DNA of 64,000 bases from Ensifer sp. LC11. GTDB taxonomy: Bacteria; Pseudomonadota; Alphaproteobacteria; Rhizobiales; Rhizobiaceae. The notes below the pieces were generated by a model. The model worked only from the letters and a program-made list of their open reading frames with translations, did no database searches and was not told the origin of the DNA. Positions 1 to 64,000 of the stretch are shown piece after piece (position 1 is the stretch's first letter; every line of letters starts with the position of its first letter). Location of the stretch: assembly GCF_001695835.1 (NCBI RefSeq), contig NZ_MBSO01000072.1:1-64000 (forward strand), in the 5' to 3' direction. A program made the position numbers and the translations under genes.

Positions 1-768
1 CTGTTTTTGCTGTTGCCGCTCGCCGCCGTCTTCACCGAGGCGCTGCGCAAGGGGGTCGGCGAATTCGTCGCAGCGCTTGGCGATGCCGAGACCTTCTCCG
101 CCATCCGCCTGACGCTGATCGTCGCGGTGATCGCCGTGCCGCTCAACCTCGTCTTCGGGGTGGCGGCCGCCTGGGCGATCGCCAAGTTCGAGTTCAAGGG
201 CAAGGCGTTCCTGACGACGCTGATCGACCTGCCGTTCTCGGTCTCGCCGGTGATCTCCGGCCTCGTCTTCGTGCTGTTGTTCGGCTCGCACAGCCTGATC
301 GGCCCGTGGCTGCAGAGCCACGGCATCCAGATCCTGTTTGCCGTGCCGGGACTGGTGCTGGCCACCGTCTTCGTCACCTTCCCCTTCGTCGCCCGCGAGC
401 TGATCCCGCTGATGCAGGAACAGGGATCGAGCGACGAGGAGGCGGCGTTGTCCTTGGGGGCGTCCGGCTGGCAGACCTTCTGGCACGTGACGCTGCCCAA
501 CATCAAATGGGGGCTGCTTTACGGCGTGCTCTTGTGCAACGCCCGCGCCATGGGCGAGTTCGGCGCCGTCTCGGTGGTCTCCGGCCATATCCGCGGCGAG
601 ACCAACACCATGCCGTTGCAGGTCGAAATCCTCTATAATGAATACAACTTCGTCGCCGCCTTCGCGGTGGCGGCGTTGCTGGCGCTGCTGGCGCTGATCA
701 CCCTGATTTTGAAGACGGCGCTGGAGATCCGCTACAGCGCCGAGATCGCCGCCAGCCGCAGGCATTGA
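1..768 (+). CDS. cysW: Sulfate/thiosulfate ABC transporter permease CysW (5' partial)
   Basis: Inner-membrane permease that imports sulfate or thiosulfate together with CysT, CysA and a periplasmic binding protein. The reading frame is open from base 1, so the start lies outside the window. The visible 255 residues hold about five membrane segments and the permease EAA-type loop (around [20 protein letters not shown]), followed by the CysW-like stretch [16 protein letters not shown]. The C-terminus looks complete. cysA follows 32 bases downstream in the same direction, as in standard cys operons. CysW rather than CysT is inferred from its place directly before cysA and from the C-terminal sequence. 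Confidence 0.93.
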
Positions 769-800
769 CTGAGAGCCGCAGGCCATTGAAAGGTATTGCC

Positions 801-1940
801 ATGGACGTGCGCGTTCACAACATCCGCAAGGAATTCGGCCGGTTCCCGGCGCTCGACGACGTCTCGCTCGACATCCGCTCCGGCGAGCTGATCGCGCTCT
901 TGGGCCCCTCCGGCTCCGGCAAGACGACGCTGCTCAGGCTCGTCGCCGGGCTGGAAAGCCCGACCGGCGGCACCATCTTCTTCGGCGACGAGGATGCCTC
1001 GCAAAAGACCGTGCAGCAGCGCAACATCGGCTTCGTCTTCCAGCACTATGCCCTGTTCCGCCACATGACCGTGCTCGACAACGTCGCCTTCGGGCTGAAG
1101 GTGCGCCCGTCGGGTCGCCGGCCGCCGGCCGCCGAGATCCGCCGCCGCGCGCTCGACCTCATCGACCTGGTGCAGCTCTCCGGTCTCGACAAGCGCTATC
1201 CGGCGCAGCTGTCGGGCGGCCAGCGCCAGCGTGTGGCGCTCGCCCGCGCCATGGCGGTCGAACCGAACGTGCTGTTGCTCGACGAGCCCTTCGGCGCGCT
1301 TGACGCCCAGGTGCGCAAGGAGCTGCGCAAGTGGTTGCGCGACATCCACGACCGCACCGGCCACACCACCATCTTCGTCACCCACGACCAGGACGAGGCG
1401 CTGGAGCTCGCCGACCGCGTCGTCGTCATGAGCAAGGGCGTGATCGAACAGGTCGGCACCCCCGACGAGATCTACGACCATCCGGTCTCGCCCTTCGTCT
1501 ACGGCTTCATCGGCCAGTCGAACGCGCTGGCCGTCACGCTCCAGAACGGCGAAATCTGGTTCGAGGACCGGCCGATCGGGCTTCGAGCCCCGGCCGAGCC
1601 CGACGGCCCGGCCAATCTCCACTTCCGCCCGCACGACATCGAGCTGATCGACGGCTGCGGCGGCTGTCTCGCCGGCCTGGTCACCGCCAGCCGCCGCGTC
1701 GCCGGCACCCGCCATCTCGAACTCGCGCTTGGCCGCAACCACCCACATGTCGAGATCGAGCTGCCGCCCGAACGCGCCAATGCCGGCGACCACAGCCGCA
1801 TCGCCTTTAGACCGACCAAATGGAAGCTGTTCAGAGAGGCGCAGACGCAGGCCGCTGCCAAAGCACCGCAGGCGGCGGAAGCGGACGAGCCGGAAGCCAT
1901 CGAGGCTCCGGAAGCAAGACTCGCAATTCAGGCGTCGTGA
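801..1940 (+). CDS. cysA: Sulfate/thiosulfate ABC transporter ATP-binding protein CysA
   Basis: Cytoplasmic ATPase that powers sulfate import. The 379-residue protein has Walker A GPSGSGKTT, Q-loop FVFQHYALF, signature [14 protein letters not shown], Walker B VLLLDEPFGALD and switch histidine VTHDQDEAL, then a C-terminal regulatory domain (about residues 240-345). The last 35 residues are an Ala/Glu/Pro-rich tail of no clear function. ATG at 801 is chosen because MDVRVHNIRKEFG is the usual beginning of CysA and GAAAGG precedes it; an upstream in-frame TTG at 765 would add only poorly conserved residues. It closes the cys operon. Confidence 0.95.
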   Translation: MDVRVHNIRKEFGRFPALDDVSLDIRSGELIALLGPSGSGKTTLLRLVAGLESPTGGTIFFGDEDASQKTVQQRNIGFVFQHYALFRHMTVLDNVAFGLKVRPSGRRPPAAEIRRRALDLIDLVQLSGLDKRYPAQLSGGQRQRVALARAMAVEPNVLLLDEPFGALDAQVRKELRKWLRDIHDRTGHTTIFVTHDQDEALELADRVVVMSKGVIEQVGTPDEIYDHPVSPFVYGFIGQSNALAVTLQNGEIWFEDRPIGLRAPAEPDGPANLHFRPHDIELIDGCGGCLAGLVTASRRVAGTRHLELALGRNHPHVEIELPPERANAGDHSRIAFRPTKWKLFREAQTQAAAKAPQAAEADEPEAIEAPEARLAIQAS

Positions 1941-1961
1941 GAAACACTTAGGAAGTCTGGC

Positions 1962-2291
1962 TCAAGGGATTTCGAGGGGCCAGACTTCGACCACGCCCCG
2001 GGCAACGGCACAGGGGGTTTGCGAGACCATATCGATCGCTTCCGCCAGATCGGCGGCTTCGATCACCGCGAACCCTGCCACGGGCAGCGGCGATGACATG
2101 TATGGGCCGCTCGTGGTTTCGACCCCGGCAGCATCGGTGTTGCGAACCTGAACCGGCGCGCCCGCAACCGCCATCAGCGCTCCGTTTTCTCGAAGCTTCG
2201 CATCATGCGCGTGAGCAGCATCGCGGACGGCTACCGCCGTGCGGTCGTAGCCGACGCGATCGCCATATCCGATCGTTATGAATTTCGGCAT
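1962..2291 (-). CDS. YCII-related (DGPF-type) domain protein
   Basis: Small cytoplasmic protein of 109 residues with the ferredoxin-like dimeric alpha-beta barrel pattern of YCII/DGPF proteins: MPKFITIGYGD at the start, a central histidine/aspartate segment (AAHAHDAKLRENGALMAVAG), and an ALPVAGF-like strand (SSPLPVAGFAVIEAADLAEA). YCII proteins are mostly of unknown function; some act as small hydrolases or sit beside ECF sigma genes. Start ATG at 2291 has GGAGGA eight bases upstream; the ATG two codons earlier is too close to that site. It converges with cysA. Confidence 0.8.
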   Translation of the reverse strand: MPKFITIGYGDRVGYDRTAVAVRDAAHAHDAKLRENGALMAVAGAPVQVRNTDAAGVETTSGPYMSSPLPVAGFAVIEAADLAEAIDMVSQTPCAVARGVVEVWPLEIP

Positions 2292-2398
2292 GGGCATCTT
2301 CCTCCAAGCGGCCAATGCTGAACACACGGGGGCTGCCAGGTCTCCCTTCTAGCTCCGATGAGCTAATTGACAGTCCAGCCACCTGGCCGTTCCTTGAG

Positions 2399-2424
2399 GG
2401 AACGCGGATAAACCGGGAAAAGTT
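2399..2424 (+). promoter_or_regulatory. Candidate RpoE2/EcfG (general stress) promoter
   Basis: GGAAC at 2399-2403 is followed, after 19 bases, by TT at 2423-2424. This fits the Sinorhizobium RpoE2 promoter pattern GGAAC-N18/19-TT. Transcription would begin near 2431, about 30 bases before the ATG at 2464. The motif is short, so the call depends on its good placement. Confidence 0.5.
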
Positions 2425-2463
2425 GCGACGAAACCGTTCCGCGTCAAAAACAGGGAGGACGGA

Positions 2464-2730
2464 ATGCCAACCATCATCGCCCACCACAACATTACAAAAG
2501 GCGCGGAACACTGGCTGAAGTCGCCGAAACGCAAGGAGTTCTTCGGGACGCTCGGCGTGACCAACATCCGGACGTTTGTCGATCCTGGGGACCCGACCCG
2601 TGTCGCCGTCATGATGGATGTCCCGGATATGGACGCCCTGTCGAAAGCGATGCAGAGCCAGGCCGCAGCGGACGCAATGGCCTATGACGGCGTCGTGCCG
2701 TCGTCAATTGTGATCCTGGTCGAAGCGTAA
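2464..2730 (+). CDS. Small conserved protein of unknown function, probably stress-induced
   Basis: An 88-residue cytoplasmic protein beginning MPTIIAHHNITKGAEHWLKS. The alternating strand/helix pattern, with VAVMMDVPDMDALSKAM and a C-terminal VILVEA strand, resembles a dimeric alpha-beta barrel (antibiotic-biosynthesis-monooxygenase-like) fold, but I do not recognise a named family or catalytic residues. A strong ribosome site GGGAGGA sits seven bases before ATG. A candidate RpoE2-type promoter lies just upstream, suggesting induction by general stress. It diverges from the YCII-like gene. Confidence 0.8.
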   Translation: MPTIIAHHNITKGAEHWLKSPKRKEFFGTLGVTNIRTFVDPGDPTRVAVMMDVPDMDALSKAMQSQAAADAMAYDGVVPSSIVILVEA

Positions 2731-2856
2731 CGCGCCTCGCACCGGCCGGCGACGTTCTCTTGGAGCCACAGGTCGGAAGATGTCCTTCCGGTGGCCGCAC
2801 GGTCGCGCGCCGCGCCCTTCGCAACGGTGATATAGCGGCCCCGCTCGTAGGCGACC

Positions 2857-2904
2857 GCTACAATGCGGTACATATCCACGTGAAGATCGACACATCAGGG
2901 ATAC
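2857..2904 (+). promoter_or_regulatory. Double GATAC-type operator upstream of the secreted hydrolase
   Basis: Read toward the 2960 gene, a distal element has GGTACATATCC with GGTAC at 2867-2871, and a proximal element has GACACATCAGGGATAC with GATAC at 2900-2904. The two pentamers are 33 bp apart. The same layout and much of the same sequence occur upstream of 17845 and 20606. The proximal GATAC ends 55 bases before the start codon. Regulator not known; see findings. Confidence 0.5.
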
Positions 2905-2959
2905 CTCCCTCCGGCCAGATTGTCGTCGTTGCCTCCCGAACAAAAGAAGGAACGATCGC

Positions 2960-3718
2960 ATGAACCGCCGCATTCTCCCAACCATTGCCCTTGCCTTTGC
3001 GACAAGCGTCGTCGCCTTCGCCGCACAGGCGGCCGAAATCAAGAACATCGTCATCGTTCATGGCGCTTTCGCCGATGGCTCCGGCTGGCGCAAGGCGAGC
3101 GACATTCTGGAGCGCCGCGGTTTCAACGTGACGGTCGTCCAGGAACCGCTAACGTCGCTTGCCGCCGATATCGAGGCGACCAACCGTGTTCTCGACCTGC
3201 AGGACGGGCCAGCGCTGCTTGTCGGACACAGCTATGGCGGCCTCGTAATCACTGAAGCCGGCCATCACAAGAAAGTGGAGGGCTTGGTTTATGTGGCAGC
3301 GTTTCAGCCCAACAAGGGCGAAGACATCGCAAGTCTTGGCAGTTCGAAGCCGCCGGCCGCAATGAGCATCAAGGAAACGACCGACGGCAAATACCTCTAT
3401 CTCGATCCGAAGGCATTTGCCGCCGATTTTGCCGCCGATCTTCCGGCGGCGGATGCGGCCTTCGCCGCAAGGGCACAGGTCTTCGCCGCCAAGGAGGTTT
3501 TCACCGCCAAGGTCGGCGAACCCGCCTGGCGCACGAAGAAAAGCTGGGCGATCGTCGCAACCGAAGACCGCGCCATCAATCCGGACCTTGAGCGAAGCAT
3601 GGCCGAACGCGCCGGCAGCCAGGTAACCGAAATCAAAGCGAGCCACGCGGTCTTCGCCTCGCAAGCCGAGAAAGTCGCCGACGTGATCGAGATCGCAGCC
3701 AAGGGGGCCGGCAAATAG
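2960..3718 (+). CDS. Secreted alpha/beta-fold hydrolase
   Basis: A 252-residue hydrolase with an N-terminal Sec signal peptide (about residues 1-24, ending AFAAQAAE), so it probably acts in the periplasm. The mature part has the oxyanion-loop motif VHGAFADGSGWR and nucleophile elbow GHSYGG, with an acid in VATEDRAIN and a histidine in IKASHAVF near the end. This matches the small esterase/salicylate-esterase-like alpha/beta hydrolases seen beside oxidative-stress genes. The substrate cannot be told. AAGGA precedes ATG, and the upstream double GATAC-type element suggests co-regulation with dipZ-msrA and the small exported protein. Confidence 0.87.
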   Translation: MNRRILPTIALAFATSVVAFAAQAAEIKNIVIVHGAFADGSGWRKASDILERRGFNVTVVQEPLTSLAADIEATNRVLDLQDGPALLVGHSYGGLVITEAGHHKKVEGLVYVAAFQPNKGEDIASLGSSKPPAAMSIKETTDGKYLYLDPKAFAADFAADLPAADAAFAARAQVFAAKEVFTAKVGEPAWRTKKSWAIVATEDRAINPDLERSMAERAGSQVTEIKASHAVFASQAEKVADVIEIAAKGAGK

Positions 3719-3737
3719 CCCGAACGTGCCGCCCTCC

Positions 3738-3771
3738 GCGACCTGAGTGCGACCTTCAGCACTCAGGTCGC
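3738..3771. terminator. Strong hairpin after the secreted hydrolase gene
   Basis: Perfect 13-bp arms (GCGACCTGAGTGC at 3738-3750 and its complement at 3759-3771) with an 8-base loop begin 19 bases after the hydrolase stop codon. No T-run follows, so it may be a terminator of weaker type or an RNA-end stabiliser. Confidence 0.6.
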
Positions 3772-3902
3772 CCTGCTGACGCATGGCGGAACTATCCTAC
3801 CGCCAAAGACTTGTAACAATCCTCCAGTAATTTGCCCGGATCACACATCGACACCCAAGTGCTCCCGCCGTCATGTCCGCAAAGCCACCGCCGATCCGCG
3901 GC

Positions 3903-3960
3903 TTGACAGCGGGCTGTGAACGGCGGCAAACTTTGCGCATGGGGGTGCGATCACCCCATG
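3903..3960 (+). promoter_or_regulatory. Possible promoter and leader hairpin of the chromate resistance operon
   Basis: TTGACA at 3903-3908 is a perfect -35 hexamer, but the best -10 at 18-bp spacing is only CAAACT. A near-perfect dyad (CATGGGGGTG at 3938-3947 against CACCCCATG at 3952-3960) lies between it and the chromate gene start at 4014. It could be an operator or leader stem. The rest of the 3772-4013 gap shows nothing else. Confidence 0.3.
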
Positions 3961-4013
3961 AGGCGCCAGCCGAAGCATCGCGTCCATAGAACCGATCATC
4001 CGGAGGACGCGTC

Positions 4014-4835
4014 ATGTCGTCATTTCTTGAAATTTCTCCCGAAAAGCTTGCTCGCCTGATTGGCACCCCGAATTGCCCTGAACTCATCGACGTCAGGGTC
4101 GACGAGGATTTCGCCGTCGATCCGCGCCTGATCCCTGGCTCGGGGCGAAGCGACTATCACAAGGTGCAGGAATGGATGGGTACCATCGGCAAGACGTCGG
4201 CGGTGATCATCTGTCAGCAGGGCAAGAAACTCAGCCATGGCGTTGCGGCCTGGCTTCGGCATGCCGGCATTGCTGCCGATGTGCTCGAAGGCGGTTTCGA
4301 GGCCTGGACAAGAGTTGGCTACCCCGCCGTACCGATTTCCGCGTTACCAGATCGCGACGCCGTCGGACGGACCGTCTGGGTCACCCGCGCTCGACCGAAG
4401 ATCGATCGCATCGCGTGCCCCTGGCTGATCCGCCGTTTCGTCGACCCGAAGGCGGTCTTCCTGTTTGTCACCCCTGCCGAGGCCGAACTGGTTGGCCAAC
4501 GCTTTGGAGCGACGCCCTTCGATATCGACGCCCCGATCCGCTGGAGCCATCGCGGCGAACTCTGCACATTCGACGTCATGGTCGAAGAATTCGGACTTGC
4601 CACCGAACCGCTGCTGCGGCTGGCCACCATCGTGCGTGGCGCCGACACAGCCCGTCTCGACCTTGCTCCGGAAGCGCCTGGCCTGCTTGCCGCCTCCCTC
4701 GGTCTCTCGCGCATGTATGCCGACGATCTCGAGCAATTGGAGGCGGGGATGCTGCTCTACGACGCCTTCTATCGCTGGTGCCGGGATGCTACCAATGAGA
4801 CCCACAACTGGCCCTCCCCCAAGAAGGACGCCTGA
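4014..4835 (+). CDS. Rhodanese-ChrB fusion protein, chromate resistance
   Basis: A 273-residue protein with two parts. Residues 1-105 are a rhodanese (sulfurtransferase) domain with LIDVRVDEDF and an active-site loop CQQGKK whose cysteine is residue 67. Residues 120-265 are the chromate-resistance ChrB C-terminal domain (VWVTRARPKIDRIACPWLIR, then FVDPKAVFLFV). ChrB proteins act with the ChrA efflux pump and may sense or reduce chromate. Here the usual ChrB N-terminal DNA-binding part is replaced by rhodanese, so a sensing or redox role is more likely than repression. GGAGGA precedes ATG; chrA starts two bases after its stop codon. Confidence 0.9.
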   Translation: MSSFLEISPEKLARLIGTPNCPELIDVRVDEDFAVDPRLIPGSGRSDYHKVQEWMGTIGKTSAVIICQQGKKLSHGVAAWLRHAGIAADVLEGGFEAWTRVGYPAVPISALPDRDAVGRTVWVTRARPKIDRIACPWLIRRFVDPKAVFLFVTPAEAELVGQRFGATPFDIDAPIRWSHRGELCTFDVMVEEFGLATEPLLRLATIVRGADTARLDLAPEAPGLLAASLGLSRMYADDLEQLEAGMLLYDAFYRWCRDATNETHNWPSPKKDA

Positions 4836-4836
4836 C

Positions 4837-6243
4837 ATGACCGATATCGCGGACAAGGCCGCGCCGAAGGCGGCGCGGCAGCGGGAAAGCCACGGCATTC
4901 CGTTCGGCGAAGCCGTCAAGGTATGGGCACGGATCGCGGCGCTGAGTTTCGGCGGCCCGGCCGGGCAGATCGCGGTCATGCACCGCATTCTCGTCGACGA
5001 AAAACGCTGGATCGGCGAGCATCGCTTCTTGCATGCACTGAACTATTGCATGCTTTTGCCCGGACCCGAGGCGCAGCAGCTTGCGATCTATATCGGCTGG
5101 CTCCTGCACCGGACCGCCGGTGGCCTCGTTGCCGGTATCCTTTTCGTGCTGCCGGGCTTCCTGGCGATCCTGGGGCTGAGCTACATCTACGCCGCCTTCG
5201 GCAACGTCACCGTCGTTGAGGGCCTGTTCTTCGGCCTCAAGGCGGCGGTGCTCGCGGTGGTCGTGCAGGCCGTCTTCCGCATTGGCGGTCGGGCACTCAA
5301 GAACAGGGTGATGATCGGGATCGCGGCGGCGGCATTCGTCGCGATCTTCTTTTTCCGGGTTCCGTTCCCGCTCATCATTCTCGCAGCCGGCGTGCTCGGC
5401 TATGTCGGCGCCCGCTCGGGTTCGCCATTCTTCCGCATCGGCGGCGGCCACAAGGGAGAGGCGGGTCCGGTGCTCAAGGACGAAGATTCGGCGCTCGGAG
5501 AGGACATCCCCGCCCACGCCCGCCCCAACCTTGCGTGGTCGCTCAGGATTTCCGTCGTATTGCTCGCCCTGTGGCTCGTGCCACTCGCGCTGCTCATCAT
5601 TTTCCTCGGTCCGAACAACGTCTTCAGCCAGATCGCCCTGTTCTTCAGCCAGATGGCGGTGGTCACCTTCGGCGGTGCCTATGCCGTGCTTGCCTATGTC
5701 GCCCAGGAAGCTGTCCAGCACTATGGCTGGCTGAAGCCCGGCGAGATGCTCGACGGGCTCGGCATGGCCGAGACGACACCCGGTCCGCTGATCATGGTGG
5801 TGCAGTTCGTCGGCTTCATGGGCGCCTATCGCGATCCCGGTACAATCAGTCCGATGATGGCGGCGACATTGGGCGCAATGCTGACGACGTGGGTCACGTT
5901 CGTTCCCTGCTTCCTCTGGATATTCCTCGGCGCCCCCTTTATCGAGCGCTTACGCAACAACGTCGCGCTGACGGGCGCCATGTCCGCAATCACCGCTGCC
6001 GTCGTCGGCGTAATCCTCAACCTCGCGGTCTGGTTCGGCCTGCACACGCTGTTTGGCGAGGTCGGGACATGGAAACTGGGGCCGTTCGTCCTTGATATTC
6101 CGGTGCTGAGGTCACTGCTGCTTCCGTCACTTCTGCTGACGGTTGCCGCAGGCGTGGCGATCTTCCGCTTTCGCACCTCGGTCATCGCCACACTGCTTGG
6201 CTGCGCACTCGCCGGCATGGCCTGGACGCTCGCGACAACCTGA
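4837..6243 (+). CDS. chrA: Chromate efflux transporter ChrA
   Basis: Inner-membrane CHR-family transporter of 468 residues that exports chromate. It is the long two-domain form: each half carries the CHR motif, first FGGPAGQIAVMHR with LPGPEAQQLAIYIG (residues ~35-90), then FGGAYAVLAYVAQ with ETTPGPLIMVVQFVGF (~280-330). About ten to twelve hydrophobic segments are visible, with a charged linker around residues 200-230. The start ATG at 4837 follows the previous stop by one base and uses AAGGA inside that gene's end, so translation is probably coupled to the rhodanese-ChrB gene. Confidence 0.95.
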   Translation: MTDIADKAAPKAARQRESHGIPFGEAVKVWARIAALSFGGPAGQIAVMHRILVDEKRWIGEHRFLHALNYCMLLPGPEAQQLAIYIGWLLHRTAGGLVAGILFVLPGFLAILGLSYIYAAFGNVTVVEGLFFGLKAAVLAVVVQAVFRIGGRALKNRVMIGIAAAAFVAIFFFRVPFPLIILAAGVLGYVGARSGSPFFRIGGGHKGEAGPVLKDEDSALGEDIPAHARPNLAWSLRISVVLLALWLVPLALLIIFLGPNNVFSQIALFFSQMAVVTFGGAYAVLAYVAQEAVQHYGWLKPGEMLDGLGMAETTPGPLIMVVQFVGFMGAYRDPGTISPMMAATLGAMLTTWVTFVPCFLWIFLGAPFIERLRNNVALTGAMSAITAAVVGVILNLAVWFGLHTLFGEVGTWKLGPFVLDIPVLRSLLLPSLLLTVAAGVAIFRFRTSVIATLLGCALAGMAWTLATT

Positions 6244-6254
6244 TTGCAGTTGGC

Positions 6255-6449
6255 TCAGTCGTCGTAAACCGACTGGGGAAGGTGAAAACCCTCCGGCAAT
6301 TGCGAGCCGTGGAACTGCTCTTGCTCCACAAGCGGCGGAGGCTCCCGGTGCTTTATCGCGCAAGCGGCAAGAACTGCCTTGAGCTGCACCGGGCGATAGT
6401 GTTCGACAAGATTGGGAGGTGGATCCTGTTGGTCCGTTCGTCGCGACAT
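6255..6449 (-). CDS. Small hypothetical protein
   Basis: A 64-residue frame starting MSRRTDQQDPPPNLVEHY, converging with chrA and ending 11 bases from it. GAGGA lies about six bases before the ATG at 6449, better placed than for the ATG four codons upstream. The hydrophilic start, a helix-like middle (RPVQLKAVLAACAIKH) and a PPP stretch look protein-like rather than random, but I recognise no family. No signal peptide or membrane segment is seen. Confidence 0.45.
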   Translation of the reverse strand: MSRRTDQQDPPPNLVEHYRPVQLKAVLAACAIKHREPPPLVEQEQFHGSQLPEGFHLPQSVYDD

Positions 6450-6828
6450 CGGGTTCCTCATGGGAGCGGTTCGCCTTCAGGGTGACAGTGCCAGCCAATC
6501 GATCTCGCCGCAACCGTCTACAGCACCGTCACCCGCGCGACGATGCCATCAATGGACAACGAACCCGGACAGCCTCTGCCCCGGGTCGATTGTGGAAGAC
6601 GCATCCACGGCAAAAGGGTCCTCGGACTTCTTTCCCTCTGGGCGGGAACAGGCAAGGGCGAACTCTGGCAAGGCTCCGCCTCCGAACTGATCACGCACCT
6701 GTTTGCTACCTGATCGCGGCCGTCCCAAAGGAGCGCTCGCCGCCCAGAAGGCCGAGCGCGTCTTTACTTCCGCCATTTTGCGGGTGAATGTCGCCTCTTC
6801 AGCCATCGGTATTACGGAGCGCGGCATA
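6450..6828. other. Intergenic region without a supported gene
   Basis: About 380 bases between the small minus-strand frame and the LysR gene. Open frames here are short, lack ribosome sites and show no family motif. It must hold the promoters of 6449 and 6829, but no convincing -35/-10 pair was seen. Confidence 0.4.
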
Positions 6829-7761
6829 ATGGATCGGATCGATGCGATGAAGGTCTTCGTCACCGCCATCGATGAAGGCAGCCTCGCGGGTGCCGCCCGC
6901 CGGCTCAAGCGGTCGCCGACGGCGGTTAGCCGCGCGCTCAACCTGCTCGAAGCGCATGTTGGCGTAGAACTTCTGCATCGCACAACACGGTCGCTCAAAC
7001 TGAGCGAGGCAGGCCAGCGCTACGCTGCCGCCTGCCGACGGGTACTGATCGACCTGGAGGAGGCCGACATGCTCGCCGGCGGCGAACGTGCAGCCCCGCG
7101 CGGGACGCTGACCATTTCGGCTCCACCGATCGTCGGCGAAGAGGTGCTGCGCCCGATCCTTGACGATTTCCTCAACCTGTACCCTGCTGTTTCGGCCAGG
7201 CTTCTCCTGCTTGATCGCTTCGTGAACCTGGTGGACGAAGGCGTCGATATCGCGCTCCGTATCGGCCATCTGGCAGACTCCTCGCTCATTTCGACGCGGA
7301 TCGGCGGCGATGTCCGGCGCGTGGTCGTCGCCTCCCCCCGCTATCTCGCCAACCATCCGCGCATCGACGAGCCGGCCGATCTCGCCAAACACCAGATCGT
7401 CGCCTTCACCAATTTCGGCCTCGACACCTGGACGTTTCCGCCGGCCGAGGGGTCGCTGATCCCGCGTGCGGTGCAGTTCGCGCCGCGATGCATCGTCAAC
7501 AGCGTGCGGGCCGCCGTCGATTCCGCCGCCGCCGGAACCGGCCTCACCCGGCTCTATTCCTACCATGTCGCCGGTCACGTCCGAGACGGGCGCCTGAAGA
7601 TCGTGTTGCCCGAAGCGGAGTATCCGCCGATGCCGGTCCATCTCCTCGCGCCCCAGGGCCGCATGTCGGTGCCGAAGGTGCGCGCCTTTGCCGATTTCGC
7701 GGTGCCACGGCTGCGGACCGAGTTCACACGCATGGCAGCCGAAGCGGACGCTCTCAGCTGA
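6829..7761 (+). CDS. LysR-family transcriptional regulator
   Basis: A 310-residue regulator. The winged helix-turn-helix occupies residues 1-60 (MKVFVTAIDEGSLAGAARRL then SPTAVSRALNLLEAHVGVEL), with the common LysR continuation LLHRTTRSLKLSEAGQRY, and an effector-binding domain follows (~90-300). The start at 6829 gives the normal N-terminus for this subfamily (MDRIDAMKVF). It reads toward the SDR gene at 7905, 143 bases downstream, which it may control; LysR proteins more often control divergent genes. The effector is unknown. Confidence 0.93.
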   Translation: MDRIDAMKVFVTAIDEGSLAGAARRLKRSPTAVSRALNLLEAHVGVELLHRTTRSLKLSEAGQRYAAACRRVLIDLEEADMLAGGERAAPRGTLTISAPPIVGEEVLRPILDDFLNLYPAVSARLLLLDRFVNLVDEGVDIALRIGHLADSSLISTRIGGDVRRVVVASPRYLANHPRIDEPADLAKHQIVAFTNFGLDTWTFPPAEGSLIPRAVQFAPRCIVNSVRAAVDSAAAGTGLTRLYSYHVAGHVRDGRLKIVLPEAEYPPMPVHLLAPQGRMSVPKVRAFADFAVPRLRTEFTRMAAEADALS

Positions 7762-7831
7762 TTGTGCCGATTTTCGGTTGATTGACCACCATGGCGTGAC
7801 AATTCTCTCAATGAACGGATGGATCTAAATC

Positions 7832-7888
7832 TGATTGCACCAACGCCGAGGGCGAAGGACGGGCCGAACGAAACGCCCGTTGCAATCA
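7832..7888. promoter_or_regulatory. Dyad upstream of the SDR gene
   Basis: TGATTGCA (7832-7839) and its exact complement TGCAATCA (7881-7888) lie 49 bp apart, ending 16 bases before the SDR start codon. It could be a paired binding site for the adjacent LysR protein, but an 8-bp pair at this distance may arise by chance. Confidence 0.25.
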
Positions 7889-7904
7889 CAGAAGGATCAC
7901 GTCC

Positions 7905-8618
7905 ATGAGCAATGAGCAGAAGGTCGCCGTTATCACCGGTGCATCGCAGGGAATCGGCGCCGCCCTTGTGCGGGCATACCGCGATCGCAACTACCGTGTC
8001 ATCGCCACGTCCCGGTCCATTCAGGAGAGCGCCGATGCCGGTATCCTGGCCGTACCCGGCGATATCGCCAATCCGGAGACGGCAGAGAAGGTCGTTCGCC
8101 AAGGTCTGGAACGCTTCGGCCGCATCGACACGCTGGTCAACAATGCCGGCGTCTTCACCGCCAAGCCGTTCACCCAATTCACCCAGCAAGACTATGACCT
8201 GAACCTGGGCGTGAACGTCGCCGGCTTCTTCCACATCACCCAGCGCGCCGCCGCCGAAATGCTGAAGCAGGGCTCCGGCCACATCGTCAGCATCACGACC
8301 AGCCTCGTCAATCAGCCGATTGCCGGCGTTCCGGCCGCACTGGCATCGCTCACCAAGGGCGGGCTCAATTCCGTAACCCAGGCGCTCGCGATCGAATTTG
8401 CCAAGACCGGTGTTCGCGTCAACGCCGTCTCGCCGGGTATCATCAAGACCCCAATGCACGCGCCCGAAACCCACGCGGCACTCTCGACGCTTCACCCCGT
8501 CGGCCGGATGGGCGAGATCCGCGACATCGTCGATGCCGTCCTCTACCTGGAAGGCGCCAGTTTCGTCACGGGTGAGATCCTGCATGTCGACGGCGGCCAG
8601 AACGCCGGACGTTGGTAG
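7905..8618 (+). CDS. Short-chain dehydrogenase/reductase-like protein lacking the catalytic tyrosine
   Basis: A 237-residue SDR fold protein: nucleotide-binding TGASQGIGAA (residues 11-20), NNAG (79-82), and a C-terminal VTGEILHVDGGQNAGRW. Normal SDR enzymes use Ser, Tyr and Lys; here the YxxxK motif reads ASLTK (147-151), so the lysine is kept and the tyrosine is alanine. Classic NAD(P)-dependent oxidoreduction is therefore doubtful. It may belong to a known-looking subgroup with PAALASLTKGG in this place. AAGGA lies before ATG. A tautomerase gene follows after a hairpin. Confidence 0.88.
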   Translation: MSNEQKVAVITGASQGIGAALVRAYRDRNYRVIATSRSIQESADAGILAVPGDIANPETAEKVVRQGLERFGRIDTLVNNAGVFTAKPFTQFTQQDYDLNLGVNVAGFFHITQRAAAEMLKQGSGHIVSITTSLVNQPIAGVPAALASLTKGGLNSVTQALAIEFAKTGVRVNAVSPGIIKTPMHAPETHAALSTLHPVGRMGEIRDIVDAVLYLEGASFVTGEILHVDGGQNAGRW

Positions 8619-8634
8619 GTCCGACGAGCGCCAA

Positions 8635-8666
8635 GAGGACGGCCAGAGCCACGCCCGGCCGTCCTC
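8635..8666. terminator. Hairpin between the SDR and tautomerase genes
   Basis: Perfect 10-bp arms, GAGGACGGCC (8635-8644) and GGCCGTCCTC (8657-8666), with a 12-base loop, start 16 bases after the SDR stop. No T-run follows; it may attenuate read-through or protect the upstream RNA end. Confidence 0.5.
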
Positions 8667-8730
8667 GCGAAAGCCCAAATCGCAGGCATTGCCGCCAGGC
8701 ACCGTTTGCAATCTTATAAAGGAGACGACC

Positions 8731-8970
8731 ATGCCGATCGTAACAGTTCAGGTGACCCGTGAAGGCACCACAGCCGACCGCAACTCGGTCTCGGCCGCGG
8801 AAAAGGCAGCCATCATCAATGGCGTGAGCCAGGTGCTGCTCGACGTGCTCAACAAGCCGCTGGAATCGACCTACGTCGTTATCGAAGAAGTCGATCTGGA
8901 CAATTGGGGCTGGGGAGGCTTGCCCACGGTGCAGTATCGCACGCAACGCGCAGCCCAGGCAAAGATCTGA
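8731..8970 (+). CDS. 4-oxalocrotonate tautomerase family protein
   Basis: A 79-residue tautomerase. After Met removal Pro1 would be the catalytic base (MPIVTVQVTREG), and the C-terminal half has the family stretch STYVVIEEVDLDNWGWGG. It is about 15 residues longer than classical 62-residue 4-OT, the extra lying between the first strand and the helix. Such proteins ketonise enols or dehalogenate small unsaturated acids; the substrate is unknown. AAGGAG lies eight bases before ATG. Probably partly co-transcribed with the SDR gene. Confidence 0.88.
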   Translation: MPIVTVQVTREGTTADRNSVSAAEKAAIINGVSQVLLDVLNKPLESTYVVIEEVDLDNWGWGGLPTVQYRTQRAAQAKI

Positions 8971-8989
8971 CGCAACCCGCGTCCCGCCG

Positions 8990-9019
8990 CAACCCGTCGC
9001 TCTTACGAACGGCGGGTTG
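8990..9019 (+). terminator. Terminator hairpin after the tautomerase gene
   Basis: CAACCCGTCG (8990-8999) pairs with CGGCGGGTTG (9010-9019) with one wobble, loop of ten bases, followed by TGTGTTT. Position 20 bases after the stop codon fits a terminator. Confidence 0.55.
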
Positions 9020-9061
9020 TGTGTTTCCGCCCTCTGGCCGAGCGTCCCGGTTTCGCGGAAT

Positions 9062-9077
9062 TGTGTCGAAATGTATC
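9062..9077 (+). promoter_or_regulatory. Tandem GTRTC element upstream of the two-component operon
   Basis: TGTGTCGAAATGTATC holds GTGTC at 9063 and GTATC at 9073, ten bp apart, one helical turn. The same spacing occurs upstream of ohr and the first epoxide hydrolase. Less regular related pieces lie at 9091-9098 and 9131-9139. OmpR-type regulators bind direct repeats of about this spacing, so autoregulation is possible. About 100 bp upstream of the candidate promoter. Confidence 0.4.
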
Positions 9078-9178
9078 CAGGCCGGCTTGCAATACATGCC
9101 CACGCAAGTCTGGATGCCGAAAACACACCTGAGACACATATTGCGCGCCAATGGAGTGCGAGCAGAGTTCCGCCGGTT

Positions 9179-9206
9179 TTGACCGCGCAACGCTGCGGCA
9201 TATGAT
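9179..9206 (+). promoter_or_regulatory. Candidate sigma70-type promoter of the two-component operon
   Basis: TTGACC (9179-9184) and TATGAT (9201-9206) are separated by 16 bp. Transcription would begin near 9213, leaving a short leader with GGGGAGG before the ATG at 9240. Confidence 0.55.
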
Positions 9207-9239
9207 GAGGCGCCAAGCTGAGGCCGGGGAGGTCGCTCG

Positions 9240-9980
9240 ATGGAACATATCGACCACGTATTGATCGTCGACGACGACCGCGAAATCCGGGAACTCGTAT
9301 CGAACTATCTCAACAAGAACGGGCTGCGCACCACAGTCGCCGCCGATGGTCGGCAAATGCGCGCCTTTCTCGAGGGCAACACGGTCGACCTCATCGTGCT
9401 TGACGTGATGATGCCGGGCGATGACGGGCTCGTGCTCAGCCGCGAACTGCGCGCTGGCAAGCACAAGGCGATCCCGATCATCATGCTGACGGCCCGCTCG
9501 GACGAAATGGACCGCATCCTCGGCCTCGAAATGGGCGCGGATGACTATCTTGCCAAACCGTTCTCGGCGCGCGAGCTGCTTGCCCGGATCAAGGCGGTGC
9601 TCCGGCGTTCGCGCATGTTGCCGCCAAACCTTCAGATCTCGGAAGCCGGACAACTGCTGCGCTTCGGCACGTGGCGGCTCGATACGACCGCACGCCACCT
9701 GATCGATGCCGATGGCACAGTGATCGCGCTGAGCGGCGCCGAGTATCGCTTGCTCCGCGTCTTCATCGACCACCCCCAGCGGGTACTCAACCGCGACCAA
9801 CTGCTCAATCTCACCCAGGGGCGCGAGGCCGACCTTTTCGACCGATCGATCGATCTGCTCGTCAGCCGTGTCCGCCAGCGGCTTGGCGACGACGCGCGTG
9901 AGCCCACCTACATCAAGACCGTGCGCAGCGAAGGCTATGTCTTTTCGGTGCCGATCGAAATCGTTGAGGCGCGCGAATGA
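9240..9980 (+). CDS. OmpR/PhoB-family response regulator
   Basis: A 246-residue regulator. The receiver domain (1-120) has the acidic pair in VDDDREI, phospho-acceptor Asp55 in LIVLDVMMPG, and lysine in YLAKPFSARELL. The C-terminal winged helix (~145-240) has the OmpR-type LSGAEYRLLRVFIDHP and DRSIDLLVSRVRQRLGD. It shares a four-base ATGA overlap with the histidine kinase gene, so the two form a pair. Neighbouring ohr, epoxide hydrolase and dipZ-msrA genes make a role in oxidative or electrophile stress plausible, but that is inference. Confidence 0.95.
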   Translation: MEHIDHVLIVDDDREIRELVSNYLNKNGLRTTVAADGRQMRAFLEGNTVDLIVLDVMMPGDDGLVLSRELRAGKHKAIPIIMLTARSDEMDRILGLEMGADDYLAKPFSARELLARIKAVLRRSRMLPPNLQISEAGQLLRFGTWRLDTTARHLIDADGTVIALSGAEYRLLRVFIDHPQRVLNRDQLLNLTQGREADLFDRSIDLLVSRVRQRLGDDAREPTYIKTVRSEGYVFSVPIEIVEARE

Positions 9981-11311
9981 CAATGGCCGCCCAGCCGACA
10001 GGTTTTCGACTATGGCCGCGCACGCTTAGGGCGCGGCTCTTTGTTATCCTGCTCGCCGGTCTGACGATCGCGCATGTGATGTCGTTCACCGTCCTGTTTT
10101 TCGAGCGCTACACGGCCGCCCGGTCGGTGATGTTCAATACGCTCGAGAATGATATCGCGACGTCGATCGCGATCCTCGATCGCCTGCCCGCGAGCGAGCG
10201 GGCTGCATTGCTCGACCGACTGGGCCGCGACAACTATAGCTTCATTCTCGGCCCTGGCGTTCCAGGCAACCCTTCGCTCGATCCGGCCGCCGCCGAGATC
10301 GCCTCCAAGATCGAGCGCGCGACCGGTCTCGATCGCCCGGTCAAGGTCGAAACGATCCCGGGTAGCCGCCGACGTCTTCAGGCGCATCTTACCTTGAGCG
10401 ACGGTTCGCCGCTGACCATCGATGTCTATCCGAAAGGTGTCATGCCGCTGGCTGACTGGCTGCCTTTCGTGCTCATAGCTCAGCTCGCCCTCCTTCTTCT
10501 CTGCAGCTGGTTTGCTATGCGACAGGCCGTGCGCCCGCTCGTCAATCTGGCGGAGGCCGCCGACACGCTCGACCCGAACCGGAACACGCCGCGGCTCAAC
10601 GAAACGGGTCCAACGGAGGTTGCCTATGCGGCAACCGCGTTCAACGCCATGCGAGACCGCATCGCCCAATATCTGGAAGAGCGGGTACAAATTCTTGCCG
10701 CCATATCCCATGACCTGCAGACACCGATCACCCGCATGAAACTGCGCGCGGAAATGGCAGAGGATTTCGCAGACCGGGAAAAACTGATCCAGGACCTCGG
10801 TCAGATCGAGAGCCTGGTCAAGGAGGGGGTCGCCTACGCGCGCAGTGCCCATGGCAATGTCGAAAAGACGACCAAGGTCGACCTTTCATCGTTTATCGAA
10901 AGCCTCGTTTACGACTACCAGGACACCGGCAAGCCTGTTACCGCCAGCGATATCGATGGCGGCGCGATCACGACCCGGCCGCAGGCGCTGAGGCGCATTC
11001 TCACCAATCTGGTCGACAACGCCCTCAAATTCGGCGGCTGCGCCGAGATCGTGGCGCGGCGACTTGCCGACGACACGGTGGTCATCGCCGTGCTTGACCG
11101 CGGGCCGGGTATTCCCGACGATCAATTGCAAGCCGTGCTGAAGCCGTTCTTCCGATTGGAGGATTCCCGCAACCGCGACACCGGCGGAACCGGCCTTGGC
11201 CTTGCCATCGCCCAGCAGCTTGCGGCGTCCATCAATGCCACGCTGACCCTCAAGAACCGCGCTGGCGGGGGCCTGGTCGGCGAACTCGTCATTCGGCGCG
11301 AGCAAGCATGA
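9977..11311 (+). CDS. Sensor histidine kinase, partner of the 9240 regulator
   Basis: A 444-residue membrane kinase. Two membrane segments (about residues 18-40 and 160-180) enclose a periplasmic sensor of roughly 115 residues without recognised fold. Then come HAMP (RQAVRPLVNLAEAADTL), the H-box ISHDLQTPITRMKLRAEM with the phosphorylated histidine, N-box LVDNALKFGG, and G-boxes GPGIPDDQ and GTGLGLAIAQQ. Start ATG overlaps the regulator's stop. The order regulator-kinase and the LQTP H-box resemble the EnvZ/RstB-like group. The signal is unknown. Confidence 0.94.
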   Translation: MTMAAQPTGFRLWPRTLRARLFVILLAGLTIAHVMSFTVLFFERYTAARSVMFNTLENDIATSIAILDRLPASERAALLDRLGRDNYSFILGPGVPGNPSLDPAAAEIASKIERATGLDRPVKVETIPGSRRRLQAHLTLSDGSPLTIDVYPKGVMPLADWLPFVLIAQLALLLLCSWFAMRQAVRPLVNLAEAADTLDPNRNTPRLNETGPTEVAYAATAFNAMRDRIAQYLEERVQILAAISHDLQTPITRMKLRAEMAEDFADREKLIQDLGQIESLVKEGVAYARSAHGNVEKTTKVDLSSFIESLVYDYQDTGKPVTASDIDGGAITTRPQALRRILTNLVDNALKFGGCAEIVARRLADDTVVIAVLDRGPGIPDDQLQAVLKPFFRLEDSRNRDTGGTGLGLAIAQQLAASINATLTLKNRAGGGLVGELVIRREQA

Positions 11312-11553
11312 TATTCCATGTGCAACCAGAAATCCGTTTCAGACGAAGGCGATAGAGCATCTTTTTAAGCTGATTGTCGAGCTTTCGGCGACAAGTGACT
11401 GGCTTGCTGCGCGACACCGGCCGGCCCAGGGCATGGCGCGGTCAACAGGACCGGCGCGACGGCCAACCGACGCCCGCGGAAAGAGCGGCAGCCACAAGGG
11501 CCGCCGCTTCGATCTTTCGGCTTTTTCGTCGCGTGCCGGCGACATGCCCCGGA

Positions 11554-11970
11554 TCAGGCAAGGGTGAGCGTGACGTCGATGTTGCCGCGGGTGGCCTTGG
11601 AATACGGGCAGGTCTGATGGGCCGCCTCGACCAACCGCTCCGCTACCTCGCGGTCGATGCCGGGCAGGCTGACATTCAGACGTGCCTGCAGGAAGTATCC
11701 GCCGTCGCGGTTGCGCAGATCCACTTCCGCGTCGACGGCGGTATCCGCTGGAAGCGTAATCTTCTGCTGCCCCGCCGCCAGTCCGATCGCTCCGATGAAA
11801 CACGCCGACCAGCCGGCTGCAAAAAGTTGTTCCGGGTTCGTCCCGGGGCGGTTGCTGCCCGGTGAGGAGAGCTTGACGTCCAGACGCCCGTCATCGCTGC
11901 GGGAAGCCCCTTCACGGCCGCCGATCGTGTGGGTCTTGCCGGTGTACAATAGCTTTTCAGTGTCGGTCAT
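11554..11970 (-). CDS. ohr: Organic hydroperoxide resistance protein (Ohr/OsmC family)
   Basis: A 138-residue thiol peroxidase that reduces organic hydroperoxides. The two family cysteines are present: one in FAAGWSACFIGAI (about residue 56) and one in AAHQTCPYSKATRGN (about residue 120). Length and termini match Ohr rather than the longer OsmC. ATG at 11970 has AAGGAA upstream and gives the normal start MTDTEKLLYTGKTHT. No OhrR gene is adjacent; instead GATAC-type elements lie 80-160 bases upstream, so control may differ from the standard OhrR scheme. Confidence 0.93.
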   Translation of the reverse strand: MTDTEKLLYTGKTHTIGGREGASRSDDGRLDVKLSSPGSNRPGTNPEQLFAAGWSACFIGAIGLAAGQQKITLPADTAVDAEVDLRNRDGGYFLQARLNVSLPGIDREVAERLVEAAHQTCPYSKATRGNIDVTLTLA

Positions 11971-12050
11971 AGTGGTGTTCCTTTCGACAGAGTATCCAAT
12001 CGGGCTCCATGCCCTTGTGCCGCTGTCGGAAGACATATGGCGCTTGCCAC

Positions 12051-12127
12051 GTGTACGGGATGTTTCGCGAGCGCACGGAAATGTAGGGAACTTCGCAAAC
12101 CTGAAGAAACCGATACATTCTGATACG
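12051..12127 (-). promoter_or_regulatory. GATAC-type elements upstream of ohr
   Basis: Read toward ohr, a tandem GTATC-N5-GTATC (plus-strand GATAC at 12112-12116 and 12122-12126, ten bp apart) lies about 60 bp above a proximal GAAACATCCCGTACAC element (12051-12066), which resembles the dipZ proximal element; TACATTTCC at 12075-12083 sits near the place of its distal copy. The remainder of the gap 11971-12352 shows no gene. Confidence 0.4.
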
Positions 12128-12352
12128 AAGGAGCCACTGCCCGCTCATCGGCGGCCCGGGTCGTCACGCGCGGGCTTTGGCCTGGCGGGCGATCGCGACC
12201 GCTCCCTCCGGCCGGTCCCTCGCGAAGAAGCGCAGGATCGGACAGTGCGATCCTGCGCCATGGTGATTGTTTCTGTAGAGATTGCGATCGCTCCGTTACC
12301 GCATCACAGTAACAAAACCATCTAGTGCTTTGAATTTCATTATTTCACTGCG

Positions 12353-13405
12353 TTAGAGGCGATCGGCGTCCAGAATTGCCTCGGCAAAGGCCAGCGGCGC
12401 CTCCTGCGGCAGGTTGTGGCCGATGCCGCCGGTAATCAGCCGGTGCTCGTACTTGCCTGAAAACCGCTTGGCATAGACGGCCGGATCGGGATGCGGAGCG
12501 CCGTTGGCATCGCCCTCCAGCGTGATGGTCGGGACGGTGATCGCCGGAAACTGGGCGAGGCGTTTTTCAAGATCGTCGTATTTCGCTTCGCCCTCGGCAA
12601 GGCTCAGCCGCCAACGGTAGTTGTGGATGGAGACATCGACATGGTCAGGATTTTCGAGTGCCGCGGCGCTGGCATCGAAAGTCGCATCGTCGAAGTTCCA
12701 CTTCGGCGAGGCAAGCTTCCAGATCAGCCTGGCGAACTCCTTGCGGTTCTCATGATAGCCCGCGTATCCGCGCTCGGTCGCAAAATAGAACTGGTACCAC
12801 CAGGAAAGCTCGGCCTGCGGCGGCAGCGGCTTCCTGTTCACCTCGCGGCTGCCGATCAGGTAGCCGCTAACGGAGACCAGGGCCTTGCAGCGCTCCGGCC
12901 ACAGCGCGGCGATGATGTTGGCGGTCCGGGCGCCCCAGTCGCAGCCACCGATCACGGCCTTCTCGATGTGGAGGGCATCCATGAGCGCAATGATGTCGGC
13001 AGCAATGACCGCCTGCTGACCGTTGCGCGGCGTATCGGCGGAAAGGAACCGGGTGGTACCGTAACCGCGCAAATACGGGACGATGACGCGATAGCCGGCA
13101 TTCGCAAGCAACGGCGCCACGTCGACATAGGTGTGGATGTCATAGGGCCAGCCATGCAGCAGGATGACCACCGGTGCATCGGGCTCGCCAAGCTCGGCGT
13201 AGCCGACATTCAACACACCGGCATCGATCTGCCTGATCGAAGCGAAGGTTTTGTTCGTGCCCGGCGTGATCGCCGGCAGACGCGATGTGTGAGCGCGCCC
13301 GGACTGGGCCCGTGCTGCACCGGTAGCACCGAACTGCGCAGCGGCAAGCGACAAGGCGAGCGCGCCGATGAATTGACGCCGCGGGTGGTTGATTTCGTCC
13401 GACAT
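12353..13405 (-). CDS. Tat-exported epoxide hydrolase-like alpha/beta hydrolase
   Basis: A 350-residue hydrolase with a twin-arginine signal (HPRRQFIGALALSLAAA, residues ~8-45), so it is exported folded. The catalytic part has oxyanion motif LLHGWPYDIHTY and nucleophile elbow GGCDWGARTA, with an aspartate nucleophile as in epoxide hydrolases and haloalkane dehalogenases; the C-terminal catalytic histidine is in GGIGHNLPQEAP. Start ATG at 13405 has GGAGAC upstream; longer in-frame extensions cross the operator region. GlxA-type regulator gene lies upstream in the same direction. Confidence 0.9.
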   Translation of the reverse strand: MSDEINHPRRQFIGALALSLAAAQFGATGAARAQSGRAHTSRLPAITPGTNKTFASIRQIDAGVLNVGYAELGEPDAPVVILLHGWPYDIHTYVDVAPLLANAGYRVIVPYLRGYGTTRFLSADTPRNGQQAVIAADIIALMDALHIEKAVIGGCDWGARTANIIAALWPERCKALVSVSGYLIGSREVNRKPLPPQAELSWWYQFYFATERGYAGYHENRKEFARLIWKLASPKWNFDDATFDASAAALENPDHVDVSIHNYRWRLSLAEGEAKYDDLEKRLAQFPAITVPTITLEGDANGAPHPDPAVYAKRFSGKYEHRLITGGIGHNLPQEAPLAFAEAILDADRL

Positions 13406-13452
13406 TGGCTGTCTCCGGTGAATTGAACTGCCTTCACCAATGGAGTGCCGAT

Positions 13453-13527
13453 GTATCCCGGTGGTGTGCCGAGCAGATTGATTTGAAAGCGCGTGTAGGC
13501 AATCGGGCGCGCGATACACACCGATAC
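13453..13527 (-). promoter_or_regulatory. GATAC-type elements upstream of the first epoxide hydrolase
   Basis: Plus-strand GATAC at 13513-13517 and 13523-13527 form a tandem ten bp apart. A proximal element, read toward the gene as CACACCACCGGGATACATC, has its GATAC complement at 13453-13457, 60 bp below the tandem. The ohr promoter has almost the same arrangement. Confidence 0.4.
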
Positions 13528-13562
13528 AATCGCCGGCACGCCCGATTTTCCTCTCCTTCAAG

Positions 13563-14504
13563 TCAGGCGACGCCTTCTCGCGCGTTGCGGCGGATCGTCT
13601 GCGGCGGCTGCCCGAGCGTGCGCAGAAAGGCCCGGCGCATGCGATCGCTGTCGGCAAAGCCGGTTTCCTCGGCGATCACATCCATCGAGTGACGCCCCTG
13701 CTCCATCATCAAACGCGCCGCCTCCACCCGCAGGTGCTCCACTGCCTTTGCCGGCGACTGGCCCGTTTCCGAACGGAAAGCCCGGCTGAACTGCCGCGCA
13801 CTCAACCCGGCAGCATCCGCCAGTTCCTCGACCGACAACAGATTGCGCAGGTTTGCCTTGGCATAGTTGACGGATTTCTGGATGCGGTCCGACTTCGGCT
13901 CCAGTTCGAGCAAGGCGGAGAACTGCGACTGCCCACCGGCGCGCCGGTGATAGACGACAAGCTTGCGTGCGACCGATCGGGCAACCTCCTCGCCGTGATC
14001 CTTCTCGATCATGGCGAGCGCCAGGTCGATGCTCGCCGTCATGCCGGCAGACGTCCAGACGCTGCCATCGACGATGAAGATGCGATCCTCTTCGACCTTC
14101 ACATCCGGGAAACGCTCCTGGAGCTGGCGCGCAAACACCCAATGGGTCGTGGCGCGGCGCCCGTCGAGAAGTCCGGACTCCGCCAGGACGAAAGCGCCGG
14201 TGCAGGGTGCGGCCACGCGCCGCGAGACCTCCAATGCATGCCGCGCGAACGCGACGAGCCCCGGCGTTACCGGCTCGATTTCCGTCCCGGCCCCAAACAT
14301 GACGGTGTCGTAGATCGTATCGTCGAAGGCCTTCGTCAGCACGCCGAAGCCGGCCGACGACTTTATCTCGCCGCCGGTTTCCGACAACAATGCTATCTCG
14401 TAAGCCTGTTCGCCAAGGGTCAGATTGGCGACCTCAAAGGCGGTGACCGCCGCGAAACCCATGAGCTGGAACCTTGGAAAGACGACATAGCCGATCCTGT
14501 GCAT
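13563..14504 (-). CDS. GlxA-family AraC-type transcriptional regulator
   Basis: A 313-residue regulator. Residues 1-170 form a DJ-1/PfpI-like class I amidotransferase domain (AAPCTGAFVLAESGLLDGRR around the nucleophile-elbow cysteine), and the C-terminus is a double helix-turn-helix of AraC type (LADAAGLSARQFSRAFRSET, then IAEETGFADSDRMRRAFLR). Such proteins usually activate nearby operons in response to small molecules. AraC monomers contact two sites about one helical turn apart, so it is one candidate for the GATAC-type elements in this region. It lies in a run of five same-strand genes. Confidence 0.92.
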   Translation of the reverse strand: MHRIGYVVFPRFQLMGFAAVTAFEVANLTLGEQAYEIALLSETGGEIKSSAGFGVLTKAFDDTIYDTVMFGAGTEIEPVTPGLVAFARHALEVSRRVAAPCTGAFVLAESGLLDGRRATTHWVFARQLQERFPDVKVEEDRIFIVDGSVWTSAGMTASIDLALAMIEKDHGEEVARSVARKLVVYHRRAGGQSQFSALLELEPKSDRIQKSVNYAKANLRNLLSVEELADAAGLSARQFSRAFRSETGQSPAKAVEHLRVEAARLMMEQGRHSMDVIAEETGFADSDRMRRAFLRTLGQPPQTIRRNAREGVA

Positions 14505-14582
14505 CTCACGTCGCTCCTGTCTGGAATGGTCGCTTATAGCAGATTTGCGCCATGGACGAAACGCGGCGGTCTTGAGCGCATC

Positions 14583-15221
14583 TCATTCAGGCAGCGGTTT
14601 TCCCGCATGTTCGGCGACCATGTGTGCCGCATACCAATCCGGCCAGTTGTGGTCGTGCTGGCCGCCGTTGCGCTTTTCGTGCTCGCCATGCGCGGCGGCT
14701 GCGCGCCGCAACGCGGCCGCAAGATCGCCCACGGAAGCAAACTCCGTGACGTCCGCATCGACGCGGCCGGGCAAGCGCTCGCTTACCTCCTGCAGCAGCC
14801 AGCCGTTGCCGTCGGGATCGCTGAAGGTAGCGTAGGAGCGATAGCTGCGGCCCGCAGGATCGCGGCCGGCAATCGGCGGCTGCCCCGGTCCTTGGCGATG
14901 GAAGACCGCACTCACCTCCGCGCCAGCCTCAATGAGCTGAGCACGCGCAGCCTCGATATCCGAGACCACCAGATAAAGCCCGCTCGCCGATCCGGGAGCC
15001 GCCGAGGTCAACCCGGTGCCGAAATGGATCGAGGCCGGCGAACCAGGCGGCGTGTACTGGACAACGCGGAACGTATCTCCGACCGGAAAGTCCGCATCGA
15101 GCCGCCAGCCGAGGCGGCCGTAGAAGGCCTTGGCGCGATCGACATCCGAAACGGGTATGAGCGCGACCTCAAACTTCAAATCGACTGTTGGCGCTTTCTT
15201 GTCGTTACCTGGACCTGTCAT
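14583..15221 (-). CDS. Glyoxalase/bleomycin-resistance fold protein with C-terminal extension
   Basis: A 212-residue protein. Residues 10-140 form a vicinal-oxygen-chelate domain: FEVALIPVSDVDRAKAFYG at the start and SYATFSDPDGNGWLLQEV at the end, the usual lyase/dioxygenase-like pattern. The last 60 residues form a separate alpha-helical, histidine-rich tail ending HDHNWPDWYAAHMVAEHA, a stretch also met alone in small rhizobial proteins. Metal ligands cannot be assigned firmly. AAGGAG precedes ATG. Probably part of the 17505-to-12353 gene run. Confidence 0.85.
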   Translation of the reverse strand: MTGPGNDKKAPTVDLKFEVALIPVSDVDRAKAFYGRLGWRLDADFPVGDTFRVVQYTPPGSPASIHFGTGLTSAAPGSASGLYLVVSDIEAARAQLIEAGAEVSAVFHRQGPGQPPIAGRDPAGRSYRSYATFSDPDGNGWLLQEVSERLPGRVDADVTEFASVGDLAAALRRAAAAHGEHEKRNGGQHDHNWPDWYAAHMVAEHAGKPLPE

Positions 15222-15252
15222 GGTGGTTCTCCTTTGTGGTTCGGTTCGGGTT

Positions 15253-15270
15253 GGGCGCGGGCTCGCGCCC
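15253..15270. other. Stem-loop between the second epoxide hydrolase and the glyoxalase-fold gene
   Basis: GGGCGCG (15253-15259) and CGCGCCC (15264-15270) form a 7-bp stem with a four-base loop, just after the hydrolase stop codon. Likely an RNA processing or weak termination element within the gene run. Confidence 0.4.
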
Positions 15271-15276
15271 GCCCCT

Positions 15277-16620
15277 TCAGCTCGGTTGACGCAGTGACTT
15301 GAACGAGGCTCGCAGCTCATCGACCAGAACGCCTGGCTGTTCCCAGGCAGCAAAATGTCCACCCTTGGCGAGACGATTATAGTGAATGAGCTTCGGGAAC
15401 GCCTTCTGTGCCCAGGAGCGTGGCGCCTGATAAAGTTCATCCGGAAAGGCGCTGACGGCAACTGGTATCTGCACGCCCTTCGGTGCGAAGAACGCGAGCT
15501 TGTTCTCCCAATAGAGGCGCGCCGATGAGACGGCCGTCTTGGTCAGCCAGTAGAGGGTAATGTTGTCGAGCACGTCGTCACGCGTCAGACCCTCCGACTG
15601 GCCGTCGAAGACACGGGCAATGAGCTCGTAGCTGCGCGCGTCGTGATCCAGCATCCAGCCGGCAAGGCCGATCGGTGAGTCCTCGATGCCGTACAGCGTC
15701 TGCGGACGCTTGCTCATCTCCTGGGCGTAGGAGAGACCGTTCTTGTAGAAGAAATCGAGCTGACCGTAGGCACGACGCTCGTCGGCCGAGAGATCAGGCG
15801 GCGCTGGATCACCGGCGTCCAGGGCCTTCTGGATCTCGGCCGGCACGGTCGCCGGCATGTTGGTATGAATGCCCAGCAATCCGGCAGGCCGCTGCAATGC
15901 CATCTGTTCTGTCACCGCATCGCCCCAGTCGCCGCCTTGGGCGACGTAATGGGTATAGCCCAACCGCTGCATCAGCACGGCCCAGGCACGAGCAATCCGC
16001 ACCGGATCCCAGCCGTGTTCAGTGGGCGTTCCGGAGAAACCATAACCAGGCAGGGACGGGATGACGACGTCGAAGGCGTCGGCCTCGGTACCGCCGTGAG
16101 CGGTCGGGTTGGTCAAGGGTTCGATGATCTTCAATTGTTCGATGATCGAACCGGGCCAGCCATGGGTGACGATGAGCGGCATCGCGTTCTTGTGCCCGGA
16201 CCGCACGTGAATGAAGTGAATGTCGACGCCGTCGATATTGGTGACGAACTGCGGCAGGTCGTTGAGCTTCTTCTCGACCCTGCGCCAGTCGTACTTCGTC
16301 GCCCAATAGTCGGCGAGCTTCTTCATGGTCGCAAGCTGCACGCCCTGCATTCCATCCGTCACCAGTTCCCGGCTCGGCCATCTCGTCGCCTCGATCCGCT
16401 GTTTCAGGTCGGCGAGCGCTTCTTCGCTCGCATGGAACTGGAAGGGACGGATGGATTCGTCGACGGCGGGCTTGGCAGCAGCGGCGATCTGAACGCTGCT
16501 GGCCGAAGACGCGCCCGCGGCATGTGTGGCGATCGGAGGAAGCAGGATTGCGATCGCTGCCGACAGCGCGAGGGCTGCCAAGCGACTGCTATGGGCGGTT
16601 GGCAAATGGCGACTGGACAT
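15277..16620 (-). CDS. Exported epoxide hydrolase (EHN-type)
   Basis: A 447-residue microsomal-type epoxide hydrolase. A Sec signal peptide (ending around THAAGASSA) is followed by the epoxide-hydrolase N-terminal domain (IRPFQFHASEEALADLKQRI) and an alpha/beta hydrolase core with oxyanion motif VTHGWPGS, nucleophile elbow AQGGDWGD (Asp) and C-terminal histidine in KGGHFAAWEQP. Three ATG codons stand in tandem (16626, 16623, 16620); AAGGAG is seven bases from the third, so 16620 is chosen. It hydrolyses epoxides to diols; the substrate is unknown. Confidence 0.9.
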   Translation of the reverse strand: MSSRHLPTAHSSRLAALALSAAIAILLPPIATHAAGASSASSVQIAAAAKPAVDESIRPFQFHASEEALADLKQRIEATRWPSRELVTDGMQGVQLATMKKLADYWATKYDWRRVEKKLNDLPQFVTNIDGVDIHFIHVRSGHKNAMPLIVTHGWPGSIIEQLKIIEPLTNPTAHGGTEADAFDVVIPSLPGYGFSGTPTEHGWDPVRIARAWAVLMQRLGYTHYVAQGGDWGDAVTEQMALQRPAGLLGIHTNMPATVPAEIQKALDAGDPAPPDLSADERRAYGQLDFFYKNGLSYAQEMSKRPQTLYGIEDSPIGLAGWMLDHDARSYELIARVFDGQSEGLTRDDVLDNITLYWLTKTAVSSARLYWENKLAFFAPKGVQIPVAVSAFPDELYQAPRSWAQKAFPKLIHYNRLAKGGHFAAWEQPGVLVDELRASFKSLRQPS

Positions 16621-16646
16621 CATCATTCTCCTTGTTAGAGCGGTGA

Positions 16647-16667
16647 GGCGATGCCTGCGGCATCGCC
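16647..16667. other. Stem-loop between the SDR and epoxide hydrolase genes
   Basis: Perfect 9-bp arms GGCGATGCC (16647-16655) and GGCATCGCC (16659-16667) with a three-base loop lie 27 bases before the hydrolase start. It may tune expression between the two genes. Confidence 0.5.
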
Positions 16668-16704
16668 AAGTTGTTCCGGGACGGATTTCGGGAAGCGATC
16701 GGCG

Positions 16705-17505
16705 CTATCCCCCGACGTTGTAGCGGGCTGCAGGCGCGCTCCTCGAAAGGTTGGGCATCAGCTTCTGGCGCGCCGCCTCGTAGGCCGCCCAGTCCCCGGC
16801 ATCGGGTAGCGCCGGAATGGTGATCCCCTCACCCTGGTCGAGGCCGGCAAGCGCTGCATCGACCATGTCTTCAGCCCGCATGACGATCTCGCTCGGCACA
16901 TGTTCGATCGGCGTGCCGGCGATATCCCAGAAGTCCGTCGCCGTCGCACCCGGCAGAACGGCCTGGATCCGGATGTTTTTCTCGGCAAGTTCCTTCTGCA
17001 GCGACAGGGTGAGCGCCAGCACGAAGGCCTTGGTCCCACCATAGACCCCGTTCAGCAATTCGGGCGCGACACCGACAATCGAGGCGATGTTGATGATCGT
17101 TCCCGCGCCGCGCGCAACAAAACCGGGTGTGGCCGCATAGGTCAGCCGTGTCAGTGCGCTCACATTCAGCGTGATCATCTCCTCCATCTTGTCGACGTCG
17201 GAGGCGAGCAGCGGCGCGGTCGCGCCGACGCCGGCATTGTTGATCAGCATCGTGATGCTTGCGTCTTCCCGAAGCAGCGTCTCGACCCGCTTCAGATCGT
17301 CCTTGTTGCCGAGATCCGCCGGTACGACTTCGATGGCGCGACCCGTCTCGTCGGCGAGGCGGCTGGCGAGAGCATTCAAGCGTCCGCGGTTGCGGGCAAC
17401 GAGGATCAGGTCATAGCCGCGGTTCGCCAGGCGATCCGCATAGATCGCCCCGATGCCGGAGGATGCACCGGTAATCAGTGCGGTGCCCTTAATGTTCTTT
17501 CCCAT
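16705..17505 (-). CDS. Short-chain dehydrogenase/reductase
   Basis: A 266-residue SDR oxidoreductase. It has TGASSGIGAIYADRL for NAD(P) binding (residues ~12-26), NNAGVGA, catalytic serine in NIASIVG and the intact YxxxK motif (YGGTK). It belongs to the classical group with a long C-terminus, often annotated as YqjQ/DltE-like dehydrogenases; the substrate is unknown. ATG at 17505 has AAGGAG eight bases upstream. First gene of the same-strand run that ends with the Tat-exported hydrolase. Confidence 0.92.
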   Translation of the reverse strand: MGKNIKGTALITGASSGIGAIYADRLANRGYDLILVARNRGRLNALASRLADETGRAIEVVPADLGNKDDLKRVETLLREDASITMLINNAGVGATAPLLASDVDKMEEMITLNVSALTRLTYAATPGFVARGAGTIINIASIVGVAPELLNGVYGGTKAFVLALTLSLQKELAEKNIRIQAVLPGATATDFWDIAGTPIEHVPSEIVMRAEDMVDAALAGLDQGEGITIPALPDAGDWAAYEAARQKLMPNLSRSAPAARYNVGG

Positions 17506-17626
17506 TTTCAAGCTCCTTTGCCTTTGGTTGGAGCCTCGATAGTAAGTCGAGCAGCCCATGTCTCAAATGTCGTAATTCCGGCATTTTAGGCCATAAACTA
17601 TTGAGCCATCGAACGTCGCTCAGCCG

Positions 17627-17845
17627 TCATCCATCAATCGCCGGATGTGTCAGCTCCTCATGTGGAGCTTCATGCAGGAGCGCGTCGTCCTGTGCCGTGA
17701 CCGCCTGGGACTGGGCAGCGCCGCTTGAGAGCGGCGGCTGGCTGAAAAGCGCGGCAATTGCCGAAGGCTCCCTGGGATCGCTATCCCAGGCGCAAGGCGC
17801 CGCCGCGAGAGCGGCCACGGCAAAACCGGTTACGAAAATGCGCAT
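17627..17845 (-). CDS. Small exported protein of unknown function
   Basis: A 72-residue protein beginning MRIFVTGFAVAALAAAPCAW: a short Sec signal peptide with probable cleavage near residue 17-20. The mature part is about 50 residues, Ser/Pro/Ala/Gln-rich, ending in HEAPHEELTHPAID, with no known motif and only one cysteine near the cleavage site; the residues before it do not form a good lipobox. GAGGAA precedes ATG. The double GATAC-type operator upstream, laid out as at dipZ, suggests joint expression with dipZ-msrA. Confidence 0.65.
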   Translation of the reverse strand: MRIFVTGFAVAALAAAPCAWDSDPREPSAIAALFSQPPLSSGAAQSQAVTAQDDALLHEAPHEELTHPAIDG

Positions 17846-17939
17846 CGACTGTTCCTCTTCCACTAATGGGACCGGCAACCCTTGATCCGGACGCGTTCGC
17901 CGTCTCGGCCGGCCCTGGCTGTCAATTTCGCGTCCGGAC

Positions 17940-17988
17940 GTATCGCAGATGTGTTCGGTTGGCCTCGAAACTGTATCGGCATGTACGG
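17940..17988 (-). promoter_or_regulatory. Double GATAC-type operator upstream of the small exported protein
   Basis: Plus-strand GTATC at 17940-17944 and 17973-17977 are 33 bp apart. The proximal element read toward the gene is AACACATCTGCGATACGTCC, differing at few positions from the dipZ element. In a 26-base comparison starting at 17939 against 20680 I count about 20 matches. Confidence 0.5.
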
Positions 17989-18085
17989 CCGGGCTGAGGG
18001 CCAAATCGAAGGTGCAGCCGCCCCGGCACGACCGGGACGAGCCGTGCGCCCTTTCGGCCTTCCGGTGCGATGTGTCGCAGGCGGA

Positions 18086-18823
18086 CTACAACGCGCTGTC
18101 CGCCACGAGCACCGGTTTCTCCCGGTAGAGGCCTGGAAAAAGGCGGTGCAAGGCGCCGATCTTCGGCTGCTCGTAGATGACGACGTAGGGCTGGCGCGGA
18201 TTGTTGTAGACGTAGTCCTGATGATGGGCTTCGGCTTTGTAGAAGGACTTGCCGGGCTCGATCGTGGTTGCGATCGCCCGACCAAAAGCACCGGCCGTAT
18301 CGAGCTGAGCGATGTAGTCGGCGGCGACCTTTGCCTGTTCGTGGTCACGCGGAAAGATCGCCGATCGATATTGCGGGCCGACGTCCGGTCCCTGCCTGCC
18401 AAGCTGAGTCGGATCGTGCGCGACGGAGAAGTAGACCTCGAGCAGCTGGCCGTAGCTGACCTGCTTCGGGTCGAACGTTATCTCCACAGCTTCGGCATGC
18501 CCCGTAGTGCCGGTTTCGGTCAGTTCGTAGGTCGCCGTCGCGGCGCTGCCGCCGGCGTAGCCTGATGTGACGCGCGTGACGCCGGCGACGTGCTGAAACA
18601 CGGCCTGCACGCCCCAAAAGCAACCGCCGGCCAACACCGCCGTCTGGCTTGCCTCCGTTGACGCAATATCGTGGAGCGCCGTCGGAATGCGCCGGCCTTC
18701 CTCGGCAGTCGATTGATCGTTGACGGCAAGCGCCAGACCGCCCCCGATCAACACCACAGCACCGAGAAGACGCCAAATGGATCCGAGCAGCCGATGGCTG
18801 CGTTGCAGGTGATTTTCGCTCAT
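18086..18823 (-). CDS. msrA: Membrane-anchored peptide methionine sulfoxide reductase MsrA
   Basis: A 245-residue MsrA that reduces methionine-S-sulfoxide in proteins. An N-terminal anchor (residues ~12-35, WRLLGAVVLIGGGLALAV) places the catalytic domain outside the cytoplasm. The active-site motif GGCFWGVQ and the following SGYAGG, GHAEAVEI and YRSAIFP stretches are complete. Ten bases separate it from the upstream dipZ gene, so DipZ likely supplies electrons across the membrane to recycle it. The start ATG at 18823 is the first methionine before the anchor. Confidence 0.94.
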   Translation of the reverse strand: MSENHLQRSHRLLGSIWRLLGAVVLIGGGLALAVNDQSTAEEGRRIPTALHDIASTEASQTAVLAGGCFWGVQAVFQHVAGVTRVTSGYAGGSAATATYELTETGTTGHAEAVEITFDPKQVSYGQLLEVYFSVAHDPTQLGRQGPDVGPQYRSAIFPRDHEQAKVAADYIAQLDTAGAFGRAIATTIEPGKSFYKAEAHHQDYVYNNPRQPYVVIYEQPKIGALHRLFPGLYREKPVLVADSAL

Positions 18824-18833
18824 CTCAAATCCC

Positions 18834-20606
18834 TCATCCAAAGGTGAAAACGAACGCCTCGACGCCAGGCTCCAGAAAACGAATTTCGAAGGTCCGTTCC
18901 CTTGCCTCACCGGACTGGCGCACAAGCTGGTAGAGGCGCGTCTCAGAGACAGTTCCCTTGCCGACCGCATCGGTATCCGCGCCATGATCCGCGCCCGGCG
19001 GCACGCCATCGACCGTGATCTGGAAGGGCACCGGCTTGCCGCCTGCGCCCGGTCCAAGCACCAGATGCAGATCGCGGGCGCGGAACCGGTAGGTGATGCC
19101 GCCGCCAGCCTCGTTGAGGTGCGCCTGTTCGGCTCCCACAGTCCAGTTGCCGGCAAGCCCCCATTCGTTCAGCCGTGGAGCATTGACGGTGTAGCGTTGG
19201 GCGCTGTCGGCCGAGACGCCTTCGGGCGACACGAAATTTTCCCCGCGCGCGTAGCCGACATAGGTCTCGCCGGATCCGAGCCGCGTCAGATCAGGCGAGG
19301 CTTCGGCACCTTTCGCATCCGGCTTGACCAGGTCGGATTGAGCCTTGCGCTTACCGGCCGATTCGGCCAGCAAATCCTGGATCACGCGTTCGGAGCCTTC
19401 GTAGTCACCTTCGCCGAAATGGGTGTAGCGGATCTGTCCTTCGGCATCGATGAAGTAGTGCGCCGGCCAGTAATTGTTGGAAAAGGCCCGCCAGATTGCG
19501 AAATCGTTATCGATCGCCACGGGATAGGTGATCTTGAAATCGCGAACCGCCTGCTCAACGTTGCCAATCTGCTTTTCAAAGGCGAATTCCGGCGCGTGCA
19601 CGCCGATCACGACGAGGCCCTGATCGCGATACTTCTCCGCCCAGGCCCTGACATAGGGGATCGTCCGGATGCAGTTGATACAGGAATAGGTCCAGAAGTC
19701 GACGAGAACCACCTTGCCGCGAAGCTCCGCCGGTGTCAGCGGCTTGGAGTTCAGCCACTGAACGGCGCCGTCGAGCGACGGGAAGGTCCCTTCCACCGGC
19801 AGGTCGCTGCGATAGGTCGCCGGTCGCGTATCCTTTGCGGCGAGCGTCATGCGGCTGCTGGCAACGGAGACGTCACCCGCTCCGGCGCCACGCAAGCGGT
19901 CGAGGATGGATTGCTCGAAACCAGCCGTGCTCGCATAGGAGAGGCGCGCCAGCAATCCGGTGTCGAAGCCGGAAGCGATCGCCGCGACACCGGCAAGCAC
20001 GGCGACGCCCAGCCCCTGGCGAATGCGATCGCCAACACCAAGGAACCGCTTCATCGCCGAAAACACCCTGCCGCCGGCAAGAACCGCCAGTGCCAGCGAT
20101 GTCGCCGCACCGGCCGCATAGGCCGAAAGCAGCAGCGTCGTCTGCACGTTCGCGCCATTGAGAGCAGCGCCGGTCAGGATGAGTCCAAGTACAGGACCGG
20201 CACAGGGCGCCCAAAGCAGTCCGGTCGCAACGCCGAGCAGGATGGCGCCGCCGACGCTTCCCTTCTCGCCGGTCGCCGCCTTCCTGGACAATCTGTTGCC
20301 GAGCGCGACAAGCGGGCCGGTCAAGAACGTGGCGGCCCGTGTCGACAGCAGGCTGACGCCAAAGACCGCCAAGGGTGCGATCGCCGCGTAGCGTCCGAAC
20401 GCGTTTGCCTGCACGGCCCAGTTGCCGCCGAGCGCCGCGAGAGAGGCGATGCCTGCAAAGGTCACGATCTTGGCGAGCAGCATCGGCAGAATGCTGGTGG
20501 AAAAGGGCTGACCGGCGCGCGCGAACACGAACGGCAGCACCGGCAGGATACAGGGGCTGACGATCGTCAGCACGCCAGCGAGATAGGCTACAACAAACAG
20601 GAACAT
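18834..20606 (-). CDS. dipZ: DipZ/DsbD-like transmembrane thiol reductase with thioredoxin domain
   Basis: A 590-residue protein that passes electrons from cytoplasmic thioredoxin to the periplasm. Residues 1-240 are a CcdA-like domain with about six to seven membrane segments and the paired cysteines in VSPCILPV and WAPCAGPV. Residues ~285-420 form a TlpA-like thioredoxin domain with CxxC in YSCINCIRTIP. Residues ~450-590 are a beta-rich C-terminal domain as in actinobacterial and rhizobial DipZ. ATG at 20606 with GGAGGG upstream is preferred over the GTG at 20618. It forms an operon with msrA. Confidence 0.92.
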   Translation of the reverse strand: MFLFVVAYLAGVLTIVSPCILPVLPFVFARAGQPFSTSILPMLLAKIVTFAGIASLAALGGNWAVQANAFGRYAAIAPLAVFGVSLLSTRAATFLTGPLVALGNRLSRKAATGEKGSVGGAILLGVATGLLWAPCAGPVLGLILTGAALNGANVQTTLLLSAYAAGAATSLALAVLAGGRVFSAMKRFLGVGDRIRQGLGVAVLAGVAAIASGFDTGLLARLSYASTAGFEQSILDRLRGAGAGDVSVASSRMTLAAKDTRPATYRSDLPVEGTFPSLDGAVQWLNSKPLTPAELRGKVVLVDFWTYSCINCIRTIPYVRAWAEKYRDQGLVVIGVHAPEFAFEKQIGNVEQAVRDFKITYPVAIDNDFAIWRAFSNNYWPAHYFIDAEGQIRYTHFGEGDYEGSERVIQDLLAESAGKRKAQSDLVKPDAKGAEASPDLTRLGSGETYVGYARGENFVSPEGVSADSAQRYTVNAPRLNEWGLAGNWTVGAEQAHLNEAGGGITYRFRARDLHLVLGPGAGGKPVPFQITVDGVPPGADHGADTDAVGKGTVSETRLYQLVRQSGEARERTFEIRFLEPGVEAFVFTFG

Positions 20607-20680
20607 CAGTCCCTCCACACTGGATCGATGCCTTGCGGCAGCAATCGCGCTTTAGATGCGCAGCAGAGGATCATGGCGAC

Positions 20681-20728
20681 GTATCGCGGATGTTTCCGCT
20701 TGGAGGGGGATATGTATCGTAATGCAGC
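20681..20728 (-). promoter_or_regulatory. Double GATAC-type operator upstream of dipZ-msrA
   Basis: Plus-strand GTATC at 20681-20685 and 20714-20718 are 33 bp apart. The proximal element read toward dipZ is GAAACATCCGCGATACGTCG and the distal one contains CGATACATATCC. The proximal element ends about 75 bases before the start codon. The layout matches 2857-2904 and 17940-17988. Confidence 0.5.
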
Positions 20729-20775
20729 GAGGCGCCGAGACGGCATGGCGGAAAGTGCCGACCATGCCGCCGTCG

Positions 20776-20874
20776 GTGGAAGGCCCAACCCTGCTCGTGC
20801 TCGGTCTCGATTGCCTCGGCGGCACGCCGTTTCTCGACCTCAAGCCGGACCGGAGCTTTCTCCCTGGTGTTTAA
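20776..20874 (+). pseudogene. Remnant of a TsaA/TrmO-type methyltransferase C-terminus
   Basis: The plus-strand frame ending in TAA at 20872 encodes about 32 residues, including LLVLGLDCLGGTPFLDLKPD. This is the characteristic C-terminal stretch of TsaA/TrmO proteins (S-adenosylmethionine-dependent tRNA methyltransferase family, typically ~150-250 residues). Nothing upstream in any frame matches the rest of the family; the space holds the dipZ operator instead. It is a decayed tail, not a working gene. The rest of 20619-20989 shows no gene. Confidence 0.65.
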
Positions 20875-20989
20875 TTGCGTCGGATCGCGGCTGGCCGCGT
20901 CCTTTCGCCCACCGGCCTGGATATAGACCGGGAAACAGCACCACCACTGGACGTGGGGCTACATCTGCATCCCCGCGGCTGCGGCCGCC

Positions 20990-21763
20990 TCAATCACGCA
21001 AGGTAATCCACACCGGCGCATGGTCGCTCGCCCCTTCCACACCGCGCACCTGCCGGTCGATGCCGGCACCGATCAACTCGCGAGAGAGCTTGTGGCTGAG
21101 CAGGATATGGTCCAGCCGGAGGCCGGCGTCCCGCTGCCATCGGTTCCGACGATAGTCCCAGAAGGTGAAGAGCTGCTCTTGCGGATAGATTTTGCGAAGG
21201 GCGTCGAGCCAGCCTTGATCCAGCAGCTTTCGGAATGCGGCACGGCTTTCCGGCTGAACCAGCGCGTTGTCGTCGTAGGAGCGTGTCGGATAGATATCGC
21301 GCGGCTCCGGCACGATGTTGTAGTCGCCGGCAAGCACGACCGGCAGATCGGCACCATAGAGGTCGGAGGCATGGCGGAGAAGGCGGTCGTGCCAGGACAG
21401 CTTGTAGGCAAACTTCGGGCCCGGCTGCGGATTGCCATTGGGCGCATAGAGGCATGCGACCAGGATGCCGCTGACCGCCGCCTCGATGTAGCGGCTCTGT
21501 TTGTCGGACGGATCGCCCTCAAGCCCCACGCGGGTCAGGACCGGTTCGCTGTCGCGGCTAAGAATGGCGACACCGTTCCACGCCGCCTGCCCCTGCCAGA
21601 CGGCGCTGTAGCCAGCCTTCTCGATCGCATCGCGCGGAAATTCACCGTCGGCCGCCTTGAGTTCCTGCAGGCAGACGATGTCCGGCTTGGCTTGACCCAG
21701 CCAAGCGATCAGGTTCTCCAATCGTCGAGTAATGCCGTTGATGTTGAAGGTGGCGATCTTCAT
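20990..21763 (-). CDS. xth: Exodeoxyribonuclease III (AP endonuclease)
   Basis: A 257-residue base-excision repair nuclease. The family motifs are complete: MKIATFNINGITRR at the N-terminus, CLQELKAADGEFP with the metal-binding glutamate, GDYNIVPEPRDIYP, RLDHILLS and the terminal EGASDHAPVWITL with catalytic Asp-His. It cuts at abasic sites and trims blocked 3' ends. The gene is last in the ligD-ku cluster, 13 bases after the hydrolase gene, and end-trimming would fit non-homologous end joining. Confidence 0.95.
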   Translation of the reverse strand: MKIATFNINGITRRLENLIAWLGQAKPDIVCLQELKAADGEFPRDAIEKAGYSAVWQGQAAWNGVAILSRDSEPVLTRVGLEGDPSDKQSRYIEAAVSGILVACLYAPNGNPQPGPKFAYKLSWHDRLLRHASDLYGADLPVVLAGDYNIVPEPRDIYPTRSYDDNALVQPESRAAFRKLLDQGWLDALRKIYPQEQLFTFWDYRRNRWQRDAGLRLDHILLSHKLSRELIGAGIDRQVRGVEGASDHAPVWITLRD

Positions 21764-21776
21764 ATCGGCAGCCAGT

Positions 21777-22418
21777 TCAGGAGGTCAGCGGGGCGGCCCA
21801 GGTGGAAACCGCTCCAGCGAGCGTCTGCAGATGATCGGCGGCTGAAAAACCGGAAATGCTCTTGCGTGGCTTGAGATCATGATCGCCGTCCTCGAGCCAC
21901 AAGACCTCGATGGCATCGGAAAGCGCGTAACCCGGAACCTCCTCGCGCGTGCCGAACTCGTCGCGGGTTCCCTGGCAGATCAGGGTCGGTGTCTTCAGCG
22001 CAGCAAGATGCTTCGTGCGCAACTGTTCGGGCTTGGCCGGCGGATGGAAGGGATAGCCGAGGCAGAGCAGCCCGACGATCTTGCCAGCCGCGTGGAGTTG
22101 GTCGGCGACCATGCTGGCAACCCGCCCACCCATCGACTTGCCGCCGATGATGAGCGGACCCTTTGCACCGAGCGCTTCGATGGCAGCGACATATTCCGGG
22201 TTGAGTGTTTCTGCACGTGGCGGCGGCTTACGTCCTTCGGAGGTGCGCCTTGCCGCCATATAGCCGAACTCGAACCGGGCAATGCGAAAGCCTGCTGCGG
22301 CGAGCGCCTTGGCGGTCGCATTCATCGAGGCGGAGTCCATCGGCGCGCCTGCGCCGTGTGCGAGCAGAATGGTGACGGGCGCATCCTCGGGCCCGTCGAA
22401 CAGAAACTTCTCGCCCAT
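21777..22418 (-). CDS. Alpha/beta hydrolase of the Tex30/KANSL3-like family
   Basis: A 213-residue cytoplasmic hydrolase. It has an oxyanion motif LLAHGAGAPMDSASMNATAK, nucleophile elbow GGKSMGGRVASM, acid in CQGTRDEFGTREEV and histidine in EDGDHDLKPRKS. Bacterial members of this group are poorly characterised. It starts one base after the HTH/TPR gene ends and precedes xth by 13 bases, so it is likely co-transcribed with repair genes, though nothing in its sequence connects it to DNA. Confidence 0.88.
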   Translation of the reverse strand: MGEKFLFDGPEDAPVTILLAHGAGAPMDSASMNATAKALAAAGFRIARFEFGYMAARRTSEGRKPPPRAETLNPEYVAAIEALGAKGPLIIGGKSMGGRVASMVADQLHAAGKIVGLLCLGYPFHPPAKPEQLRTKHLAALKTPTLICQGTRDEFGTREEVPGYALSDAIEVLWLEDGDHDLKPRKSISGFSAADHLQTLAGAVSTWAAPLTS

Positions 22419-22419
22419 A

Positions 22420-23397
22420 TCAGCCTACCGTCCTTGGACGCAGATGCAGATCGACGTACTGCACACCCCGCTCTGCCGTTCGCGCCCATTCGCTATCGCT
22501 GTCGAGTTCGAGATAGCGGCGCCACCAGCGCCTGGCCTCGCCAAGGTCGCCAGCATCGAATTCGAGTTTTGCCAGGTTGAAGACCGCATCGGCATAGTCG
22601 CCGTCAAGCTCGATCGCCTTCTTGAGGTGCCTGCGGGCGGCATCGATCCGTCCCCGCTCGCTCATCAGCCCGGCGAGGTTGAACCAGGCCTCGACGAAAG
22701 ATGGATCGAGCTTGATGGCGCGGGCATAATCATGCGCAGCATCCAGTTCGCGTCCCGCCGCCTTGAGGCAGTTGGCGCGGTTGAAGGCAGCAACCGAGTC
22801 CGTTCGATCCACGGCGAGATAGCGCTGATAAAAGGCGGCTGCCTGCTCGTAGTCGCCGCTCGCCTCGGCCTCCTCGGCCAGCGCGAAAAGATCTTCCAGC
22901 TCGGCATCGTCGAATGTCCCGAGATCGAAGAGCAGCTGCCCGTCGAGCTCGCTCTTGCCTTCGATGCTGCGCGCATAGATCGCATCCCGGCCCTCGTGGT
23001 GCAGTGATAGTGCCGTCAGCGACGCCACCTGCCCTGAGCGATGCACCGACCGGGCAATCGCGCTCCAGCTCGCCCCGCTGGCGATCAGCTCCGCATACTT
23101 CCTGGCCAAGATCAGGTCGCGAAACGAATAGGGTTCGCTGTCATGTTCGAAGGCATCGAACAACGACAGGAGATCAAAGACGCGCGAAGGCAGCTTGGCC
23201 TGATCGATCAACGACTGCCGCGTGAGCGCCGATGCCGCCGGAACCGACATCAGCCCCAGAAGGCGAAGAAAACCATTCTCGCTGACGAGCCATCGCCCCG
23301 CGGCACGCTCGGCGTCGACGCGTGCATCGATCTCGGCTTCGCTCGCCTTTGCCAACAGACCGCGACCGAAGACGAGATAGGTCGTCTGCCGCGTCAT
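22420..23397 (-). CDS. MerR-like HTH plus tetratricopeptide repeat protein
   Basis: A 325-residue cytoplasmic protein. The N-terminal part (~35-135) resembles a MerR-like helix-turn-helix (LPSRVFDLLSLFDAFEHD, then YSFRDLILARKYAELI). From about residue 190 there are three to four TPR units (DSVAAFNRANCLKAAGRELD, PSFVEAWFNLAGLMSERG, GDYADAVFNLAKLEFDAGDL). The start at 23397 is preferred: the frame is open to 23505, but that segment contains a perfect 10-bp hairpin and reads unlike protein. Its place between ku and a hydrolase suggests an accessory or regulatory part in repair; function unknown. Confidence 0.8.
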   Translation of the reverse strand: MTRQTTYLVFGRGLLAKASEAEIDARVDAERAAGRWLVSENGFLRLLGLMSVPAASALTRQSLIDQAKLPSRVFDLLSLFDAFEHDSEPYSFRDLILARKYAELIASGASWSAIARSVHRSGQVASLTALSLHHEGRDAIYARSIEGKSELDGQLLFDLGTFDDAELEDLFALAEEAEASGDYEQAAAFYQRYLAVDRTDSVAAFNRANCLKAAGRELDAAHDYARAIKLDPSFVEAWFNLAGLMSERGRIDAARRHLKKAIELDGDYADAVFNLAKLEFDAGDLGEARRWWRRYLELDSDSEWARTAERGVQYVDLHLRPRTVG

Positions 23398-23431
23398 GCC
23401 ACGTCTCAAATGTCCGTGTTGCCGTTCGACC

Positions 23432-23456
23432 TCCCGCGCAGCAAGCCTGCGCGGGA
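23432..23456. terminator. Hairpin between ku and the HTH/TPR gene
   Basis: TCCCGCGCAG (23432-23441) and CTGCGCGGGA (23447-23456) form a perfect 10-bp stem with a five-base loop, starting about 50 bases after the ku stop. No T-run follows. It may reduce read-through from ku. Confidence 0.5.
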
Positions 23457-23504
23457 ACGCCGCAAGCGCCCCCACGATACCGAATGTCTGGCCGGCAACC
23501 ACCA

Positions 23505-24395
23505 TCAGGCTTTCTTCTTTGCGGTCGTCTTTGCCGCCGTCCGTTTGGCAGCGGCAGGAGCCGCCGCCTTGGCGGTCTCGTTGGCAGCCGGCTCGGCCTT
23601 GGCCTTGCTCTTGGCCGGCGGCTTGGACTGGGACAGGCTCGCCTTCAGTGCGTCCATAAGATTGATGACGTTGCCGCGTTCAGGTGCGGCCGCGATGATC
23701 GGCTTGTGGCCCTTCAGCTTCTCGCGGATCATCTTCATCAGCGCGATCTCGTAGCGGTCCTCGTAGTTCTTCGGGTCGAAGACCGTCATCTTCTGCTGGA
23801 TCAGTGCTTCGGCAAGTTGCAGCATTTCCGGGTCCGGATGACCGACAGGGATATTCCCAAAATATTCAGCTGTTCCGCGAACTTCGCTCGGATTCCTTAA
23901 GACGCACACGAACATGCCCGTTTCACGGGCGCCGATCGTGACCACCCGCTCACGGCTGGAAAGAACGAGGCGGGCAATCGCGAGCTTACCGCTTTTTTTC
24001 AGCGCCTCACGCAGCACGACGAAGGTTTCCTCGGCCATCGCGCCATCGGGCGCCAGATAATAGGGTGCGTCCTGGTAGATGACATCGACGGAGCCTTCGT
24101 CGACGAAGGCCTCGATGTTCATCGTGTGGTTGGATTCGATGCGGACGCTTTCCAGATCGGCGTCTTCGATGATGATGTATTTCTTGTCTTCGTACTCGTA
24201 GCCCTTGACCAGGTCCGAGCGCTCGACGAGGCCCAGTTCCGGGTCGACCGGCTTCATGTTGATCCGGTTGTGGGTGTCCTTGTGCAGTTGATTGAAGCTG
24301 ATGCGTTCGCTCGAACTGGTCGCCGGATAAAGCCTGACGGGACAACTGACGAGACTGAGTTTGAGATAGCCTTTCCAACTTGCCCTGGGCGCCAT
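23505..24395 (-). CDS. ku: Non-homologous end-joining protein Ku
   Basis: A 296-residue Ku protein that binds broken DNA ends as a homodimer and recruits LigD. Residues 1-250 form the Ku core (WKGYLKLSLVSCPVRLYPAT, then NQLHKDTHNRINMKPVDPE and VKGYEYEDKKYIIIEDADLE). The C-terminal 45 residues are a lysine/alanine-rich tail (AKRTAAKTTAKKKA), as in other bacterial Ku proteins, thought to bind DNA. ligD lies 26 bases upstream in the same direction. Confidence 0.97.
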   Translation of the reverse strand: MAPRASWKGYLKLSLVSCPVRLYPATSSSERISFNQLHKDTHNRINMKPVDPELGLVERSDLVKGYEYEDKKYIIIEDADLESVRIESNHTMNIEAFVDEGSVDVIYQDAPYYLAPDGAMAEETFVVLREALKKSGKLAIARLVLSSRERVVTIGARETGMFVCVLRNPSEVRGTAEYFGNIPVGHPDPEMLQLAEALIQQKMTVFDPKNYEDRYEIALMKMIREKLKGHKPIIAAAPERGNVINLMDALKASLSQSKPPAKSKAKAEPAANETAKAAAPAAAKRTAAKTTAKKKA

Positions 24396-24421
24396 GATTG
24401 TCTCCTACGCGGCCAAACGCA

Positions 24422-26884
24422 TTACGTCCTCGTTTCGGACATGAGCGGCAGATCCTTGGCAAAGTCGTCGATATCGGCCCAGGGATCGCCGAAAGTATCC
24501 AGAAGACCAGGCAGCGAAGAATAGTTCAAATCCTGTGGAGCGTCGATAGTCTCAAGATCCGCCCAGTTGAGCGGCGTCGAAGCAGGCAGATTTGTGCGTG
24601 CCCGCAGCGAATAGGGCGCTGCCGCCGTGTGCCCGCGGGCATTACGGTGAAAGTCGATGAAGATGCGCTTGACGCGGTTTTCCTTGCCCATGGTGGTGGT
24701 GAATGTCTGCGGCGCCGTCGCGGCCAGGCGCGAAGCGATCGCGCTCGTCGCCTGGTGCGTCTTCTTCCAATCCAGTTTCGGTCTCACCGGGACGACGACA
24801 TGGATCCCGCTGCCGCCGGATGTCTTGACGAAGGGAACGAGACCAAGCGCTTCCAGTTCGCCGCGAATGTGAACCGCAGCCTCGACCACGTCGCGCCAGG
24901 CGATCCCCTGACCGGGATCGAGGTCGAAGACGATGCGATCCGGTTTTTCGAGCCTAGCGCGCCTTGTTCCCCAGCTATGAAGCTCAATGACGCCAAACTG
25001 GGCGAGCGCCAGGTACCCCTTCGTGCCTTCGATCGACAGATAGGATTTGGTCTCGCCCTCGGAATTGCTGGACGCGAAACTACCGATTTCGGGGGGCATG
25101 CCGGTAAAGGGATGTCGCTGGAAGAAGCAATCTGCGGGTTTTCCCGTCGGGCAACGGAAGAGCGACACAGGCCGGCCAAGGATGTGCGGCAGCATGAAGT
25201 CGCCGACGAGCGCATAGTAGACGGCAACGTCGAGCTTGGTCGGCCCGGATCTGCCGAACACCCGACGGTCCGCGTTGGTGACCTGGATGCTCGCGAGATC
25301 GGCATCGGTGATCAGGCGTTTGCGTGGGGCGCGCGCCGGAGCCGAGAGTTCGACATCGCGCAGCCCCTTGAAAACCGCATGGCGCAGGACATTGTCGGTG
25401 GTGCGGTTGGAATAGTGGATTCGCGCGTTCAGCACCGGCCGCACCCAGGTGATTTCCTTCGGTGCCCCTTCGAGCGCAATCGCGTCGCTGCGCAATCCCT
25501 CAAGCCGTGTGAGCAACAGTCTGGCCGTCTCCGCGTCAAAACCGGTTCCGACCTTGCCGCGGTAGTGCAACTCACCGTCCATCCATTCGCCGAGTGCAAG
25601 GGCTGCAAGCCCCTCGGCCGCCTCCGAGGTGGTGTATCCGGCGATGGCAAAGTCTTCGCTTTTGAGCGCTTTCGTCTTGGTCCAGGTCTGGGTGCGACCG
25701 CTGCGATAGGGCGCGGAAGTGCGCTTTGACACAATCCCCTCGAGCCCCAGCTCCGCCGCGTGGTCGTAGAGGCCGCGGCCATCGCCTTCGACATGGTCGC
25801 TGAACTGAATGGCGGAGCGGCTCGATACTTGTCCCTGGAGCAGTTGCGCGAGCAGCCCCTTGCGTTTGTCAAGCGCGACTTCGGTGAGGTTCCAGCCGTC
25901 GAGATAGAGGATGTCGAAAGCATAGAAAACGAGCTTGCCGTCAGCGCCGGACGAAAGCGCATCCTGCAGCAACGCAAAGCGGCTTATGCCCTTGTCGTCC
26001 AGCACGACAATTTCGCCGTCGATGATCGCCTCGCGACAAGGCAGCTTCCGGAAAGCGTCCGGCAGATCGCCATAGCGCTTTGTCCAGTCGAGTCCACTGC
26101 GGGTAATCAGCCGCACCTTGCCGTCGGAGATATCCACCATCGTCCGGTAACCGTCGAACTTGATCTCGTGCAGCCAAGTCGCCTTTTCCGGAGGCGCCCC
26201 TGGCGGCTTCGGTGTCTGGCTGGCCAGTTGCGGCTCGATCCGCTCCGGTTTCACGCCCTTGACCGCGCCGGCCAACGCGCCGGGCTTGAGAACGACCGGT
26301 TTTACCGGTTTCTTCGGCGGCTCCACCAGTTCCTCGATCCGCCGTCCGCTCTTCACGCTTTCGGGGCGCGACATCAGGATGTCGATGTTTGGATCGGCGG
26401 CAAGGTCATGTTCTTTGAACAGCAGCCAGTTGCGCTGATCTTCCTCCCCGGGCTTCGGTTTCAGCCGCGTCAGCATCCAGCCGCCGTTGAGCTTCTCGCC
26501 GGCCAGACGGAACTTGAAGGCGCCGGTTCGCAGGCTCTTGTCGACATCATCCATCGGCGCCCAGACACCCGTATCCCAGACGATCATCGGTCCGCCGCCG
26601 TACTCTCCCTCAGGGATGACGCCCTCAAAGTCGATATAGTCGAGCGGATGGTCCTCGGTCTCGACCGCCAGTCGCTTGTCGGCGGGGTTGAGCGACGGCC
26701 CTCTTGGAACCGCCCAGCTCTTGAGTACGTCACCGAGCTGAAGTCTCAGATCATAGTGATCGGCCGTCGCGTGATGCTTATGGACGACGAAACGATTGCC
26801 CTCGCCTCCGACCTGCCCGGCAGGTTCCGGCGTCCTGGAAAAATCCCGTTTGGAGCGGTAGGCCCTGAGTTTCGACGTCGCCAT
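24422..26884 (-). CDS. ligD: ATP-dependent multifunctional DNA ligase LigD
   Basis: An 820-residue end-joining enzyme with the order phosphoesterase-ligase-polymerase. The 3'-phosphoesterase domain (~25-190) has HKHHATADHYDLRL with its catalytic histidines. The ligase domain (~235-530) has the adenylated lysine in HEIKFDGYR. The polymerase domain (~545-810) has the catalytic acidic pair in VFDLDPGQG and the N-terminal stretch NADRRVFG. Length and order match Pseudomonas and rhizobial LigD. It diverges from a TetR gene across a 20-bp palindrome that may control both. Confidence 0.97.
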   Translation of the reverse strand: MATSKLRAYRSKRDFSRTPEPAGQVGGEGNRFVVHKHHATADHYDLRLQLGDVLKSWAVPRGPSLNPADKRLAVETEDHPLDYIDFEGVIPEGEYGGGPMIVWDTGVWAPMDDVDKSLRTGAFKFRLAGEKLNGGWMLTRLKPKPGEEDQRNWLLFKEHDLAADPNIDILMSRPESVKSGRRIEELVEPPKKPVKPVVLKPGALAGAVKGVKPERIEPQLASQTPKPPGAPPEKATWLHEIKFDGYRTMVDISDGKVRLITRSGLDWTKRYGDLPDAFRKLPCREAIIDGEIVVLDDKGISRFALLQDALSSGADGKLVFYAFDILYLDGWNLTEVALDKRKGLLAQLLQGQVSSRSAIQFSDHVEGDGRGLYDHAAELGLEGIVSKRTSAPYRSGRTQTWTKTKALKSEDFAIAGYTTSEAAEGLAALALGEWMDGELHYRGKVGTGFDAETARLLLTRLEGLRSDAIALEGAPKEITWVRPVLNARIHYSNRTTDNVLRHAVFKGLRDVELSAPARAPRKRLITDADLASIQVTNADRRVFGRSGPTKLDVAVYYALVGDFMLPHILGRPVSLFRCPTGKPADCFFQRHPFTGMPPEIGSFASSNSEGETKSYLSIEGTKGYLALAQFGVIELHSWGTRRARLEKPDRIVFDLDPGQGIAWRDVVEAAVHIRGELEALGLVPFVKTSGGSGIHVVVPVRPKLDWKKTHQATSAIASRLAATAPQTFTTTMGKENRVKRIFIDFHRNARGHTAAAPYSLRARTNLPASTPLNWADLETIDAPQDLNYSSLPGLLDTFGDPWADIDDFAKDLPLMSETRT

Positions 26885-26964
26885 CTCGCAAGGCTAAGGC
26901 GTGTTTGCGCGGGCCGCAATATCCGCGCAACAGCGCCTTCGGAGCGTCGAGCCGTCGAGTTTTT

Positions 26965-26984
26965 AGGAAAGCAATTGCTTTCCT
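26965..26984. promoter_or_regulatory. Perfect 20-bp palindrome between ligD and the TetR gene
   Basis: AGGAAAGCAATTGCTTTCCT is identical to its reverse complement over all 20 bases. It is 80 bases from the ligD start and 45 bases from the tetR start. Size and symmetry suit a TetR dimer-of-dimers operator. Confidence 0.75.
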
Positions 26985-27029
26985 CCGCGGCTCGCACTAA
27001 CACTTTCAGGAGCAATTTGGAAAGTCGCC

Positions 27030-27677
27030 ATGCTAGAAAAGCAAAAGGCACCACGTCCGCGCGGCCGGCCGCAGGTCCGCTCCGATGATGAAACCCGCCG
27101 CGTGATCATCCTGGCGGCTGAAAGACAGTTCTGCGATCTCGGCTATGAGGCCGCAAACATCAACATCATCGCTCGGAATTCCGGCGTTTCCACCAAGACG
27201 CTCTACCGGCTGTTTCCAACCAAAGCCGATCTGTTCGAACGCGTGATCTCCCTCAGGATCGCCGAGTTCGTGCTCGAAGCCGATGAGGAGAACATCGAAG
27301 CCGCAGATGTGAGGACCGGTCTCGTGCGCTTGCTGGCCGCCTACGGACATCTCGTGCTTGCCGCGGACACGATTGCGATCATTCGCCTGGTACTTGCAGA
27401 GGCGGAGCGCTTTCCCGAGGTTGCCACGACGTTTTGGGAACAGGCGATCGAACGAACCAATGCAACACTGGAGCGCTGGTTGAAGGCGCAGGTGGCGCAG
27501 GGACGGCTCGTCATTGCCGATCCGCATTTGGCGGCGGGCATGCTGCGCGGCATGATGGCGATGGAGCCGCAACGGGCTGTCATGATGGGTCGCGTCAGCA
27601 GCATCGACGATGCGACGGTCGCTGCCCGCGCCGAAAGCTGCGCGGCGATCTTTCTCGCTGGTGCCTTGCCGCGATAG
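27030..27677 (+). CDS. TetR-family transcriptional regulator
   Basis: A 215-residue repressor-type protein. The N-terminal helix-turn-helix (residues ~22-70) reads VIILAAERQFCDLGYEAANI then GVSTKTLYRLFPTKADLFERV; the C-terminal ligand domain is of the AefR/TetR_C_7 style. GGAAAG lies six bases before ATG. Divergent from ligD with a shared perfect palindrome; it may repress itself, and perhaps the repair genes. The ligand is unknown. Confidence 0.92.
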   Translation: MLEKQKAPRPRGRPQVRSDDETRRVIILAAERQFCDLGYEAANINIIARNSGVSTKTLYRLFPTKADLFERVISLRIAEFVLEADEENIEAADVRTGLVRLLAAYGHLVLAADTIAIIRLVLAEAERFPEVATTFWEQAIERTNATLERWLKAQVAQGRLVIADPHLAAGMLRGMMAMEPQRAVMMGRVSSIDDATVAARAESCAAIFLAGALPR

Positions 27678-27847
27678 GCGCAGACCACCGGCTTGCTCCA
27701 CGGCGTTCTTTATCGATGTCACGCAGACGTCATCAAACTGTAACCTGAGACCGTATAACTCTCCGCGCGGGGTCATCCTGCCGGGCGCATGAGGCGTCGC
27801 GACCAGCCTTCGGCATGGCCTCCTCTCCTTCAAGCCCGGTGTTTGTT

Positions 27848-30127
27848 ATGCGTTTGTCCGCGAAGCTCCCCCTTGCTGCGGCGGCTCTGGCTGCTTTTTC
27901 CATCGCCGCCACCAGTCTTGCCGGCCTCACCGTCAGCGGCAGCCTGTCGTCACGGGCCGCGATCGAAAAACTGGAAGCCCTTGCCGACGCGCGCCGCAAC
28001 GAGCTTCGGCACTATCTGACGACCGTCGAAAACGACCTGCGCAATCTGCAGGTGCAGAAATCCGTCGCCAAGGCGCTCACCGACCTCAATTGGGCCACAG
28101 CCAAGATCGGGGACAACGCCGGCAGCGAACTGCAGCGCCGCTATGTCATGGAGAACCCCAATCCCGAGGACAAGCGTGCCCTCTACAATTCCGCGGGGAC
28201 CGACGACTACGACGCGCTGCACGCGCGTTACCATCCCCTCTTTCGCCGCTACGTGGAAGCCCATGGCTACCGCGACGTGTTGCTTGCCAATCTTAGCGGC
28301 GACGTCGTCTATTCGCTCAATAAAAAGGGCAATTTCGCCGCCAATCTCAAGGACGCCGCCTGGAAGGACACTGGACTCGGCCGCGTCTTTCAGGAAACGG
28401 CCGAAGGCACCGACAAGAGCAAGCTTGCGTTCGCCTCCTACGAGACCTACGCGCCACTCGGCGGCCGGCCTGCGTCGTTCATCGCCATTCCGCTGGAATC
28501 GATCGACGGCAAGATCGGCACATTGATCCTCGAAATGCCCGATGCGCTGATCGGTGAGATCGTCGGCAACAGGACCGGGCTCGGGGAAACCGGCGAGACA
28601 ATTCTCGTTGACGGCAACGGATTCTTTCTGACCGACAGCACCGGCACTCCCGACAACGACATGCTCAAGGCGCGGATTGAGCTCGGAAACCAAGCGGGGG
28701 CAAATGGTATCGTCAGCAGCAGGCTCGACGACTTCCGCGGAGAGGAGGCCCAGATGGCGGCCACCAGCCTCGATGCCTTCGGCACGCGCTGGACGATGGT
28801 CGCAGTCATGACCACACGCGAAGCTTTTGCCGCCGTCACTGCTTTGCGTAACTGGACCCTCGCCACTGCTCTGGCCGTTCTTGCCGTCGCTCTCGCAATT
28901 GCCATCTGGTACTCGCGCCGGCTGACCCGCCCGATCACTGGCCTCGTCACCGACATGACCCGTCTTGCGGCAGGTGTCACGGCGATCGCTGGTCTCGGCG
29001 GCAACCGCAAGGATGAAATCGGCGACATGGCGCGTTCCGTCGTCGTTTTCCGCGATGCGCTGCTTGACCGCAACCGCCTCGAAACCGAAGCCGAAGAAAC
29101 GCGGGTGTTGATTGAAGAGGAGCGGCAGGCCCGCGAAACGACCCAGTCCGAAGTGTCGCGGCAGATCAACGAGGCCGTCGAGAGGTTGGCGTCAGGGCTC
29201 GAACGTCTGGCCCAGGGTGACCTGACCGCACACATCGAACACCCCTTCGGCGCTGGTTTTGATCGCCTGCGCACGGACTTCAACCAGTCGCTGGAGAGCC
29301 TCGCCATCACACTTGGCGACGTGAAGACGAGAAGTGCGCAAATCGACGGTGAAACCGGTGAGATGCGCGACGCCATTGGCCAGCTTGCAAAACGCACCGA
29401 ACACCAGGCGGCAACACTCGAAGAGGCGACCGCAGCGCTCAGCGCGATCACCGCGACCGTCGAGCGCACAGCCGAACACGCCTCGTCAGCGACGACGATC
29501 GCAGCCGCAGCAAAGGCGAGTTCAGACCGGTCCGGTCACGTGGTGATGAATGCCGTCAGCGCCATGGCCCAGATCGAAAAGGGATCCGTCGCGATCTCCC
29601 AAATCATCGGCACGATCAACGACATTGCGTTTCAGACCAACCTGCTGGCGCTGAATGCCGGTGTCGAGGCAGCGCGCGCCGGCAAAGCCGGCAAGGGCTT
29701 TGCCGTCGTCGCGCACGAAGTCCGCGAACTGGCGCAGAAATCGGCGCTGGCCGCCCGCGAAATCAAGGCGATCATCACGACTTCGACCGAAGAAGTGGCA
29801 AAAGGGGTCTCTCTGGTTCGCGCGGCCGGTGATGCCCTCGATGAGATCTCCGGTCAGATTCATGCAATCAACGAACAGACACAGCAGATTGCCGGTGATG
29901 CGCGCGACCAGGCAACCGATTTGCAGCATATCAACCAGACCATGCTTTCGCTCGACGGCGTGACGCAACAGAACAACGCCATGGTCGAGGAGAGCACTGG
30001 CATGACGCACCGGCTATCGAACCAGGCTTCCGGCCTGTTCGATCTCGTCGACCGCTTTCGCACCACGCCCGCCGAGCGAGCGCAGGCGACGGCGCCCGAT
30101 GCGGAGCGCCTCCGCCTGATCGCCTAG
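27848..30127 (+). CDS. Methyl-accepting chemotaxis protein with Cache sensor
   Basis: A 759-residue chemoreceptor. Membrane segments at ~5-30 and ~330-355 flank a periplasmic Cache-type sensor of about 300 residues (NELRHYLTTVENDLRN through VVYSLNKKGNF and GETGETILVDGNGFFLTD). HAMP domains and a long signalling domain follow, with the hairpin tip QTNLLALNAGVEAARAGKAG. The C-terminus has no NWETF-like CheR tether. Start is ATG 27848; the in-frame ATG 33 bases upstream has no better ribosome site. No chemotaxis genes are nearby. Confidence 0.93.
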   Translation: MRLSAKLPLAAAALAAFSIAATSLAGLTVSGSLSSRAAIEKLEALADARRNELRHYLTTVENDLRNLQVQKSVAKALTDLNWATAKIGDNAGSELQRRYVMENPNPEDKRALYNSAGTDDYDALHARYHPLFRRYVEAHGYRDVLLANLSGDVVYSLNKKGNFAANLKDAAWKDTGLGRVFQETAEGTDKSKLAFASYETYAPLGGRPASFIAIPLESIDGKIGTLILEMPDALIGEIVGNRTGLGETGETILVDGNGFFLTDSTGTPDNDMLKARIELGNQAGANGIVSSRLDDFRGEEAQMAATSLDAFGTRWTMVAVMTTREAFAAVTALRNWTLATALAVLAVALAIAIWYSRRLTRPITGLVTDMTRLAAGVTAIAGLGGNRKDEIGDMARSVVVFRDALLDRNRLETEAEETRVLIEEERQARETTQSEVSRQINEAVERLASGLERLAQGDLTAHIEHPFGAGFDRLRTDFNQSLESLAITLGDVKTRSAQIDGETGEMRDAIGQLAKRTEHQAATLEEATAALSAITATVERTAEHASSATTIAAAAKASSDRSGHVVMNAVSAMAQIEKGSVAISQIIGTINDIAFQTNLLALNAGVEAARAGKAGKGFAVVAHEVRELAQKSALAAREIKAIITTSTEEVAKGVSLVRAAGDALDEISGQIHAINEQTQQIAGDARDQATDLQHINQTMLSLDGVTQQNNAMVEESTGMTHRLSNQASGLFDLVDRFRTTPAERAQATAPDAERLRLIA

Positions 30128-30168
30128 AGAAACCCGCTCTCAAGTGGGTCCACGTGAGGCGGAAAGAT

Positions 30169-30192
30169 GCTCTAGAATCAAAGTGCTAGAGC
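30169..30192. repeat. Small intergenic palindromic repeat
   Basis: GCTCTAG (30169-30175) and CTAGAGC (30186-30192) frame a ten-base spacer. The core ATCAAAGTGCTAGAGC recurs with two changes at 41878-41893 (ATCAAAGCGCTAGAAC), also intergenic. Short CTAGAGC-type repeats are common between rhizobial genes. Confidence 0.45.
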
Positions 30193-30285
30193 GTCCTTGG
30201 TGCGTTCATATGAACGCACGGCGCTCTTGCGGATCACGGCCAGTCGCGCACCTTACCGGTGCCGCCCGGACAGCCCTTCGCCGGA

Positions 30286-31029
30286 TCAGCTCGCCTTCGC
30301 CAGCGCAACCGCATCGGCGCCGGCTGGGAAATGCAGCCGGCCGGACAGATCGTTTGCCGCCTGCCACACCTCTTCCGCGACATCGGTCTCGGTCGTCACC
30401 AGGGCCGGCTTTGCGAACTGGGCGAAAACAGGAGCCGCGAAAGCGGCATAGGGTTCCGGGATCAGATCCTCGACGGGGACCGCCGTATTGTGCGCGAAGC
30501 GCGTGGTTGGCGCGTAACCCGGCTCGACCAGCTTGACGCGGACGCCGAAGGCCTCAAGCTCGTGGGCGAGCGAACCGGTAAAGCCGGTGATCGCCGTCTT
30601 GCTGGCCGTATAGGCAGCTGCGAGCGGCATGGCAGCAAGCGTTACGCTGGAGGTGACGTTGACCAAGACCCCCGACCGGCGAGCGCGGAACTGCGGTATC
30701 ACGGCTTGCGTCATCGCCATCACGCCGAAGGTGTTCGTATCGAAGACCTTTCGGATGTGCGCCATCGGCGTCGCCTCGAAGGCTCCGACCACACCGACGC
30801 CGGCGTTGTTGACGAGGACATCGATCGGGCCGGCCTCCTCGATTGCGGCCGCGATGCTCTCGGGCTTGGTGACATCGAGGGCCAGCAAGCAGACACGCTC
30901 GGATTTCGGCAGGACATCCCGGCGCGGCGTACGCATGGTTGCAATCACCTTCCAGCCCTCAGCATAGAAGCGCCGCGCCGTTTCCAGTCCATAGCCGGAG
31001 GAGCAACCGGTGATCAGTACGGTTTTCAT
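30286..31029 (-). CDS. Short-chain dehydrogenase/reductase
   Basis: A 247-residue SDR enzyme. NAD(P)-binding TGCSSGYGLETARRF starts near residue 8; NNAGVGVVG, catalytic serine in VTSSVTL and the complete YTASK motif are present. It resembles the retinol/17-beta-hydroxysteroid-dehydrogenase-like bacterial SDRs; the substrate is unknown. Of two close ATG codons the inner one at 31029 sits seven bases from AAGGAA and is chosen. Divergent from an AraC regulator gene 97 bases away, which probably controls it. Confidence 0.92.
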   Translation of the reverse strand: MKTVLITGCSSGYGLETARRFYAEGWKVIATMRTPRRDVLPKSERVCLLALDVTKPESIAAAIEEAGPIDVLVNNAGVGVVGAFEATPMAHIRKVFDTNTFGVMAMTQAVIPQFRARRSGVLVNVTSSVTLAAMPLAAAYTASKTAITGFTGSLAHELEAFGVRVKLVEPGYAPTTRFAHNTAVPVEDLIPEPYAAFAAPVFAQFAKPALVTTETDVAEEVWQAANDLSGRLHFPAGADAVALAKAS

Positions 31030-31076
31030 GGTCATTTCCTTCGCTGTTTCGATGCGACCGGAATATCGAGACGGCG

Positions 31077-31124
31077 CAGGACGATCTACCGCTTGCAGTC
31101 CTGCTTTCATTTGCTATCGTCCTG
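31077..31124. promoter_or_regulatory. Inverted 9-bp repeat between the SDR and AraC genes
   Basis: CAGGACGAT (31077-31085) and ATCGTCCTG (31116-31124) are perfect complements 39 bp apart, and a further GTCCTG lies between them near 31098. The second copy ends two bases before the AraC start codon. Likely operator of the divergent pair. Confidence 0.45.
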
Positions 31125-31126
31125 AT

Positions 31127-32029
31127 ATGATCGATCCACTCTCGCAACTCATCCAACTGCTCCACCCGCGCACGGTGTTCACCAAGGGCATCAGCGGCGC
31201 CGGTCGCTGGGCCGTGCGCTATTCCGACTTTGGGCAACCGAGCTTTTGCACGGTCGTTGAAGGGTCCTGCCGCCTAGCCGTCGACGGCGAAGCACCCGTG
31301 ACACTCGAAGCCGGCGACTTCGTGCTGCTGCCGACAACGCCAGGCTTCACCCTCTCGGGCTTTGAACCGGTTCAACCCGTGTTCGTCGACCCGAAGGTGA
31401 CGCCGGCGCCGATGGACGAAATTCGCCATGGACGGCCGGACGGCGATCCGGACGTGCGTCTGCTCGGCGGATACTTTGTGCTCGATTCCCCCGATGCGGG
31501 ATTGCTTGTATCGCTGCTGCCGACGCTCGTGCATCTGCGCGACATCGGTCGGCTTTCGACCCTTGTGCGTCTTGTCGGCGACGAGGCACGTGACGGCAGG
31601 CCAGGCCGCGATCTGGTGCTCGCGCGGCTGGTGGAAGTACTGCTCGTCGAGGCGCTCCGGTCAATTCAGGGTGAAGCCGCAGCTCCCGGTCTGCTTCGCG
31701 GCCTCGGCGATCCACGGTTGGCGGCGGCCATCCGCGCGATACACGCCGATCCGGCTCGCGCGTGGACGGTGGCCAAACTTGCAAGCGAGGCAGCACTTTC
31801 CCGGTCGGTGTTTTTCGACCGTTTCACGCGTGTGGTTGGCGTACCGCCGATGGAGTACCTGCTCGTCTGGCGCATGGCACTTGCCAAGGATCTGCTGCGG
31901 CAACGCGATATCGATCTCGCCGCCATTGCCGCGCGCGTCGGCTATGGTTCGGCCAGCACCTTCAGCACCGCCTTCAGCCGCCATGTCGGACAGCCGCCGG
32001 GCCGCTATGCACGCATGGTGCCTGCCTAG
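31127..32029 (+). CDS. AraC-family regulator with cupin sensor domain
   Basis: A 300-residue regulator. The N-terminal half is a cupin_6-type ligand domain (WAVRYSDFGQPSFCTVVEGS, then LEAGDFVLLPTTPGFTL). The C-terminal third has the two AraC helix-turn-helix units (AKLASEAALSRSVFFDRFTR and IAARVGYGSASTFSTAFSRH) and ends PGRYARMVPA. Start MIDPLSQLIQLL matches the usual N-terminus for this family. These regulators usually activate a divergent SDR or reductase gene, as found here. Confidence 0.92.
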   Translation: MIDPLSQLIQLLHPRTVFTKGISGAGRWAVRYSDFGQPSFCTVVEGSCRLAVDGEAPVTLEAGDFVLLPTTPGFTLSGFEPVQPVFVDPKVTPAPMDEIRHGRPDGDPDVRLLGGYFVLDSPDAGLLVSLLPTLVHLRDIGRLSTLVRLVGDEARDGRPGRDLVLARLVEVLLVEALRSIQGEAAAPGLLRGLGDPRLAAAIRAIHADPARAWTVAKLASEAALSRSVFFDRFTRVVGVPPMEYLLVWRMALAKDLLRQRDIDLAAIAARVGYGSASTFSTAFSRHVGQPPGRYARMVPA

Positions 32030-32120
32030 GGCATCCGCCGTTTGTGAGAAATGCGGTCACATTTACACCATGCTCGCTCGCCTATAGAGCGCCTTACGAC
32101 CAACAGGGAACCGCGAACAT

Positions 32121-32708
32121 ATGCTCCGACGCCTCTACGATTGGACACTGTCGCTCGCAACGCGGGAGACCGCCATTGTCTGGCTCGGCATCATCGCCTT
32201 TGTCGAAAGCTCGATCTTTCCGGTTCCGGCTGACTTGCTTTTGATCCCGATGGCTTTGGCGCGCCCCGAGCGGGCGTGGCGCTATGCGCTGGTTGCGACC
32301 ATCTGCTCGGTGCTCGGTGGCATTGCTGGCTGGTATCTCGGCCACTATGCCTTCGATACGCTCGCAAGGCCGCTCCTGGAATTTTACGGCAAGCTCGACA
32401 CCTTCGAGCACCTGAGGGTATCGGTCGATTCGGAAATGCTGGCATTGCTGCTGGTCACTTCAGGCCTCGCGCACCTGCCCCCGATCAAGGTCGTGACGAT
32501 CCTCTCGGGTGCCGCCGACATCAATCTTGGCCTGTTCATCGTCGCGGCCATTATCGCGCGCGGCGCGCGCTTCTTCCTGCTCGCCTGGCTGCTACAACGC
32601 TTCGGCGAAGAGATCCGCGAGTTCCTGGAAAAGCGCCTCGGCGCGCTGGCGGGTGCGGCGGCAACGATCCTGATCTGCGTTTTCGCTGCGCACCGCTTCC
32701 TCTCCTGA
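32121..32708 (+). CDS. DedA/YqaA-like membrane protein
   Basis: A 195-residue inner-membrane protein with about five hydrophobic segments. The N-terminal FVESSIFPVPADLLLIPMAL and the following GGIAGWYLGHYAF match the DedA/YqaA (SNARE-associated, VTT) family, thought to flip lipids or act in proton-dependent homeostasis. The C-terminus has a charged helix (EEIREFLEKRLG) before a last membrane segment. Single gene; converges with the amidohydrolase gene. Confidence 0.88.
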   Translation: MLRRLYDWTLSLATRETAIVWLGIIAFVESSIFPVPADLLLIPMALARPERAWRYALVATICSVLGGIAGWYLGHYAFDTLARPLLEFYGKLDTFEHLRVSVDSEMLALLLVTSGLAHLPPIKVVTILSGAADINLGLFIVAAIIARGARFFLLAWLLQRFGEEIREFLEKRLGALAGAAATILICVFAAHRFLS

Positions 32709-32740
32709 CCTTTGCGCTGTGGGGCAGCTATGCCGCCCAC

Positions 32741-34189
32741 TCAGCGTGGATGCGCACCCGGCAAGGAGAGCGGCGCAAGCTTTCGCATCGCCCGCCCCGT
32801 CGGGTCGTTCTCCGGGGCCCTGCGACAGGCATAGTCCTGGGCCTCCTGGAGTTTCGCGAGTGCGCCGTCATAGTCGATCAAGGTCGGCCGTCCACCACTG
32901 ACGACACAGGTCCCGTCGACATAAACTCGCTCGATCGCCCGCTCCGCGGCGCAATGCAGGAGGTTGCGCAGCGGATCATAGACAGGCTGCATCGCATGGT
33001 GGCGGAGATCGACGACCAGGAAATCCGCCTTGGCGCCGATAGCGATCCGCCCGATGTCGGTGCGGCCGAGCGCCTTGGCGCCCGCGGTGGTCGCGGCGTC
33101 CAGAATGTCGGCGGTCGCGACGTCGAAGACAGACTTGCCCGAGAGCCGCGCGCAGATCATCGCCTGGCGCATTTCCTCCAGCATATTGAAGGGGTAGCTG
33201 TCGGTTCCCAATGCCACATTGACGCCGGCACGCCGATAGCGGCCGACCGATTCCAGCGCCATGCCGCTACGCGAGAAGGTGACCGGGCAGTGCGCCACCG
33301 TCGTCTGGCGATCGGCGAGCAGATGCAGATCGATCTCGGTTCTCTGCCGGGTCCAGGAATGGCTGTCAATGAAGATGCAATGGCCAAGGATCAGGTCCTG
33401 GCCGAGCAGCCCGAGACTTTCGAGATACTGTACGGCCGTCAGTCCGTGCCGCCGCAGGAGTTCCTCGTGTTCGGCCATAGTCTGGGCGGCGTGAATGGTA
33501 ATCGGCATGCCGCGCTTGCGGGCCGCGGCCACCGCATCCTCAAGCAGTTCCGGCGAACAGGTCTCGATCTGCGACGGCGCAACGACACCACCGAGGCGGC
33601 CGGAGGCGTGTGCCGCCGCCGCATCGACAACTTCCAGCGCCCGCGCGAAGGCCTCGCGTCCGCGTGCCTTGTCCCAACGGAAATCGAGACGGTGGCTGTC
33701 TTCGACATGCCATTGCGCCTCACGGAACCCAGGCGCGACGAAGGCGCGTGCGCCACTTTTCGCAAGCGTCGGCAACCAGCTTTGATGCGGCCCGGCAATG
33801 TCGAGCAGGGTGGTGACGCCACTGCGCATCAAATCGCCGACCATGACCGTCAACGACGCCTCGATCGCGTCATCGTCGATCTCCAGCAGGTTGGAATATT
33901 CGTAGAGCGCATTGCCCCAGAGCGCGGCCGTGCCGATGTCCTCGAAGATGCCCTTGGAGATCGGTTCTTCCCCGGAGTGGCAATGCACATTGACGAAGCC
34001 GGGCATGATCATGCGATCGCGGCCGGAGCTCTCGCTGTCGAACGGGCCGTCATAATGACCGCCGACATGCACGAAGCCCGTGTCGTCATAGGCGACGTCG
34101 GCATCATGCATATAGACGTGGCCATTGCGCTCGCTGTCGAAGGCGACCAACGTGTGTGCCTTGCGGATGACGTGGATCTCTTTAGTCAT
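32741..34189 (-). CDS. Amidohydrolase (deaminase/chlorohydrolase family)
   Basis: A 482-residue metal-dependent hydrolase of the TrzA/SsnA/cytosine-deaminase-like superfamily. The metal and catalytic residues are all visible: HCHS after GFVNV (H69, H71), histidine in TIHAAQTMAEHEE, histidine in LGHCIFIDSH, and aspartate in LGTDSYP. It may deaminate or dechlorinate a ring or guanidine-type compound. The start codon overlaps the end of the aapM-like gene by eight bases, so its substrate is probably what the Aap-like transporter imports. Confidence 0.9.
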   Translation of the reverse strand: MTKEIHVIRKAHTLVAFDSERNGHVYMHDADVAYDDTGFVHVGGHYDGPFDSESSGRDRMIMPGFVNVHCHSGEEPISKGIFEDIGTAALWGNALYEYSNLLEIDDDAIEASLTVMVGDLMRSGVTTLLDIAGPHQSWLPTLAKSGARAFVAPGFREAQWHVEDSHRLDFRWDKARGREAFARALEVVDAAAAHASGRLGGVVAPSQIETCSPELLEDAVAAARKRGMPITIHAAQTMAEHEELLRRHGLTAVQYLESLGLLGQDLILGHCIFIDSHSWTRQRTEIDLHLLADRQTTVAHCPVTFSRSGMALESVGRYRRAGVNVALGTDSYPFNMLEEMRQAMICARLSGKSVFDVATADILDAATTAGAKALGRTDIGRIAIGAKADFLVVDLRHHAMQPVYDPLRNLLHCAAERAIERVYVDGTCVVSGGRPTLIDYDGALAKLQEAQDYACRRAPENDPTGRAMRKLAPLSLPGAHPR

Positions 34190-35285
34190 GCGTGGTCCTG
34201 AAATATTGCTCTAGGAAACGACTGTAAGCCCCCATGAGAGCGCTGAAAACGAAGTATACGACGGCCGCGAAAACATAACCTTCGAGTACGGCGATACCCT
34301 GCCACTGAGGATCGCGCATGGCGGTGCGGACGGTGTCGAGGAAGTCGAGGAGGCCAACGATCGTCACGAGCGTGGTGTCCTGGAAGAAGCCGATGAACAG
34401 ACTGACAAGCGGCGGGATAACCTTCTTCAATGCCTGCGGCAGCACGATCTTGCGCATGATCTGCCAATAGTGCAGGCCGAGCGAGTGTCCGGCCTCCACC
34501 TGCCCTTTAGGCACCGCTTGCAGGCCACCACGCACGATCTCGGCGATATAGGCGGCGGCAAAGAGGATGATCGCCACCTGCGCCCGGATGAGTTTGTCGA
34601 TGGTGATGCCATCAGGCATGAACAGCGGCAGCATGACTGTTGCCATGAACAGGATGCTGATCAGCGGCACGCCGCGCACGATCTCGATGAACCCGACACC
34701 GAGAACGCGGATCGCCGGAAGGTTTGACGCGCGGGCGAGCGCAAGCGCGATGCCGAGCGGCAACGCGCAGGCGAGCCCGATGAAGGACAGCATGAAGGAG
34801 AGCGGCAACCCGCCCCATTGCGTCGTCGGTACGACGCTGAGGCCGAAGTAGCCACCAGCCATAAGCACATAGAGCGTCGGCAGGATGATCGCGACCCAGG
34901 CGATCAGCAGCCCCCGCCCCCAGACCTTCGGCACCATAGAGACGAGACAGGCGCCGAGGAACAGAAGCATGGCCGCCAGCGGTCGCCATTGCTCTTCGAA
35001 CGGATAGAAGCCGAAGAAGATGTAGCGCATCTTCGCCGACAGGAACGGCCAGCAGGCACCGCTCGTCGCCTTGCATTCCGCCGGTGTCCCCGAGAACGTC
35101 GCATCGACGAACAGCCAGCCGATCGCCAGCTTAGCAAGCGTGAAGATCGTGCCGAGGCAGAGGATGGTGATCAGCGCGTTGCCGGGCGTTCCAAAATAGG
35201 CGCCGAGCCACCGGCCATTCGGCGCCGGCGGCGCTTGGCGAGAGGTGAGCGTGGTGTCGGCGATGAGAGTGTCGATCTGCGTCAT
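34182..35285 (-). CDS. aapM: Polar amino-acid ABC transporter permease (AapM-like)
   Basis: A 367-residue permease of the HisMQ type with about eight membrane segments. The EAA loop AGHSLGLHYWQIMRKIVLPQ is near residue 300, after the diagnostic IAEIVRGGLQAVPKGQVEAG. Length and the large N-terminal extension match AapM of the rhizobial general amino-acid permease. aapQ-like lies three bases upstream. No ATPase gene (aapP) follows; an amidohydrolase takes that place. Confidence 0.9.
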   Translation of the reverse strand: MTQIDTLIADTTLTSRQAPPAPNGRWLGAYFGTPGNALITILCLGTIFTLAKLAIGWLFVDATFSGTPAECKATSGACWPFLSAKMRYIFFGFYPFEEQWRPLAAMLLFLGACLVSMVPKVWGRGLLIAWVAIILPTLYVLMAGGYFGLSVVPTTQWGGLPLSFMLSFIGLACALPLGIALALARASNLPAIRVLGVGFIEIVRGVPLISILFMATVMLPLFMPDGITIDKLIRAQVAIILFAAAYIAEIVRGGLQAVPKGQVEAGHSLGLHYWQIMRKIVLPQALKKVIPPLVSLFIGFFQDTTLVTIVGLLDFLDTVRTAMRDPQWQGIAVLEGYVFAAVVYFVFSALMGAYSRFLEQYFRTTHD

Positions 35286-35288
35286 CGC

Positions 35289-36440
35289 TCAGCGCTCCCT
35301 CAGCGCGACCCGCGCATTGTACCAGTTCATGACCAGCGAGATCAGGATGGACAGACCGAGATAGACACCCATGAAAATGGCAATGGCTTCAATCGCCTGT
35401 CCGGTTTGGTTCATAACCGTGTTCGAGACCATCACCAGGTCCGGATAACCGATCGCGATGGCGAGCGAACTGTTCTTGAAGACGGTCAGGTAAGTGTTGG
35501 TGAGCGGTGGGATGATGATCCGGAGCGCCTGTGGCAGGATCACCAGTTTCAGGGTGCGCCCACGTGACAGGCCAAGCGCCGTCGCCGCCTCCCATTGCCC
35601 CTTGCTGACGGCCTGAATGCCGGCGCGCACGATTTCCGCAACGTTAGCCGACACACTCAACGTAAGCCCGAGCAGAAGCGCCACAAATTCGGGGCGCAGA
35701 TGATAGCCGCCGCTCAGGCGAAACCGCCCGAGTTCGGGCACGTCCCAAGAGACGGCGATATTTGCGACCAGGAATACCGCCGCGAGCGGCAGCACAAACG
35801 CCAGCGTCCCGCAAGGGGCAATCGGCATGTCCTTTCCGGTCAAGACACGGCGGCGACCGAGAACCCGTGCGGCGAGAGCGGCACCGGCGAGGCCAACAAC
35901 GAGCGCAGCTATCAACTCGGTAAAGCCGCTCTCCCAGCGCAACGCCGGCATGACCAGGCCGCTGTTTGAGAGGAACACGCCAGGAAGCATCTCAATCGCC
36001 TGCTTGACCGGCGGGAATGCGGAAATGATCAGCGAATACCAGAGCAGCAGGTAGAGCAGCAGTGGCACGTTGCGCAGCGCCTCGACATAGGCGAGCATCA
36101 GGCGGGACAGGACGGGATTGTGCGACAGTCGCCCGATACCGACCAGAAGCCCGAGAATGGTGCCGAACAGCGCTGCCAGCAACGAGACCTTTACGGTGTT
36201 GGTGATGCCGACGAGGATGGCGCGGCCGATCGTATCGGTCGGCTCATAGGCAATCGCCGATTCCGTGATGACGAAGCCCGCCTGGCGCGCCAGAAAGCCG
36301 AAGCCGGTCGCGATATCCTGCTTGGCAAGATTGGCACTCGCGGTGCTGAACATCACCCAGGCGACGAACAGCACGGCGCCAATGGCGATCATTTGATAGA
36401 GATAGGCGCGAATGCGCGCATCGTAAAACAGCAGAGGCAT
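35289..36440 (-). CDS. aapQ: Polar amino-acid ABC transporter permease (AapQ-like)
   Basis: A 383-residue permease with about eight membrane segments, pairing with AapM-like. The conserved segment IVRAGIQAVSKGQWEAATALG and the EAA loop GLSRGRTLKLVILPQALR lie near residue 290-315. The N-terminus has the AapQ-style long first periplasmic loop. Two hairpins separate it from the aapJ-like gene upstream, a common way to keep binding-protein RNA more abundant. Confidence 0.9.
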   Translation of the reverse strand: MPLLFYDARIRAYLYQMIAIGAVLFVAWVMFSTASANLAKQDIATGFGFLARQAGFVITESAIAYEPTDTIGRAILVGITNTVKVSLLAALFGTILGLLVGIGRLSHNPVLSRLMLAYVEALRNVPLLLYLLLWYSLIISAFPPVKQAIEMLPGVFLSNSGLVMPALRWESGFTELIAALVVGLAGAALAARVLGRRRVLTGKDMPIAPCGTLAFVLPLAAVFLVANIAVSWDVPELGRFRLSGGYHLRPEFVALLLGLTLSVSANVAEIVRAGIQAVSKGQWEAATALGLSRGRTLKLVILPQALRIIIPPLTNTYLTVFKNSSLAIAIGYPDLVMVSNTVMNQTGQAIEAIAIFMGVYLGLSILISLVMNWYNARVALRER

Positions 36441-36476
36441 GGGGCACCCGTCCCTTAACGCAGGATCTACAGCGCC

Positions 36477-36538
36477 GCGCGTCTTGTCAGACGCGCAAAG
36501 TTTAGTAGGGAGATGGACCCGCGCCGGAACGCGGGCCC
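36477..36538 (-). other. Two intercistronic hairpins between aapJ- and aapQ-like genes
   Basis: First, GCGCGTCT (36477-36484) with AGACGCGC (36489-36496), loop four bases. Second, GGACCCGCG (36515-36523) with CGCGGGCCC (36530-36538), one mismatch that becomes a wobble on the minus-strand RNA. They directly follow the binding-protein stop codon. Confidence 0.6.
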
Positions 36539-36546
36539 GTCAGTTC

Positions 36547-37578
36547 TCAACGGAACGGCGGTGCGTAAAGCAGGCCACCTTCGCTCCAACGCGTGTTCGG
36601 CCCGCGCGTCAGGCCAAGCGCGGTCTTGGTGCCAAGGTTGCGTTCGAACACTTCGCCGTAGTTTCCGACACCCTTGATGATGTTGTAGCCCCACTTGTTG
36701 TCGAGGTTCAGCATCTTGCCGAGCTCCTCGCTGACGCCGAGCATGCGTTGGATCTCCGGATCCTCGCTCTTTGCCATCTCGTCGACATTGGCCTGGGTGA
36801 TCCCGCGTTCCTCGGCGGCCATCAACATCCAGACGGACCAGGATACGATATCGCGCCAGTTGGAATCGTTCTGACGGACAGAGGGTGCCAGTGGCTCCTT
36901 GGAGATGGTTTCCGGCAGCACGACGTAATCATCCGGGTTGTTGGCAACCGCTCGGATCGATGCCAGGTCCGAGCGGTCGGACGAGATCGCCTCGCAGCGA
37001 CCGGAGAAGAAGGCGTTGCGGTTTTCGTCCGGGTTTTCGAACACGACCAGTTCGAATTTGCCGCCGATCGAGCGGAAGAAGTCGCTGAGGTTTTGCGCCG
37101 TCGTCGTGCCGGGCAGCGTACAGATCGCCGCATCCGTCAACTCCTTGGCGCTGTTGACGCCAAGCGACTTCGGCACCATCAGCCCCTGCCCGTCGTAGAA
37201 GACCGTCGGCCCGAAATCGAGGCCGAGCGAAACTTCGCGCGAGAAGGTGTGAGTCGTCTGGCGCGACAGCATGTCGATTTCGCCGGACTGAAGCGCCTGG
37301 AAGCGGGTGTTGATATTGGTCAGAACGAAGTCGACCTTTTCCGGATCGCCGAATACGGCTGAGGCGACGGCGCGGCAGACGTCAACGTCGAAGCCCTGCA
37401 TGTGCCCCTTGGCATCCGCGGTGGCAAAGCCTGGCGTGCTCATCGAGACACCGCAGATTAGCTTGCCGCGTGCCTTGACGGTTTCCAGCGTCGAGGCCGC
37501 ATTCGCCGTCGTCGCCGCGACAAGCCCGACGGCAACGCCCGCAACCGTGGCGCAGAGCTGTAGAATCCTGCGTTTCAT
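36547..37578 (-). CDS. aapJ: Periplasmic amino-acid-binding protein (AapJ-like)
   Basis: A 343-residue binding protein of the SBP_bac_3 family. A signal peptide ends near ANAAS (residues 1-26). The mature part shows GVSMSTPGFATADAKGHMQG, the DVCRAVASAVFGD and TNINTRFQALQSGEIDMLSR stretches typical of AapJ. GGGAGGG precedes the ATG at 37578. It probably delivers polar amino acids or related nitrogen compounds to the AapQM-like permeases. Confidence 0.93.
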   Translation of the reverse strand: MKRRILQLCATVAGVAVGLVAATTANAASTLETVKARGKLICGVSMSTPGFATADAKGHMQGFDVDVCRAVASAVFGDPEKVDFVLTNINTRFQALQSGEIDMLSRQTTHTFSREVSLGLDFGPTVFYDGQGLMVPKSLGVNSAKELTDAAICTLPGTTTAQNLSDFFRSIGGKFELVVFENPDENRNAFFSGRCEAISSDRSDLASIRAVANNPDDYVVLPETISKEPLAPSVRQNDSNWRDIVSWSVWMLMAAEERGITQANVDEMAKSEDPEIQRMLGVSEELGKMLNLDNKWGYNIIKGVGNYGEVFERNLGTKTALGLTRGPNTRWSEGGLLYAPPFR

Positions 37579-37690
37579 GAATTCCCTCCCATTGGTTTTC
37601 TTTGTCCTGACCCGTCCTGGTCGTGCGGTCCTCGTCGCACGCCTCCTCCCGAACCGATCGGCTCCGACCCCATAATCGCCGGCGCCGATA

Positions 37691-37737
37691 ATTGCATACG
37701 ATAGACGGATACAAACATCAACATGATTGTATACAAT
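37691..37737. promoter_or_regulatory. Paired GntR-type operators between aapJ-like and gntR genes
   Basis: ATTGTATACAAT at 37726-37737 is a perfect 12-bp palindrome. A second copy, ATTGCATACGAT at 37691-37702, matches 10 of 12 bases and begins 35 bp away. TTGTATACAA-like palindromes are usual sites for FCD-type GntR regulators, so the neighbouring regulator likely binds both. Confidence 0.7.
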
Positions 37738-37778
37738 ATTGACGAGCAAATTTGGGAACGTTATCCAAGGGCAAGGGC

Positions 37779-38507
37779 ATGTTCGGCCGGTCGGCGACCG
37801 GCGCCGTTGGGGAGGCAACCTTGTCTGAGAAATCAAGCCGCAGCGAGGTGGTCTACAAGCTCCTGCGCCAGGCGATCCTGGAGCAAGCCTTGAAGCCGGG
37901 AACGAAGCTTTCCGAAGACACGATCGCCGATCACTTCAAGGTCAGCCGCACCAGCGTGCGCGGAGCCCTGGTCCGGTTGAATGCCGAAGGCATCGTTGAC
38001 CTGAGAGCCAACAAGGGGGCCTGCGTGGCCGAGCCGACGTTGGAAGAGGCACGCGATATCTTCGCGCTTCGGCGCATGCTCGAGGCCGAGGTCATCCGGC
38101 GGCTGGTGGCCAATCTCGACGGCGCCGGCGTCAGGCGGCTGCAACAGCACGTCAAGCAGGAAGAGGCCGCCCTTTCCGATCACGGACCTCTTTCAATCCG
38201 GCTTGCGGGCGAGTTCCACATCCTGTTGGCGGAGCTCACGGGCTCGCAGGCGCTGACGCGGTTTGTTCGCGAGATCGTCTCGCGCTGCTCGCTGATCCTT
38301 GCGCGCTTCGCGCGACTGCATTCGCCGGAATGCGCGGTCGACGAACACGTCCAAATCATTTGCGCCTTGCAGTCACGTGACACAGCGACCGCCGAGCGCA
38401 TCATGCGCGAGCATCTCGACGCAGTCGAACTGCGCGCCGAACTCGACACCGACAAGGCCGAACCGGACATCTCCGCCATCCTGCAGCGCTACGCCCGCAA
38501 AAGCTGA
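37779..38507 (+). CDS. GntR-family (FadR/FCD subgroup) transcriptional regulator
   Basis: A 242-residue regulator. Winged helix-turn-helix at ~15-80 (VVYKLLRQAILEQALKPGTK, LSEDTIADHFKVSRTSVRGA) and an all-helical FCD ligand domain (~90-225, FALRRMLEAEVIRRL, then GEFHILLAELTGSQALTRFV). It is divergent from the aapJ-like gene with two palindromic sites between them, and upstream of the orphan binding protein, so it probably controls both transport units. ATG 37779 is preferred to an upstream TTG at 37752. Confidence 0.92.
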   Translation: MFGRSATGAVGEATLSEKSSRSEVVYKLLRQAILEQALKPGTKLSEDTIADHFKVSRTSVRGALVRLNAEGIVDLRANKGACVAEPTLEEARDIFALRRMLEAEVIRRLVANLDGAGVRRLQQHVKQEEAALSDHGPLSIRLAGEFHILLAELTGSQALTRFVREIVSRCSLILARFARLHSPECAVDEHVQIICALQSRDTATAERIMREHLDAVELRAELDTDKAEPDISAILQRYARKS

Positions 38508-38670
38508 GACCTTCCGCAGAAGCAGCGCGTGAGCTCGAAGAAACGACGTTCTCACGTCGATCTGCGGCACGAACTGTCGCGGGCCAAGAAGCCCGACAGC
38601 CGCCTCTCCTTCCAATATCCTGCAACGTTACCGGTGCGCCGGGCAGGTCTTGCAAGAGAGGGAGTAAGTC

Positions 38671-40260
38671 ATGCCGAGAGAACTGGAATTCATGAGCCGT
38701 CAGGTTGCCGCAGGACGGCTGTCGCGAAGGGAGTTTCTGGGGCGTGCGGCAGCGCTCGGGGTAACGGTCGCATCGGCGAACCTATTGCTTGGCGAGGCGG
38801 CACGCGCCGCCGGGCCGATCAAGGGCGGAATTCTGAAAGCGGGCCTGGTTGGCGGCGAATCGACCAACAGCCTCGATCCGGCGACCTGGGCAAGTCAGGT
38901 CCCCTATACGCTCGGACGCTGCTGGGGAGAGCAGCTCCTGGAAGTCTCACCGACGGGTGAGATCGAGCATCGCATTGCGGAAGCCTATGAGGCGACACCC
39001 GATGCCAAGACCTGGCGTTTCAAGATCCGCAAGGATGTCACCTTTCACAATGGCAAGGAGTTGACGCCGGCCGACGTCGTGGCGACGATCGAGCGCCATG
39101 GAGACGCCGATTCCAAGTCGGCGGCCCTGCCCTTCGTCCAGGAATTCGAGACGATCAAGGCCGACGGCGACAGTGTCGTCATCACCCTTCGCCAACCGAA
39201 TGCCGACCTGCCCTATGTCGTCAGCGACTACCACCTGATGATCCAGCCGAACGGCGGCAAGGACGATCCGACGGCCGGTATCGGCACGGGTCCCTACAAG
39301 GTGGTTTCCAACGAACCCGGCGTCAAACACATCGCCGAGCGGCATGAGGGGTACTGGGGATCGGCCGAGCGTGGCCATGCCGACCAGATCGAAATCGCCG
39401 TCATCAACGATTCGACCGCGCGCACGGCCGCCCTGCAAAGCGGCCAGATCCACATGATCAATCGCATCGAGCCCAAAATCGTCGCGCTGATCAAGCGCCT
39501 CCCGGGCGTCGCCATCCGCAACGTGCCCGGCAAGGGACACTACGTCTTCATTGCCCATTGCAACACTGGACCTTTCGACAACAACGACCTGCGCCTGGCG
39601 CTGAAATATGCGGTCGATCGCGAGGAGATGGTCGCAAAGGTGCTCGCCGGCTACGGCACCGTCGGCAACGACACGCCGATGATCAAGGGCTATCCACTTT
39701 TTGACAATGATGTCGCGCAGCGGGTCTTCGATCCTGACAAGGCGAAGTTTCATTACAAGAAGTCCGGGCACAGCGGCTCGGTGCTGCTGAGGACGTCCGA
39801 CGTCGCCTTCCCGGGCGCCGTCGATGCGGCGCAGCTCTTCCAGATGAGCGCCGCCAAATGCGGCATCACCATCGATCTCAAGCGCGAGCCCGGCGACGGC
39901 TACTGGTCGGACGTCTGGAACAAGCAGCCCTTCAGCATGTCCTACTGGACCGGCCGGCCGACGCAGGACCAGGTTTATTCGATCGCCTATCTCTCCAAGG
40001 CCGAATGGAATGATACCCGTTTCTTCCGCGAAGACTTCGACAAGCTGATCTTTGCCGCACGGGGGGAACCCGACCAGGCCAAGCGGAAGGCGCTCTATCG
40101 CCAGGCGGCGACGATCCTGCGCGACGAAGGCGGCGTCATCGTGCCGATGTTCAACAACTACATCGATGCGACGAGCGAAAAAGTGGGGGGCTGGGTCGTT
40201 GACCCGAACGGCGAACTGATGAACGGCCATGCCCTGACGAAGTGCTGGCTGAACGCCTGA
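38671..40260 (+). CDS. Tat-exported peptide-type ABC substrate-binding protein (orphan)
   Basis: A 529-residue SBP_bac_5 family binding protein. A twin-arginine signal (LSRREFLGRAAALGVTV, then AARAAG) covers about residues 18-50. The mature protein shows the family markers YEATPDAKTWRFKIRKDVTF, NGKELTPADVVATIERH and LRLALKYAVDREEM. It would bind peptides, opines or similar solutes. No permease or ATPase genes accompany it; a terminator follows. It may serve a transporter encoded elsewhere, under the upstream GntR regulator. Confidence 0.92.
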   Translation: MPRELEFMSRQVAAGRLSRREFLGRAAALGVTVASANLLLGEAARAAGPIKGGILKAGLVGGESTNSLDPATWASQVPYTLGRCWGEQLLEVSPTGEIEHRIAEAYEATPDAKTWRFKIRKDVTFHNGKELTPADVVATIERHGDADSKSAALPFVQEFETIKADGDSVVITLRQPNADLPYVVSDYHLMIQPNGGKDDPTAGIGTGPYKVVSNEPGVKHIAERHEGYWGSAERGHADQIEIAVINDSTARTAALQSGQIHMINRIEPKIVALIKRLPGVAIRNVPGKGHYVFIAHCNTGPFDNNDLRLALKYAVDREEMVAKVLAGYGTVGNDTPMIKGYPLFDNDVAQRVFDPDKAKFHYKKSGHSGSVLLRTSDVAFPGAVDAAQLFQMSAAKCGITIDLKREPGDGYWSDVWNKQPFSMSYWTGRPTQDQVYSIAYLSKAEWNDTRFFREDFDKLIFAARGEPDQAKRKALYRQAATILRDEGGVIVPMFNNYIDATSEKVGGWVVDPNGELMNGHALTKCWLNA

Positions 40261-40270
40261 TCAGGTGCTC

Positions 40271-40305
40271 AAGGGCCGCAGGTCGGCGAACGCCCTGTGG
40301 CCCTT
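40271..40305 (+). terminator. Terminator after the orphan binding protein
   Basis: AAGGGCCGCAGG (40271-40282) pairs with CCTGTGGCCCTT (40294-40305) with one wobble, loop 11 bases, followed by TAAAGAT. Begins ten bases after the stop codon. Confidence 0.65.
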
Positions 40306-40345
40306 TAAAGATCGGACGAAATAAGAGCGCCGCGGGGCGACGAGC

Positions 40346-41020
40346 TCAGATCGCCCGGCGCAGCGATACCGTGCCATCACTCGCAAGCTCTGCTTCGATA
40401 CCGTGATAGCGGGCAAGCGTCACATGCGGTGTGTCGGCGGCGGCTTCATGGGCGCCGGTGACGACGACGACATCGGCGCCGGCCGCCAGACCCGCCAGAA
40501 TACCCGCGGGCGCATCTTCGAAGACCAGGCAATCTTCCGGCCGAACGCCGAGGCGCTCGGCGGCCAATCGATAACCTTGCGGATCAGGCTTGCCGACGGA
40601 AACATCTTCGCCAGCGATCATCAGTTGCGGCATCGGGATGCCGGCCGCCGCAAGACGGCGCACCGCAAGATCGAGCGGCGCCGACGTGACGATCGCCCAT
40701 TTCTCCGGCGGCAGGGAGTTCAGGAAAGCAATTGCTCCGGGGATTTCGACGATGCCCTCGACATCGGCGATCTCCGCAAGCGCCAGATCATAGGCTTCCT
40801 TTTCCGGATCGACACCGGGCAGTTCCAGATTGCGGATCGTATCGACAGCCCGGACGCCGTGAACGGTCTTTATAAACTCGATCGGGTCGAGGCCGTTGCG
40901 CTCCGCCCAGGCGCCCCAGACGCGTTCGACGACGGCCATGGAGTTCAACAGAGTGCCGTCCATATCGAAAAGCAGGGCAGCGAAGTTCTTCGTGAAGACG
41001 GATGAAGGCGCGGCGTCCAA
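40346..41020 (-). CDS. HAD-superfamily sugar-phosphatase-like hydrolase
   Basis: A 224-residue phosphatase. Motif I is LLFDMDGTLLNS, motif II the threonine in AIVTSAPLD, motif III the lysine in VGKPDPQGYRLAAERLG, motif IV VFEDAPAGILAG. It resembles DOG/GPP-type sugar-phosphatases and beta-phosphoglucomutases. No in-frame ATG lies before motif I; a TTG at 41020 with AGGGGA five bases upstream is taken as start, while a GTG at 41083 would add 21 unlikely residues. Confidence 0.88.
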   Translation of the reverse strand: MDAAPSSVFTKNFAALLFDMDGTLLNSMAVVERVWGAWAERNGLDPIEFIKTVHGVRAVDTIRNLELPGVDPEKEAYDLALAEIADVEGIVEIPGAIAFLNSLPPEKWAIVTSAPLDLAVRRLAAAGIPMPQLMIAGEDVSVGKPDPQGYRLAAERLGVRPEDCLVFEDAPAGILAGLAAGADVVVVTGAHEAAADTPHVTLARYHGIEAELASDGTVSLRRAI

Positions 41021-41142
41021 TGCAATCCCCTGAGCTGTTGAGAAACGGGCGGCAGCAGCATCGCCCTTAAGAAGGAGGCACACGTACTACCTGATCGGCG
41101 AGTGCACAATGGCCTATACGTTTTCGCTGCAGACGGCAGCTT

Positions 41143-41811
41143 TCAGTTTGTTCCCCACCCTATCGCCGTGGCGAGGAAGTCGATCGGCCCGCCCGGCTGA
41201 TCGTCGTCGAAAATGGCGCAGGACAGGACCCCACTGAACACGGCACCGGAATCGACATTGGTCCGGTTTCCCACGGTGCAGGGATTGGCCGCGCTGGGCG
41301 TGTGTCCGTGGCAAAGATGCCGGCCCCAGTATTCGCCCGAATAGTCGTCGGGCCTCCTGATCCAAAGAAAGATCTCATCACCTTGCCGCTCCAGCGGCAG
41401 GGTCTCATCGACACCGGCATGCACGAAAATGCGAAACCGCTCCACAAGAATGGAGGGAAGCTCGTTGATCCACTTCAGATGTCGACCGGGAACGGTGCCG
41501 TTGTAGGAAATCAGTGTCTCCCGCCCGCCATTCATGAGCCACCAGTCGACGTCACTCTCGCCGCTGCTTGCGCCCCACAGCATCTCTTCATGGTTGCCCT
41601 TAAGCGTCAGCCAGGTCCAGCCGGGCCTGGTCGGGCCAGCCATGATCAATTCGACGACGCCGCGACTGTCCGGTCCTCGGTCGATCAGGTCGCCGAGAAA
41701 GATCACTCGGCCCGAGGTTGCATAGGCTTCGATCTCGTCCAGCAGCGCACGCAACTGGTCAAGGCAGCCGTGAATGTCACCAACGGCGAAAGTCAGATGC
41801 CGGACGGCCAT
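41143..41811 (-). CDS. PPP-family serine/threonine phosphatase-like metallophosphoesterase
   Basis: A 222-residue protein with the full PPP motif set: GDIHG near residue 12, GDLIDRGPDS near 40, GNHEE near 72, then HAGVD and HGHTP. This is the bacterial PrpA/ApaH-like phosphatase group; it may act on phosphoproteins or dinucleotides. ATG at 41811 (MAVRHLTFAVGDIHG) gives the normal N-terminus. Stands alone between convergent or unrelated neighbours. Confidence 0.9.
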   Translation of the reverse strand: MAVRHLTFAVGDIHGCLDQLRALLDEIEAYATSGRVIFLGDLIDRGPDSRGVVELIMAGPTRPGWTWLTLKGNHEEMLWGASSGESDVDWWLMNGGRETLISYNGTVPGRHLKWINELPSILVERFRIFVHAGVDETLPLERQGDEIFLWIRRPDDYSGEYWGRHLCHGHTPSAANPCTVGNRTNVDSGAVFSGVLSCAIFDDDQPGGPIDFLATAIGWGTN

Positions 41812-42074
41812 GCACCTCTTCTCCAAACACCTGCACACGGCTCAAAGGAGCTGATTCCGGCCTAAAAATATCACCAGATCAAAGCGCTAGAACAGGCTTT
41901 TTGCGAAAGGATGCAAGATGCGCTGCGATGATCACCTGCCACTGCGGCGAGCGGTCATCTGGCGCTTGCCGACGGTTTGCCGTGACGATCAAACTTCGAA
42001 GGTCACGCTTGCCTCCGTCGCCATTGCAACAGAGCCGCAAAGATGGCGAACACGCCCTCCGCCGACCCCGCTGC

Positions 42075-42581
<507 letters not shown>

Positions 42582-42607
42582 TTATGCGCCTGCGGGCGCT
42601 GGGGCAC

Positions 42608-44323
42608 TCAAAGCGCCCCGGGCGCCGCCATGGAGCCCGTGGCTCCCGTCGGCAGATCCTTGGCGGTATCGGCGGACTGGAAGGCCGGTTGGCCGCTCGG
42701 CTGCTTCCTCGTGCAGTTGGCGAAAGCATCGAGGTCGCGTTTGTAGACCTTGGTCTCGACATTCATCATGCCGAGCACGGTGTGAAACAGGTTGTCATGA
42801 GATTTTGGTTGCGCCGTGTCCTTGGCCAGGCATGCCGTGTCGACCCCCATTGCCGCCTGATAGGGTCTCGAAAACCAGGCAATGAACGGCACCTGTGTCT
42901 GTTCGCGCGGGGCAATGGCATAGGGCGCACCGTGCAGGTAAATGCCGCTCTCACCGAGCGATTCCCCATGATCGGACATGTAGATCATCGCGCCAGCTAT
43001 GCGGTCCTGGTGCTTCTCCAGCAGACGGGCAACGCTTGCCAACACGTAATCGGTGTAGAGGATCGTGTTGTCATAGGCGTTGGTGATCTCGTCAACCGAA
43101 CACTTCATCAGCTCTGGCGTGCGGCAATCGGGGGTGAAACGCCGGAACTTCTCCGGATAGCGCAGATAGTAGGACGGCCCGTGACTGCCGAGCTGATGCA
43201 GGACGATCACGCTGTTTGCAGTCGTGGCGCCGAGCTTCTTGTCGAGTTCACCAAGGAAGATCTCATCCAGGCACTCGCCGTTGTTGCACAGGGGGCTGTT
43301 TTTCTGGTTGGTCATGCTGGCGAAGCTGATGAGATCGGCGATGCCCTTGCTACCGGTGTTGTTGTCCCACCAGGTGGCTGAAACACCAGCGCGCGTCAGA
43401 ACGTTCATCAGGTTTTCGGTCGAACGCGCCTTCCAGTCCGTGTATTCGCTGCGCGGATAGACGGAAAACATGCAAGGAAGTGAAATTGCCGTCGCGGTGC
43501 CGCAACTCGTGGTGTCGGTGTAATTCACGACACCGAGCGCCTTCAGCTCGGGATTGGTCTCGCGCTGATAACCGTTGAGCGAGAAATTCATCGCCCGCGC
43601 CGTTTCGCCGGCAACGACAACCACGACCACCGGCTTGCCCGCGGCCGCAATCCGCCCGCCCTGCCGGGCGTCGGTGCCGAGCGGCTGGACGACGATGTTG
43701 CGCTCCTTGTAGGTCGAAGCAGCATATCGCACTGCGGCCGAGACCGGCCCCGTCGGGTTGAACCGCTTCATCAGATCCTTGTGTTGCCGGATCACGTAGG
43801 CGACGTTTGCGAAGTTTGCATAAACCAACCCGCCGCTGACAAGGAGGCAAGGAATGATGACGGCGAGATTGACCGCGGCATTCAGGAAAAAGCGGCGATG
43901 GCGGACCTTGACCCAGATGACAAGGAGGGACGGAACCAGTCCGTAAAACAGCAGATGTATCGCCAGGCTGCCGGTCAAGAGATGGCTGGCTTCAGCGTGT
44001 GTCGTGACGGCTGCATTGCCGATCATATCCTTGTCGATGATGACGCCGAACGTGTCGATGAAATAGGACGCCGCGGCCGAAACCACGATGAAGAAGATCA
44101 GCACCGGCTTCATCACGAATTTGACGGAAGCGGTCGTCAGCGCCGCGAACGTCAGCAGGCACAGGGCGGCGCTGAAGGAAAGGAGCGCCACGACGGAATC
44201 GTCGAAATAGGCGACTGTGTGCGTCCAGAAGGATCTGTTGGTGGCGAGAAGCAGATAGGCGCTGACAATGGCGCTAAGTGCAATGCTGCCGATCTCGGGC
44301 CGGCGAATTCCTGGAAATGTCAA
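42608..44323 (-). CDS. eptA: Lipid A phosphoethanolamine transferase (EptA-like)
   Basis: A 571-residue inner-membrane enzyme that adds phosphoethanolamine to lipid A, lowering binding of cationic peptides. Five membrane segments fill residues ~15-200; the periplasmic catalytic domain has the metal ligand in VAGETARAMNFSLNGY, nucleophile threonine in TTSCGTATAISLPCMFS, and YMSDHGESLGESGIYLHG. No in-frame ATG lies near the start; TTG 44323 with AGGAG upstream is chosen, and GTG 44404 is possible. Divergent from a two-component system that probably controls it. Confidence 0.92.
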   Translation of the reverse strand: MTFPGIRRPEIGSIALSAIVSAYLLLATNRSFWTHTVAYFDDSVVALLSFSAALCLLTFAALTTASVKFVMKPVLIFFIVVSAAASYFIDTFGVIIDKDMIGNAAVTTHAEASHLLTGSLAIHLLFYGLVPSLLVIWVKVRHRRFFLNAAVNLAVIIPCLLVSGGLVYANFANVAYVIRQHKDLMKRFNPTGPVSAAVRYAASTYKERNIVVQPLGTDARQGGRIAAAGKPVVVVVVAGETARAMNFSLNGYQRETNPELKALGVVNYTDTTSCGTATAISLPCMFSVYPRSEYTDWKARSTENLMNVLTRAGVSATWWDNNTGSKGIADLISFASMTNQKNSPLCNNGECLDEIFLGELDKKLGATTANSVIVLHQLGSHGPSYYLRYPEKFRRFTPDCRTPELMKCSVDEITNAYDNTILYTDYVLASVARLLEKHQDRIAGAMIYMSDHGESLGESGIYLHGAPYAIAPREQTQVPFIAWFSRPYQAAMGVDTACLAKDTAQPKSHDNLFHTVLGMMNVETKVYKRDLDAFANCTRKQPSGQPAFQSADTAKDLPTGATGSMAAPGAL

Positions 44324-44594
44324 AACGGTCTTCTCCTGCGGCGTCGGCAGGAGCGCCTGGGAGGGACGCTGCAGACGCGGGCATTCAGTCGAGGTGGAAG
44401 CCACCAGGCGGGCTGTTCGGTTGCAGCCTCGCCTTCATCCAAGGAGATACGGCGGACAAGCTGTCCAAACCCCGTCAAGAGTGCTCATTGGCCGACCGAT
44501 GCGCGCGGAAGTAGGTGCCGCAGCAAGGAGTTGGCAGCCTCGGCGAAAGCCCATATTGTCGGCGGCGGCCCCTGTAAAATATCGAGACGAATCA

Positions 44595-45269
44595 ATGCGC
44601 CTGCTCCTGGTCGAAGACAGTCCGCGACTGGTTGAACTGGTCGGAGAAACCATGCGGGACGCGGGCTGGCGCCTCGATGCCGTGTCAACGGTGGCAGATG
44701 CGGAAACGGCGATTGCCGCACGCGAGCACGACCTGGTGTTGCTCGATCTCGGTCTGCCGGACGGTGACGGCCTGTCGCTGTTGCGCCGCGTCCGCCAGGA
44801 GCACCCGGGATTGCCGGTGCTGATCATCACCGCCAAGGGTTCGGTCGACGAGCGCATTGCCGGGCTCGACGCCGGCGCAGACGACTATCTCGTGAAGCCG
44901 TTCCATCACCGCGAACTTCTCTCGCGCTGCCGCGCGATGCTCCGGCGCAACCCCCAGGCGGTTCAGCCTGTTCTGGAAGCCGGCGCGTTGCGCTACGATC
45001 CCGCCACCGCGGATCTCACCTGTGATGGCGCAATCGTGCCGCTGCCGCCGCGTGAGCGATCATTGATGGAGATCCTGATGCGGGAGGTCGGTCGCGTCGT
45101 GCCGAAGCGAAAACTTGAAACGGCGCTTTCTGAGTACGGCCAGGAGGTTACTCCCAACGCCTTGGAACTTGCCGTATCGCGGGTCCGCAAGCGGCTGCAA
45201 CCGCTCGACAGCGGTGTCCAGATCGAGACCGTACGCGGCATCGGCTACCTTCTCAGGCAAGCCCCATGA
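44595..45269 (+). CDS. OmpR-family response regulator (PmrA/QseB-like)
   Basis: A 224-residue regulator. Receiver domain has VEDSPRLVE, phospho-acceptor Asp51 in LVLLDLGLPDGDG, and YLVKPFHHRELL. The winged helix (~130-220) has LPPRERSLMEILMREVGRVV, NALELAVSRVRKRL and RGIGYLL. The short 224-residue form without a linker is typical of the PmrA/QseB group, which controls lipid A modification. It overlaps the kinase gene by four bases and diverges from eptA. Confidence 0.94.
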   Translation: MRLLLVEDSPRLVELVGETMRDAGWRLDAVSTVADAETAIAAREHDLVLLDLGLPDGDGLSLLRRVRQEHPGLPVLIITAKGSVDERIAGLDAGADDYLVKPFHHRELLSRCRAMLRRNPQAVQPVLEAGALRYDPATADLTCDGAIVPLPPRERSLMEILMREVGRVVPKRKLETALSEYGQEVTPNALELAVSRVRKRLQPLDSGVQIETVRGIGYLLRQAP

Positions 45270-46618
45270 AGAGCCGCAACCCGTCTTTGATTGGAATCGT
45301 CGCACGCCGCATCGTGGCTTTCTCGCTGCTCGCCATGGCGATCCAGATCGGTGTCGTCTTTGCCGACTACTGGTTCGATGACGACAAGCTCAGCGTGCTC
45401 ATGCTGCAGCAGGAAACCGAAAGTCTGGTTGCCTATGTGCATGTGCGTGATGGCGCGGCGCGCTTCGAGCCCGATCACGATATGCGCCAACGGTATCTGG
45501 ATCGACAGGACGACAATGGTTCGATCTTCCTTCGTATCCGTACGGCGTCGGGAGAAATCATCCACTCAAACTGCACGATCGAGTGTGCGCAGCATTTTCT
45601 GCCGCTCAACGTCGACGCGCCCCAATTCTGGAAACGGCTGATTGCGCCGGGAAAACCCTTCAGCGTTGCCGGAGGACAGACCTTCGAAAGAAACGGCACG
45701 ACCGTGCTCGTCGAACTGGCGATCCTCAACGATCCGAATGGCTTCATGTACAGCGCCCTGCTGCACGAGATGGTCGATTCGATGATTGTGCCAATGACGC
45801 TGATGTTCTGCCTGGTGATCGGCGCGACGATCTGGTCGATCCGCAGTGCATTGAGACCGGTCGCCATGGCCGCCCGGGCAGCGGATGCGCTAGACCCGCG
45901 CGACAGCAATGCGCGCCTGCCGGTGACGAGAATGCCGCAGGAGATTGCCCGGCTCGTCACCGCCGTCAACCGGATGCTGACGCGGGTCGCCGATCTCATC
46001 CAGTCCCAGAAACTGTTCTCGTCGTCGATCGCCCACGAGATCCGCACGCCGGTTTCGATCGCCAAGATGGAGCTGAGCCGCATCGATGACCCAAGAGCGC
46101 GCAACGCAGAGCGCGATCTGGACGCATTGACGCATATTCTGGAGCAGCTCACCTCGCTGGCACGCGCCGATGCCGTCGACCCGTCGGCCTATCAGCGCAC
46201 CAGCCTGTCGCAGATCGGCGCTGCCGTGGCAGAGGCAATCGCGCCATTCGTTTTCGACCACGACAAATCGCTGGAATTCGTTGACGAGGGCACGCCGCCG
46301 ATTACCGCCATCCCGGCACTGGTCGAAAACATGCTGCGCAACCTGATCGAGAACGCCGTCAAGCACAATCCGCCGGGCACGCGCATCGTTCTGGCCTGCG
46401 GTCCGGGCCCGATCGTCTCGGTCGAGGACAATGGCAAGGGGCTCATTGACCTTCCGGACCACAATGAAGATCTTGGCTATGTGAAGAGTTCAGGACAACT
46501 CGGCCTCGGCCTGAAGATCGTGCGGCGCATCAGCGCGTTGCACCAGGCAACCGTCGCCGTCGACACGGCACCGGACCGCGGCACCAGGATCTCGATAGAT
46601 TTTTCTGCGGCGACCTGA
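45266..46618 (+). CDS. Sensor histidine kinase (PmrB/QseC-like)
   Basis: A 450-residue membrane kinase. Two membrane segments (~10-32 and ~168-190) enclose a periplasmic sensor of about 135 residues. The cytoplasmic part has HAMP, the H-box IAHEIRTPVSIAKMELSR, N-box NLIENAVKHNPPG, and G-boxes VEDNGKGLIDL and GQLGLGLKIV. Two periplasmic cysteines sit in SNCTIECAQHF. Partner of the 44595 regulator, with eptA as the likely target. Confidence 0.93.
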   Translation: MKSRNPSLIGIVARRIVAFSLLAMAIQIGVVFADYWFDDDKLSVLMLQQETESLVAYVHVRDGAARFEPDHDMRQRYLDRQDDNGSIFLRIRTASGEIIHSNCTIECAQHFLPLNVDAPQFWKRLIAPGKPFSVAGGQTFERNGTTVLVELAILNDPNGFMYSALLHEMVDSMIVPMTLMFCLVIGATIWSIRSALRPVAMAARAADALDPRDSNARLPVTRMPQEIARLVTAVNRMLTRVADLIQSQKLFSSSIAHEIRTPVSIAKMELSRIDDPRARNAERDLDALTHILEQLTSLARADAVDPSAYQRTSLSQIGAAVAEAIAPFVFDHDKSLEFVDEGTPPITAIPALVENMLRNLIENAVKHNPPGTRIVLACGPGPIVSVEDNGKGLIDLPDHNEDLGYVKSSGQLGLGLKIVRRISALHQATVAVDTAPDRGTRISIDFSAAT

Positions 46619-46792
46619 GACCCGCTCCCTCGTCGAGCGCGAGCATCACCTCGCACGGCAACTGGCGAACTCTTTTTAGGCGCGATGCATATATTTTAAT
46701 CCGACGTGCGTTTTTGGATGCGGATTTCATGCCCAAATGTGCGCCATATGCTATTGGCCTAGGCATATTCGATCCCGCCTTCGAGAGTCTCC

Positions 46793-47959
46793 ATGTCGCA
46801 GGTCCCCGCCTATCTCAAGCGTTTCAAGCCGTCGCTCGCTCCGATCAGTCATCTGGAGCGGCTGCGTTCGTCGCTTGGCGCCTTGCTCGGCATTCTGCTT
46901 ACAGGCTTCATCAGCAGCTATGCACTCGGTGCCGACGCCAATCTGCCGCTCTTGATTGCACCCATGGGGGCCTCGGCCGTTCTGCTGTTTGCTGCCCCTT
47001 CAAGTCCGCTCGCTCAGCCATGGTCGATCGTCGGTGGTAATGTCGTCTCTTCGCTGATCGGCGTCACAGCGGCGCTGTTCATTCCCGAACCGGTCGTCGC
47101 GGCCGCGGTCGCAGTCGGGCTGGCCATCGCCGTCATGTTACTGCTCGGCTGCCTTCATCCGCCGAGCGGGGCGGTCGCGCTGACGGCGGTGCTCGGCGGC
47201 TCGGCGATCCACGAGGCCGGCTATTGGTTCGTTCTCTCGCCGGTTGCCATCAACTCGGTCGTCATCCTCGTGATCGCGCTCGTGTTTAACAATGCCACGG
47301 GCCGACGCTATCCTCATCTCGCCCCGGCAGCGACGTTCCACGGAACCACCGATCCTGCGCCCTCGCATCGGCTCGGCATCGTGCCGGAGGATCTTCAAGC
47401 GGTGCTGGCCCAATATGGAGAGGTGGTCGATGTCAGCCCGGAGGAACTCGACGCCCTGATCCACCAGGCGCAGATCCGCGCCTTCAACCGCCGCTCCGGC
47501 GAAATCACCTGCGCCGAGATCATGTCGCGTGATGTTGCCACGGCAACGCCGGAAACGTCGCTGCGTCAGGCCTGGCAGACGCTGCTGAAGCAGCACATCA
47601 AGGCCCTGCCGGTCGTCACCGAGAAAGACGGCTTGGTCGGAATCGTCACGCAAACCGACTTCATGAAGCACGCGATGCTCACGCCCCAGGCTGGGTTGCG
47701 TCAGCGGCTCGGAAATGTCGTCGGCCTTGGCCCCAAGTCGCCCCGGCTCGTATCCGACATCATGACGCGCCGGGTGCAATCAGCCCTGCCCGAGACGATG
47801 ATCGCCAAGCTCGTGCCGCCAATGGCGGATATGGGCCTGCACCATATGCCTGTGGTCGATGCCAACAACCGGCTGGTTGGAATCGTCACCCAGTCGGACC
47901 TCATCGCAGCTCTCTTCCAGCGAAGGCTCGAACGGGGTGAAGAGCGCGACGTCGCTTGA
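46793..47959 (+). CDS. HPP-family membrane protein with two CBS domains
   Basis: A 388-residue protein. Residues ~25-175 form an HPP domain with four membrane segments (LIAPMGASAVLLFAAPSSPLAQP, GCLHPPSGAVALTAVLGGSA), the family linked to nitrite or small-ion transport. Residues ~240-385 hold two CBS units (VTEKDGLVGIVTQTDFMKHA and DANNRLVGIVTQSDLIAAL), which usually bind adenine nucleotides. Single gene in an AT-rich leader; a 6-bp ATATGC/GCATAT dyad lies at 46746-46768. Substrate unknown. Confidence 0.92.
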   Translation: MSQVPAYLKRFKPSLAPISHLERLRSSLGALLGILLTGFISSYALGADANLPLLIAPMGASAVLLFAAPSSPLAQPWSIVGGNVVSSLIGVTAALFIPEPVVAAAVAVGLAIAVMLLLGCLHPPSGAVALTAVLGGSAIHEAGYWFVLSPVAINSVVILVIALVFNNATGRRYPHLAPAATFHGTTDPAPSHRLGIVPEDLQAVLAQYGEVVDVSPEELDALIHQAQIRAFNRRSGEITCAEIMSRDVATATPETSLRQAWQTLLKQHIKALPVVTEKDGLVGIVTQTDFMKHAMLTPQAGLRQRLGNVVGLGPKSPRLVSDIMTRRVQSALPETMIAKLVPPMADMGLHHMPVVDANNRLVGIVTQSDLIAALFQRRLERGEERDVA

Positions 47960-48058
47960 GCCTATATCTCCTTTCCTAATCTGCGCATCCAACGTCCTTA
48001 CCGGGGCGTGGAGAATCAGGCCACTCGCACTTGTCACGTCGACCGCCAATTCATTCGA

Positions 48059-48085
48059 TTGACTTAATCGATGGAATGATATAAT
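48059..48085 (+). promoter_or_regulatory. Promoter of the cecR-ybhGFSR operon with overlapping dyad
   Basis: TTGACT (48059-48064) and TATAAT (48080-48085) are 15 bp apart. CGATT (48056) and AATCG (48066), and TCATTC (48051) with GAATGA (48074), form a nested dyad across the -35 region, a likely repressor site. The start codon is only eight bases after the -10, so the RNA may be leaderless. Confidence 0.6.
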
Positions 48086-48093
48086 TTTAGCAC

Positions 48094-48798
48094 ATGATGA
48101 AAAAAGAAAGCGCACCTCAACCGACAAAGCAGGACCGCGGCGATGCCACCCGCGAGAAGCTTTTGACGAGTTCCATCGACGTCTTCGGCCGCTACGGCTT
48201 TGACGGCGCCACCACCCGCGTGCTCGCCGAAACGGCCGGCGTGAACCTGCAGGCGATCCCCTATTATTTTGGCGGCAAGGAAGGCCTCTACATCGCTGCC
48301 GCAGAGCACCTTGCATCGATCATCATCGGTCACGTCGCAGAGCTCCGAAACACGATCCTCGCGCGCCTTGCCCATCTCGACGGCGAAGGCAGGGCGATGG
48401 GATCGCAGGAAGCCCGTGACCTGCTCACCCAGATGGCGCAGCGCATGATCGCTCTCTTCGTCAGCCGTCAGTCTGAAAGCTGGGCGCGCTTCATCATCCG
48501 CGAGCAGATGGAGCCGACCGAAGCCTTCGAGCGCGTCTATTCCAACGTCATGGGCCCGATGATCGGCATGGCCGGCCGGCTGGTCGCCACCATTCTCGGC
48601 GAACCGGTCCAATCCGAACACGTCCGGCTGAAGACCCTGTCTTTCGTTGGCAGCATCCTCGTCTTTCGCATGGCTCACGCTGCCGTGCTTCGGCAGATGA
48701 ACTGGCAGGCCGTGGGCCCTGATGAACTCGATCTCTTGCGTCGTCACACCGCCGAACTCGTCACGGCTCTTGGCAGTGGGAAGGAGGGCCAGTCATGA
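48094..48798 (+). CDS. cecR: TetR-family repressor CecR
   Basis: A 234-residue repressor. Helix-turn-helix at ~18-65 ([40 protein letters not shown]) and a C-terminal domain of the CerR/CecR type with [21 protein letters not shown]. Gene order matches E. coli cecR-ybhGFSR, where CecR represses the efflux pump. No ribosome site precedes the tandem ATGATG, and a strong -10 lies just upstream. Its stop overlaps the ybhG-like start. Confidence 0.9.
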
Positions 48799-49796
48799 AC
48801 AAGCCAGCGATCACCCTTATCTTGATGGCCGGTGCAGCAGCCGGCGCCTGGTGGTTCGAGCTCCCCCAGCGGCTCGGATGGGCCGCTACGGAGCGGACGT
48901 CCGTGCTCTACGGCAACGTCGATATCCGCCAGGTGTCTCTCGGCTTCCGCGTCAGCGGCCGCATCGCCGGCCTCGCTGTCGACGAAGGCGACACGGTGAA
49001 GCCCGGCGACGTTCTGGCCAGCCTCGACGCTGCTCCGTTCGAGCAGGCTGAGGCGGCGGCCGAAGCTGAACTCGGCTCGCTGAAGGCCAATCTGGCAAAG
49101 CTGAAGGCCGGCGCTCGGCCAACCGAAATTGCCCAGGCACGCGCAACCCACGAGGAGCGTCTTGCAGACCTGGAAAACGCCAACCTCGCCTATGATCGGG
49201 CGCGCCAACTGCGCCCGAACGGGACGATCTCTCAGGCCAATCTCGACGAGGCAAGTGCCAACAGGGCCGCAGCCGCAGCCCGCGCCACCTCTGCTCGCGA
49301 AGCGCTGGCCCTGCTTGAAGAGGGAAGTCGGATCGAGGACATAGAGGCGGCCCAGGCACAGGTTCTGGCCGCTGAAGCCAAGCTCGAGAGCGCCCGCACG
49401 TCACTTGCCGATACGCGCCTGCTGGCGCCAAGTGCCGGCACGGTACTATCCAGGGTCCGTGAAGCTGGCGCGATCGTCGCGCCATCGGACATGGTCTATG
49501 TTATCTCGCTCAACGAACCTGTCTGGGTTCGGGCCTATGTGGCCGAGCCGGAACTCGGCCGGGTGCATCCCGGCATGGCTGTCGAGGTTACCTCGGACAC
49601 CGCGCCCGGCCGGCCCTACAAGGGGACCGTTGGCTTCATCTCGCCCGTCGCTGAATTCACACCGAAGTCGGTGGAAACGCCAGAGCTCAGGACCGATCTC
49701 GTCTACCGTCTGCGTATCGTCGTCGGCAAGCCTGGCCCCGACCTCCGGCAGGGCATGCCGGTCACCGTGCACCTTCCGAAACAAGAGGGAGGCTGA
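48795..49796 (+). CDS. ybhG: HlyD-type periplasmic adaptor protein (YbhG-like)
   Basis: A 333-residue adaptor linking the inner-membrane ABC exporter to an outer-membrane channel. Residues 5-20 form a membrane anchor. A lipoyl-like half ([37 protein letters not shown]) flanks a long coiled coil (~75-205), then a beta-barrel ([19 protein letters not shown]). Length is the same as E. coli YbhG. It overlaps cecR by four bases and precedes the ATPase gene by three. Confidence 0.93.
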
Positions 49797-49799
49797 ACG

Positions 49800-51530
49800 A
49801 TGAGCGACGCCGCCCCCTTCGTCCGGATCGTCGATGTGCTCAAACGCTTCGGCAACGCTCCGCCGGCACTCGACCACGTTGCCGGCGAGATCCTGGGCGG
49901 CCGGATCACCGGTCTGGTCGGCCCGGATGGCGCCGGAAAGACGACGCTGATCCGGCTGATGACCGGGCTGATGGTGCCGGACGCGGGAAAGGTCGAGGTC
50001 CTCGGTTTCGACACGGTGACGAATGCCGCCGACATCCAGGCGTCGATCGGCTACATGCCGCAGCGCTTCGGTCTCTATGAGGATCTTTCGGTTCAGGAGA
50101 ACCTCGACCTCTATGCAGATCTGCGCGGCTTGCCGCTCCCCGAACGCGTCGCCACCTTCGACGAGTTGCTCGAGTTTACCGATCTCAAGCGCTTCACGGC
50201 GCGGCTTGCCGGCAAGCTTTCGGGCGGAATGAAACAAAAGCTTGGCCTTGCCTGTGCGCTGTTGCGCAAGCCTCGCCTGCTCCTCCTCGACGAACCGGGT
50301 GTCGGGGTCGACCCGATTTCCCGTCGCGATCTCTGGAAGATGGTTGAGAATCTGACGGCCGAAGGCATCGGCGTGGTCTGGTCGACGGCCTATCTTGATG
50401 AGGCCGAGGCCTGCGACAGCGTGCTCCTGCTCAACGAGGGCAAACTGCTGTTTTCGGGCTGCCCTGCGGAATTGACCGCCCGCGTTGCCGGCCGCGTCTT
50501 CAAGGTGTCCGGCATTGCGCATGGACGCCGTCAGAAGCTCGCGCGCTATCTCGACGAGGAAAATGTCGTTGACGGTGTCATCCAGGGCGAAGCCATCCGC
50601 CTGGTGATGCGGCCTGACACAAAACCACCTGGACTGAACGATAACCCGCACGGCCCAAGCGCAGCGACCACGGCTCCTCGTTTCGAGGACGCCTTCATCG
50701 ATATGCTCGGCGGCGGGCCTGGCGGCCGTTCCAAACTCGCCGAAACCCAGACCCCGTTTGTCATCGAGAACGGCAGGCCGGTCATCGAGGCGCGTGGCCT
50801 GACGAAACGTTTCGGTGACTTCACCGCTGCCGACGCCATAACCTTCGACATCCCGCGCGGGCAGATCTTCGGACTGCTCGGCCCGAATGGCGCCGGCAAA
50901 TCGACGACCTTCAAGATGCTGTGCGGTCTGTTGAAACCGTCTGCCGGCGAAGGCCGCGTCGCCGGCTTCGACCTGCGACGGGATGCCGCCGAGGCGCGCA
51001 ATCGGCTCGGCTACATGGCACAGAAATTCTCGCTCTATGGCGACCTCAGCGTTGCCCAGAACTTGAGTTTCTTTGCGGGCGTCTACGGACTGTCCGGCGC
51101 ACGCAAGCGCGAGCGCATCCAGCTGATGATCGATATCTTCGGCTTCGGCCGACTGCTCGACATGTCGGCCAAGGACCTGCCGCTTGGCCTCAAGCAGCGG
51201 CTGGCGCTGGCCTGCGCTGTGCTGCACGAGCCCGAAGCACTGTTTCTTGATGAACCGACGTCCGGCGTCGATCCGATCACACGCCGCGAGTTCTGGACCC
51301 ACATCAACGGGCTCGTCGAAAAGGGCGTGACAGTGCTCGTCACCACCCATTTCATGGACGAAGCGGAATACTGCGACCGTATTTCGCTGATCTATCGCGG
51401 CCGCTCGATCGCGCTTGGCTCGCCGGACGAGCTGAAGGCGCAGGTCGTGAGCGCCGAACTTCCGGACCCGACGATGGAAGACGCCTTCGTCGCGCTCGTT
51501 CAAGGCTCGGAGGAGAAGGAGGCCGCATGA
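49800..51530 (+). CDS. ybhF: Double ABC ATPase (YbhF-like)
   Basis: A 576-residue protein with two ABC domains. The first has GPDGAGKTTL, LSGGMKQKLGLACA and LLLLDEPGVGVDP; the second has GPNGAGKSTT, a degenerate signature LPLGLKQRLALACA, and ALFLDEPTSGVDP. The altered second signature is also normal for YbhF. A linker at ~250-320 joins them. It drives export by YbhS/YbhR of drugs or cations such as those reported for the E. coli pump. Confidence 0.94.
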   Translation: MSDAAPFVRIVDVLKRFGNAPPALDHVAGEILGGRITGLVGPDGAGKTTLIRLMTGLMVPDAGKVEVLGFDTVTNAADIQASIGYMPQRFGLYEDLSVQENLDLYADLRGLPLPERVATFDELLEFTDLKRFTARLAGKLSGGMKQKLGLACALLRKPRLLLLDEPGVGVDPISRRDLWKMVENLTAEGIGVVWSTAYLDEAEACDSVLLLNEGKLLFSGCPAELTARVAGRVFKVSGIAHGRRQKLARYLDEENVVDGVIQGEAIRLVMRPDTKPPGLNDNPHGPSAATTAPRFEDAFIDMLGGGPGGRSKLAETQTPFVIENGRPVIEARGLTKRFGDFTAADAITFDIPRGQIFGLLGPNGAGKSTTFKMLCGLLKPSAGEGRVAGFDLRRDAAEARNRLGYMAQKFSLYGDLSVAQNLSFFAGVYGLSGARKRERIQLMIDIFGFGRLLDMSAKDLPLGLKQRLALACAVLHEPEALFLDEPTSGVDPITRREFWTHINGLVEKGVTVLVTTHFMDEAEYCDRISLIYRGRSIALGSPDELKAQVVSAELPDPTMEDAFVALVQGSEEKEAA

Positions 51531-52675
51531 CCGAACATCCCTCCCATACTGAAAGGCGGTCTGCCCGGATCAGGCGTTTTGCCGCGCTGGTCCGCAAGGA
51601 AAGCTATCAGATCGTCCGCGACCCGAGCAGTATCCTGATCGCCTTCGTGCTGCCGTTGATCCTGTTGTTCCTCTTCGGCTACGGCGTTTCGCTCGACACG
51701 ACCCAGACCCGCATCGGTCTCGTCATCGAGCAGGAGGCGCCGCTGACGCGCGATCTCGCAGCCGGCTTTCAGGCGTCGCGCTATTTCAAGGTGACCGTCG
51801 GCCGCGATCGGCGTGAATTCGAGGATGACCTGGTGCTTGGCCGCGTGCGCGGCATCGTCGTAATTCCCACTGGCTTCATGGCGGACTATGCGGCCGGCCG
51901 GCACCCGAGCTTGCAGGTGCTCGTCGATGGCTCTGATCCGAACACTGCGAACTTCGTGCAAAACTACGCCCAGGCCACGCTTGCCAATTGGACGCGCCAG
52001 CGCTTGAGCGACGGCGCCGGCCGGCCGCCGGCGATTACCGCCGAACAGCGCTTCTGGTTCAACCCGGAACTGACGAGCCGCAACTTCCTGGTGCCCGGCT
52101 CGATCGCCATCGTCATGACGCTCGTCGGCACGCTTCTGACCTCGCTCGTCGTCGCCCGCGAATGGGAACGCGGCACAATGGAGGCGATGATGGCAACGCC
52201 GGTCTCGGCCGCGGAACTGCTGGCCGGCAAACTGCTACCCTATTTCCTTCTCGGTCTCACCTCGATGACGCTCTGCGTATTGCTGGCCGTCTTCCTCTTC
52301 GGCGTGCCCTTCCGCGGCTCGGTCGCGGCCCTTTACGCGCTGTCGGCGACCTTTCTGATGCCGGCGCTCGGTCAGGGTCTGTTGATCTCGGCGGCGACGA
52401 AAAACCAGTTCCTGGCCTCGCAGCTGGCGTTGATCTCCGCCTTCCTGCCGGCTTTCCTGCTCTCGGGCTTTCTCTTCGAAATCAATTCTATGCCGACGGT
52501 CATTCAGTGGATCACCCTCATCGTGCCGGCACGCTATCTGATCCCGAGCCTGCAGACGGTGTTCCTCGCCGGCGACATCTGGCCGATGTTCACGCGAGCC
52601 ATCGCCGTCATGCTCTTGATCGGCGGCGTCTTTTTCGCGCTCGCCGCGCGCAGCACCCGCAAGAGGATCGCTTGA
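51527..52675 (+). CDS. ybhS: ABC-2 type exporter permease (YbhS-like)
   Basis: A 382-residue permease of the ABC-2 family. One membrane segment near residue 40 (ILIAFVLPLILLFLFGYGVS) is followed by a large periplasmic domain (~60-180) and five C-terminal segments (~190-380). The VVAREWERGTMEAMMATPVS loop is the usual ABC-2 mark. Four-base overlap with the ybhF-like gene and one base to ybhR shows a tight operon. Confidence 0.93.
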   Translation: MTEHPSHTERRSARIRRFAALVRKESYQIVRDPSSILIAFVLPLILLFLFGYGVSLDTTQTRIGLVIEQEAPLTRDLAAGFQASRYFKVTVGRDRREFEDDLVLGRVRGIVVIPTGFMADYAAGRHPSLQVLVDGSDPNTANFVQNYAQATLANWTRQRLSDGAGRPPAITAEQRFWFNPELTSRNFLVPGSIAIVMTLVGTLLTSLVVAREWERGTMEAMMATPVSAAELLAGKLLPYFLLGLTSMTLCVLLAVFLFGVPFRGSVAALYALSATFLMPALGQGLLISAATKNQFLASQLALISAFLPAFLLSGFLFEINSMPTVIQWITLIVPARYLIPSLQTVFLAGDIWPMFTRAIAVMLLIGGVFFALAARSTRKRIA

Positions 52676-52676
52676 A

Positions 52677-53789
52677 ATGTGGTGGACAAGACTGAAAGCC
52701 CTGATCGTCAAGGAACTGCTGGCAGTGCTGCGCGATCCCAAGGGACGCACCGTCCTGATCGTGCCGCCCATTCTGCAGTTGCTGGTATTCTCCTATGCCG
52801 CGACGCTGGAGGTCACCAATGTCGACGTGATGGTGCTCAACCGCGACAACGGCCACTGGAGCCAGGACCTCATTCAGGAGATCGACGGCTCGCCAACCTT
52901 CCGCAGCATCCGCTTCACCGATAATCCCGACGAGGTGCGAGTGGCGATCGACACCCAGAAGGTCATTGCCGCCATCGAAATTGGCCCGACCTTCTCGCGC
53001 GACATCGAAGCGAGCCAGCCGGCTGAAGTCCAGCTCATTCTCGATGGGCGGCGTTCCAACGCGTCACAGATCGTCTCCGGTTATCTCAGTCGCATCGTCG
53101 GAACACTCGCGGCCAACACACCCGCGGGCAAGCGCACGGCGCCAGACGCCGTCAGCGTCGTTGCGCGCAACTGGTTCAATCCGAACCTCACCTATCAATG
53201 GTTCATGGTGCCGAACCTGGTCGCGAGCATTGCGCTGCTGATCGGCCTGATCGTGACGGCGCTGTCGATCGCGCGCGAACGGGAGCTCGGCACCTTCGAC
53301 CAGCTCATGGTCTCGCCGCTTAGAACCCACGAGATCCTGATCGGCAAGCTGATCCCGCCAATGATGATCGGCCTCTTCCACATCACCATCTACATCCTGG
53401 CAGCCGTCTTCATCTTCGGGGTGCCATTGCGCGGATCGTTGCTGCTGCTCTATGGCAGCGCGGTCTTCTACCTTGCCTCGGTCGTCGGCCTCGGACTTTT
53501 CATCTCGGCATTGTCGATGACGCAGCAGCAGGCCATCCTCGGCGCTTTCCTCTTCATGGTACCGGCGATGCTGCTCTCGGGCTTCGCGACGCCGATCGAG
53601 AACATGCCCTCGTGGCTGCAGCCGATCACCTACGTCAATCCGCTGCGCTACTTCCTCGTCATCGTCAAAGGCGTGTTTCTCAAGGACATTCCGGCGGTCG
53701 AGGTGGCGCGCCAGACGATCCCGCTGTTGCTGATCGCCATGGTCACCCTCTCGGCCGCCTCTTGGTTGTTCCGCCGCCGGCTGGAATAG
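52677..53789 (+). CDS. ybhR: ABC-2 type exporter permease (YbhR-like)
   Basis: A 370-residue ABC-2 permease pairing with YbhS-like. It has the same build: first membrane segment (RTVLIVPPILQLLVFSYAAT), periplasmic domain (~50-170), and five C-terminal segments with SIARERELGTFDQLMVSPLR. The gene ends the operon; the next gene converges from the other strand two bases later, with no visible terminator between them. Confidence 0.93.
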   Translation: MWWTRLKALIVKELLAVLRDPKGRTVLIVPPILQLLVFSYAATLEVTNVDVMVLNRDNGHWSQDLIQEIDGSPTFRSIRFTDNPDEVRVAIDTQKVIAAIEIGPTFSRDIEASQPAEVQLILDGRRSNASQIVSGYLSRIVGTLAANTPAGKRTAPDAVSVVARNWFNPNLTYQWFMVPNLVASIALLIGLIVTALSIARERELGTFDQLMVSPLRTHEILIGKLIPPMMIGLFHITIYILAAVFIFGVPLRGSLLLLYGSAVFYLASVVGLGLFISALSMTQQQAILGAFLFMVPAMLLSGFATPIENMPSWLQPITYVNPLRYFLVIVKGVFLKDIPAVEVARQTIPLLLIAMVTLSAASWLFRRRLE

Positions 53790-53791
53790 CC

Positions 53792-54394
53792 TCAGCCTTT
53801 CAGGAAGCGCGTGATTGCAGCGATTTCATTCTGACGGATGTCGTGGCCGCCCGAGTGCCACTCGGTTTCGGTCACGGCACCCTGCCCCTGGAAGTAGCCC
53901 GCCAGCGCCTGCGTCAGCGGCGCCGGGCAAATGGGATCGCGCTCACCGGCCGTGATCAACACGCGGCGTCCCTTGAGGCCAGCGTTGTCCTTCGGCCGGA
54001 ACGGGATCAGCGGGTGCATCAGCACTGACTTGTCAAATATGCCCTCTTCGACGAGCACGTTGGCAAGAATGTTCGCGCCGTTGGAATAGCCAAGGCCGAT
54101 CACCTCCGACGCGCCATGCTCGGCGGCAAGTGTCTTGACGAAGCCTGCCATCTTCTGTGTGGCGCGTGCGAGGTCCGCCATGTCGTAGACGCCCTCGCCT
54201 GTGCGCTTGAAGAAGCGCGCGGCGCCATGTTCCGAGACATCGCCGCGCGGCGAAACGATCGTCGCATCGGGCAACAGCTCCGAGGCAAAGGTGAAGAACT
54301 GGTTCTCGTCGCCGCCCGTTCCGTGGAAGACGAAGATGATCGGCTGGCCGGGCCGGCCGGCCTTCAGTTTGTGGACGTAGCCAAAGTCGGCCAT
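53792..54394 (-). CDS. Phospholipase/carboxylesterase-family hydrolase (MhqD-like)
   Basis: A 200-residue alpha/beta hydrolase. Oxyanion motif VFHGTGGDENQF, nucleophile elbow GLGYSNGANI (Ser), acid in TAGERDPICP and histidine in WHSGGHDIRQNE are complete. Small carboxylesterases of this type include MhqD of Bacillus, made in response to quinones. It lies 81 bases downstream of the ring-cleavage dioxygenase-like gene on the same strand. AAGGAG is six bases before ATG 54394. Confidence 0.9.
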   Translation of the reverse strand: MADFGYVHKLKAGRPGQPIIFVFHGTGGDENQFFTFASELLPDATIVSPRGDVSEHGAARFFKRTGEGVYDMADLARATQKMAGFVKTLAAEHGASEVIGLGYSNGANILANVLVEEGIFDKSVLMHPLIPFRPKDNAGLKGRRVLITAGERDPICPAPLTQALAGYFQGQGAVTETEWHSGGHDIRQNEIAAITRFLKG

Positions 54395-54475
54395 TGCTGT
54401 CTCCTTGTTTTGCATCAGCTAAGATCCGCGGAGGCCCGCTGCAAGGGCGAGCCGTCTCTCCCGGTTTCGGCCGCG

Positions 54476-55408
54476 TTAGTCGTCAATCTTCTGCAGATGA
54501 GTTTCCAGGATCGGCCGCAGGTGCTTGTGCTGCTGCGGCAGCTTCAGCGCCTCACCGAGATGGGCAAGATCCTCGTCGCGGTCGAAGCCCGGCTCATTGG
54601 TTGCGATTTCGAACAGCACGCCGCCCGGCGTGCGGAAGTAGATCGCCCAGAAATAGTCGCGGTCGATGACCGGCGTTACCTGATAGCCGGTGTCCATCAG
54701 GGCCTTGCGCACTTCGAGCTGCTTTTCACGGCTCTCGACGGCAAAGGCAATGTGGTGCACCGAGCCGGCCCCCTGAGAGGCGCGACCAATGTTCGGCATC
54801 GTTTCGAGGTCGATGACGCGCGCATCGTTGCCACCCGGCACGATCAGCCGCGTGACGCCGTCCTTGCGGTCGAGTTCCTCGTAGCCCATGAACTTCAGCA
54901 GTTCCGCCGTTGCACCTTCATCACGAAGGCGGAGTGCAGCGGAGTGGAACCCGCGGATCGCGTGGTCCGCCGAGATACCCCCTTCGGTCCACGGAGCGCG
55001 CTGATCGTCCTTGACTTCAACCAGCGCGAAGCCGTCGCCATCAGGGCCGGCAAAGTTCAGACGCTTTTCACCAAAGGTCTGCTCGTCCTTGAGACCGGAA
55101 ACGCCAAGCGTCGCCAGGCGATCCTTCCAGAAGCCGAGCGAACCTTCAGGTACCGAGAAAACAGTCGTTCCGACCTCACCGGTACCGGCGCGACCGCGCG
55201 GCATCTGCGGAAACGGAAAGTAAGTCATGACCGTGCCCGGCGTTCCGGCTTCGTCGCCATAGTAGAGGTGGTAGACATCGGGCGAGTCGAAGTTGACCGT
55301 CTTCTTGACGCGGCGCAGGCCGAGCGACTTGGTGAAGAACTGATTGTTTTCGCGCGCATCGTCCGCCATCGAGGTGACATGATGCAGACCCTTGATCTGA
55401 TTGAGCAT
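54476..55408 (-). CDS. Ring-cleaving dioxygenase of the glyoxalase fold (MhqO-like)
   Basis: A 310-residue protein with two vicinal-oxygen-chelate domains. The first begins IKGLHHVTSMADDARENNQF, the second contains AIRGFHSAALRLRD and SVHHIAFAVESREKQLEVRK; GGVLFEIATNEPGFD holds the metal glutamate. This is the MhqO/MhqA group, linked to hydroquinone and catechol breakdown. Start MLNQIKG at 55408 is standard. First gene of a two-gene unit with the MhqD-like hydrolase. Confidence 0.93.
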   Translation of the reverse strand: MLNQIKGLHHVTSMADDARENNQFFTKSLGLRRVKKTVNFDSPDVYHLYYGDEAGTPGTVMTYFPFPQMPRGRAGTGEVGTTVFSVPEGSLGFWKDRLATLGVSGLKDEQTFGEKRLNFAGPDGDGFALVEVKDDQRAPWTEGGISADHAIRGFHSAALRLRDEGATAELLKFMGYEELDRKDGVTRLIVPGGNDARVIDLETMPNIGRASQGAGSVHHIAFAVESREKQLEVRKALMDTGYQVTPVIDRDYFWAIYFRTPGGVLFEIATNEPGFDRDEDLAHLGEALKLPQQHKHLRPILETHLQKIDD

Positions 55409-55506
55409 TGCCGTGATCCTTTCTCTCCGGCGCCATCGGGCGCTCCGTTGCGTCATAGATGCGCTCATCAGACCGTCGACGAAAGACGGCCACGAACAGA
55501 CGCATT

Positions 55507-55543
55507 GTCAACGAACCGTTGACGCCGAACAAAATTCGTCAAC
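55507..55543. promoter_or_regulatory. GTCAACG palindrome upstream of the MhqO-like gene
   Basis: GTCAACG (55507-55513) and CGTTGAC (55517-55523) form a perfect 7-bp dyad with a three-base centre; a third copy CGTCAAC is at 55537-55543. It lies 100 bases upstream of the dioxygenase start, between it and dctB. Possible site for a MarR- or LysR-type quinone sensor. Confidence 0.45.
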
Positions 55544-55584
55544 CACTCCGCATCGTGAGGTCCCGCTTGTGACCCTTGTCGCCG

Positions 55585-57468
55585 ATGCTTAAGATTGTTG
55601 AGCGACGGGTTATCGCAAGCACGCGAGGAGGGGCGCAGACATCTGTGAAGTATCGACTGGTTCTCGGTTTGGTGTTGCCGTTGCTAGCAGGCATGTTGGC
55701 CTGGCAGGGCCATAAGGTCGCGACCGACAGCTATCTGCGCGAAGCAACCGCTCAGGCAACGACGGCGCTCCGGCTTGCCGTTACCGCGCTCGACGGCCAT
55801 CTCAGTCGCTATCAGGCGCTGCCTGCGCTGATCGCCGATCACGAGGATGTCCAGGAACTGGTCACCCGACCGCGTGACCGGCGGCTGAAGGAAGCGGTCA
55901 ACGCCTACCTGAAAAGCATCAACACCCTTCTCCAGTCCTCGGACATCTACGTCATCACCCCTGATGGCGATACGATCGCGGCAAGCAACTACGACGGGCC
56001 GACAAGTTTCATCGGCCAGAATTTCAGCTACAGGCCCTACTTCCAGGAGGCGTTGCGCGGCCAGGAATCTCGGTTCTACGCCTTGGGCACGACATCATTG
56101 AAACGGGGCTACTTCTTCGGTTCGCCTATCCGCATCGGCGACGAGATCCGCGGCGTCATGGTGTTCAAGGTCGATGTCGAAAGCATCGAGGCCTCCTGGG
56201 AAGGCGGCGAATACAAGATCTTCGTCTCCGACCCCGACGGCATTATCTTTATGTCCGGTAATCGAGACTGGCTTTACGCTTCGATCCAGCCGCTAACCTC
56301 CGAACGCCTGGCCCGCAGCGAGGCGTCAAGGCGTTACGCCGATGCAACGGTGCACGCCCTTCCCGCGTCCGAGAGCATCTCGGCCGGCAACCATTTCCTC
56401 ACGGTATCGTCCAACAATTCCAGCCGCGAATATCTCATGCTTTCGCAACCGATGCCCGAGGCCGACTGGACGGTGAATGTCCTCATCGACACCGCCTCCG
56501 TGCGCGCACAGGCACTGACATCAGTCATTGCCGCCCTGCTCATGATTTGTCTTGCCGGACTTGGTGTTGCGATCATTCTGCAGCGGCGCGCGCGGCTCAA
56601 CGAACGGATCTCGATGCAGGCCGAAGCCCAGGTCGAACTCGAACGACGGGTGGATGAACGCACGGCCGACCTTGCGCGCGTCAACACTCAGATCGAAGAG
56701 GAAATTGCCGAACGGCGACTGACCGAACAGCAGTTGCGTCGCACCCAGGCCGATCTTATCCAGGCCGGAAAACTGGCCGGGCTCGGACAGATGTCCGCGG
56801 CGCTTTCGCACGAATTCAACCAGCCGCTTGCCGCCGCCAAGACCTATGCCGACAGCGCGACGCTCCTGATCGAGCGTGGCCGCTCGGAGGAAGCCAGCGA
56901 CAACATCCGGCGGATTTCAGGTCTCGTCGACCGCATGGCCGCCATCAGCAAGCATTTGCGCAATTTCGCGCGCAAGCCAAACGAAAAGCTTGGGCCGGTT
57001 CTCATCGATGAAGTCGTTCGTGACACGATGGAGATCGTCTCTGTTCGCTTGAAGGCGGCTGCGGCAACGGTCGAGATCGATCTCGGACCGGAGCCGCTCG
57101 TGGTCAAGGCGGGACTTGTGCGCCTGCAGCAGGTGCTCGTCAACGTCATCTCAAACGCGGCCGACGCGGTCGAGGGCCTGGACGATCGCACCATTCGCCT
57201 GCAGGCAGAGCGTCATGGTGACAAGGTGGTGCTAAGCGTCCGTGACCGGGGGCCCGGCATCGCGCCGGCGATCGCCGAGCGCATCTTCGATCCGTTCTTT
57301 TCCACAAAGGGCGTCGGCAAGGGGCTGGGCCTTGGCCTCTCGATTTCCTATAACATCGTCAAGGACTTCGGCGGCAGCCTCATTGCCGTCAACCTGCCCG
57401 ATGGCGGGGCCGAACTCCGCATCGAACTCGCCGCCGACAGCGACAATACCCGGGAGGCCGCCGAATGA
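55585..57468 (+). CDS. dctB: C4-dicarboxylate-type sensor kinase (DctB-like)
   Basis: A 627-residue membrane kinase. Segments at ~20-40 and ~310-330 enclose a double-PAS/PDC periplasmic sensor (~45-300, with FIGQNFSYRPYFQEALRGQE and SPIRIGDEIRGVMVFKVD). A coiled coil (~340-395) leads to the H-box LSHEFNQPLAAAKTYADSA, N-box NVISNAADAVEG and G-boxes GPGIAPA and GLGLGLSIS. All features and length match DctB. It overlaps dctD by four bases. No dctA gene is visible nearby, so the regulated transporter is elsewhere or different. Confidence 0.92.
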   Translation: MLKIVERRVIASTRGGAQTSVKYRLVLGLVLPLLAGMLAWQGHKVATDSYLREATAQATTALRLAVTALDGHLSRYQALPALIADHEDVQELVTRPRDRRLKEAVNAYLKSINTLLQSSDIYVITPDGDTIAASNYDGPTSFIGQNFSYRPYFQEALRGQESRFYALGTTSLKRGYFFGSPIRIGDEIRGVMVFKVDVESIEASWEGGEYKIFVSDPDGIIFMSGNRDWLYASIQPLTSERLARSEASRRYADATVHALPASESISAGNHFLTVSSNNSSREYLMLSQPMPEADWTVNVLIDTASVRAQALTSVIAALLMICLAGLGVAIILQRRARLNERISMQAEAQVELERRVDERTADLARVNTQIEEEIAERRLTEQQLRRTQADLIQAGKLAGLGQMSAALSHEFNQPLAAAKTYADSATLLIERGRSEEASDNIRRISGLVDRMAAISKHLRNFARKPNEKLGPVLIDEVVRDTMEIVSVRLKAAAATVEIDLGPEPLVVKAGLVRLQQVLVNVISNAADAVEGLDDRTIRLQAERHGDKVVLSVRDRGPGIAPAIAERIFDPFFSTKGVGKGLGLGLSISYNIVKDFGGSLIAVNLPDGGAELRIELAADSDNTREAAE

Positions 57469-58826
57469 TCGAGAGCCGGATCCTGCTCGTCGACGACGAA
57501 GAGGATGTGCGCCATTCGAGCGCGCAGGCGCTGGAGCTCGCCGGGTTCCGTGTCGACGCCTTCGCAGCCGCCGAACACGCGCTCGAATTCATCAGTTTCA
57601 GCTTCCCAGGCGTCGTCATCAGCGACATCCGCATGCCCGGCATGGACGGCATGACCCTCCTGCAACGCATCCGCGAGATCGACGCAGAGGTGCCGGTCAT
57701 CCTCATCACCGGCCATGGCGACGTGCAGCTAGCGGTCCGCGCCATGCGCGAAGGCGCCTATGATTTTGTTGAAAAGCCCTTTGCAGCGCAGATGCTTGCC
57801 GGCACGATCCGCCGTGCGCTCGACTGGCGCGCGCTGGTTCTTGAAAACCGCCGCCTGAAGGCGGTCGCCGGCAAGCGCGATGACATCGAGCAGCGACTTC
57901 CGGGCAGAAGCCAGGTCATGGTCGATCTGCGCTACCGGATCCGCGCCATCGGCGCTGCCGACGCGGACACGTTGATCATTGGCGACACTGGCGTCGGTAA
58001 GGAGGTACTGGCACGGACGCTGCACGATCTCAGCGCCCGTGCCAACAGCCCGTTCATCGCCATCAACTGCGCCGCGCTGCCTGAAAACCTGATCGAAAGC
58101 GAGCTCTTCGGCCACGAGCCCGGCGCTTTTCCAGGTGCTATCCGCCCGCGCTACGGCAAGTTCGAGCACGGTCGCGGCGGCACCATCCTGCTCGACGAAA
58201 TCGGCTCGATGCCCTTCGACCTGCAGGCGAAATTTCTGCGCGTCCTGCAGGAGCGCGTCATCACCCGGCTCGGATCGAACGAACAGGTATCGCTCGACGT
58301 ACGCTTCATCGCCACCAGCAAGGTCGATCTCGAAAAGGAGGTCGCAGCGGGGCGCTTCCGTGCAGACCTGCTCTACCGCCTCAACGTCGCGACACTCAGG
58401 GTTCCCTCGCTCGCCCAGCGCCGCGCCGATATCCCGCTGCTGTTCCTGCAGCTTGTCAGGGAATCCGCCGCGCGCTACGGCCGGGACGAAGTCGACGTCT
58501 CCCAGGCGATGCTGGCGGAAATGGCGGAGCGCGAGTGGCCGGGAAACGTGCGCGAACTTCGCAATGCGGCCGAGCGGCTGGTACTCGGGCTCGACGCGAC
58601 GTCCGACGATGCGGCAAAGTCGGAGAACGGCGGCCGGCTGGCCGACAAGGTGGCAGCCTATGAAAAGGGGCTGATCGCCAGCGCCATCGCCGCCCATGGC
58701 GGCGCGCTGAAGCCGGTCTATGAATCGCTCGGCATCTCGCGCAAGACGCTCTACGAGAAGATGCAGAAGTTCGGGCTCGACAAGAAGCTCGTGGCAGCGG
58801 ATTTCTCCGCCGAAGGCGAGCTCTGA
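57465..58826 (+). CDS. dctD: Sigma54-dependent response regulator (DctD-like) with GAFPGA loop
   Basis: A 453-residue activator. Receiver (1-120) with VDDEEDV, Asp54 in ISDIRMPGMDG and VEKPFAAQML; AAA+ domain (~145-370) with Walker A GDTGVGKE and Walker B-like GGTILLDEIG; C-terminal Fis-type helix-turn-helix (YESLGISRKTLYEKMQKFG). The sigma54-contacting loop, normally GAFTGA, reads GAFPGA (residues 220-225, codon CCA at 58131). The threonine is usually needed for sigma54 contact, so activity may be reduced or altered. Confidence 0.92.
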   Translation: MIESRILLVDDEEDVRHSSAQALELAGFRVDAFAAAEHALEFISFSFPGVVISDIRMPGMDGMTLLQRIREIDAEVPVILITGHGDVQLAVRAMREGAYDFVEKPFAAQMLAGTIRRALDWRALVLENRRLKAVAGKRDDIEQRLPGRSQVMVDLRYRIRAIGAADADTLIIGDTGVGKEVLARTLHDLSARANSPFIAINCAALPENLIESELFGHEPGAFPGAIRPRYGKFEHGRGGTILLDEIGSMPFDLQAKFLRVLQERVITRLGSNEQVSLDVRFIATSKVDLEKEVAAGRFRADLLYRLNVATLRVPSLAQRRADIPLLFLQLVRESAARYGRDEVDVSQAMLAEMAEREWPGNVRELRNAAERLVLGLDATSDDAAKSENGGRLADKVAAYEKGLIASAIAAHGGALKPVYESLGISRKTLYEKMQKFGLDKKLVAADFSAEGEL

Positions 58827-58864
58827 TCGGAGCCGCTGCCGCAATCACATGAGCGGAAACGAAA

Positions 58865-58892
58865 ACGGGGACGCGATCGCTCGCGTCCCCGT
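58865..58892 (-). terminator. Rho-independent terminator of the opp operon
   Basis: ACGGGGACGCG (58865-58875) pairs perfectly with CGCGTCCCCGT (58882-58892), loop six bases. On the minus strand the stem is followed by TTTTCGTTT, a T-rich tail. It lies 21 bases past the fused ATPase stop and may also end dctD transcripts. Confidence 0.85.
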
Positions 58893-58912
58893 CAATGGTC
58901 GTGGCTACGGGC

Positions 58913-60514
<1,602 letters not shown>

Positions 60515-60515
60515 G

Positions 60516-61646
60516 TCAGCGATCCTTCGGGTCGAGCGCATCGCGCAGGCCGTCGCCGACGAAGTTCAGAGAGAACAGCGTCAAGACGAAGAAGATGGCC
60601 GGGAAGATCAAAAGCCATGGCGCCGACTGGATGTTGTTTGCGCCTTCCGAGATCAGCGCCCCCCAGCTCGTCAGCGGCGCCTGAACGCCAAGGCCGAGGA
60701 AGGAGAGGAAGCTCTCGAGCAGGATCACCTTGGGCACGACGACGGTCACGAAGACGATGACCGGGCCGATCGTGTTGGGGATGATGTGCCGGCGGATGAT
60801 CTGCCAGTCGGTGAGGCCGAGCGCCTGCGCGGCGCCGACGAATTCGCGGCGTTTGAGCGCCAGCGTCTGGCCGCGCACGATACGGGCCATGTCGAGCCAT
60901 TCCACCGCGCCGATCACCAGGAAGATCAGGATGAACGAGCGGCCGAAGAACACGACGAGAACGACGACCAGAAACACGAAGGGCAGAGAATACATGATCT
61001 CCACCAGGCGCATCATGACGTTGTCGACACGACCGCCAATGTAGCCCGATGTCGCGCCATAAACGACGCCGATGCCGAGCGACACGAGGCTCGCAAGCAG
61101 GCCGACGGCAATCGAGATCTGGCCGCCGAGCATGACGCGAACCAGGAGGTCGCGGCCGTTGGAATCCGTGCCGAAGGGGAAATATTCCCGGTCGACCTGG
61201 CCGGTGACCTTCAGCGTTTTCCCGTCGTTTTCCGTTGCCACCACCTGGGTGTCGCGGAACTCGTTGGCGCGGTCGAAGTAGCGCGTGGCACGGGAATCGA
61301 TCGGCTGTTCGGAGGTAATCGTCGCGGTGAAGGTTTCGCCCTCGAGATTGAACTCCGTGAGCGTAACGCGCGCGCGGGTGGCCACCCCTTCCATAACGTC
61401 CTGAAGCGTCGACGTATCCGGACGCGGCTCCAGGCTCGGGCTGATCGAGACGTAGGACGGAAACACCTGATCGTAGGTGTGCGGGACGAAGAACGGACCG
61501 AGGAACGAGAACAGCGCGATCAGCGCCAGCATAAAGCAGCCGGCCATGGCGGCGCGGTTGCGCCGGAAGCGCATGGCAGCGAGCTGGAAGAGGCTTCGCC
61601 CCTTGGTTTCCGGCGTCGCCGCCGGGGTCTGGGCGATATCAGTCAT
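60516..61646 (-). CDS. oppC: Oligopeptide ABC transporter permease OppC with periplasmic insertion
   Basis: A 376-residue permease. The membrane core from GTDSNGRDLLVRVMLGGQIS to the end GDGLRDALDPKDR closely matches OppC, including the EAA loop GAAQALGLTDWQIIRRHIIP. After the first membrane segment (~32-54) there is an extra region of about 75 residues (~76-155), absent from the ~302-residue E. coli protein, with a mixed charged, beta-like composition (ARVTLTEFNLEGETFTATI). Its start overlaps oppB by eight bases. Confidence 0.93.
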   Translation of the reverse strand: MTDIAQTPAATPETKGRSLFQLAAMRFRRNRAAMAGCFMLALIALFSFLGPFFVPHTYDQVFPSYVSISPSLEPRPDTSTLQDVMEGVATRARVTLTEFNLEGETFTATITSEQPIDSRATRYFDRANEFRDTQVVATENDGKTLKVTGQVDREYFPFGTDSNGRDLLVRVMLGGQISIAVGLLASLVSLGIGVVYGATSGYIGGRVDNVMMRLVEIMYSLPFVFLVVVLVVFFGRSFILIFLVIGAVEWLDMARIVRGQTLALKRREFVGAAQALGLTDWQIIRRHIIPNTIGPVIVFVTVVVPKVILLESFLSFLGLGVQAPLTSWGALISEGANNIQSAPWLLIFPAIFFVLTLFSLNFVGDGLRDALDPKDR

Positions 61647-62562
61647 GGCGAACCCTCGGATCGAGCAGGCCGTAGAGAATGTCGACCAGGAGATTGAAAA
61701 CGATGACGAAGATGGCGACGAGAATAACCGTGCCCATCACCAGCGTATAGTCTCGGTTGATGGCGCCAAGGACGAAGTATCGACCGACGCCGGGGATGGT
61801 GAAGATCGTCTCGACGACGGCCGAGCCGGTCAGAAGGGCCGCAGCGCAAGGCGCGAGATAGGAGACGACCGGCAGCATCGCGCCACGCATGGCGTGGGTG
61901 ACGACGACCGTTCGCGATGGCAGGCCGTAGGCCTTGGCCGTTCGGATATGGTCGGTGTGCAGCGCTTCGATCATCGAGCCCCGCGTGAGCCGCGCAAAGA
62001 CCGCAAGCTGCGGCAATGCCAGCGCGATCATCGGCAGGATCAGGAAACGCAGCGATCCGTCACCCCAGCCGCCGGCCGGAAGCCATGCGAGCACGATCGC
62101 AAAGACCAGCGTCAGCACCGGGCCGACGACGAAATTGGGCACGGTGACCCCGATCGTCGAAAACGACATAATGGTGAAATCGAGAACGCTGTTTTGCCGA
62201 AGCGCGGCGATCGTTCCGGCGGTGACGCCGCCGATCAACGCGATAAGCAACGCGTAGAAGCCGAGCTCCATCGAATAGGGCAGACCCTTGCCGATCAGTT
62301 CAGCGACGTTGTTGTCCTTATAGACATAGCTCGGGCCGAAGTCGCCGGTCACCGCATTGCTGAGATAGTGCGTGTATTGGCGCCAAAGAGGCTGGTCGAG
62401 CTGATACGTCTTCATCAGGTTCGCCATGGTTTGTGGCGGAAGAGGACGCTCGAGGTTGAAGGGGCCACCGGGGGCAAACCGCATCAGGAAAAACGAAATG
62501 GTGACGACGATAAACAAGGTCGGCACCGCACTCGCCAATCGGCGAAGGATGAAGGAAATCAT
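61639..62562 (-). CDS. oppB: Oligopeptide ABC transporter permease OppB
   Basis: A 307-residue permease with six membrane segments, the same length as E. coli OppB. N-terminus FILRRLASAVPTLFIVVTIS is typical, and the EAA loop is in DHIRTAKAYGLPSRTVVVTH. It forms the translocation pore with OppC. Coupled to oppC by an eight-base overlap; a hairpin separates it from oppA. Confidence 0.95.
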   Translation of the reverse strand: MISFILRRLASAVPTLFIVVTISFFLMRFAPGGPFNLERPLPPQTMANLMKTYQLDQPLWRQYTHYLSNAVTGDFGPSYVYKDNNVAELIGKGLPYSMELGFYALLIALIGGVTAGTIAALRQNSVLDFTIMSFSTIGVTVPNFVVGPVLTLVFAIVLAWLPAGGWGDGSLRFLILPMIALALPQLAVFARLTRGSMIEALHTDHIRTAKAYGLPSRTVVVTHAMRGAMLPVVSYLAPCAAALLTGSAVVETIFTIPGVGRYFVLGAINRDYTLVMGTVILVAIFVIVFNLLVDILYGLLDPRVRHD

Positions 62563-62579
62563 GGTCGTACTCCGGAGGC

Positions 62580-62604
62580 GACGCGCGGCGTGTCACCGCG
62601 CGTC
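62580..62604 (-). other. Intercistronic hairpin between oppA and oppB
   Basis: GACGCGCGG (62580-62588) and CCGCGCGTC (62596-62604) form a perfect 9-bp stem, loop seven bases, just after the oppA stop. Such stems stabilise binding-protein RNA and lower permease expression. Confidence 0.6.
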
Positions 62605-62615
62605 GTCTCTGTTCG

Positions 62616-64000
62616 TTATTCGGCGATGCTCAGGAACTTGCTCAGGTGCTCGTTCGGAGCATTGTCCGCCCAGCCCTTGACGCGGCTGGCAACCAGCCAC
62701 AGGTCGGCCTGGGTCAGAAGCGGCGCGATCGGCTGTTCCTTCATCAGCAGCGCTTCTGCTTCATGCATCAGCTTCGAGCGAGCGGCCGGATCCTGCTCGT
62801 CGTAGGACTTCTTCATCAGGCCGTCGAATTCAGCGTTTTCGAAGTGGCCGTAGTTGAAGGTCTTGTTGGAGCCGACGCTAAGCGCCAGGAAGTTCTCGGC
62901 ATCCGCGTAGTCAGCCTGCCAGCCGGCGCGGGCAACGTTGAACTTGCCGCCTTCCTGCAGGTAAGCGTAGTGCGAGGACACGTCGAGGTTCACCAGCGAC
63001 ACCTTGGCGCCGAAGGTGTTCTTCCACATATCGGCAACAGCGGTTGCGACACGCTCGTGGTTCGGGTTGGTGTTGTAGCGCAGCTCGATGTCGAGCGGCT
63101 TGCCACCTTCGCCGTAACCGGCTTCCTTCATCAGGGCGATGGCCTTGTCTTCGCGGTCGAGCTGGGACAGCGTGCCGAACTCGGCCTTGGACGGCTCACC
63201 GTAGCTTTCGATGCCCGGGGGAACCATCGAATAGGCGGGGAGCTGCGAACCGGCGTAGATTTCCTTGGCAAGGAAGTCGCGGTCGACGGCCATGGACAGC
63301 GCCTGACGGACGCGCACGTCGCTATAGGGCTCCTGACGGGTGTCGAAGGCGTAATAATACGTCGCGAGCGACGGCGAGACGTGGACCTGCTCGCCGTAGG
63401 ACGTGCGCAGGCGATCGATCTGGTCGGCCGAGAAGTTGTAGACGAGATCCATTTCCTTGGCTTCGAAGCGACGGACCGAGGCGGCCTGGTCGTCGATCGG
63501 GTAGAAGATGACCTTGTCGAGCTTGACGTTGGCCGCATCCCAGTAGTTGGCGTTCTTCACAACGGTCAGGCTGTCGTTCGGAACGTGCGCAGCGAGCGTG
63601 AACGCGCCGTTCGAAACCATGACGCCCGGCTTGACGAAGTCGGTGCCGTTCTTTTCGACGCTTGCCTTGCTGACCGGAAGTGCAGTCTGGTGCGCCAGCA
63701 GTTCGAGGAAGAACGGGGTCGGGCGCTCAAGCGTGATCTCGACCGTCTTTTCATCGATCGCCTTTATGCCAAGCTGGTCGGTCGGCAGTTCGCCCTTGTT
63801 GACCTTTTCGGCGTTCTTGATCGGGAAGAGAATGTTGGCGTAGCCGGCAGCGGTCTTCGGATCTTCAACGCGACGGAAGGAGAAAACAAAGTCCTCAGCC
63901 GTTACCTGCGAACCGTCCGACCACTTGGCGTCGGCGCGCAGCTTGAAGGTGTAGACCGTACCGTCGTCCGAGAGCTCCCACGTTTCAGCGACACCCGGGA
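62616..64000 (-). CDS. oppA: Periplasmic oligopeptide-binding protein OppA (5' partial)
   Basis: The frame is open to the window end, so the signal peptide and first part are missing; about 461 residues are visible. Markers of the OppA group include TFKLRADAKWSDGSQVTAED near the visible start, VSNGAFTLAAHVPNDSLTVV, and VRVRQALSMAVDRDFLAKEI. It captures peptides for OppBC and the fused ATPase. A methionine at 63620 is internal, not a start: family sequence continues upstream of it. Confidence 0.94.
   Translation of the reverse strand, partial: PGVAETWELSDDGTVYTFKLRADAKWSDGSQVTAEDFVFSFRRVEDPKTAAGYANILFPIKNAEKVNKGELPTDQLGIKAIDEKTVEITLERPTPFFLELLAHQTALPVSKASVEKNGTDFVKPGVMVSNGAFTLAAHVPNDSLTVVKNANYWDAANVKLDKVIFYPIDDQAASVRRFEAKEMDLVYNFSADQIDRLRTSYGEQVHVSPSLATYYYAFDTRQEPYSDVRVRQALSMAVDRDFLAKEIYAGSQLPAYSMVPPGIESYGEPSKAEFGTLSQLDREDKAIALMKEAGYGEGGKPLDIELRYNTNPNHERVATAVADMWKNTFGAKVSLVNLDVSSHYAYLQEGGKFNVARAGWQADYADAENFLALSVGSNKTFNYGHFENAEFDGLMKKSYDEQDPAARSKLMHEAEALLMKEQPIAPLLTQADLWLVASRVKGWADNAPNEHLSKFLSIAE

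Follow-up and report, generated by a model that had tools for sequence, protein, structure and literature searches.

The two-component pair encoded at positions 9240 to 11311 of the window (the 64,000-nucleotide stretch of Ensifer sp. LC11 DNA analysed here) very probably binds promoter elements composed of four half-sites and, judging from sequence comparison, would activate dipZ-msrA, ohr, hydrolase genes, the gene for a small exported protein and perhaps also its own regulator gene. The proposed reader of the element is an OmpR-family response regulator (9240..9980, + strand) with a Pfam receiver domain and a Trans_reg_C winged helix. It reached the cut-off of none of the 25 NCBIfam models listed, and among named solved structures OmpR is the nearest in sequence to its DNA-binding domain. 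The proposed sensor is an EnvZ-like histidine kinase (9977..11311, +), in which HAMP and HATPase_c are above cut-off and HisKA, at 26.5 bits, is just below the cut-off of 26.9.

The candidate target genes appear to serve the repair of oxidised envelope proteins and the destruction of peroxides. DipZ (18834..20606, −) has a DsbD-like membrane domain (24.7 bits, just below the cut-off of 27.1), thioredoxin-like domains and Thioredoxin_10. MsrA (18086..18823, −; TIGR00401, 169.1 bits, cut-off 108.1) carries an N-terminal hydrophobic leader; its gene starts 10 bp behind dipZ and has no site of its own. The other products are an Ohr-family peroxiredoxin (11554..11970, −; TIGR03561, 168.4 bits, cut-off 88.85), an exported alpha/beta hydrolase (2960..3718, +) whose gene lies just behind dipZ in 27 relatives' loci, a second alpha/beta hydrolase, Abh (12353..13408, −), with an exported, twin-arginine-like leader judged by eye, and a 72-aa exported protein (17627..17845, −) with a leader likewise judged by eye and no Pfam family.

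An earlier note on this DNA had described three promoters that share a double GATAC-type element with a spacing of exactly 33 bp. The three pairs are indeed present where it had placed them. GRTAC-N28-GATAC occurs 10 times in the genome (28 times for the reversed pattern as control), and with the other seven occurrences as background, three inside 18 kb are far above chance (probability about 1e-6). For the longer pattern GRTACA-N19-ACATCNGNGATAC, the whole genome contains exactly three perfect matches, at these same promoters; the runners-up are four at 3 mismatches, and the reversed control yields an equal number at up to 3 mismatches. The double element is therefore real, although each of its copies proved to be one of a pair itself, so that the complete element has four half-sites.

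In the logo and alignment of the relatives' sites, these TACA-type half-sites read TACA-N6-TACA followed by ACACAT-N5-ATACRT, with direct repeats at 10, 21-22 and 11 bp. Within a pair, the half-sites are thus 10 or 11 bp apart, i.e., about one helical turn, and by sequence the arrangement is of the OmpR type, with two direct-repeat pairs. The distance of 33 bp runs from the second half-site of one pair to the second half-site of the other, and it is not fixed: 35 of 68 non-redundant relatives' sites have 32 bp and 33 have 33 bp (65 of the 68 formed the alignment behind the profile, three doubtful ones being left out). A spacing of 32 bp is also found in the dipZ sites of loci L015-L018 and in the window sites of ohr, abh and the regulator gene. 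A rigid 33-bp spacing was consequently dropped, since the two values are roughly equal in frequency. An 11-bp ladder (positions 1, 12, 23 and 34) was dropped as well, because in the logo the half-site before the distal GATAC lies 10 bp upstream of it, with none at 12.

Scanning the genome with a position matrix had been suggested in the earlier note. With a profile built from relatives' sites only, the 6.2-Mb genome gave six matches at E<0.01, and the next one came at E 0.49. All three noted promoters were recovered: those upstream of the hydrolase gene at 2960 (2857..2908, +; 26.0 bits, E 4.6e-5; upstream-region score 44.3; ending 51 bp before the ATG), the 72-aa exported protein gene (17936..17987, −; 32.3 bits, E 4.5e-7; upstream-region score 48.7) and dipZ-msrA (20677..20728, −; 36.6 bits, E 1.9e-8). 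They are not the only ones, as elements also lie upstream of abh (13449..13499, −; 19.9 bits, E 0.0039), of ohr/osmC (12047..12097, −; 19.1 bits, E 0.0066) and of a transporter gene on another contig. With a dipZ-derived matrix, the abh site scored 10.2 and the ohr site 18.7 (the reversed window also gives one match of at least 18). A degenerate element (TACA, CGCA, CACA and CACA at spacings of 10, 21 and 11; score 13.0) precedes the regulator gene at 9091..9141 (+). It is absent from the profile-search report for this genome, in which 150 candidates were scored and absence means the absence of a strong site.

The element is conserved in one dipZ lineage. Of the 58 relatives' loci that belong to this lineage, 57 have a full site in front of dipZ, and the 58th (L063) has the proximal half only. 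Across these loci, the matrix derived from the 58 dipZ promoters found 170 sites with a score of at least 14, compared with 9 in the reversed control. The half-sites persist while spacers and flanks vary among Rhizobium, Ensifer, Microvirga, Azospirillum and Mesorhizobium loci. In 22 other dipZ loci there were no sites (score of at least 10) and no regulator ortholog in the flanks. Some of these loci come from strains that are also among the 58 (e.g., L046/L076), which points to the element as a property of one dipZ lineage and does not imply that those strains lack the regulator.

Sites are concentrated upstream of particular genes. At a score of at least 15, a site was present upstream of abh in all 54 genes scored (window included) and upstream of ohr in 49 of 50. 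At the same score, none was found upstream of msrA (0/20), the histidine kinase gene (0/24), lysR (0/13), the SDR gene of 7905 (0/11), araC (0/8) or xthA (0/4), genes that should need no site. The random background for this upstream-region scoring was drawn from the same loci and so includes real sites. Twenty-four of 174 relatives' sites were unassigned to any window gene, and loci L136, L140, L144, L147, L150 and L157 were excluded from target-gene assignment because their '-' match direction had not been allowed for. Regulator genes varied: 43 of the 54 scored had no site within 200 bp (score <9), and many of these lie behind a site-bearing abh on the same strand. Sites stronger than the 13.0 of the window precede the regulator gene in L064, L027, L020, L165, L025, L015, L024, L022 and L071. 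The regulator label of the L052 site rests on an extended frame; about 310 bp separate the end of this site from the start of the regulator.

The earlier note had proposed the 9240 regulator as a candidate for binding, and its distribution fits. An ortholog (80-100% identity; next best 57%) was present in 15 of 413 sampled genomes, and the element was found in all 15 of these as compared with 3 of the 398 without it (Fisher 8e-25). In these genome samples 49 and 20 candidates were scored per genome, so that absence again means absence of a strong site. Among 11 genomes checked for overlap with the profile training set, an exact training site occurred only in G071, and G029, G100 and G304 came within 3-5 mismatches. 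The regulator gene lies inside 52 of the 58 site-bearing loci. Loci L017, L018 and L019 end at the kinase gene, short of the regulator. A search of four genomes, those of L016, L019, L043 and L063, found the regulator in each. The sites are also kept in G071, although contig coordinates put 1.86 Mb between the regulator and dipZ there. G246 has a site at E 1.4e-4 and no sign of the system. Another gene that is invariably inherited together with the pair could also account for the co-inheritance. The earlier note had envisaged a common activator and a regulon of extracytoplasmic stress proteins; the comparison supports a common regulator and a set of exported or redox proteins under its control, while activation and the stress itself are inferences.

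In the mechanism that we propose, the kinase would phosphorylate the regulator, which is predicted to bind the element. As the proximal dimer would lie over the −35 region, the regulator might act as a class II activator; there is weak conservation of a −10-like sequence at the expected place downstream of the proximal pair. The genes switched on would be dipZ-msrA, ohr, those of the two exported hydrolases and the small exported protein, and the off-cluster transporter gene, and the regulator gene itself might be activated through its weak site. The trigger is presumably oxidant damage to the envelope, which is a guess from the targets only.

No account of this system was found in the open-licence papers that were searched, by title or the start of the abstract. 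With its receiver and winged-helix regulator, EnvZ-like kinase and direct-repeat pairs of half-sites 10-11 bp apart, it resembles OmpR/EnvZ; phosphorylated OmpR is reported to bind two tandem 10-bp half-sites (PMC7380067). However, both proteins fall below the NCBIfam equivalog cut-offs (247.5 versus 331 bits for OmpR, and 170.7 versus 415 for EnvZ). In addition, the targets of OmpR are porins, whereas those here are redox and hydrolase genes. In the HprSR (YedVW)-msrP system of E. coli, too, an envelope methionine-sulfoxide reductase is under two-component control (PMC12096835). In the window, however, the reductase is MsrA beside DipZ and not the molybdoenzyme MsrP. HprR belongs to the CopR/CusR subfamily, but the window regulator reaches only 136.6 bits against a cut-off of 279.2 for the CopR/CusR-type model TIGR01387. 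In Bradyrhizobium japonicum, EcfF/OsrA and EcfQ have the same kind of targets (DsbD-like proteins plus MetSO reductases), with induction by H2O2 (PMC3420878). The output there is through sigma factors, whereas in the window the OmpR-type protein would act on the targets directly, which suggests a second, non-sigma-factor control of such repair genes in rhizobia.

The EcfF precedent, in which the sigma factor governs the DsbD-like and MetSO reductase genes of B. japonicum through a GTAAC-N14-15-CG promoter (PMC3420878), raises the question of whether the element is itself the −35/−10 promoter of an extracytoplasmic sigma factor. This is very unlikely, as a conserved element of about 50 bp with its three repeat distances has another form, and its presence tracks the response regulator. 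Repression, or dual regulation, by the same regulator deserves somewhat more weight but is still improbable. The position of the sites relative to the transcription start was deduced from the weak −10-like trend only, which leaves some room for it. Repressor sites, however, more often overlap −10/+1, and in the window 40-98 bp lie between the end of a site and the start codon (about 70 bp for dipZ by coordinates), which argues against it.

Another transcription factor of the cluster might read the sites instead, either the AraC/DJ-1-type protein (13563-14504), which the earlier note had also put forward, or the LysR protein (6823-7761). Both genes belong to the same 18-kb stretch, and direct repeats can serve as sites for AraC proteins. 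However, in flanks of up to 10 kb, close relatives (at least 65% identity) occur for araC in just 8 and for lysR in just 12 of the site-bearing loci, which number 58, and neither gene has a site upstream (0/8 and 0/13). On this distribution both were rejected as readers, and we give the idea scarcely any credence. The scarcity of perfect copies, just three in the genome, would suit chance or the recent duplication of one promoter, but the persistence of half-sites across genera with differing spacers and flanks has already refuted this, and its probability is negligible. Control by the two-component pair is the reading that we retain. If correct, it would supply an unnamed two-component system of Ensifer, Rhizobium, Microvirga and others with a binding code and a list of targets, together with a function that can be tested, and orphan exported hydrolases and small proteins would be tied to the repair of oxidant damage in the envelope.

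We tentatively consider a broader scheme, which is possible but doubtful: a wider set of Rhizobiales OmpR-type regulators might control the repair of envelope thiol and methionine oxidation by means of one shared phased code, with 32-33 bp between second half-sites. The branch represented in the window would act directly on dipZ-msrA, ohr and the hydrolase genes; in Bradyrhizobium-like genomes, the target of a related regulator, whose gene immediately precedes ecfQ, would be the sigma factor EcfQ, reached through a similar array. In the ecfQ promoter, GAAAC boxes lie at −80, −59 and −26, with distances of 21 and 33 bp between them (PMC3420878). The relatives' profile at E 0.001 gave no match in any of 12 genomes with the ecfQ array, and that array has an added inverted repeat; its identity with our site is unsupported, and it is kept only as a lead. 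If the scheme holds, it would answer what controls ecfQ, the regulator encoded before ecfQ being the candidate.

A point that tells against the proposed reading is that comparison of the relatives' kinases revealed no conserved cysteine between the two hydrophobic segments, although C176, in the second of these segments, is 96% conserved.

The cis-element is real and strongly conserved. An earlier note had described three double elements in the window, upstream of the genes for hydrolase 2960, the 72-aa exported protein and DipZ-MsrA, and had located all three correctly. The pattern GRTAC-N28-GATAC occurs 10 times in the 6.2-Mb genome, with 3 occurrences inside the 18 kb holding these elements (chance probability near 1e-6). 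The longer pattern GRTACA-N19-ACATCNGNGATAC gave exactly 3 perfect matches genome-wide, all within the window; the next best were 4 matches with three mismatches, and the reversed control likewise gave 4 at three or fewer mismatches. When the genome was searched with a profile built from 65 relatives' sites only (150 of 1051 initial candidates scored; E-values rough), six matches were obtained at E < 0.01, namely those at dipZ, the small protein, hydrolase 2960, abh, ohr and a second contig, C11, while the seventh had an E of 0.49.

From a DipZ scan of genome contigs, the best 80 of 478 relatives were taken. In 58 of these 80 (L015-L069, L071, L072 and L075), titled as Ensifer, Sinorhizobium, Rhizobium, Microvirga, Mesorhizobium, Agrobacterium, Pararhizobium, Azospirillum or as Rhizobiales without a genus name, the proximal block starts 84-103 bp upstream of dipZ. 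The full element is present in 57 of the 58 loci, and L063, at a contig end, has the proximal half only. A weight matrix made from these relatives' dipZ promoters, with the window left out, scored the window's three sites at 32.6, 37.6 and 41.8, and added a fourth upstream of ohr (18.7) and a weak fifth upstream of abh (10.2); the reversed window had one match of at least 18. Across the 58 loci, this matrix found 170 sites scoring at least 14 versus 9 in the reversed control, and the other 22 dipZ loci of the 80 had no site at or above 10.

In these 22 loci (L070, L073, L074 and L076-L094), which lack the element, dipZ shows 58-64% identity; some have an MsrB-like sequence immediately before the gene (judged by eye) or msrA behind it. 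Among them, the dipZ-msrA loci of Cupriavidus, Paraburkholderia and Burkholderia (L087, L090 and L093) encode another OmpR-type regulator, with 39% identity, on the opposite strand some 1 kb ahead of dipZ, a separate case of a regulator being linked to dipZ.

The aligned sites consist of four half-sites, in two pairs: TACA is followed 10 bp on by a second TACA (as GATACA), a further 21 or 22 bp on by (G)ACACAT, and 11 bp after that by (G)ATACRT. The 33-bp spacing that had been called exact is the gap between the second members of the two pairs. It is not fixed: among 68 non-redundant sites from relatives, 35 have a gap of 32 bp and 33 a gap of 33 bp. Assuming that the proximal pair lies over the -35, there is a weak C[AC]NNAT trend at the position expected for the -10, which is at most suggestive of such a -10.

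The OmpR-family response regulator encoded at 9240..9980 (+), also put forward in the earlier note as a candidate, is borne out by its co-inheritance with the element. Among 413 genomes (family and order samples, with five genomes in common), a site was found in all 15 regulator-bearing genomes versus 3 of the 398 without the regulator (Fisher 8e-25), with about 0.4 chance matches expected from the E-value limit. In the family sample, 9 of 121 genomes had an ortholog, at 80-100% identity (next best, 57%); in the order sample, with a cut-off of E 1e-90, 9 of 297 had one. Sites at E ≤ 0.001 occurred in 10 genomes of the family sample and 11 of the order sample, both site searches using stricter filters that retained strong sites only. 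This co-inheritance identifies the 9240 protein, with high confidence, as the predicted regulator of the element. At the locus level, the regulator gene is present in 52 of the 58 site-bearing loci, and three more (L017, L018 and L019) break off at the kinase gene. The regulator was found in all four genomes searched (those of L016, L019, L043 and L063).

Of the three genomes with a site and no regulator, G045 has it next to lysR-SDR-tautomerase genes, 191 bp short of a contig end, and G399 has it immediately after a remnant resembling the kinase (49% over 91 aa, 45% over 51 aa). The third, G246, has a site (C204:8980-9023) at E 1.4e-4, and no regulator ortholog was found in that genome. In G071 (C2; L165 and L166), the cluster is split, with 1.86 Mb (contig coordinates) between a part carrying the regulator, kinase, lysR, SDR and tautomerase genes and a part carrying the dipZ, abh, araC and epoxide hydrolase genes.

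Target genes were scored over 200-bp upstream regions with a matrix from 65 aligned sites and a cut-off of 15. Sites reaching this score were found upstream of 54 of 54 abh and 49 of 50 ohr genes, 3 of 12 SDR genes adjoining the small-protein gene and 2 of 7 epoxide hydrolase genes; none was found upstream of msrA (0/20), the histidine kinase gene (0/24), lysR (0/13), the SDR gene of 7905 (0/11), araC (0/8) or xthA (0/4). For the 9240-type regulator gene, 9 of 54 upstream regions reached 15, and those of the window and L026 scored 13.0 and 9.3. In many Rhizobium loci, the regulator gene comes after abh in the same orientation, and the two genes could therefore share the abh site. A site lies 136 bp upstream of the regulator gene in L064, which lacks abh, and about 310 bp upstream of it in L052. 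Microvirga and Rhizobium sp. Root1220 (L028-L031, L034, L035 and L039, Root1220 being L034) have just one TACA-type pair, with a spacing of 10 bp, near the regulator start and lack a good proximal pair.

Relatives of hydrolase 2960 lie directly behind dipZ in 27 loci, and none of the 26 such copies scored has an upstream site of its own. The window's hydrolase 2960 gene, apart from dipZ, does have one; it has left or never joined the dipZ operon and is predicted to be under the same control. Outside the cluster, genes for an exported Cupin_2 protein (G103 and G304) and an epoxide hydrolase (G063, EHN) have upstream sites; the own genome has such a site on C11, 235 bp before the ATG of an EamA transporter gene. 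In L025, a weak site (14.7) is followed by a protein very similar to the C11 one (by eye; no Pfam match at 0.001).

The 9240 protein is strongly conserved across 54 sequences, the window's included. Among named solved structures, OmpR is closest to its DNA-binding domain, and RegX3 is the best match of the whole protein. The EnvZ-like kinase (9977..11311, +) has, with the topology judged by eye, invariant residues Y87, H137, M156 and W161 around the presumed periplasmic part and no conserved cysteine within that part; the second hydrophobic segment contains C176, which is 96% conserved. The kinds of target genes (a membrane thiol carrier, exported MsrA, Ohr and exported hydrolases) suggest that the signal may be envelope oxidants. 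HprSR-msrP (PMC12096835) is the functional counterpart; however, its reductase and regulator subfamily are different. The same kinds of genes are under the sigma factor EcfF in B. japonicum (PMC3420878).

PMC3420878 also describes a conserved, unexplained ecfQ promoter in B. japonicum, in which the GAAAC boxes are spaced at 21 and 33 bp. A pattern for this array matched in 12 of 297 order genomes, with up to three copies each, and 0 times in the reversed control. The arrays carry an inverted repeat, whereas the window-type element does not, so their likeness is a lead and not an identity. Neighbourhoods were examined for 9 of the 21 places among the matches listed, and five had no OmpR-type regulator like 9240 within 17-18 kb. 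At the others, such a gene precedes the array by 21-329 bp, and its product is a candidate for the regulator of ecfQ, which PMC3420878 gives as unknown. This product is 46% identical to 9240 in L188, whose array has no evident sigma gene. In L184, L189 and L192, its identity is 42-43%, and 74-329 bp separate the end of its gene from the array. Behind the array in these three lies an ecfQ-like gene for a 203-aa sigma factor (Sigma70_r2 and r4 domains in L184 and L189, with the L192 protein judged near-identical by eye), and two of them, L184 and L192, have a DipZ-like sequence there as well.
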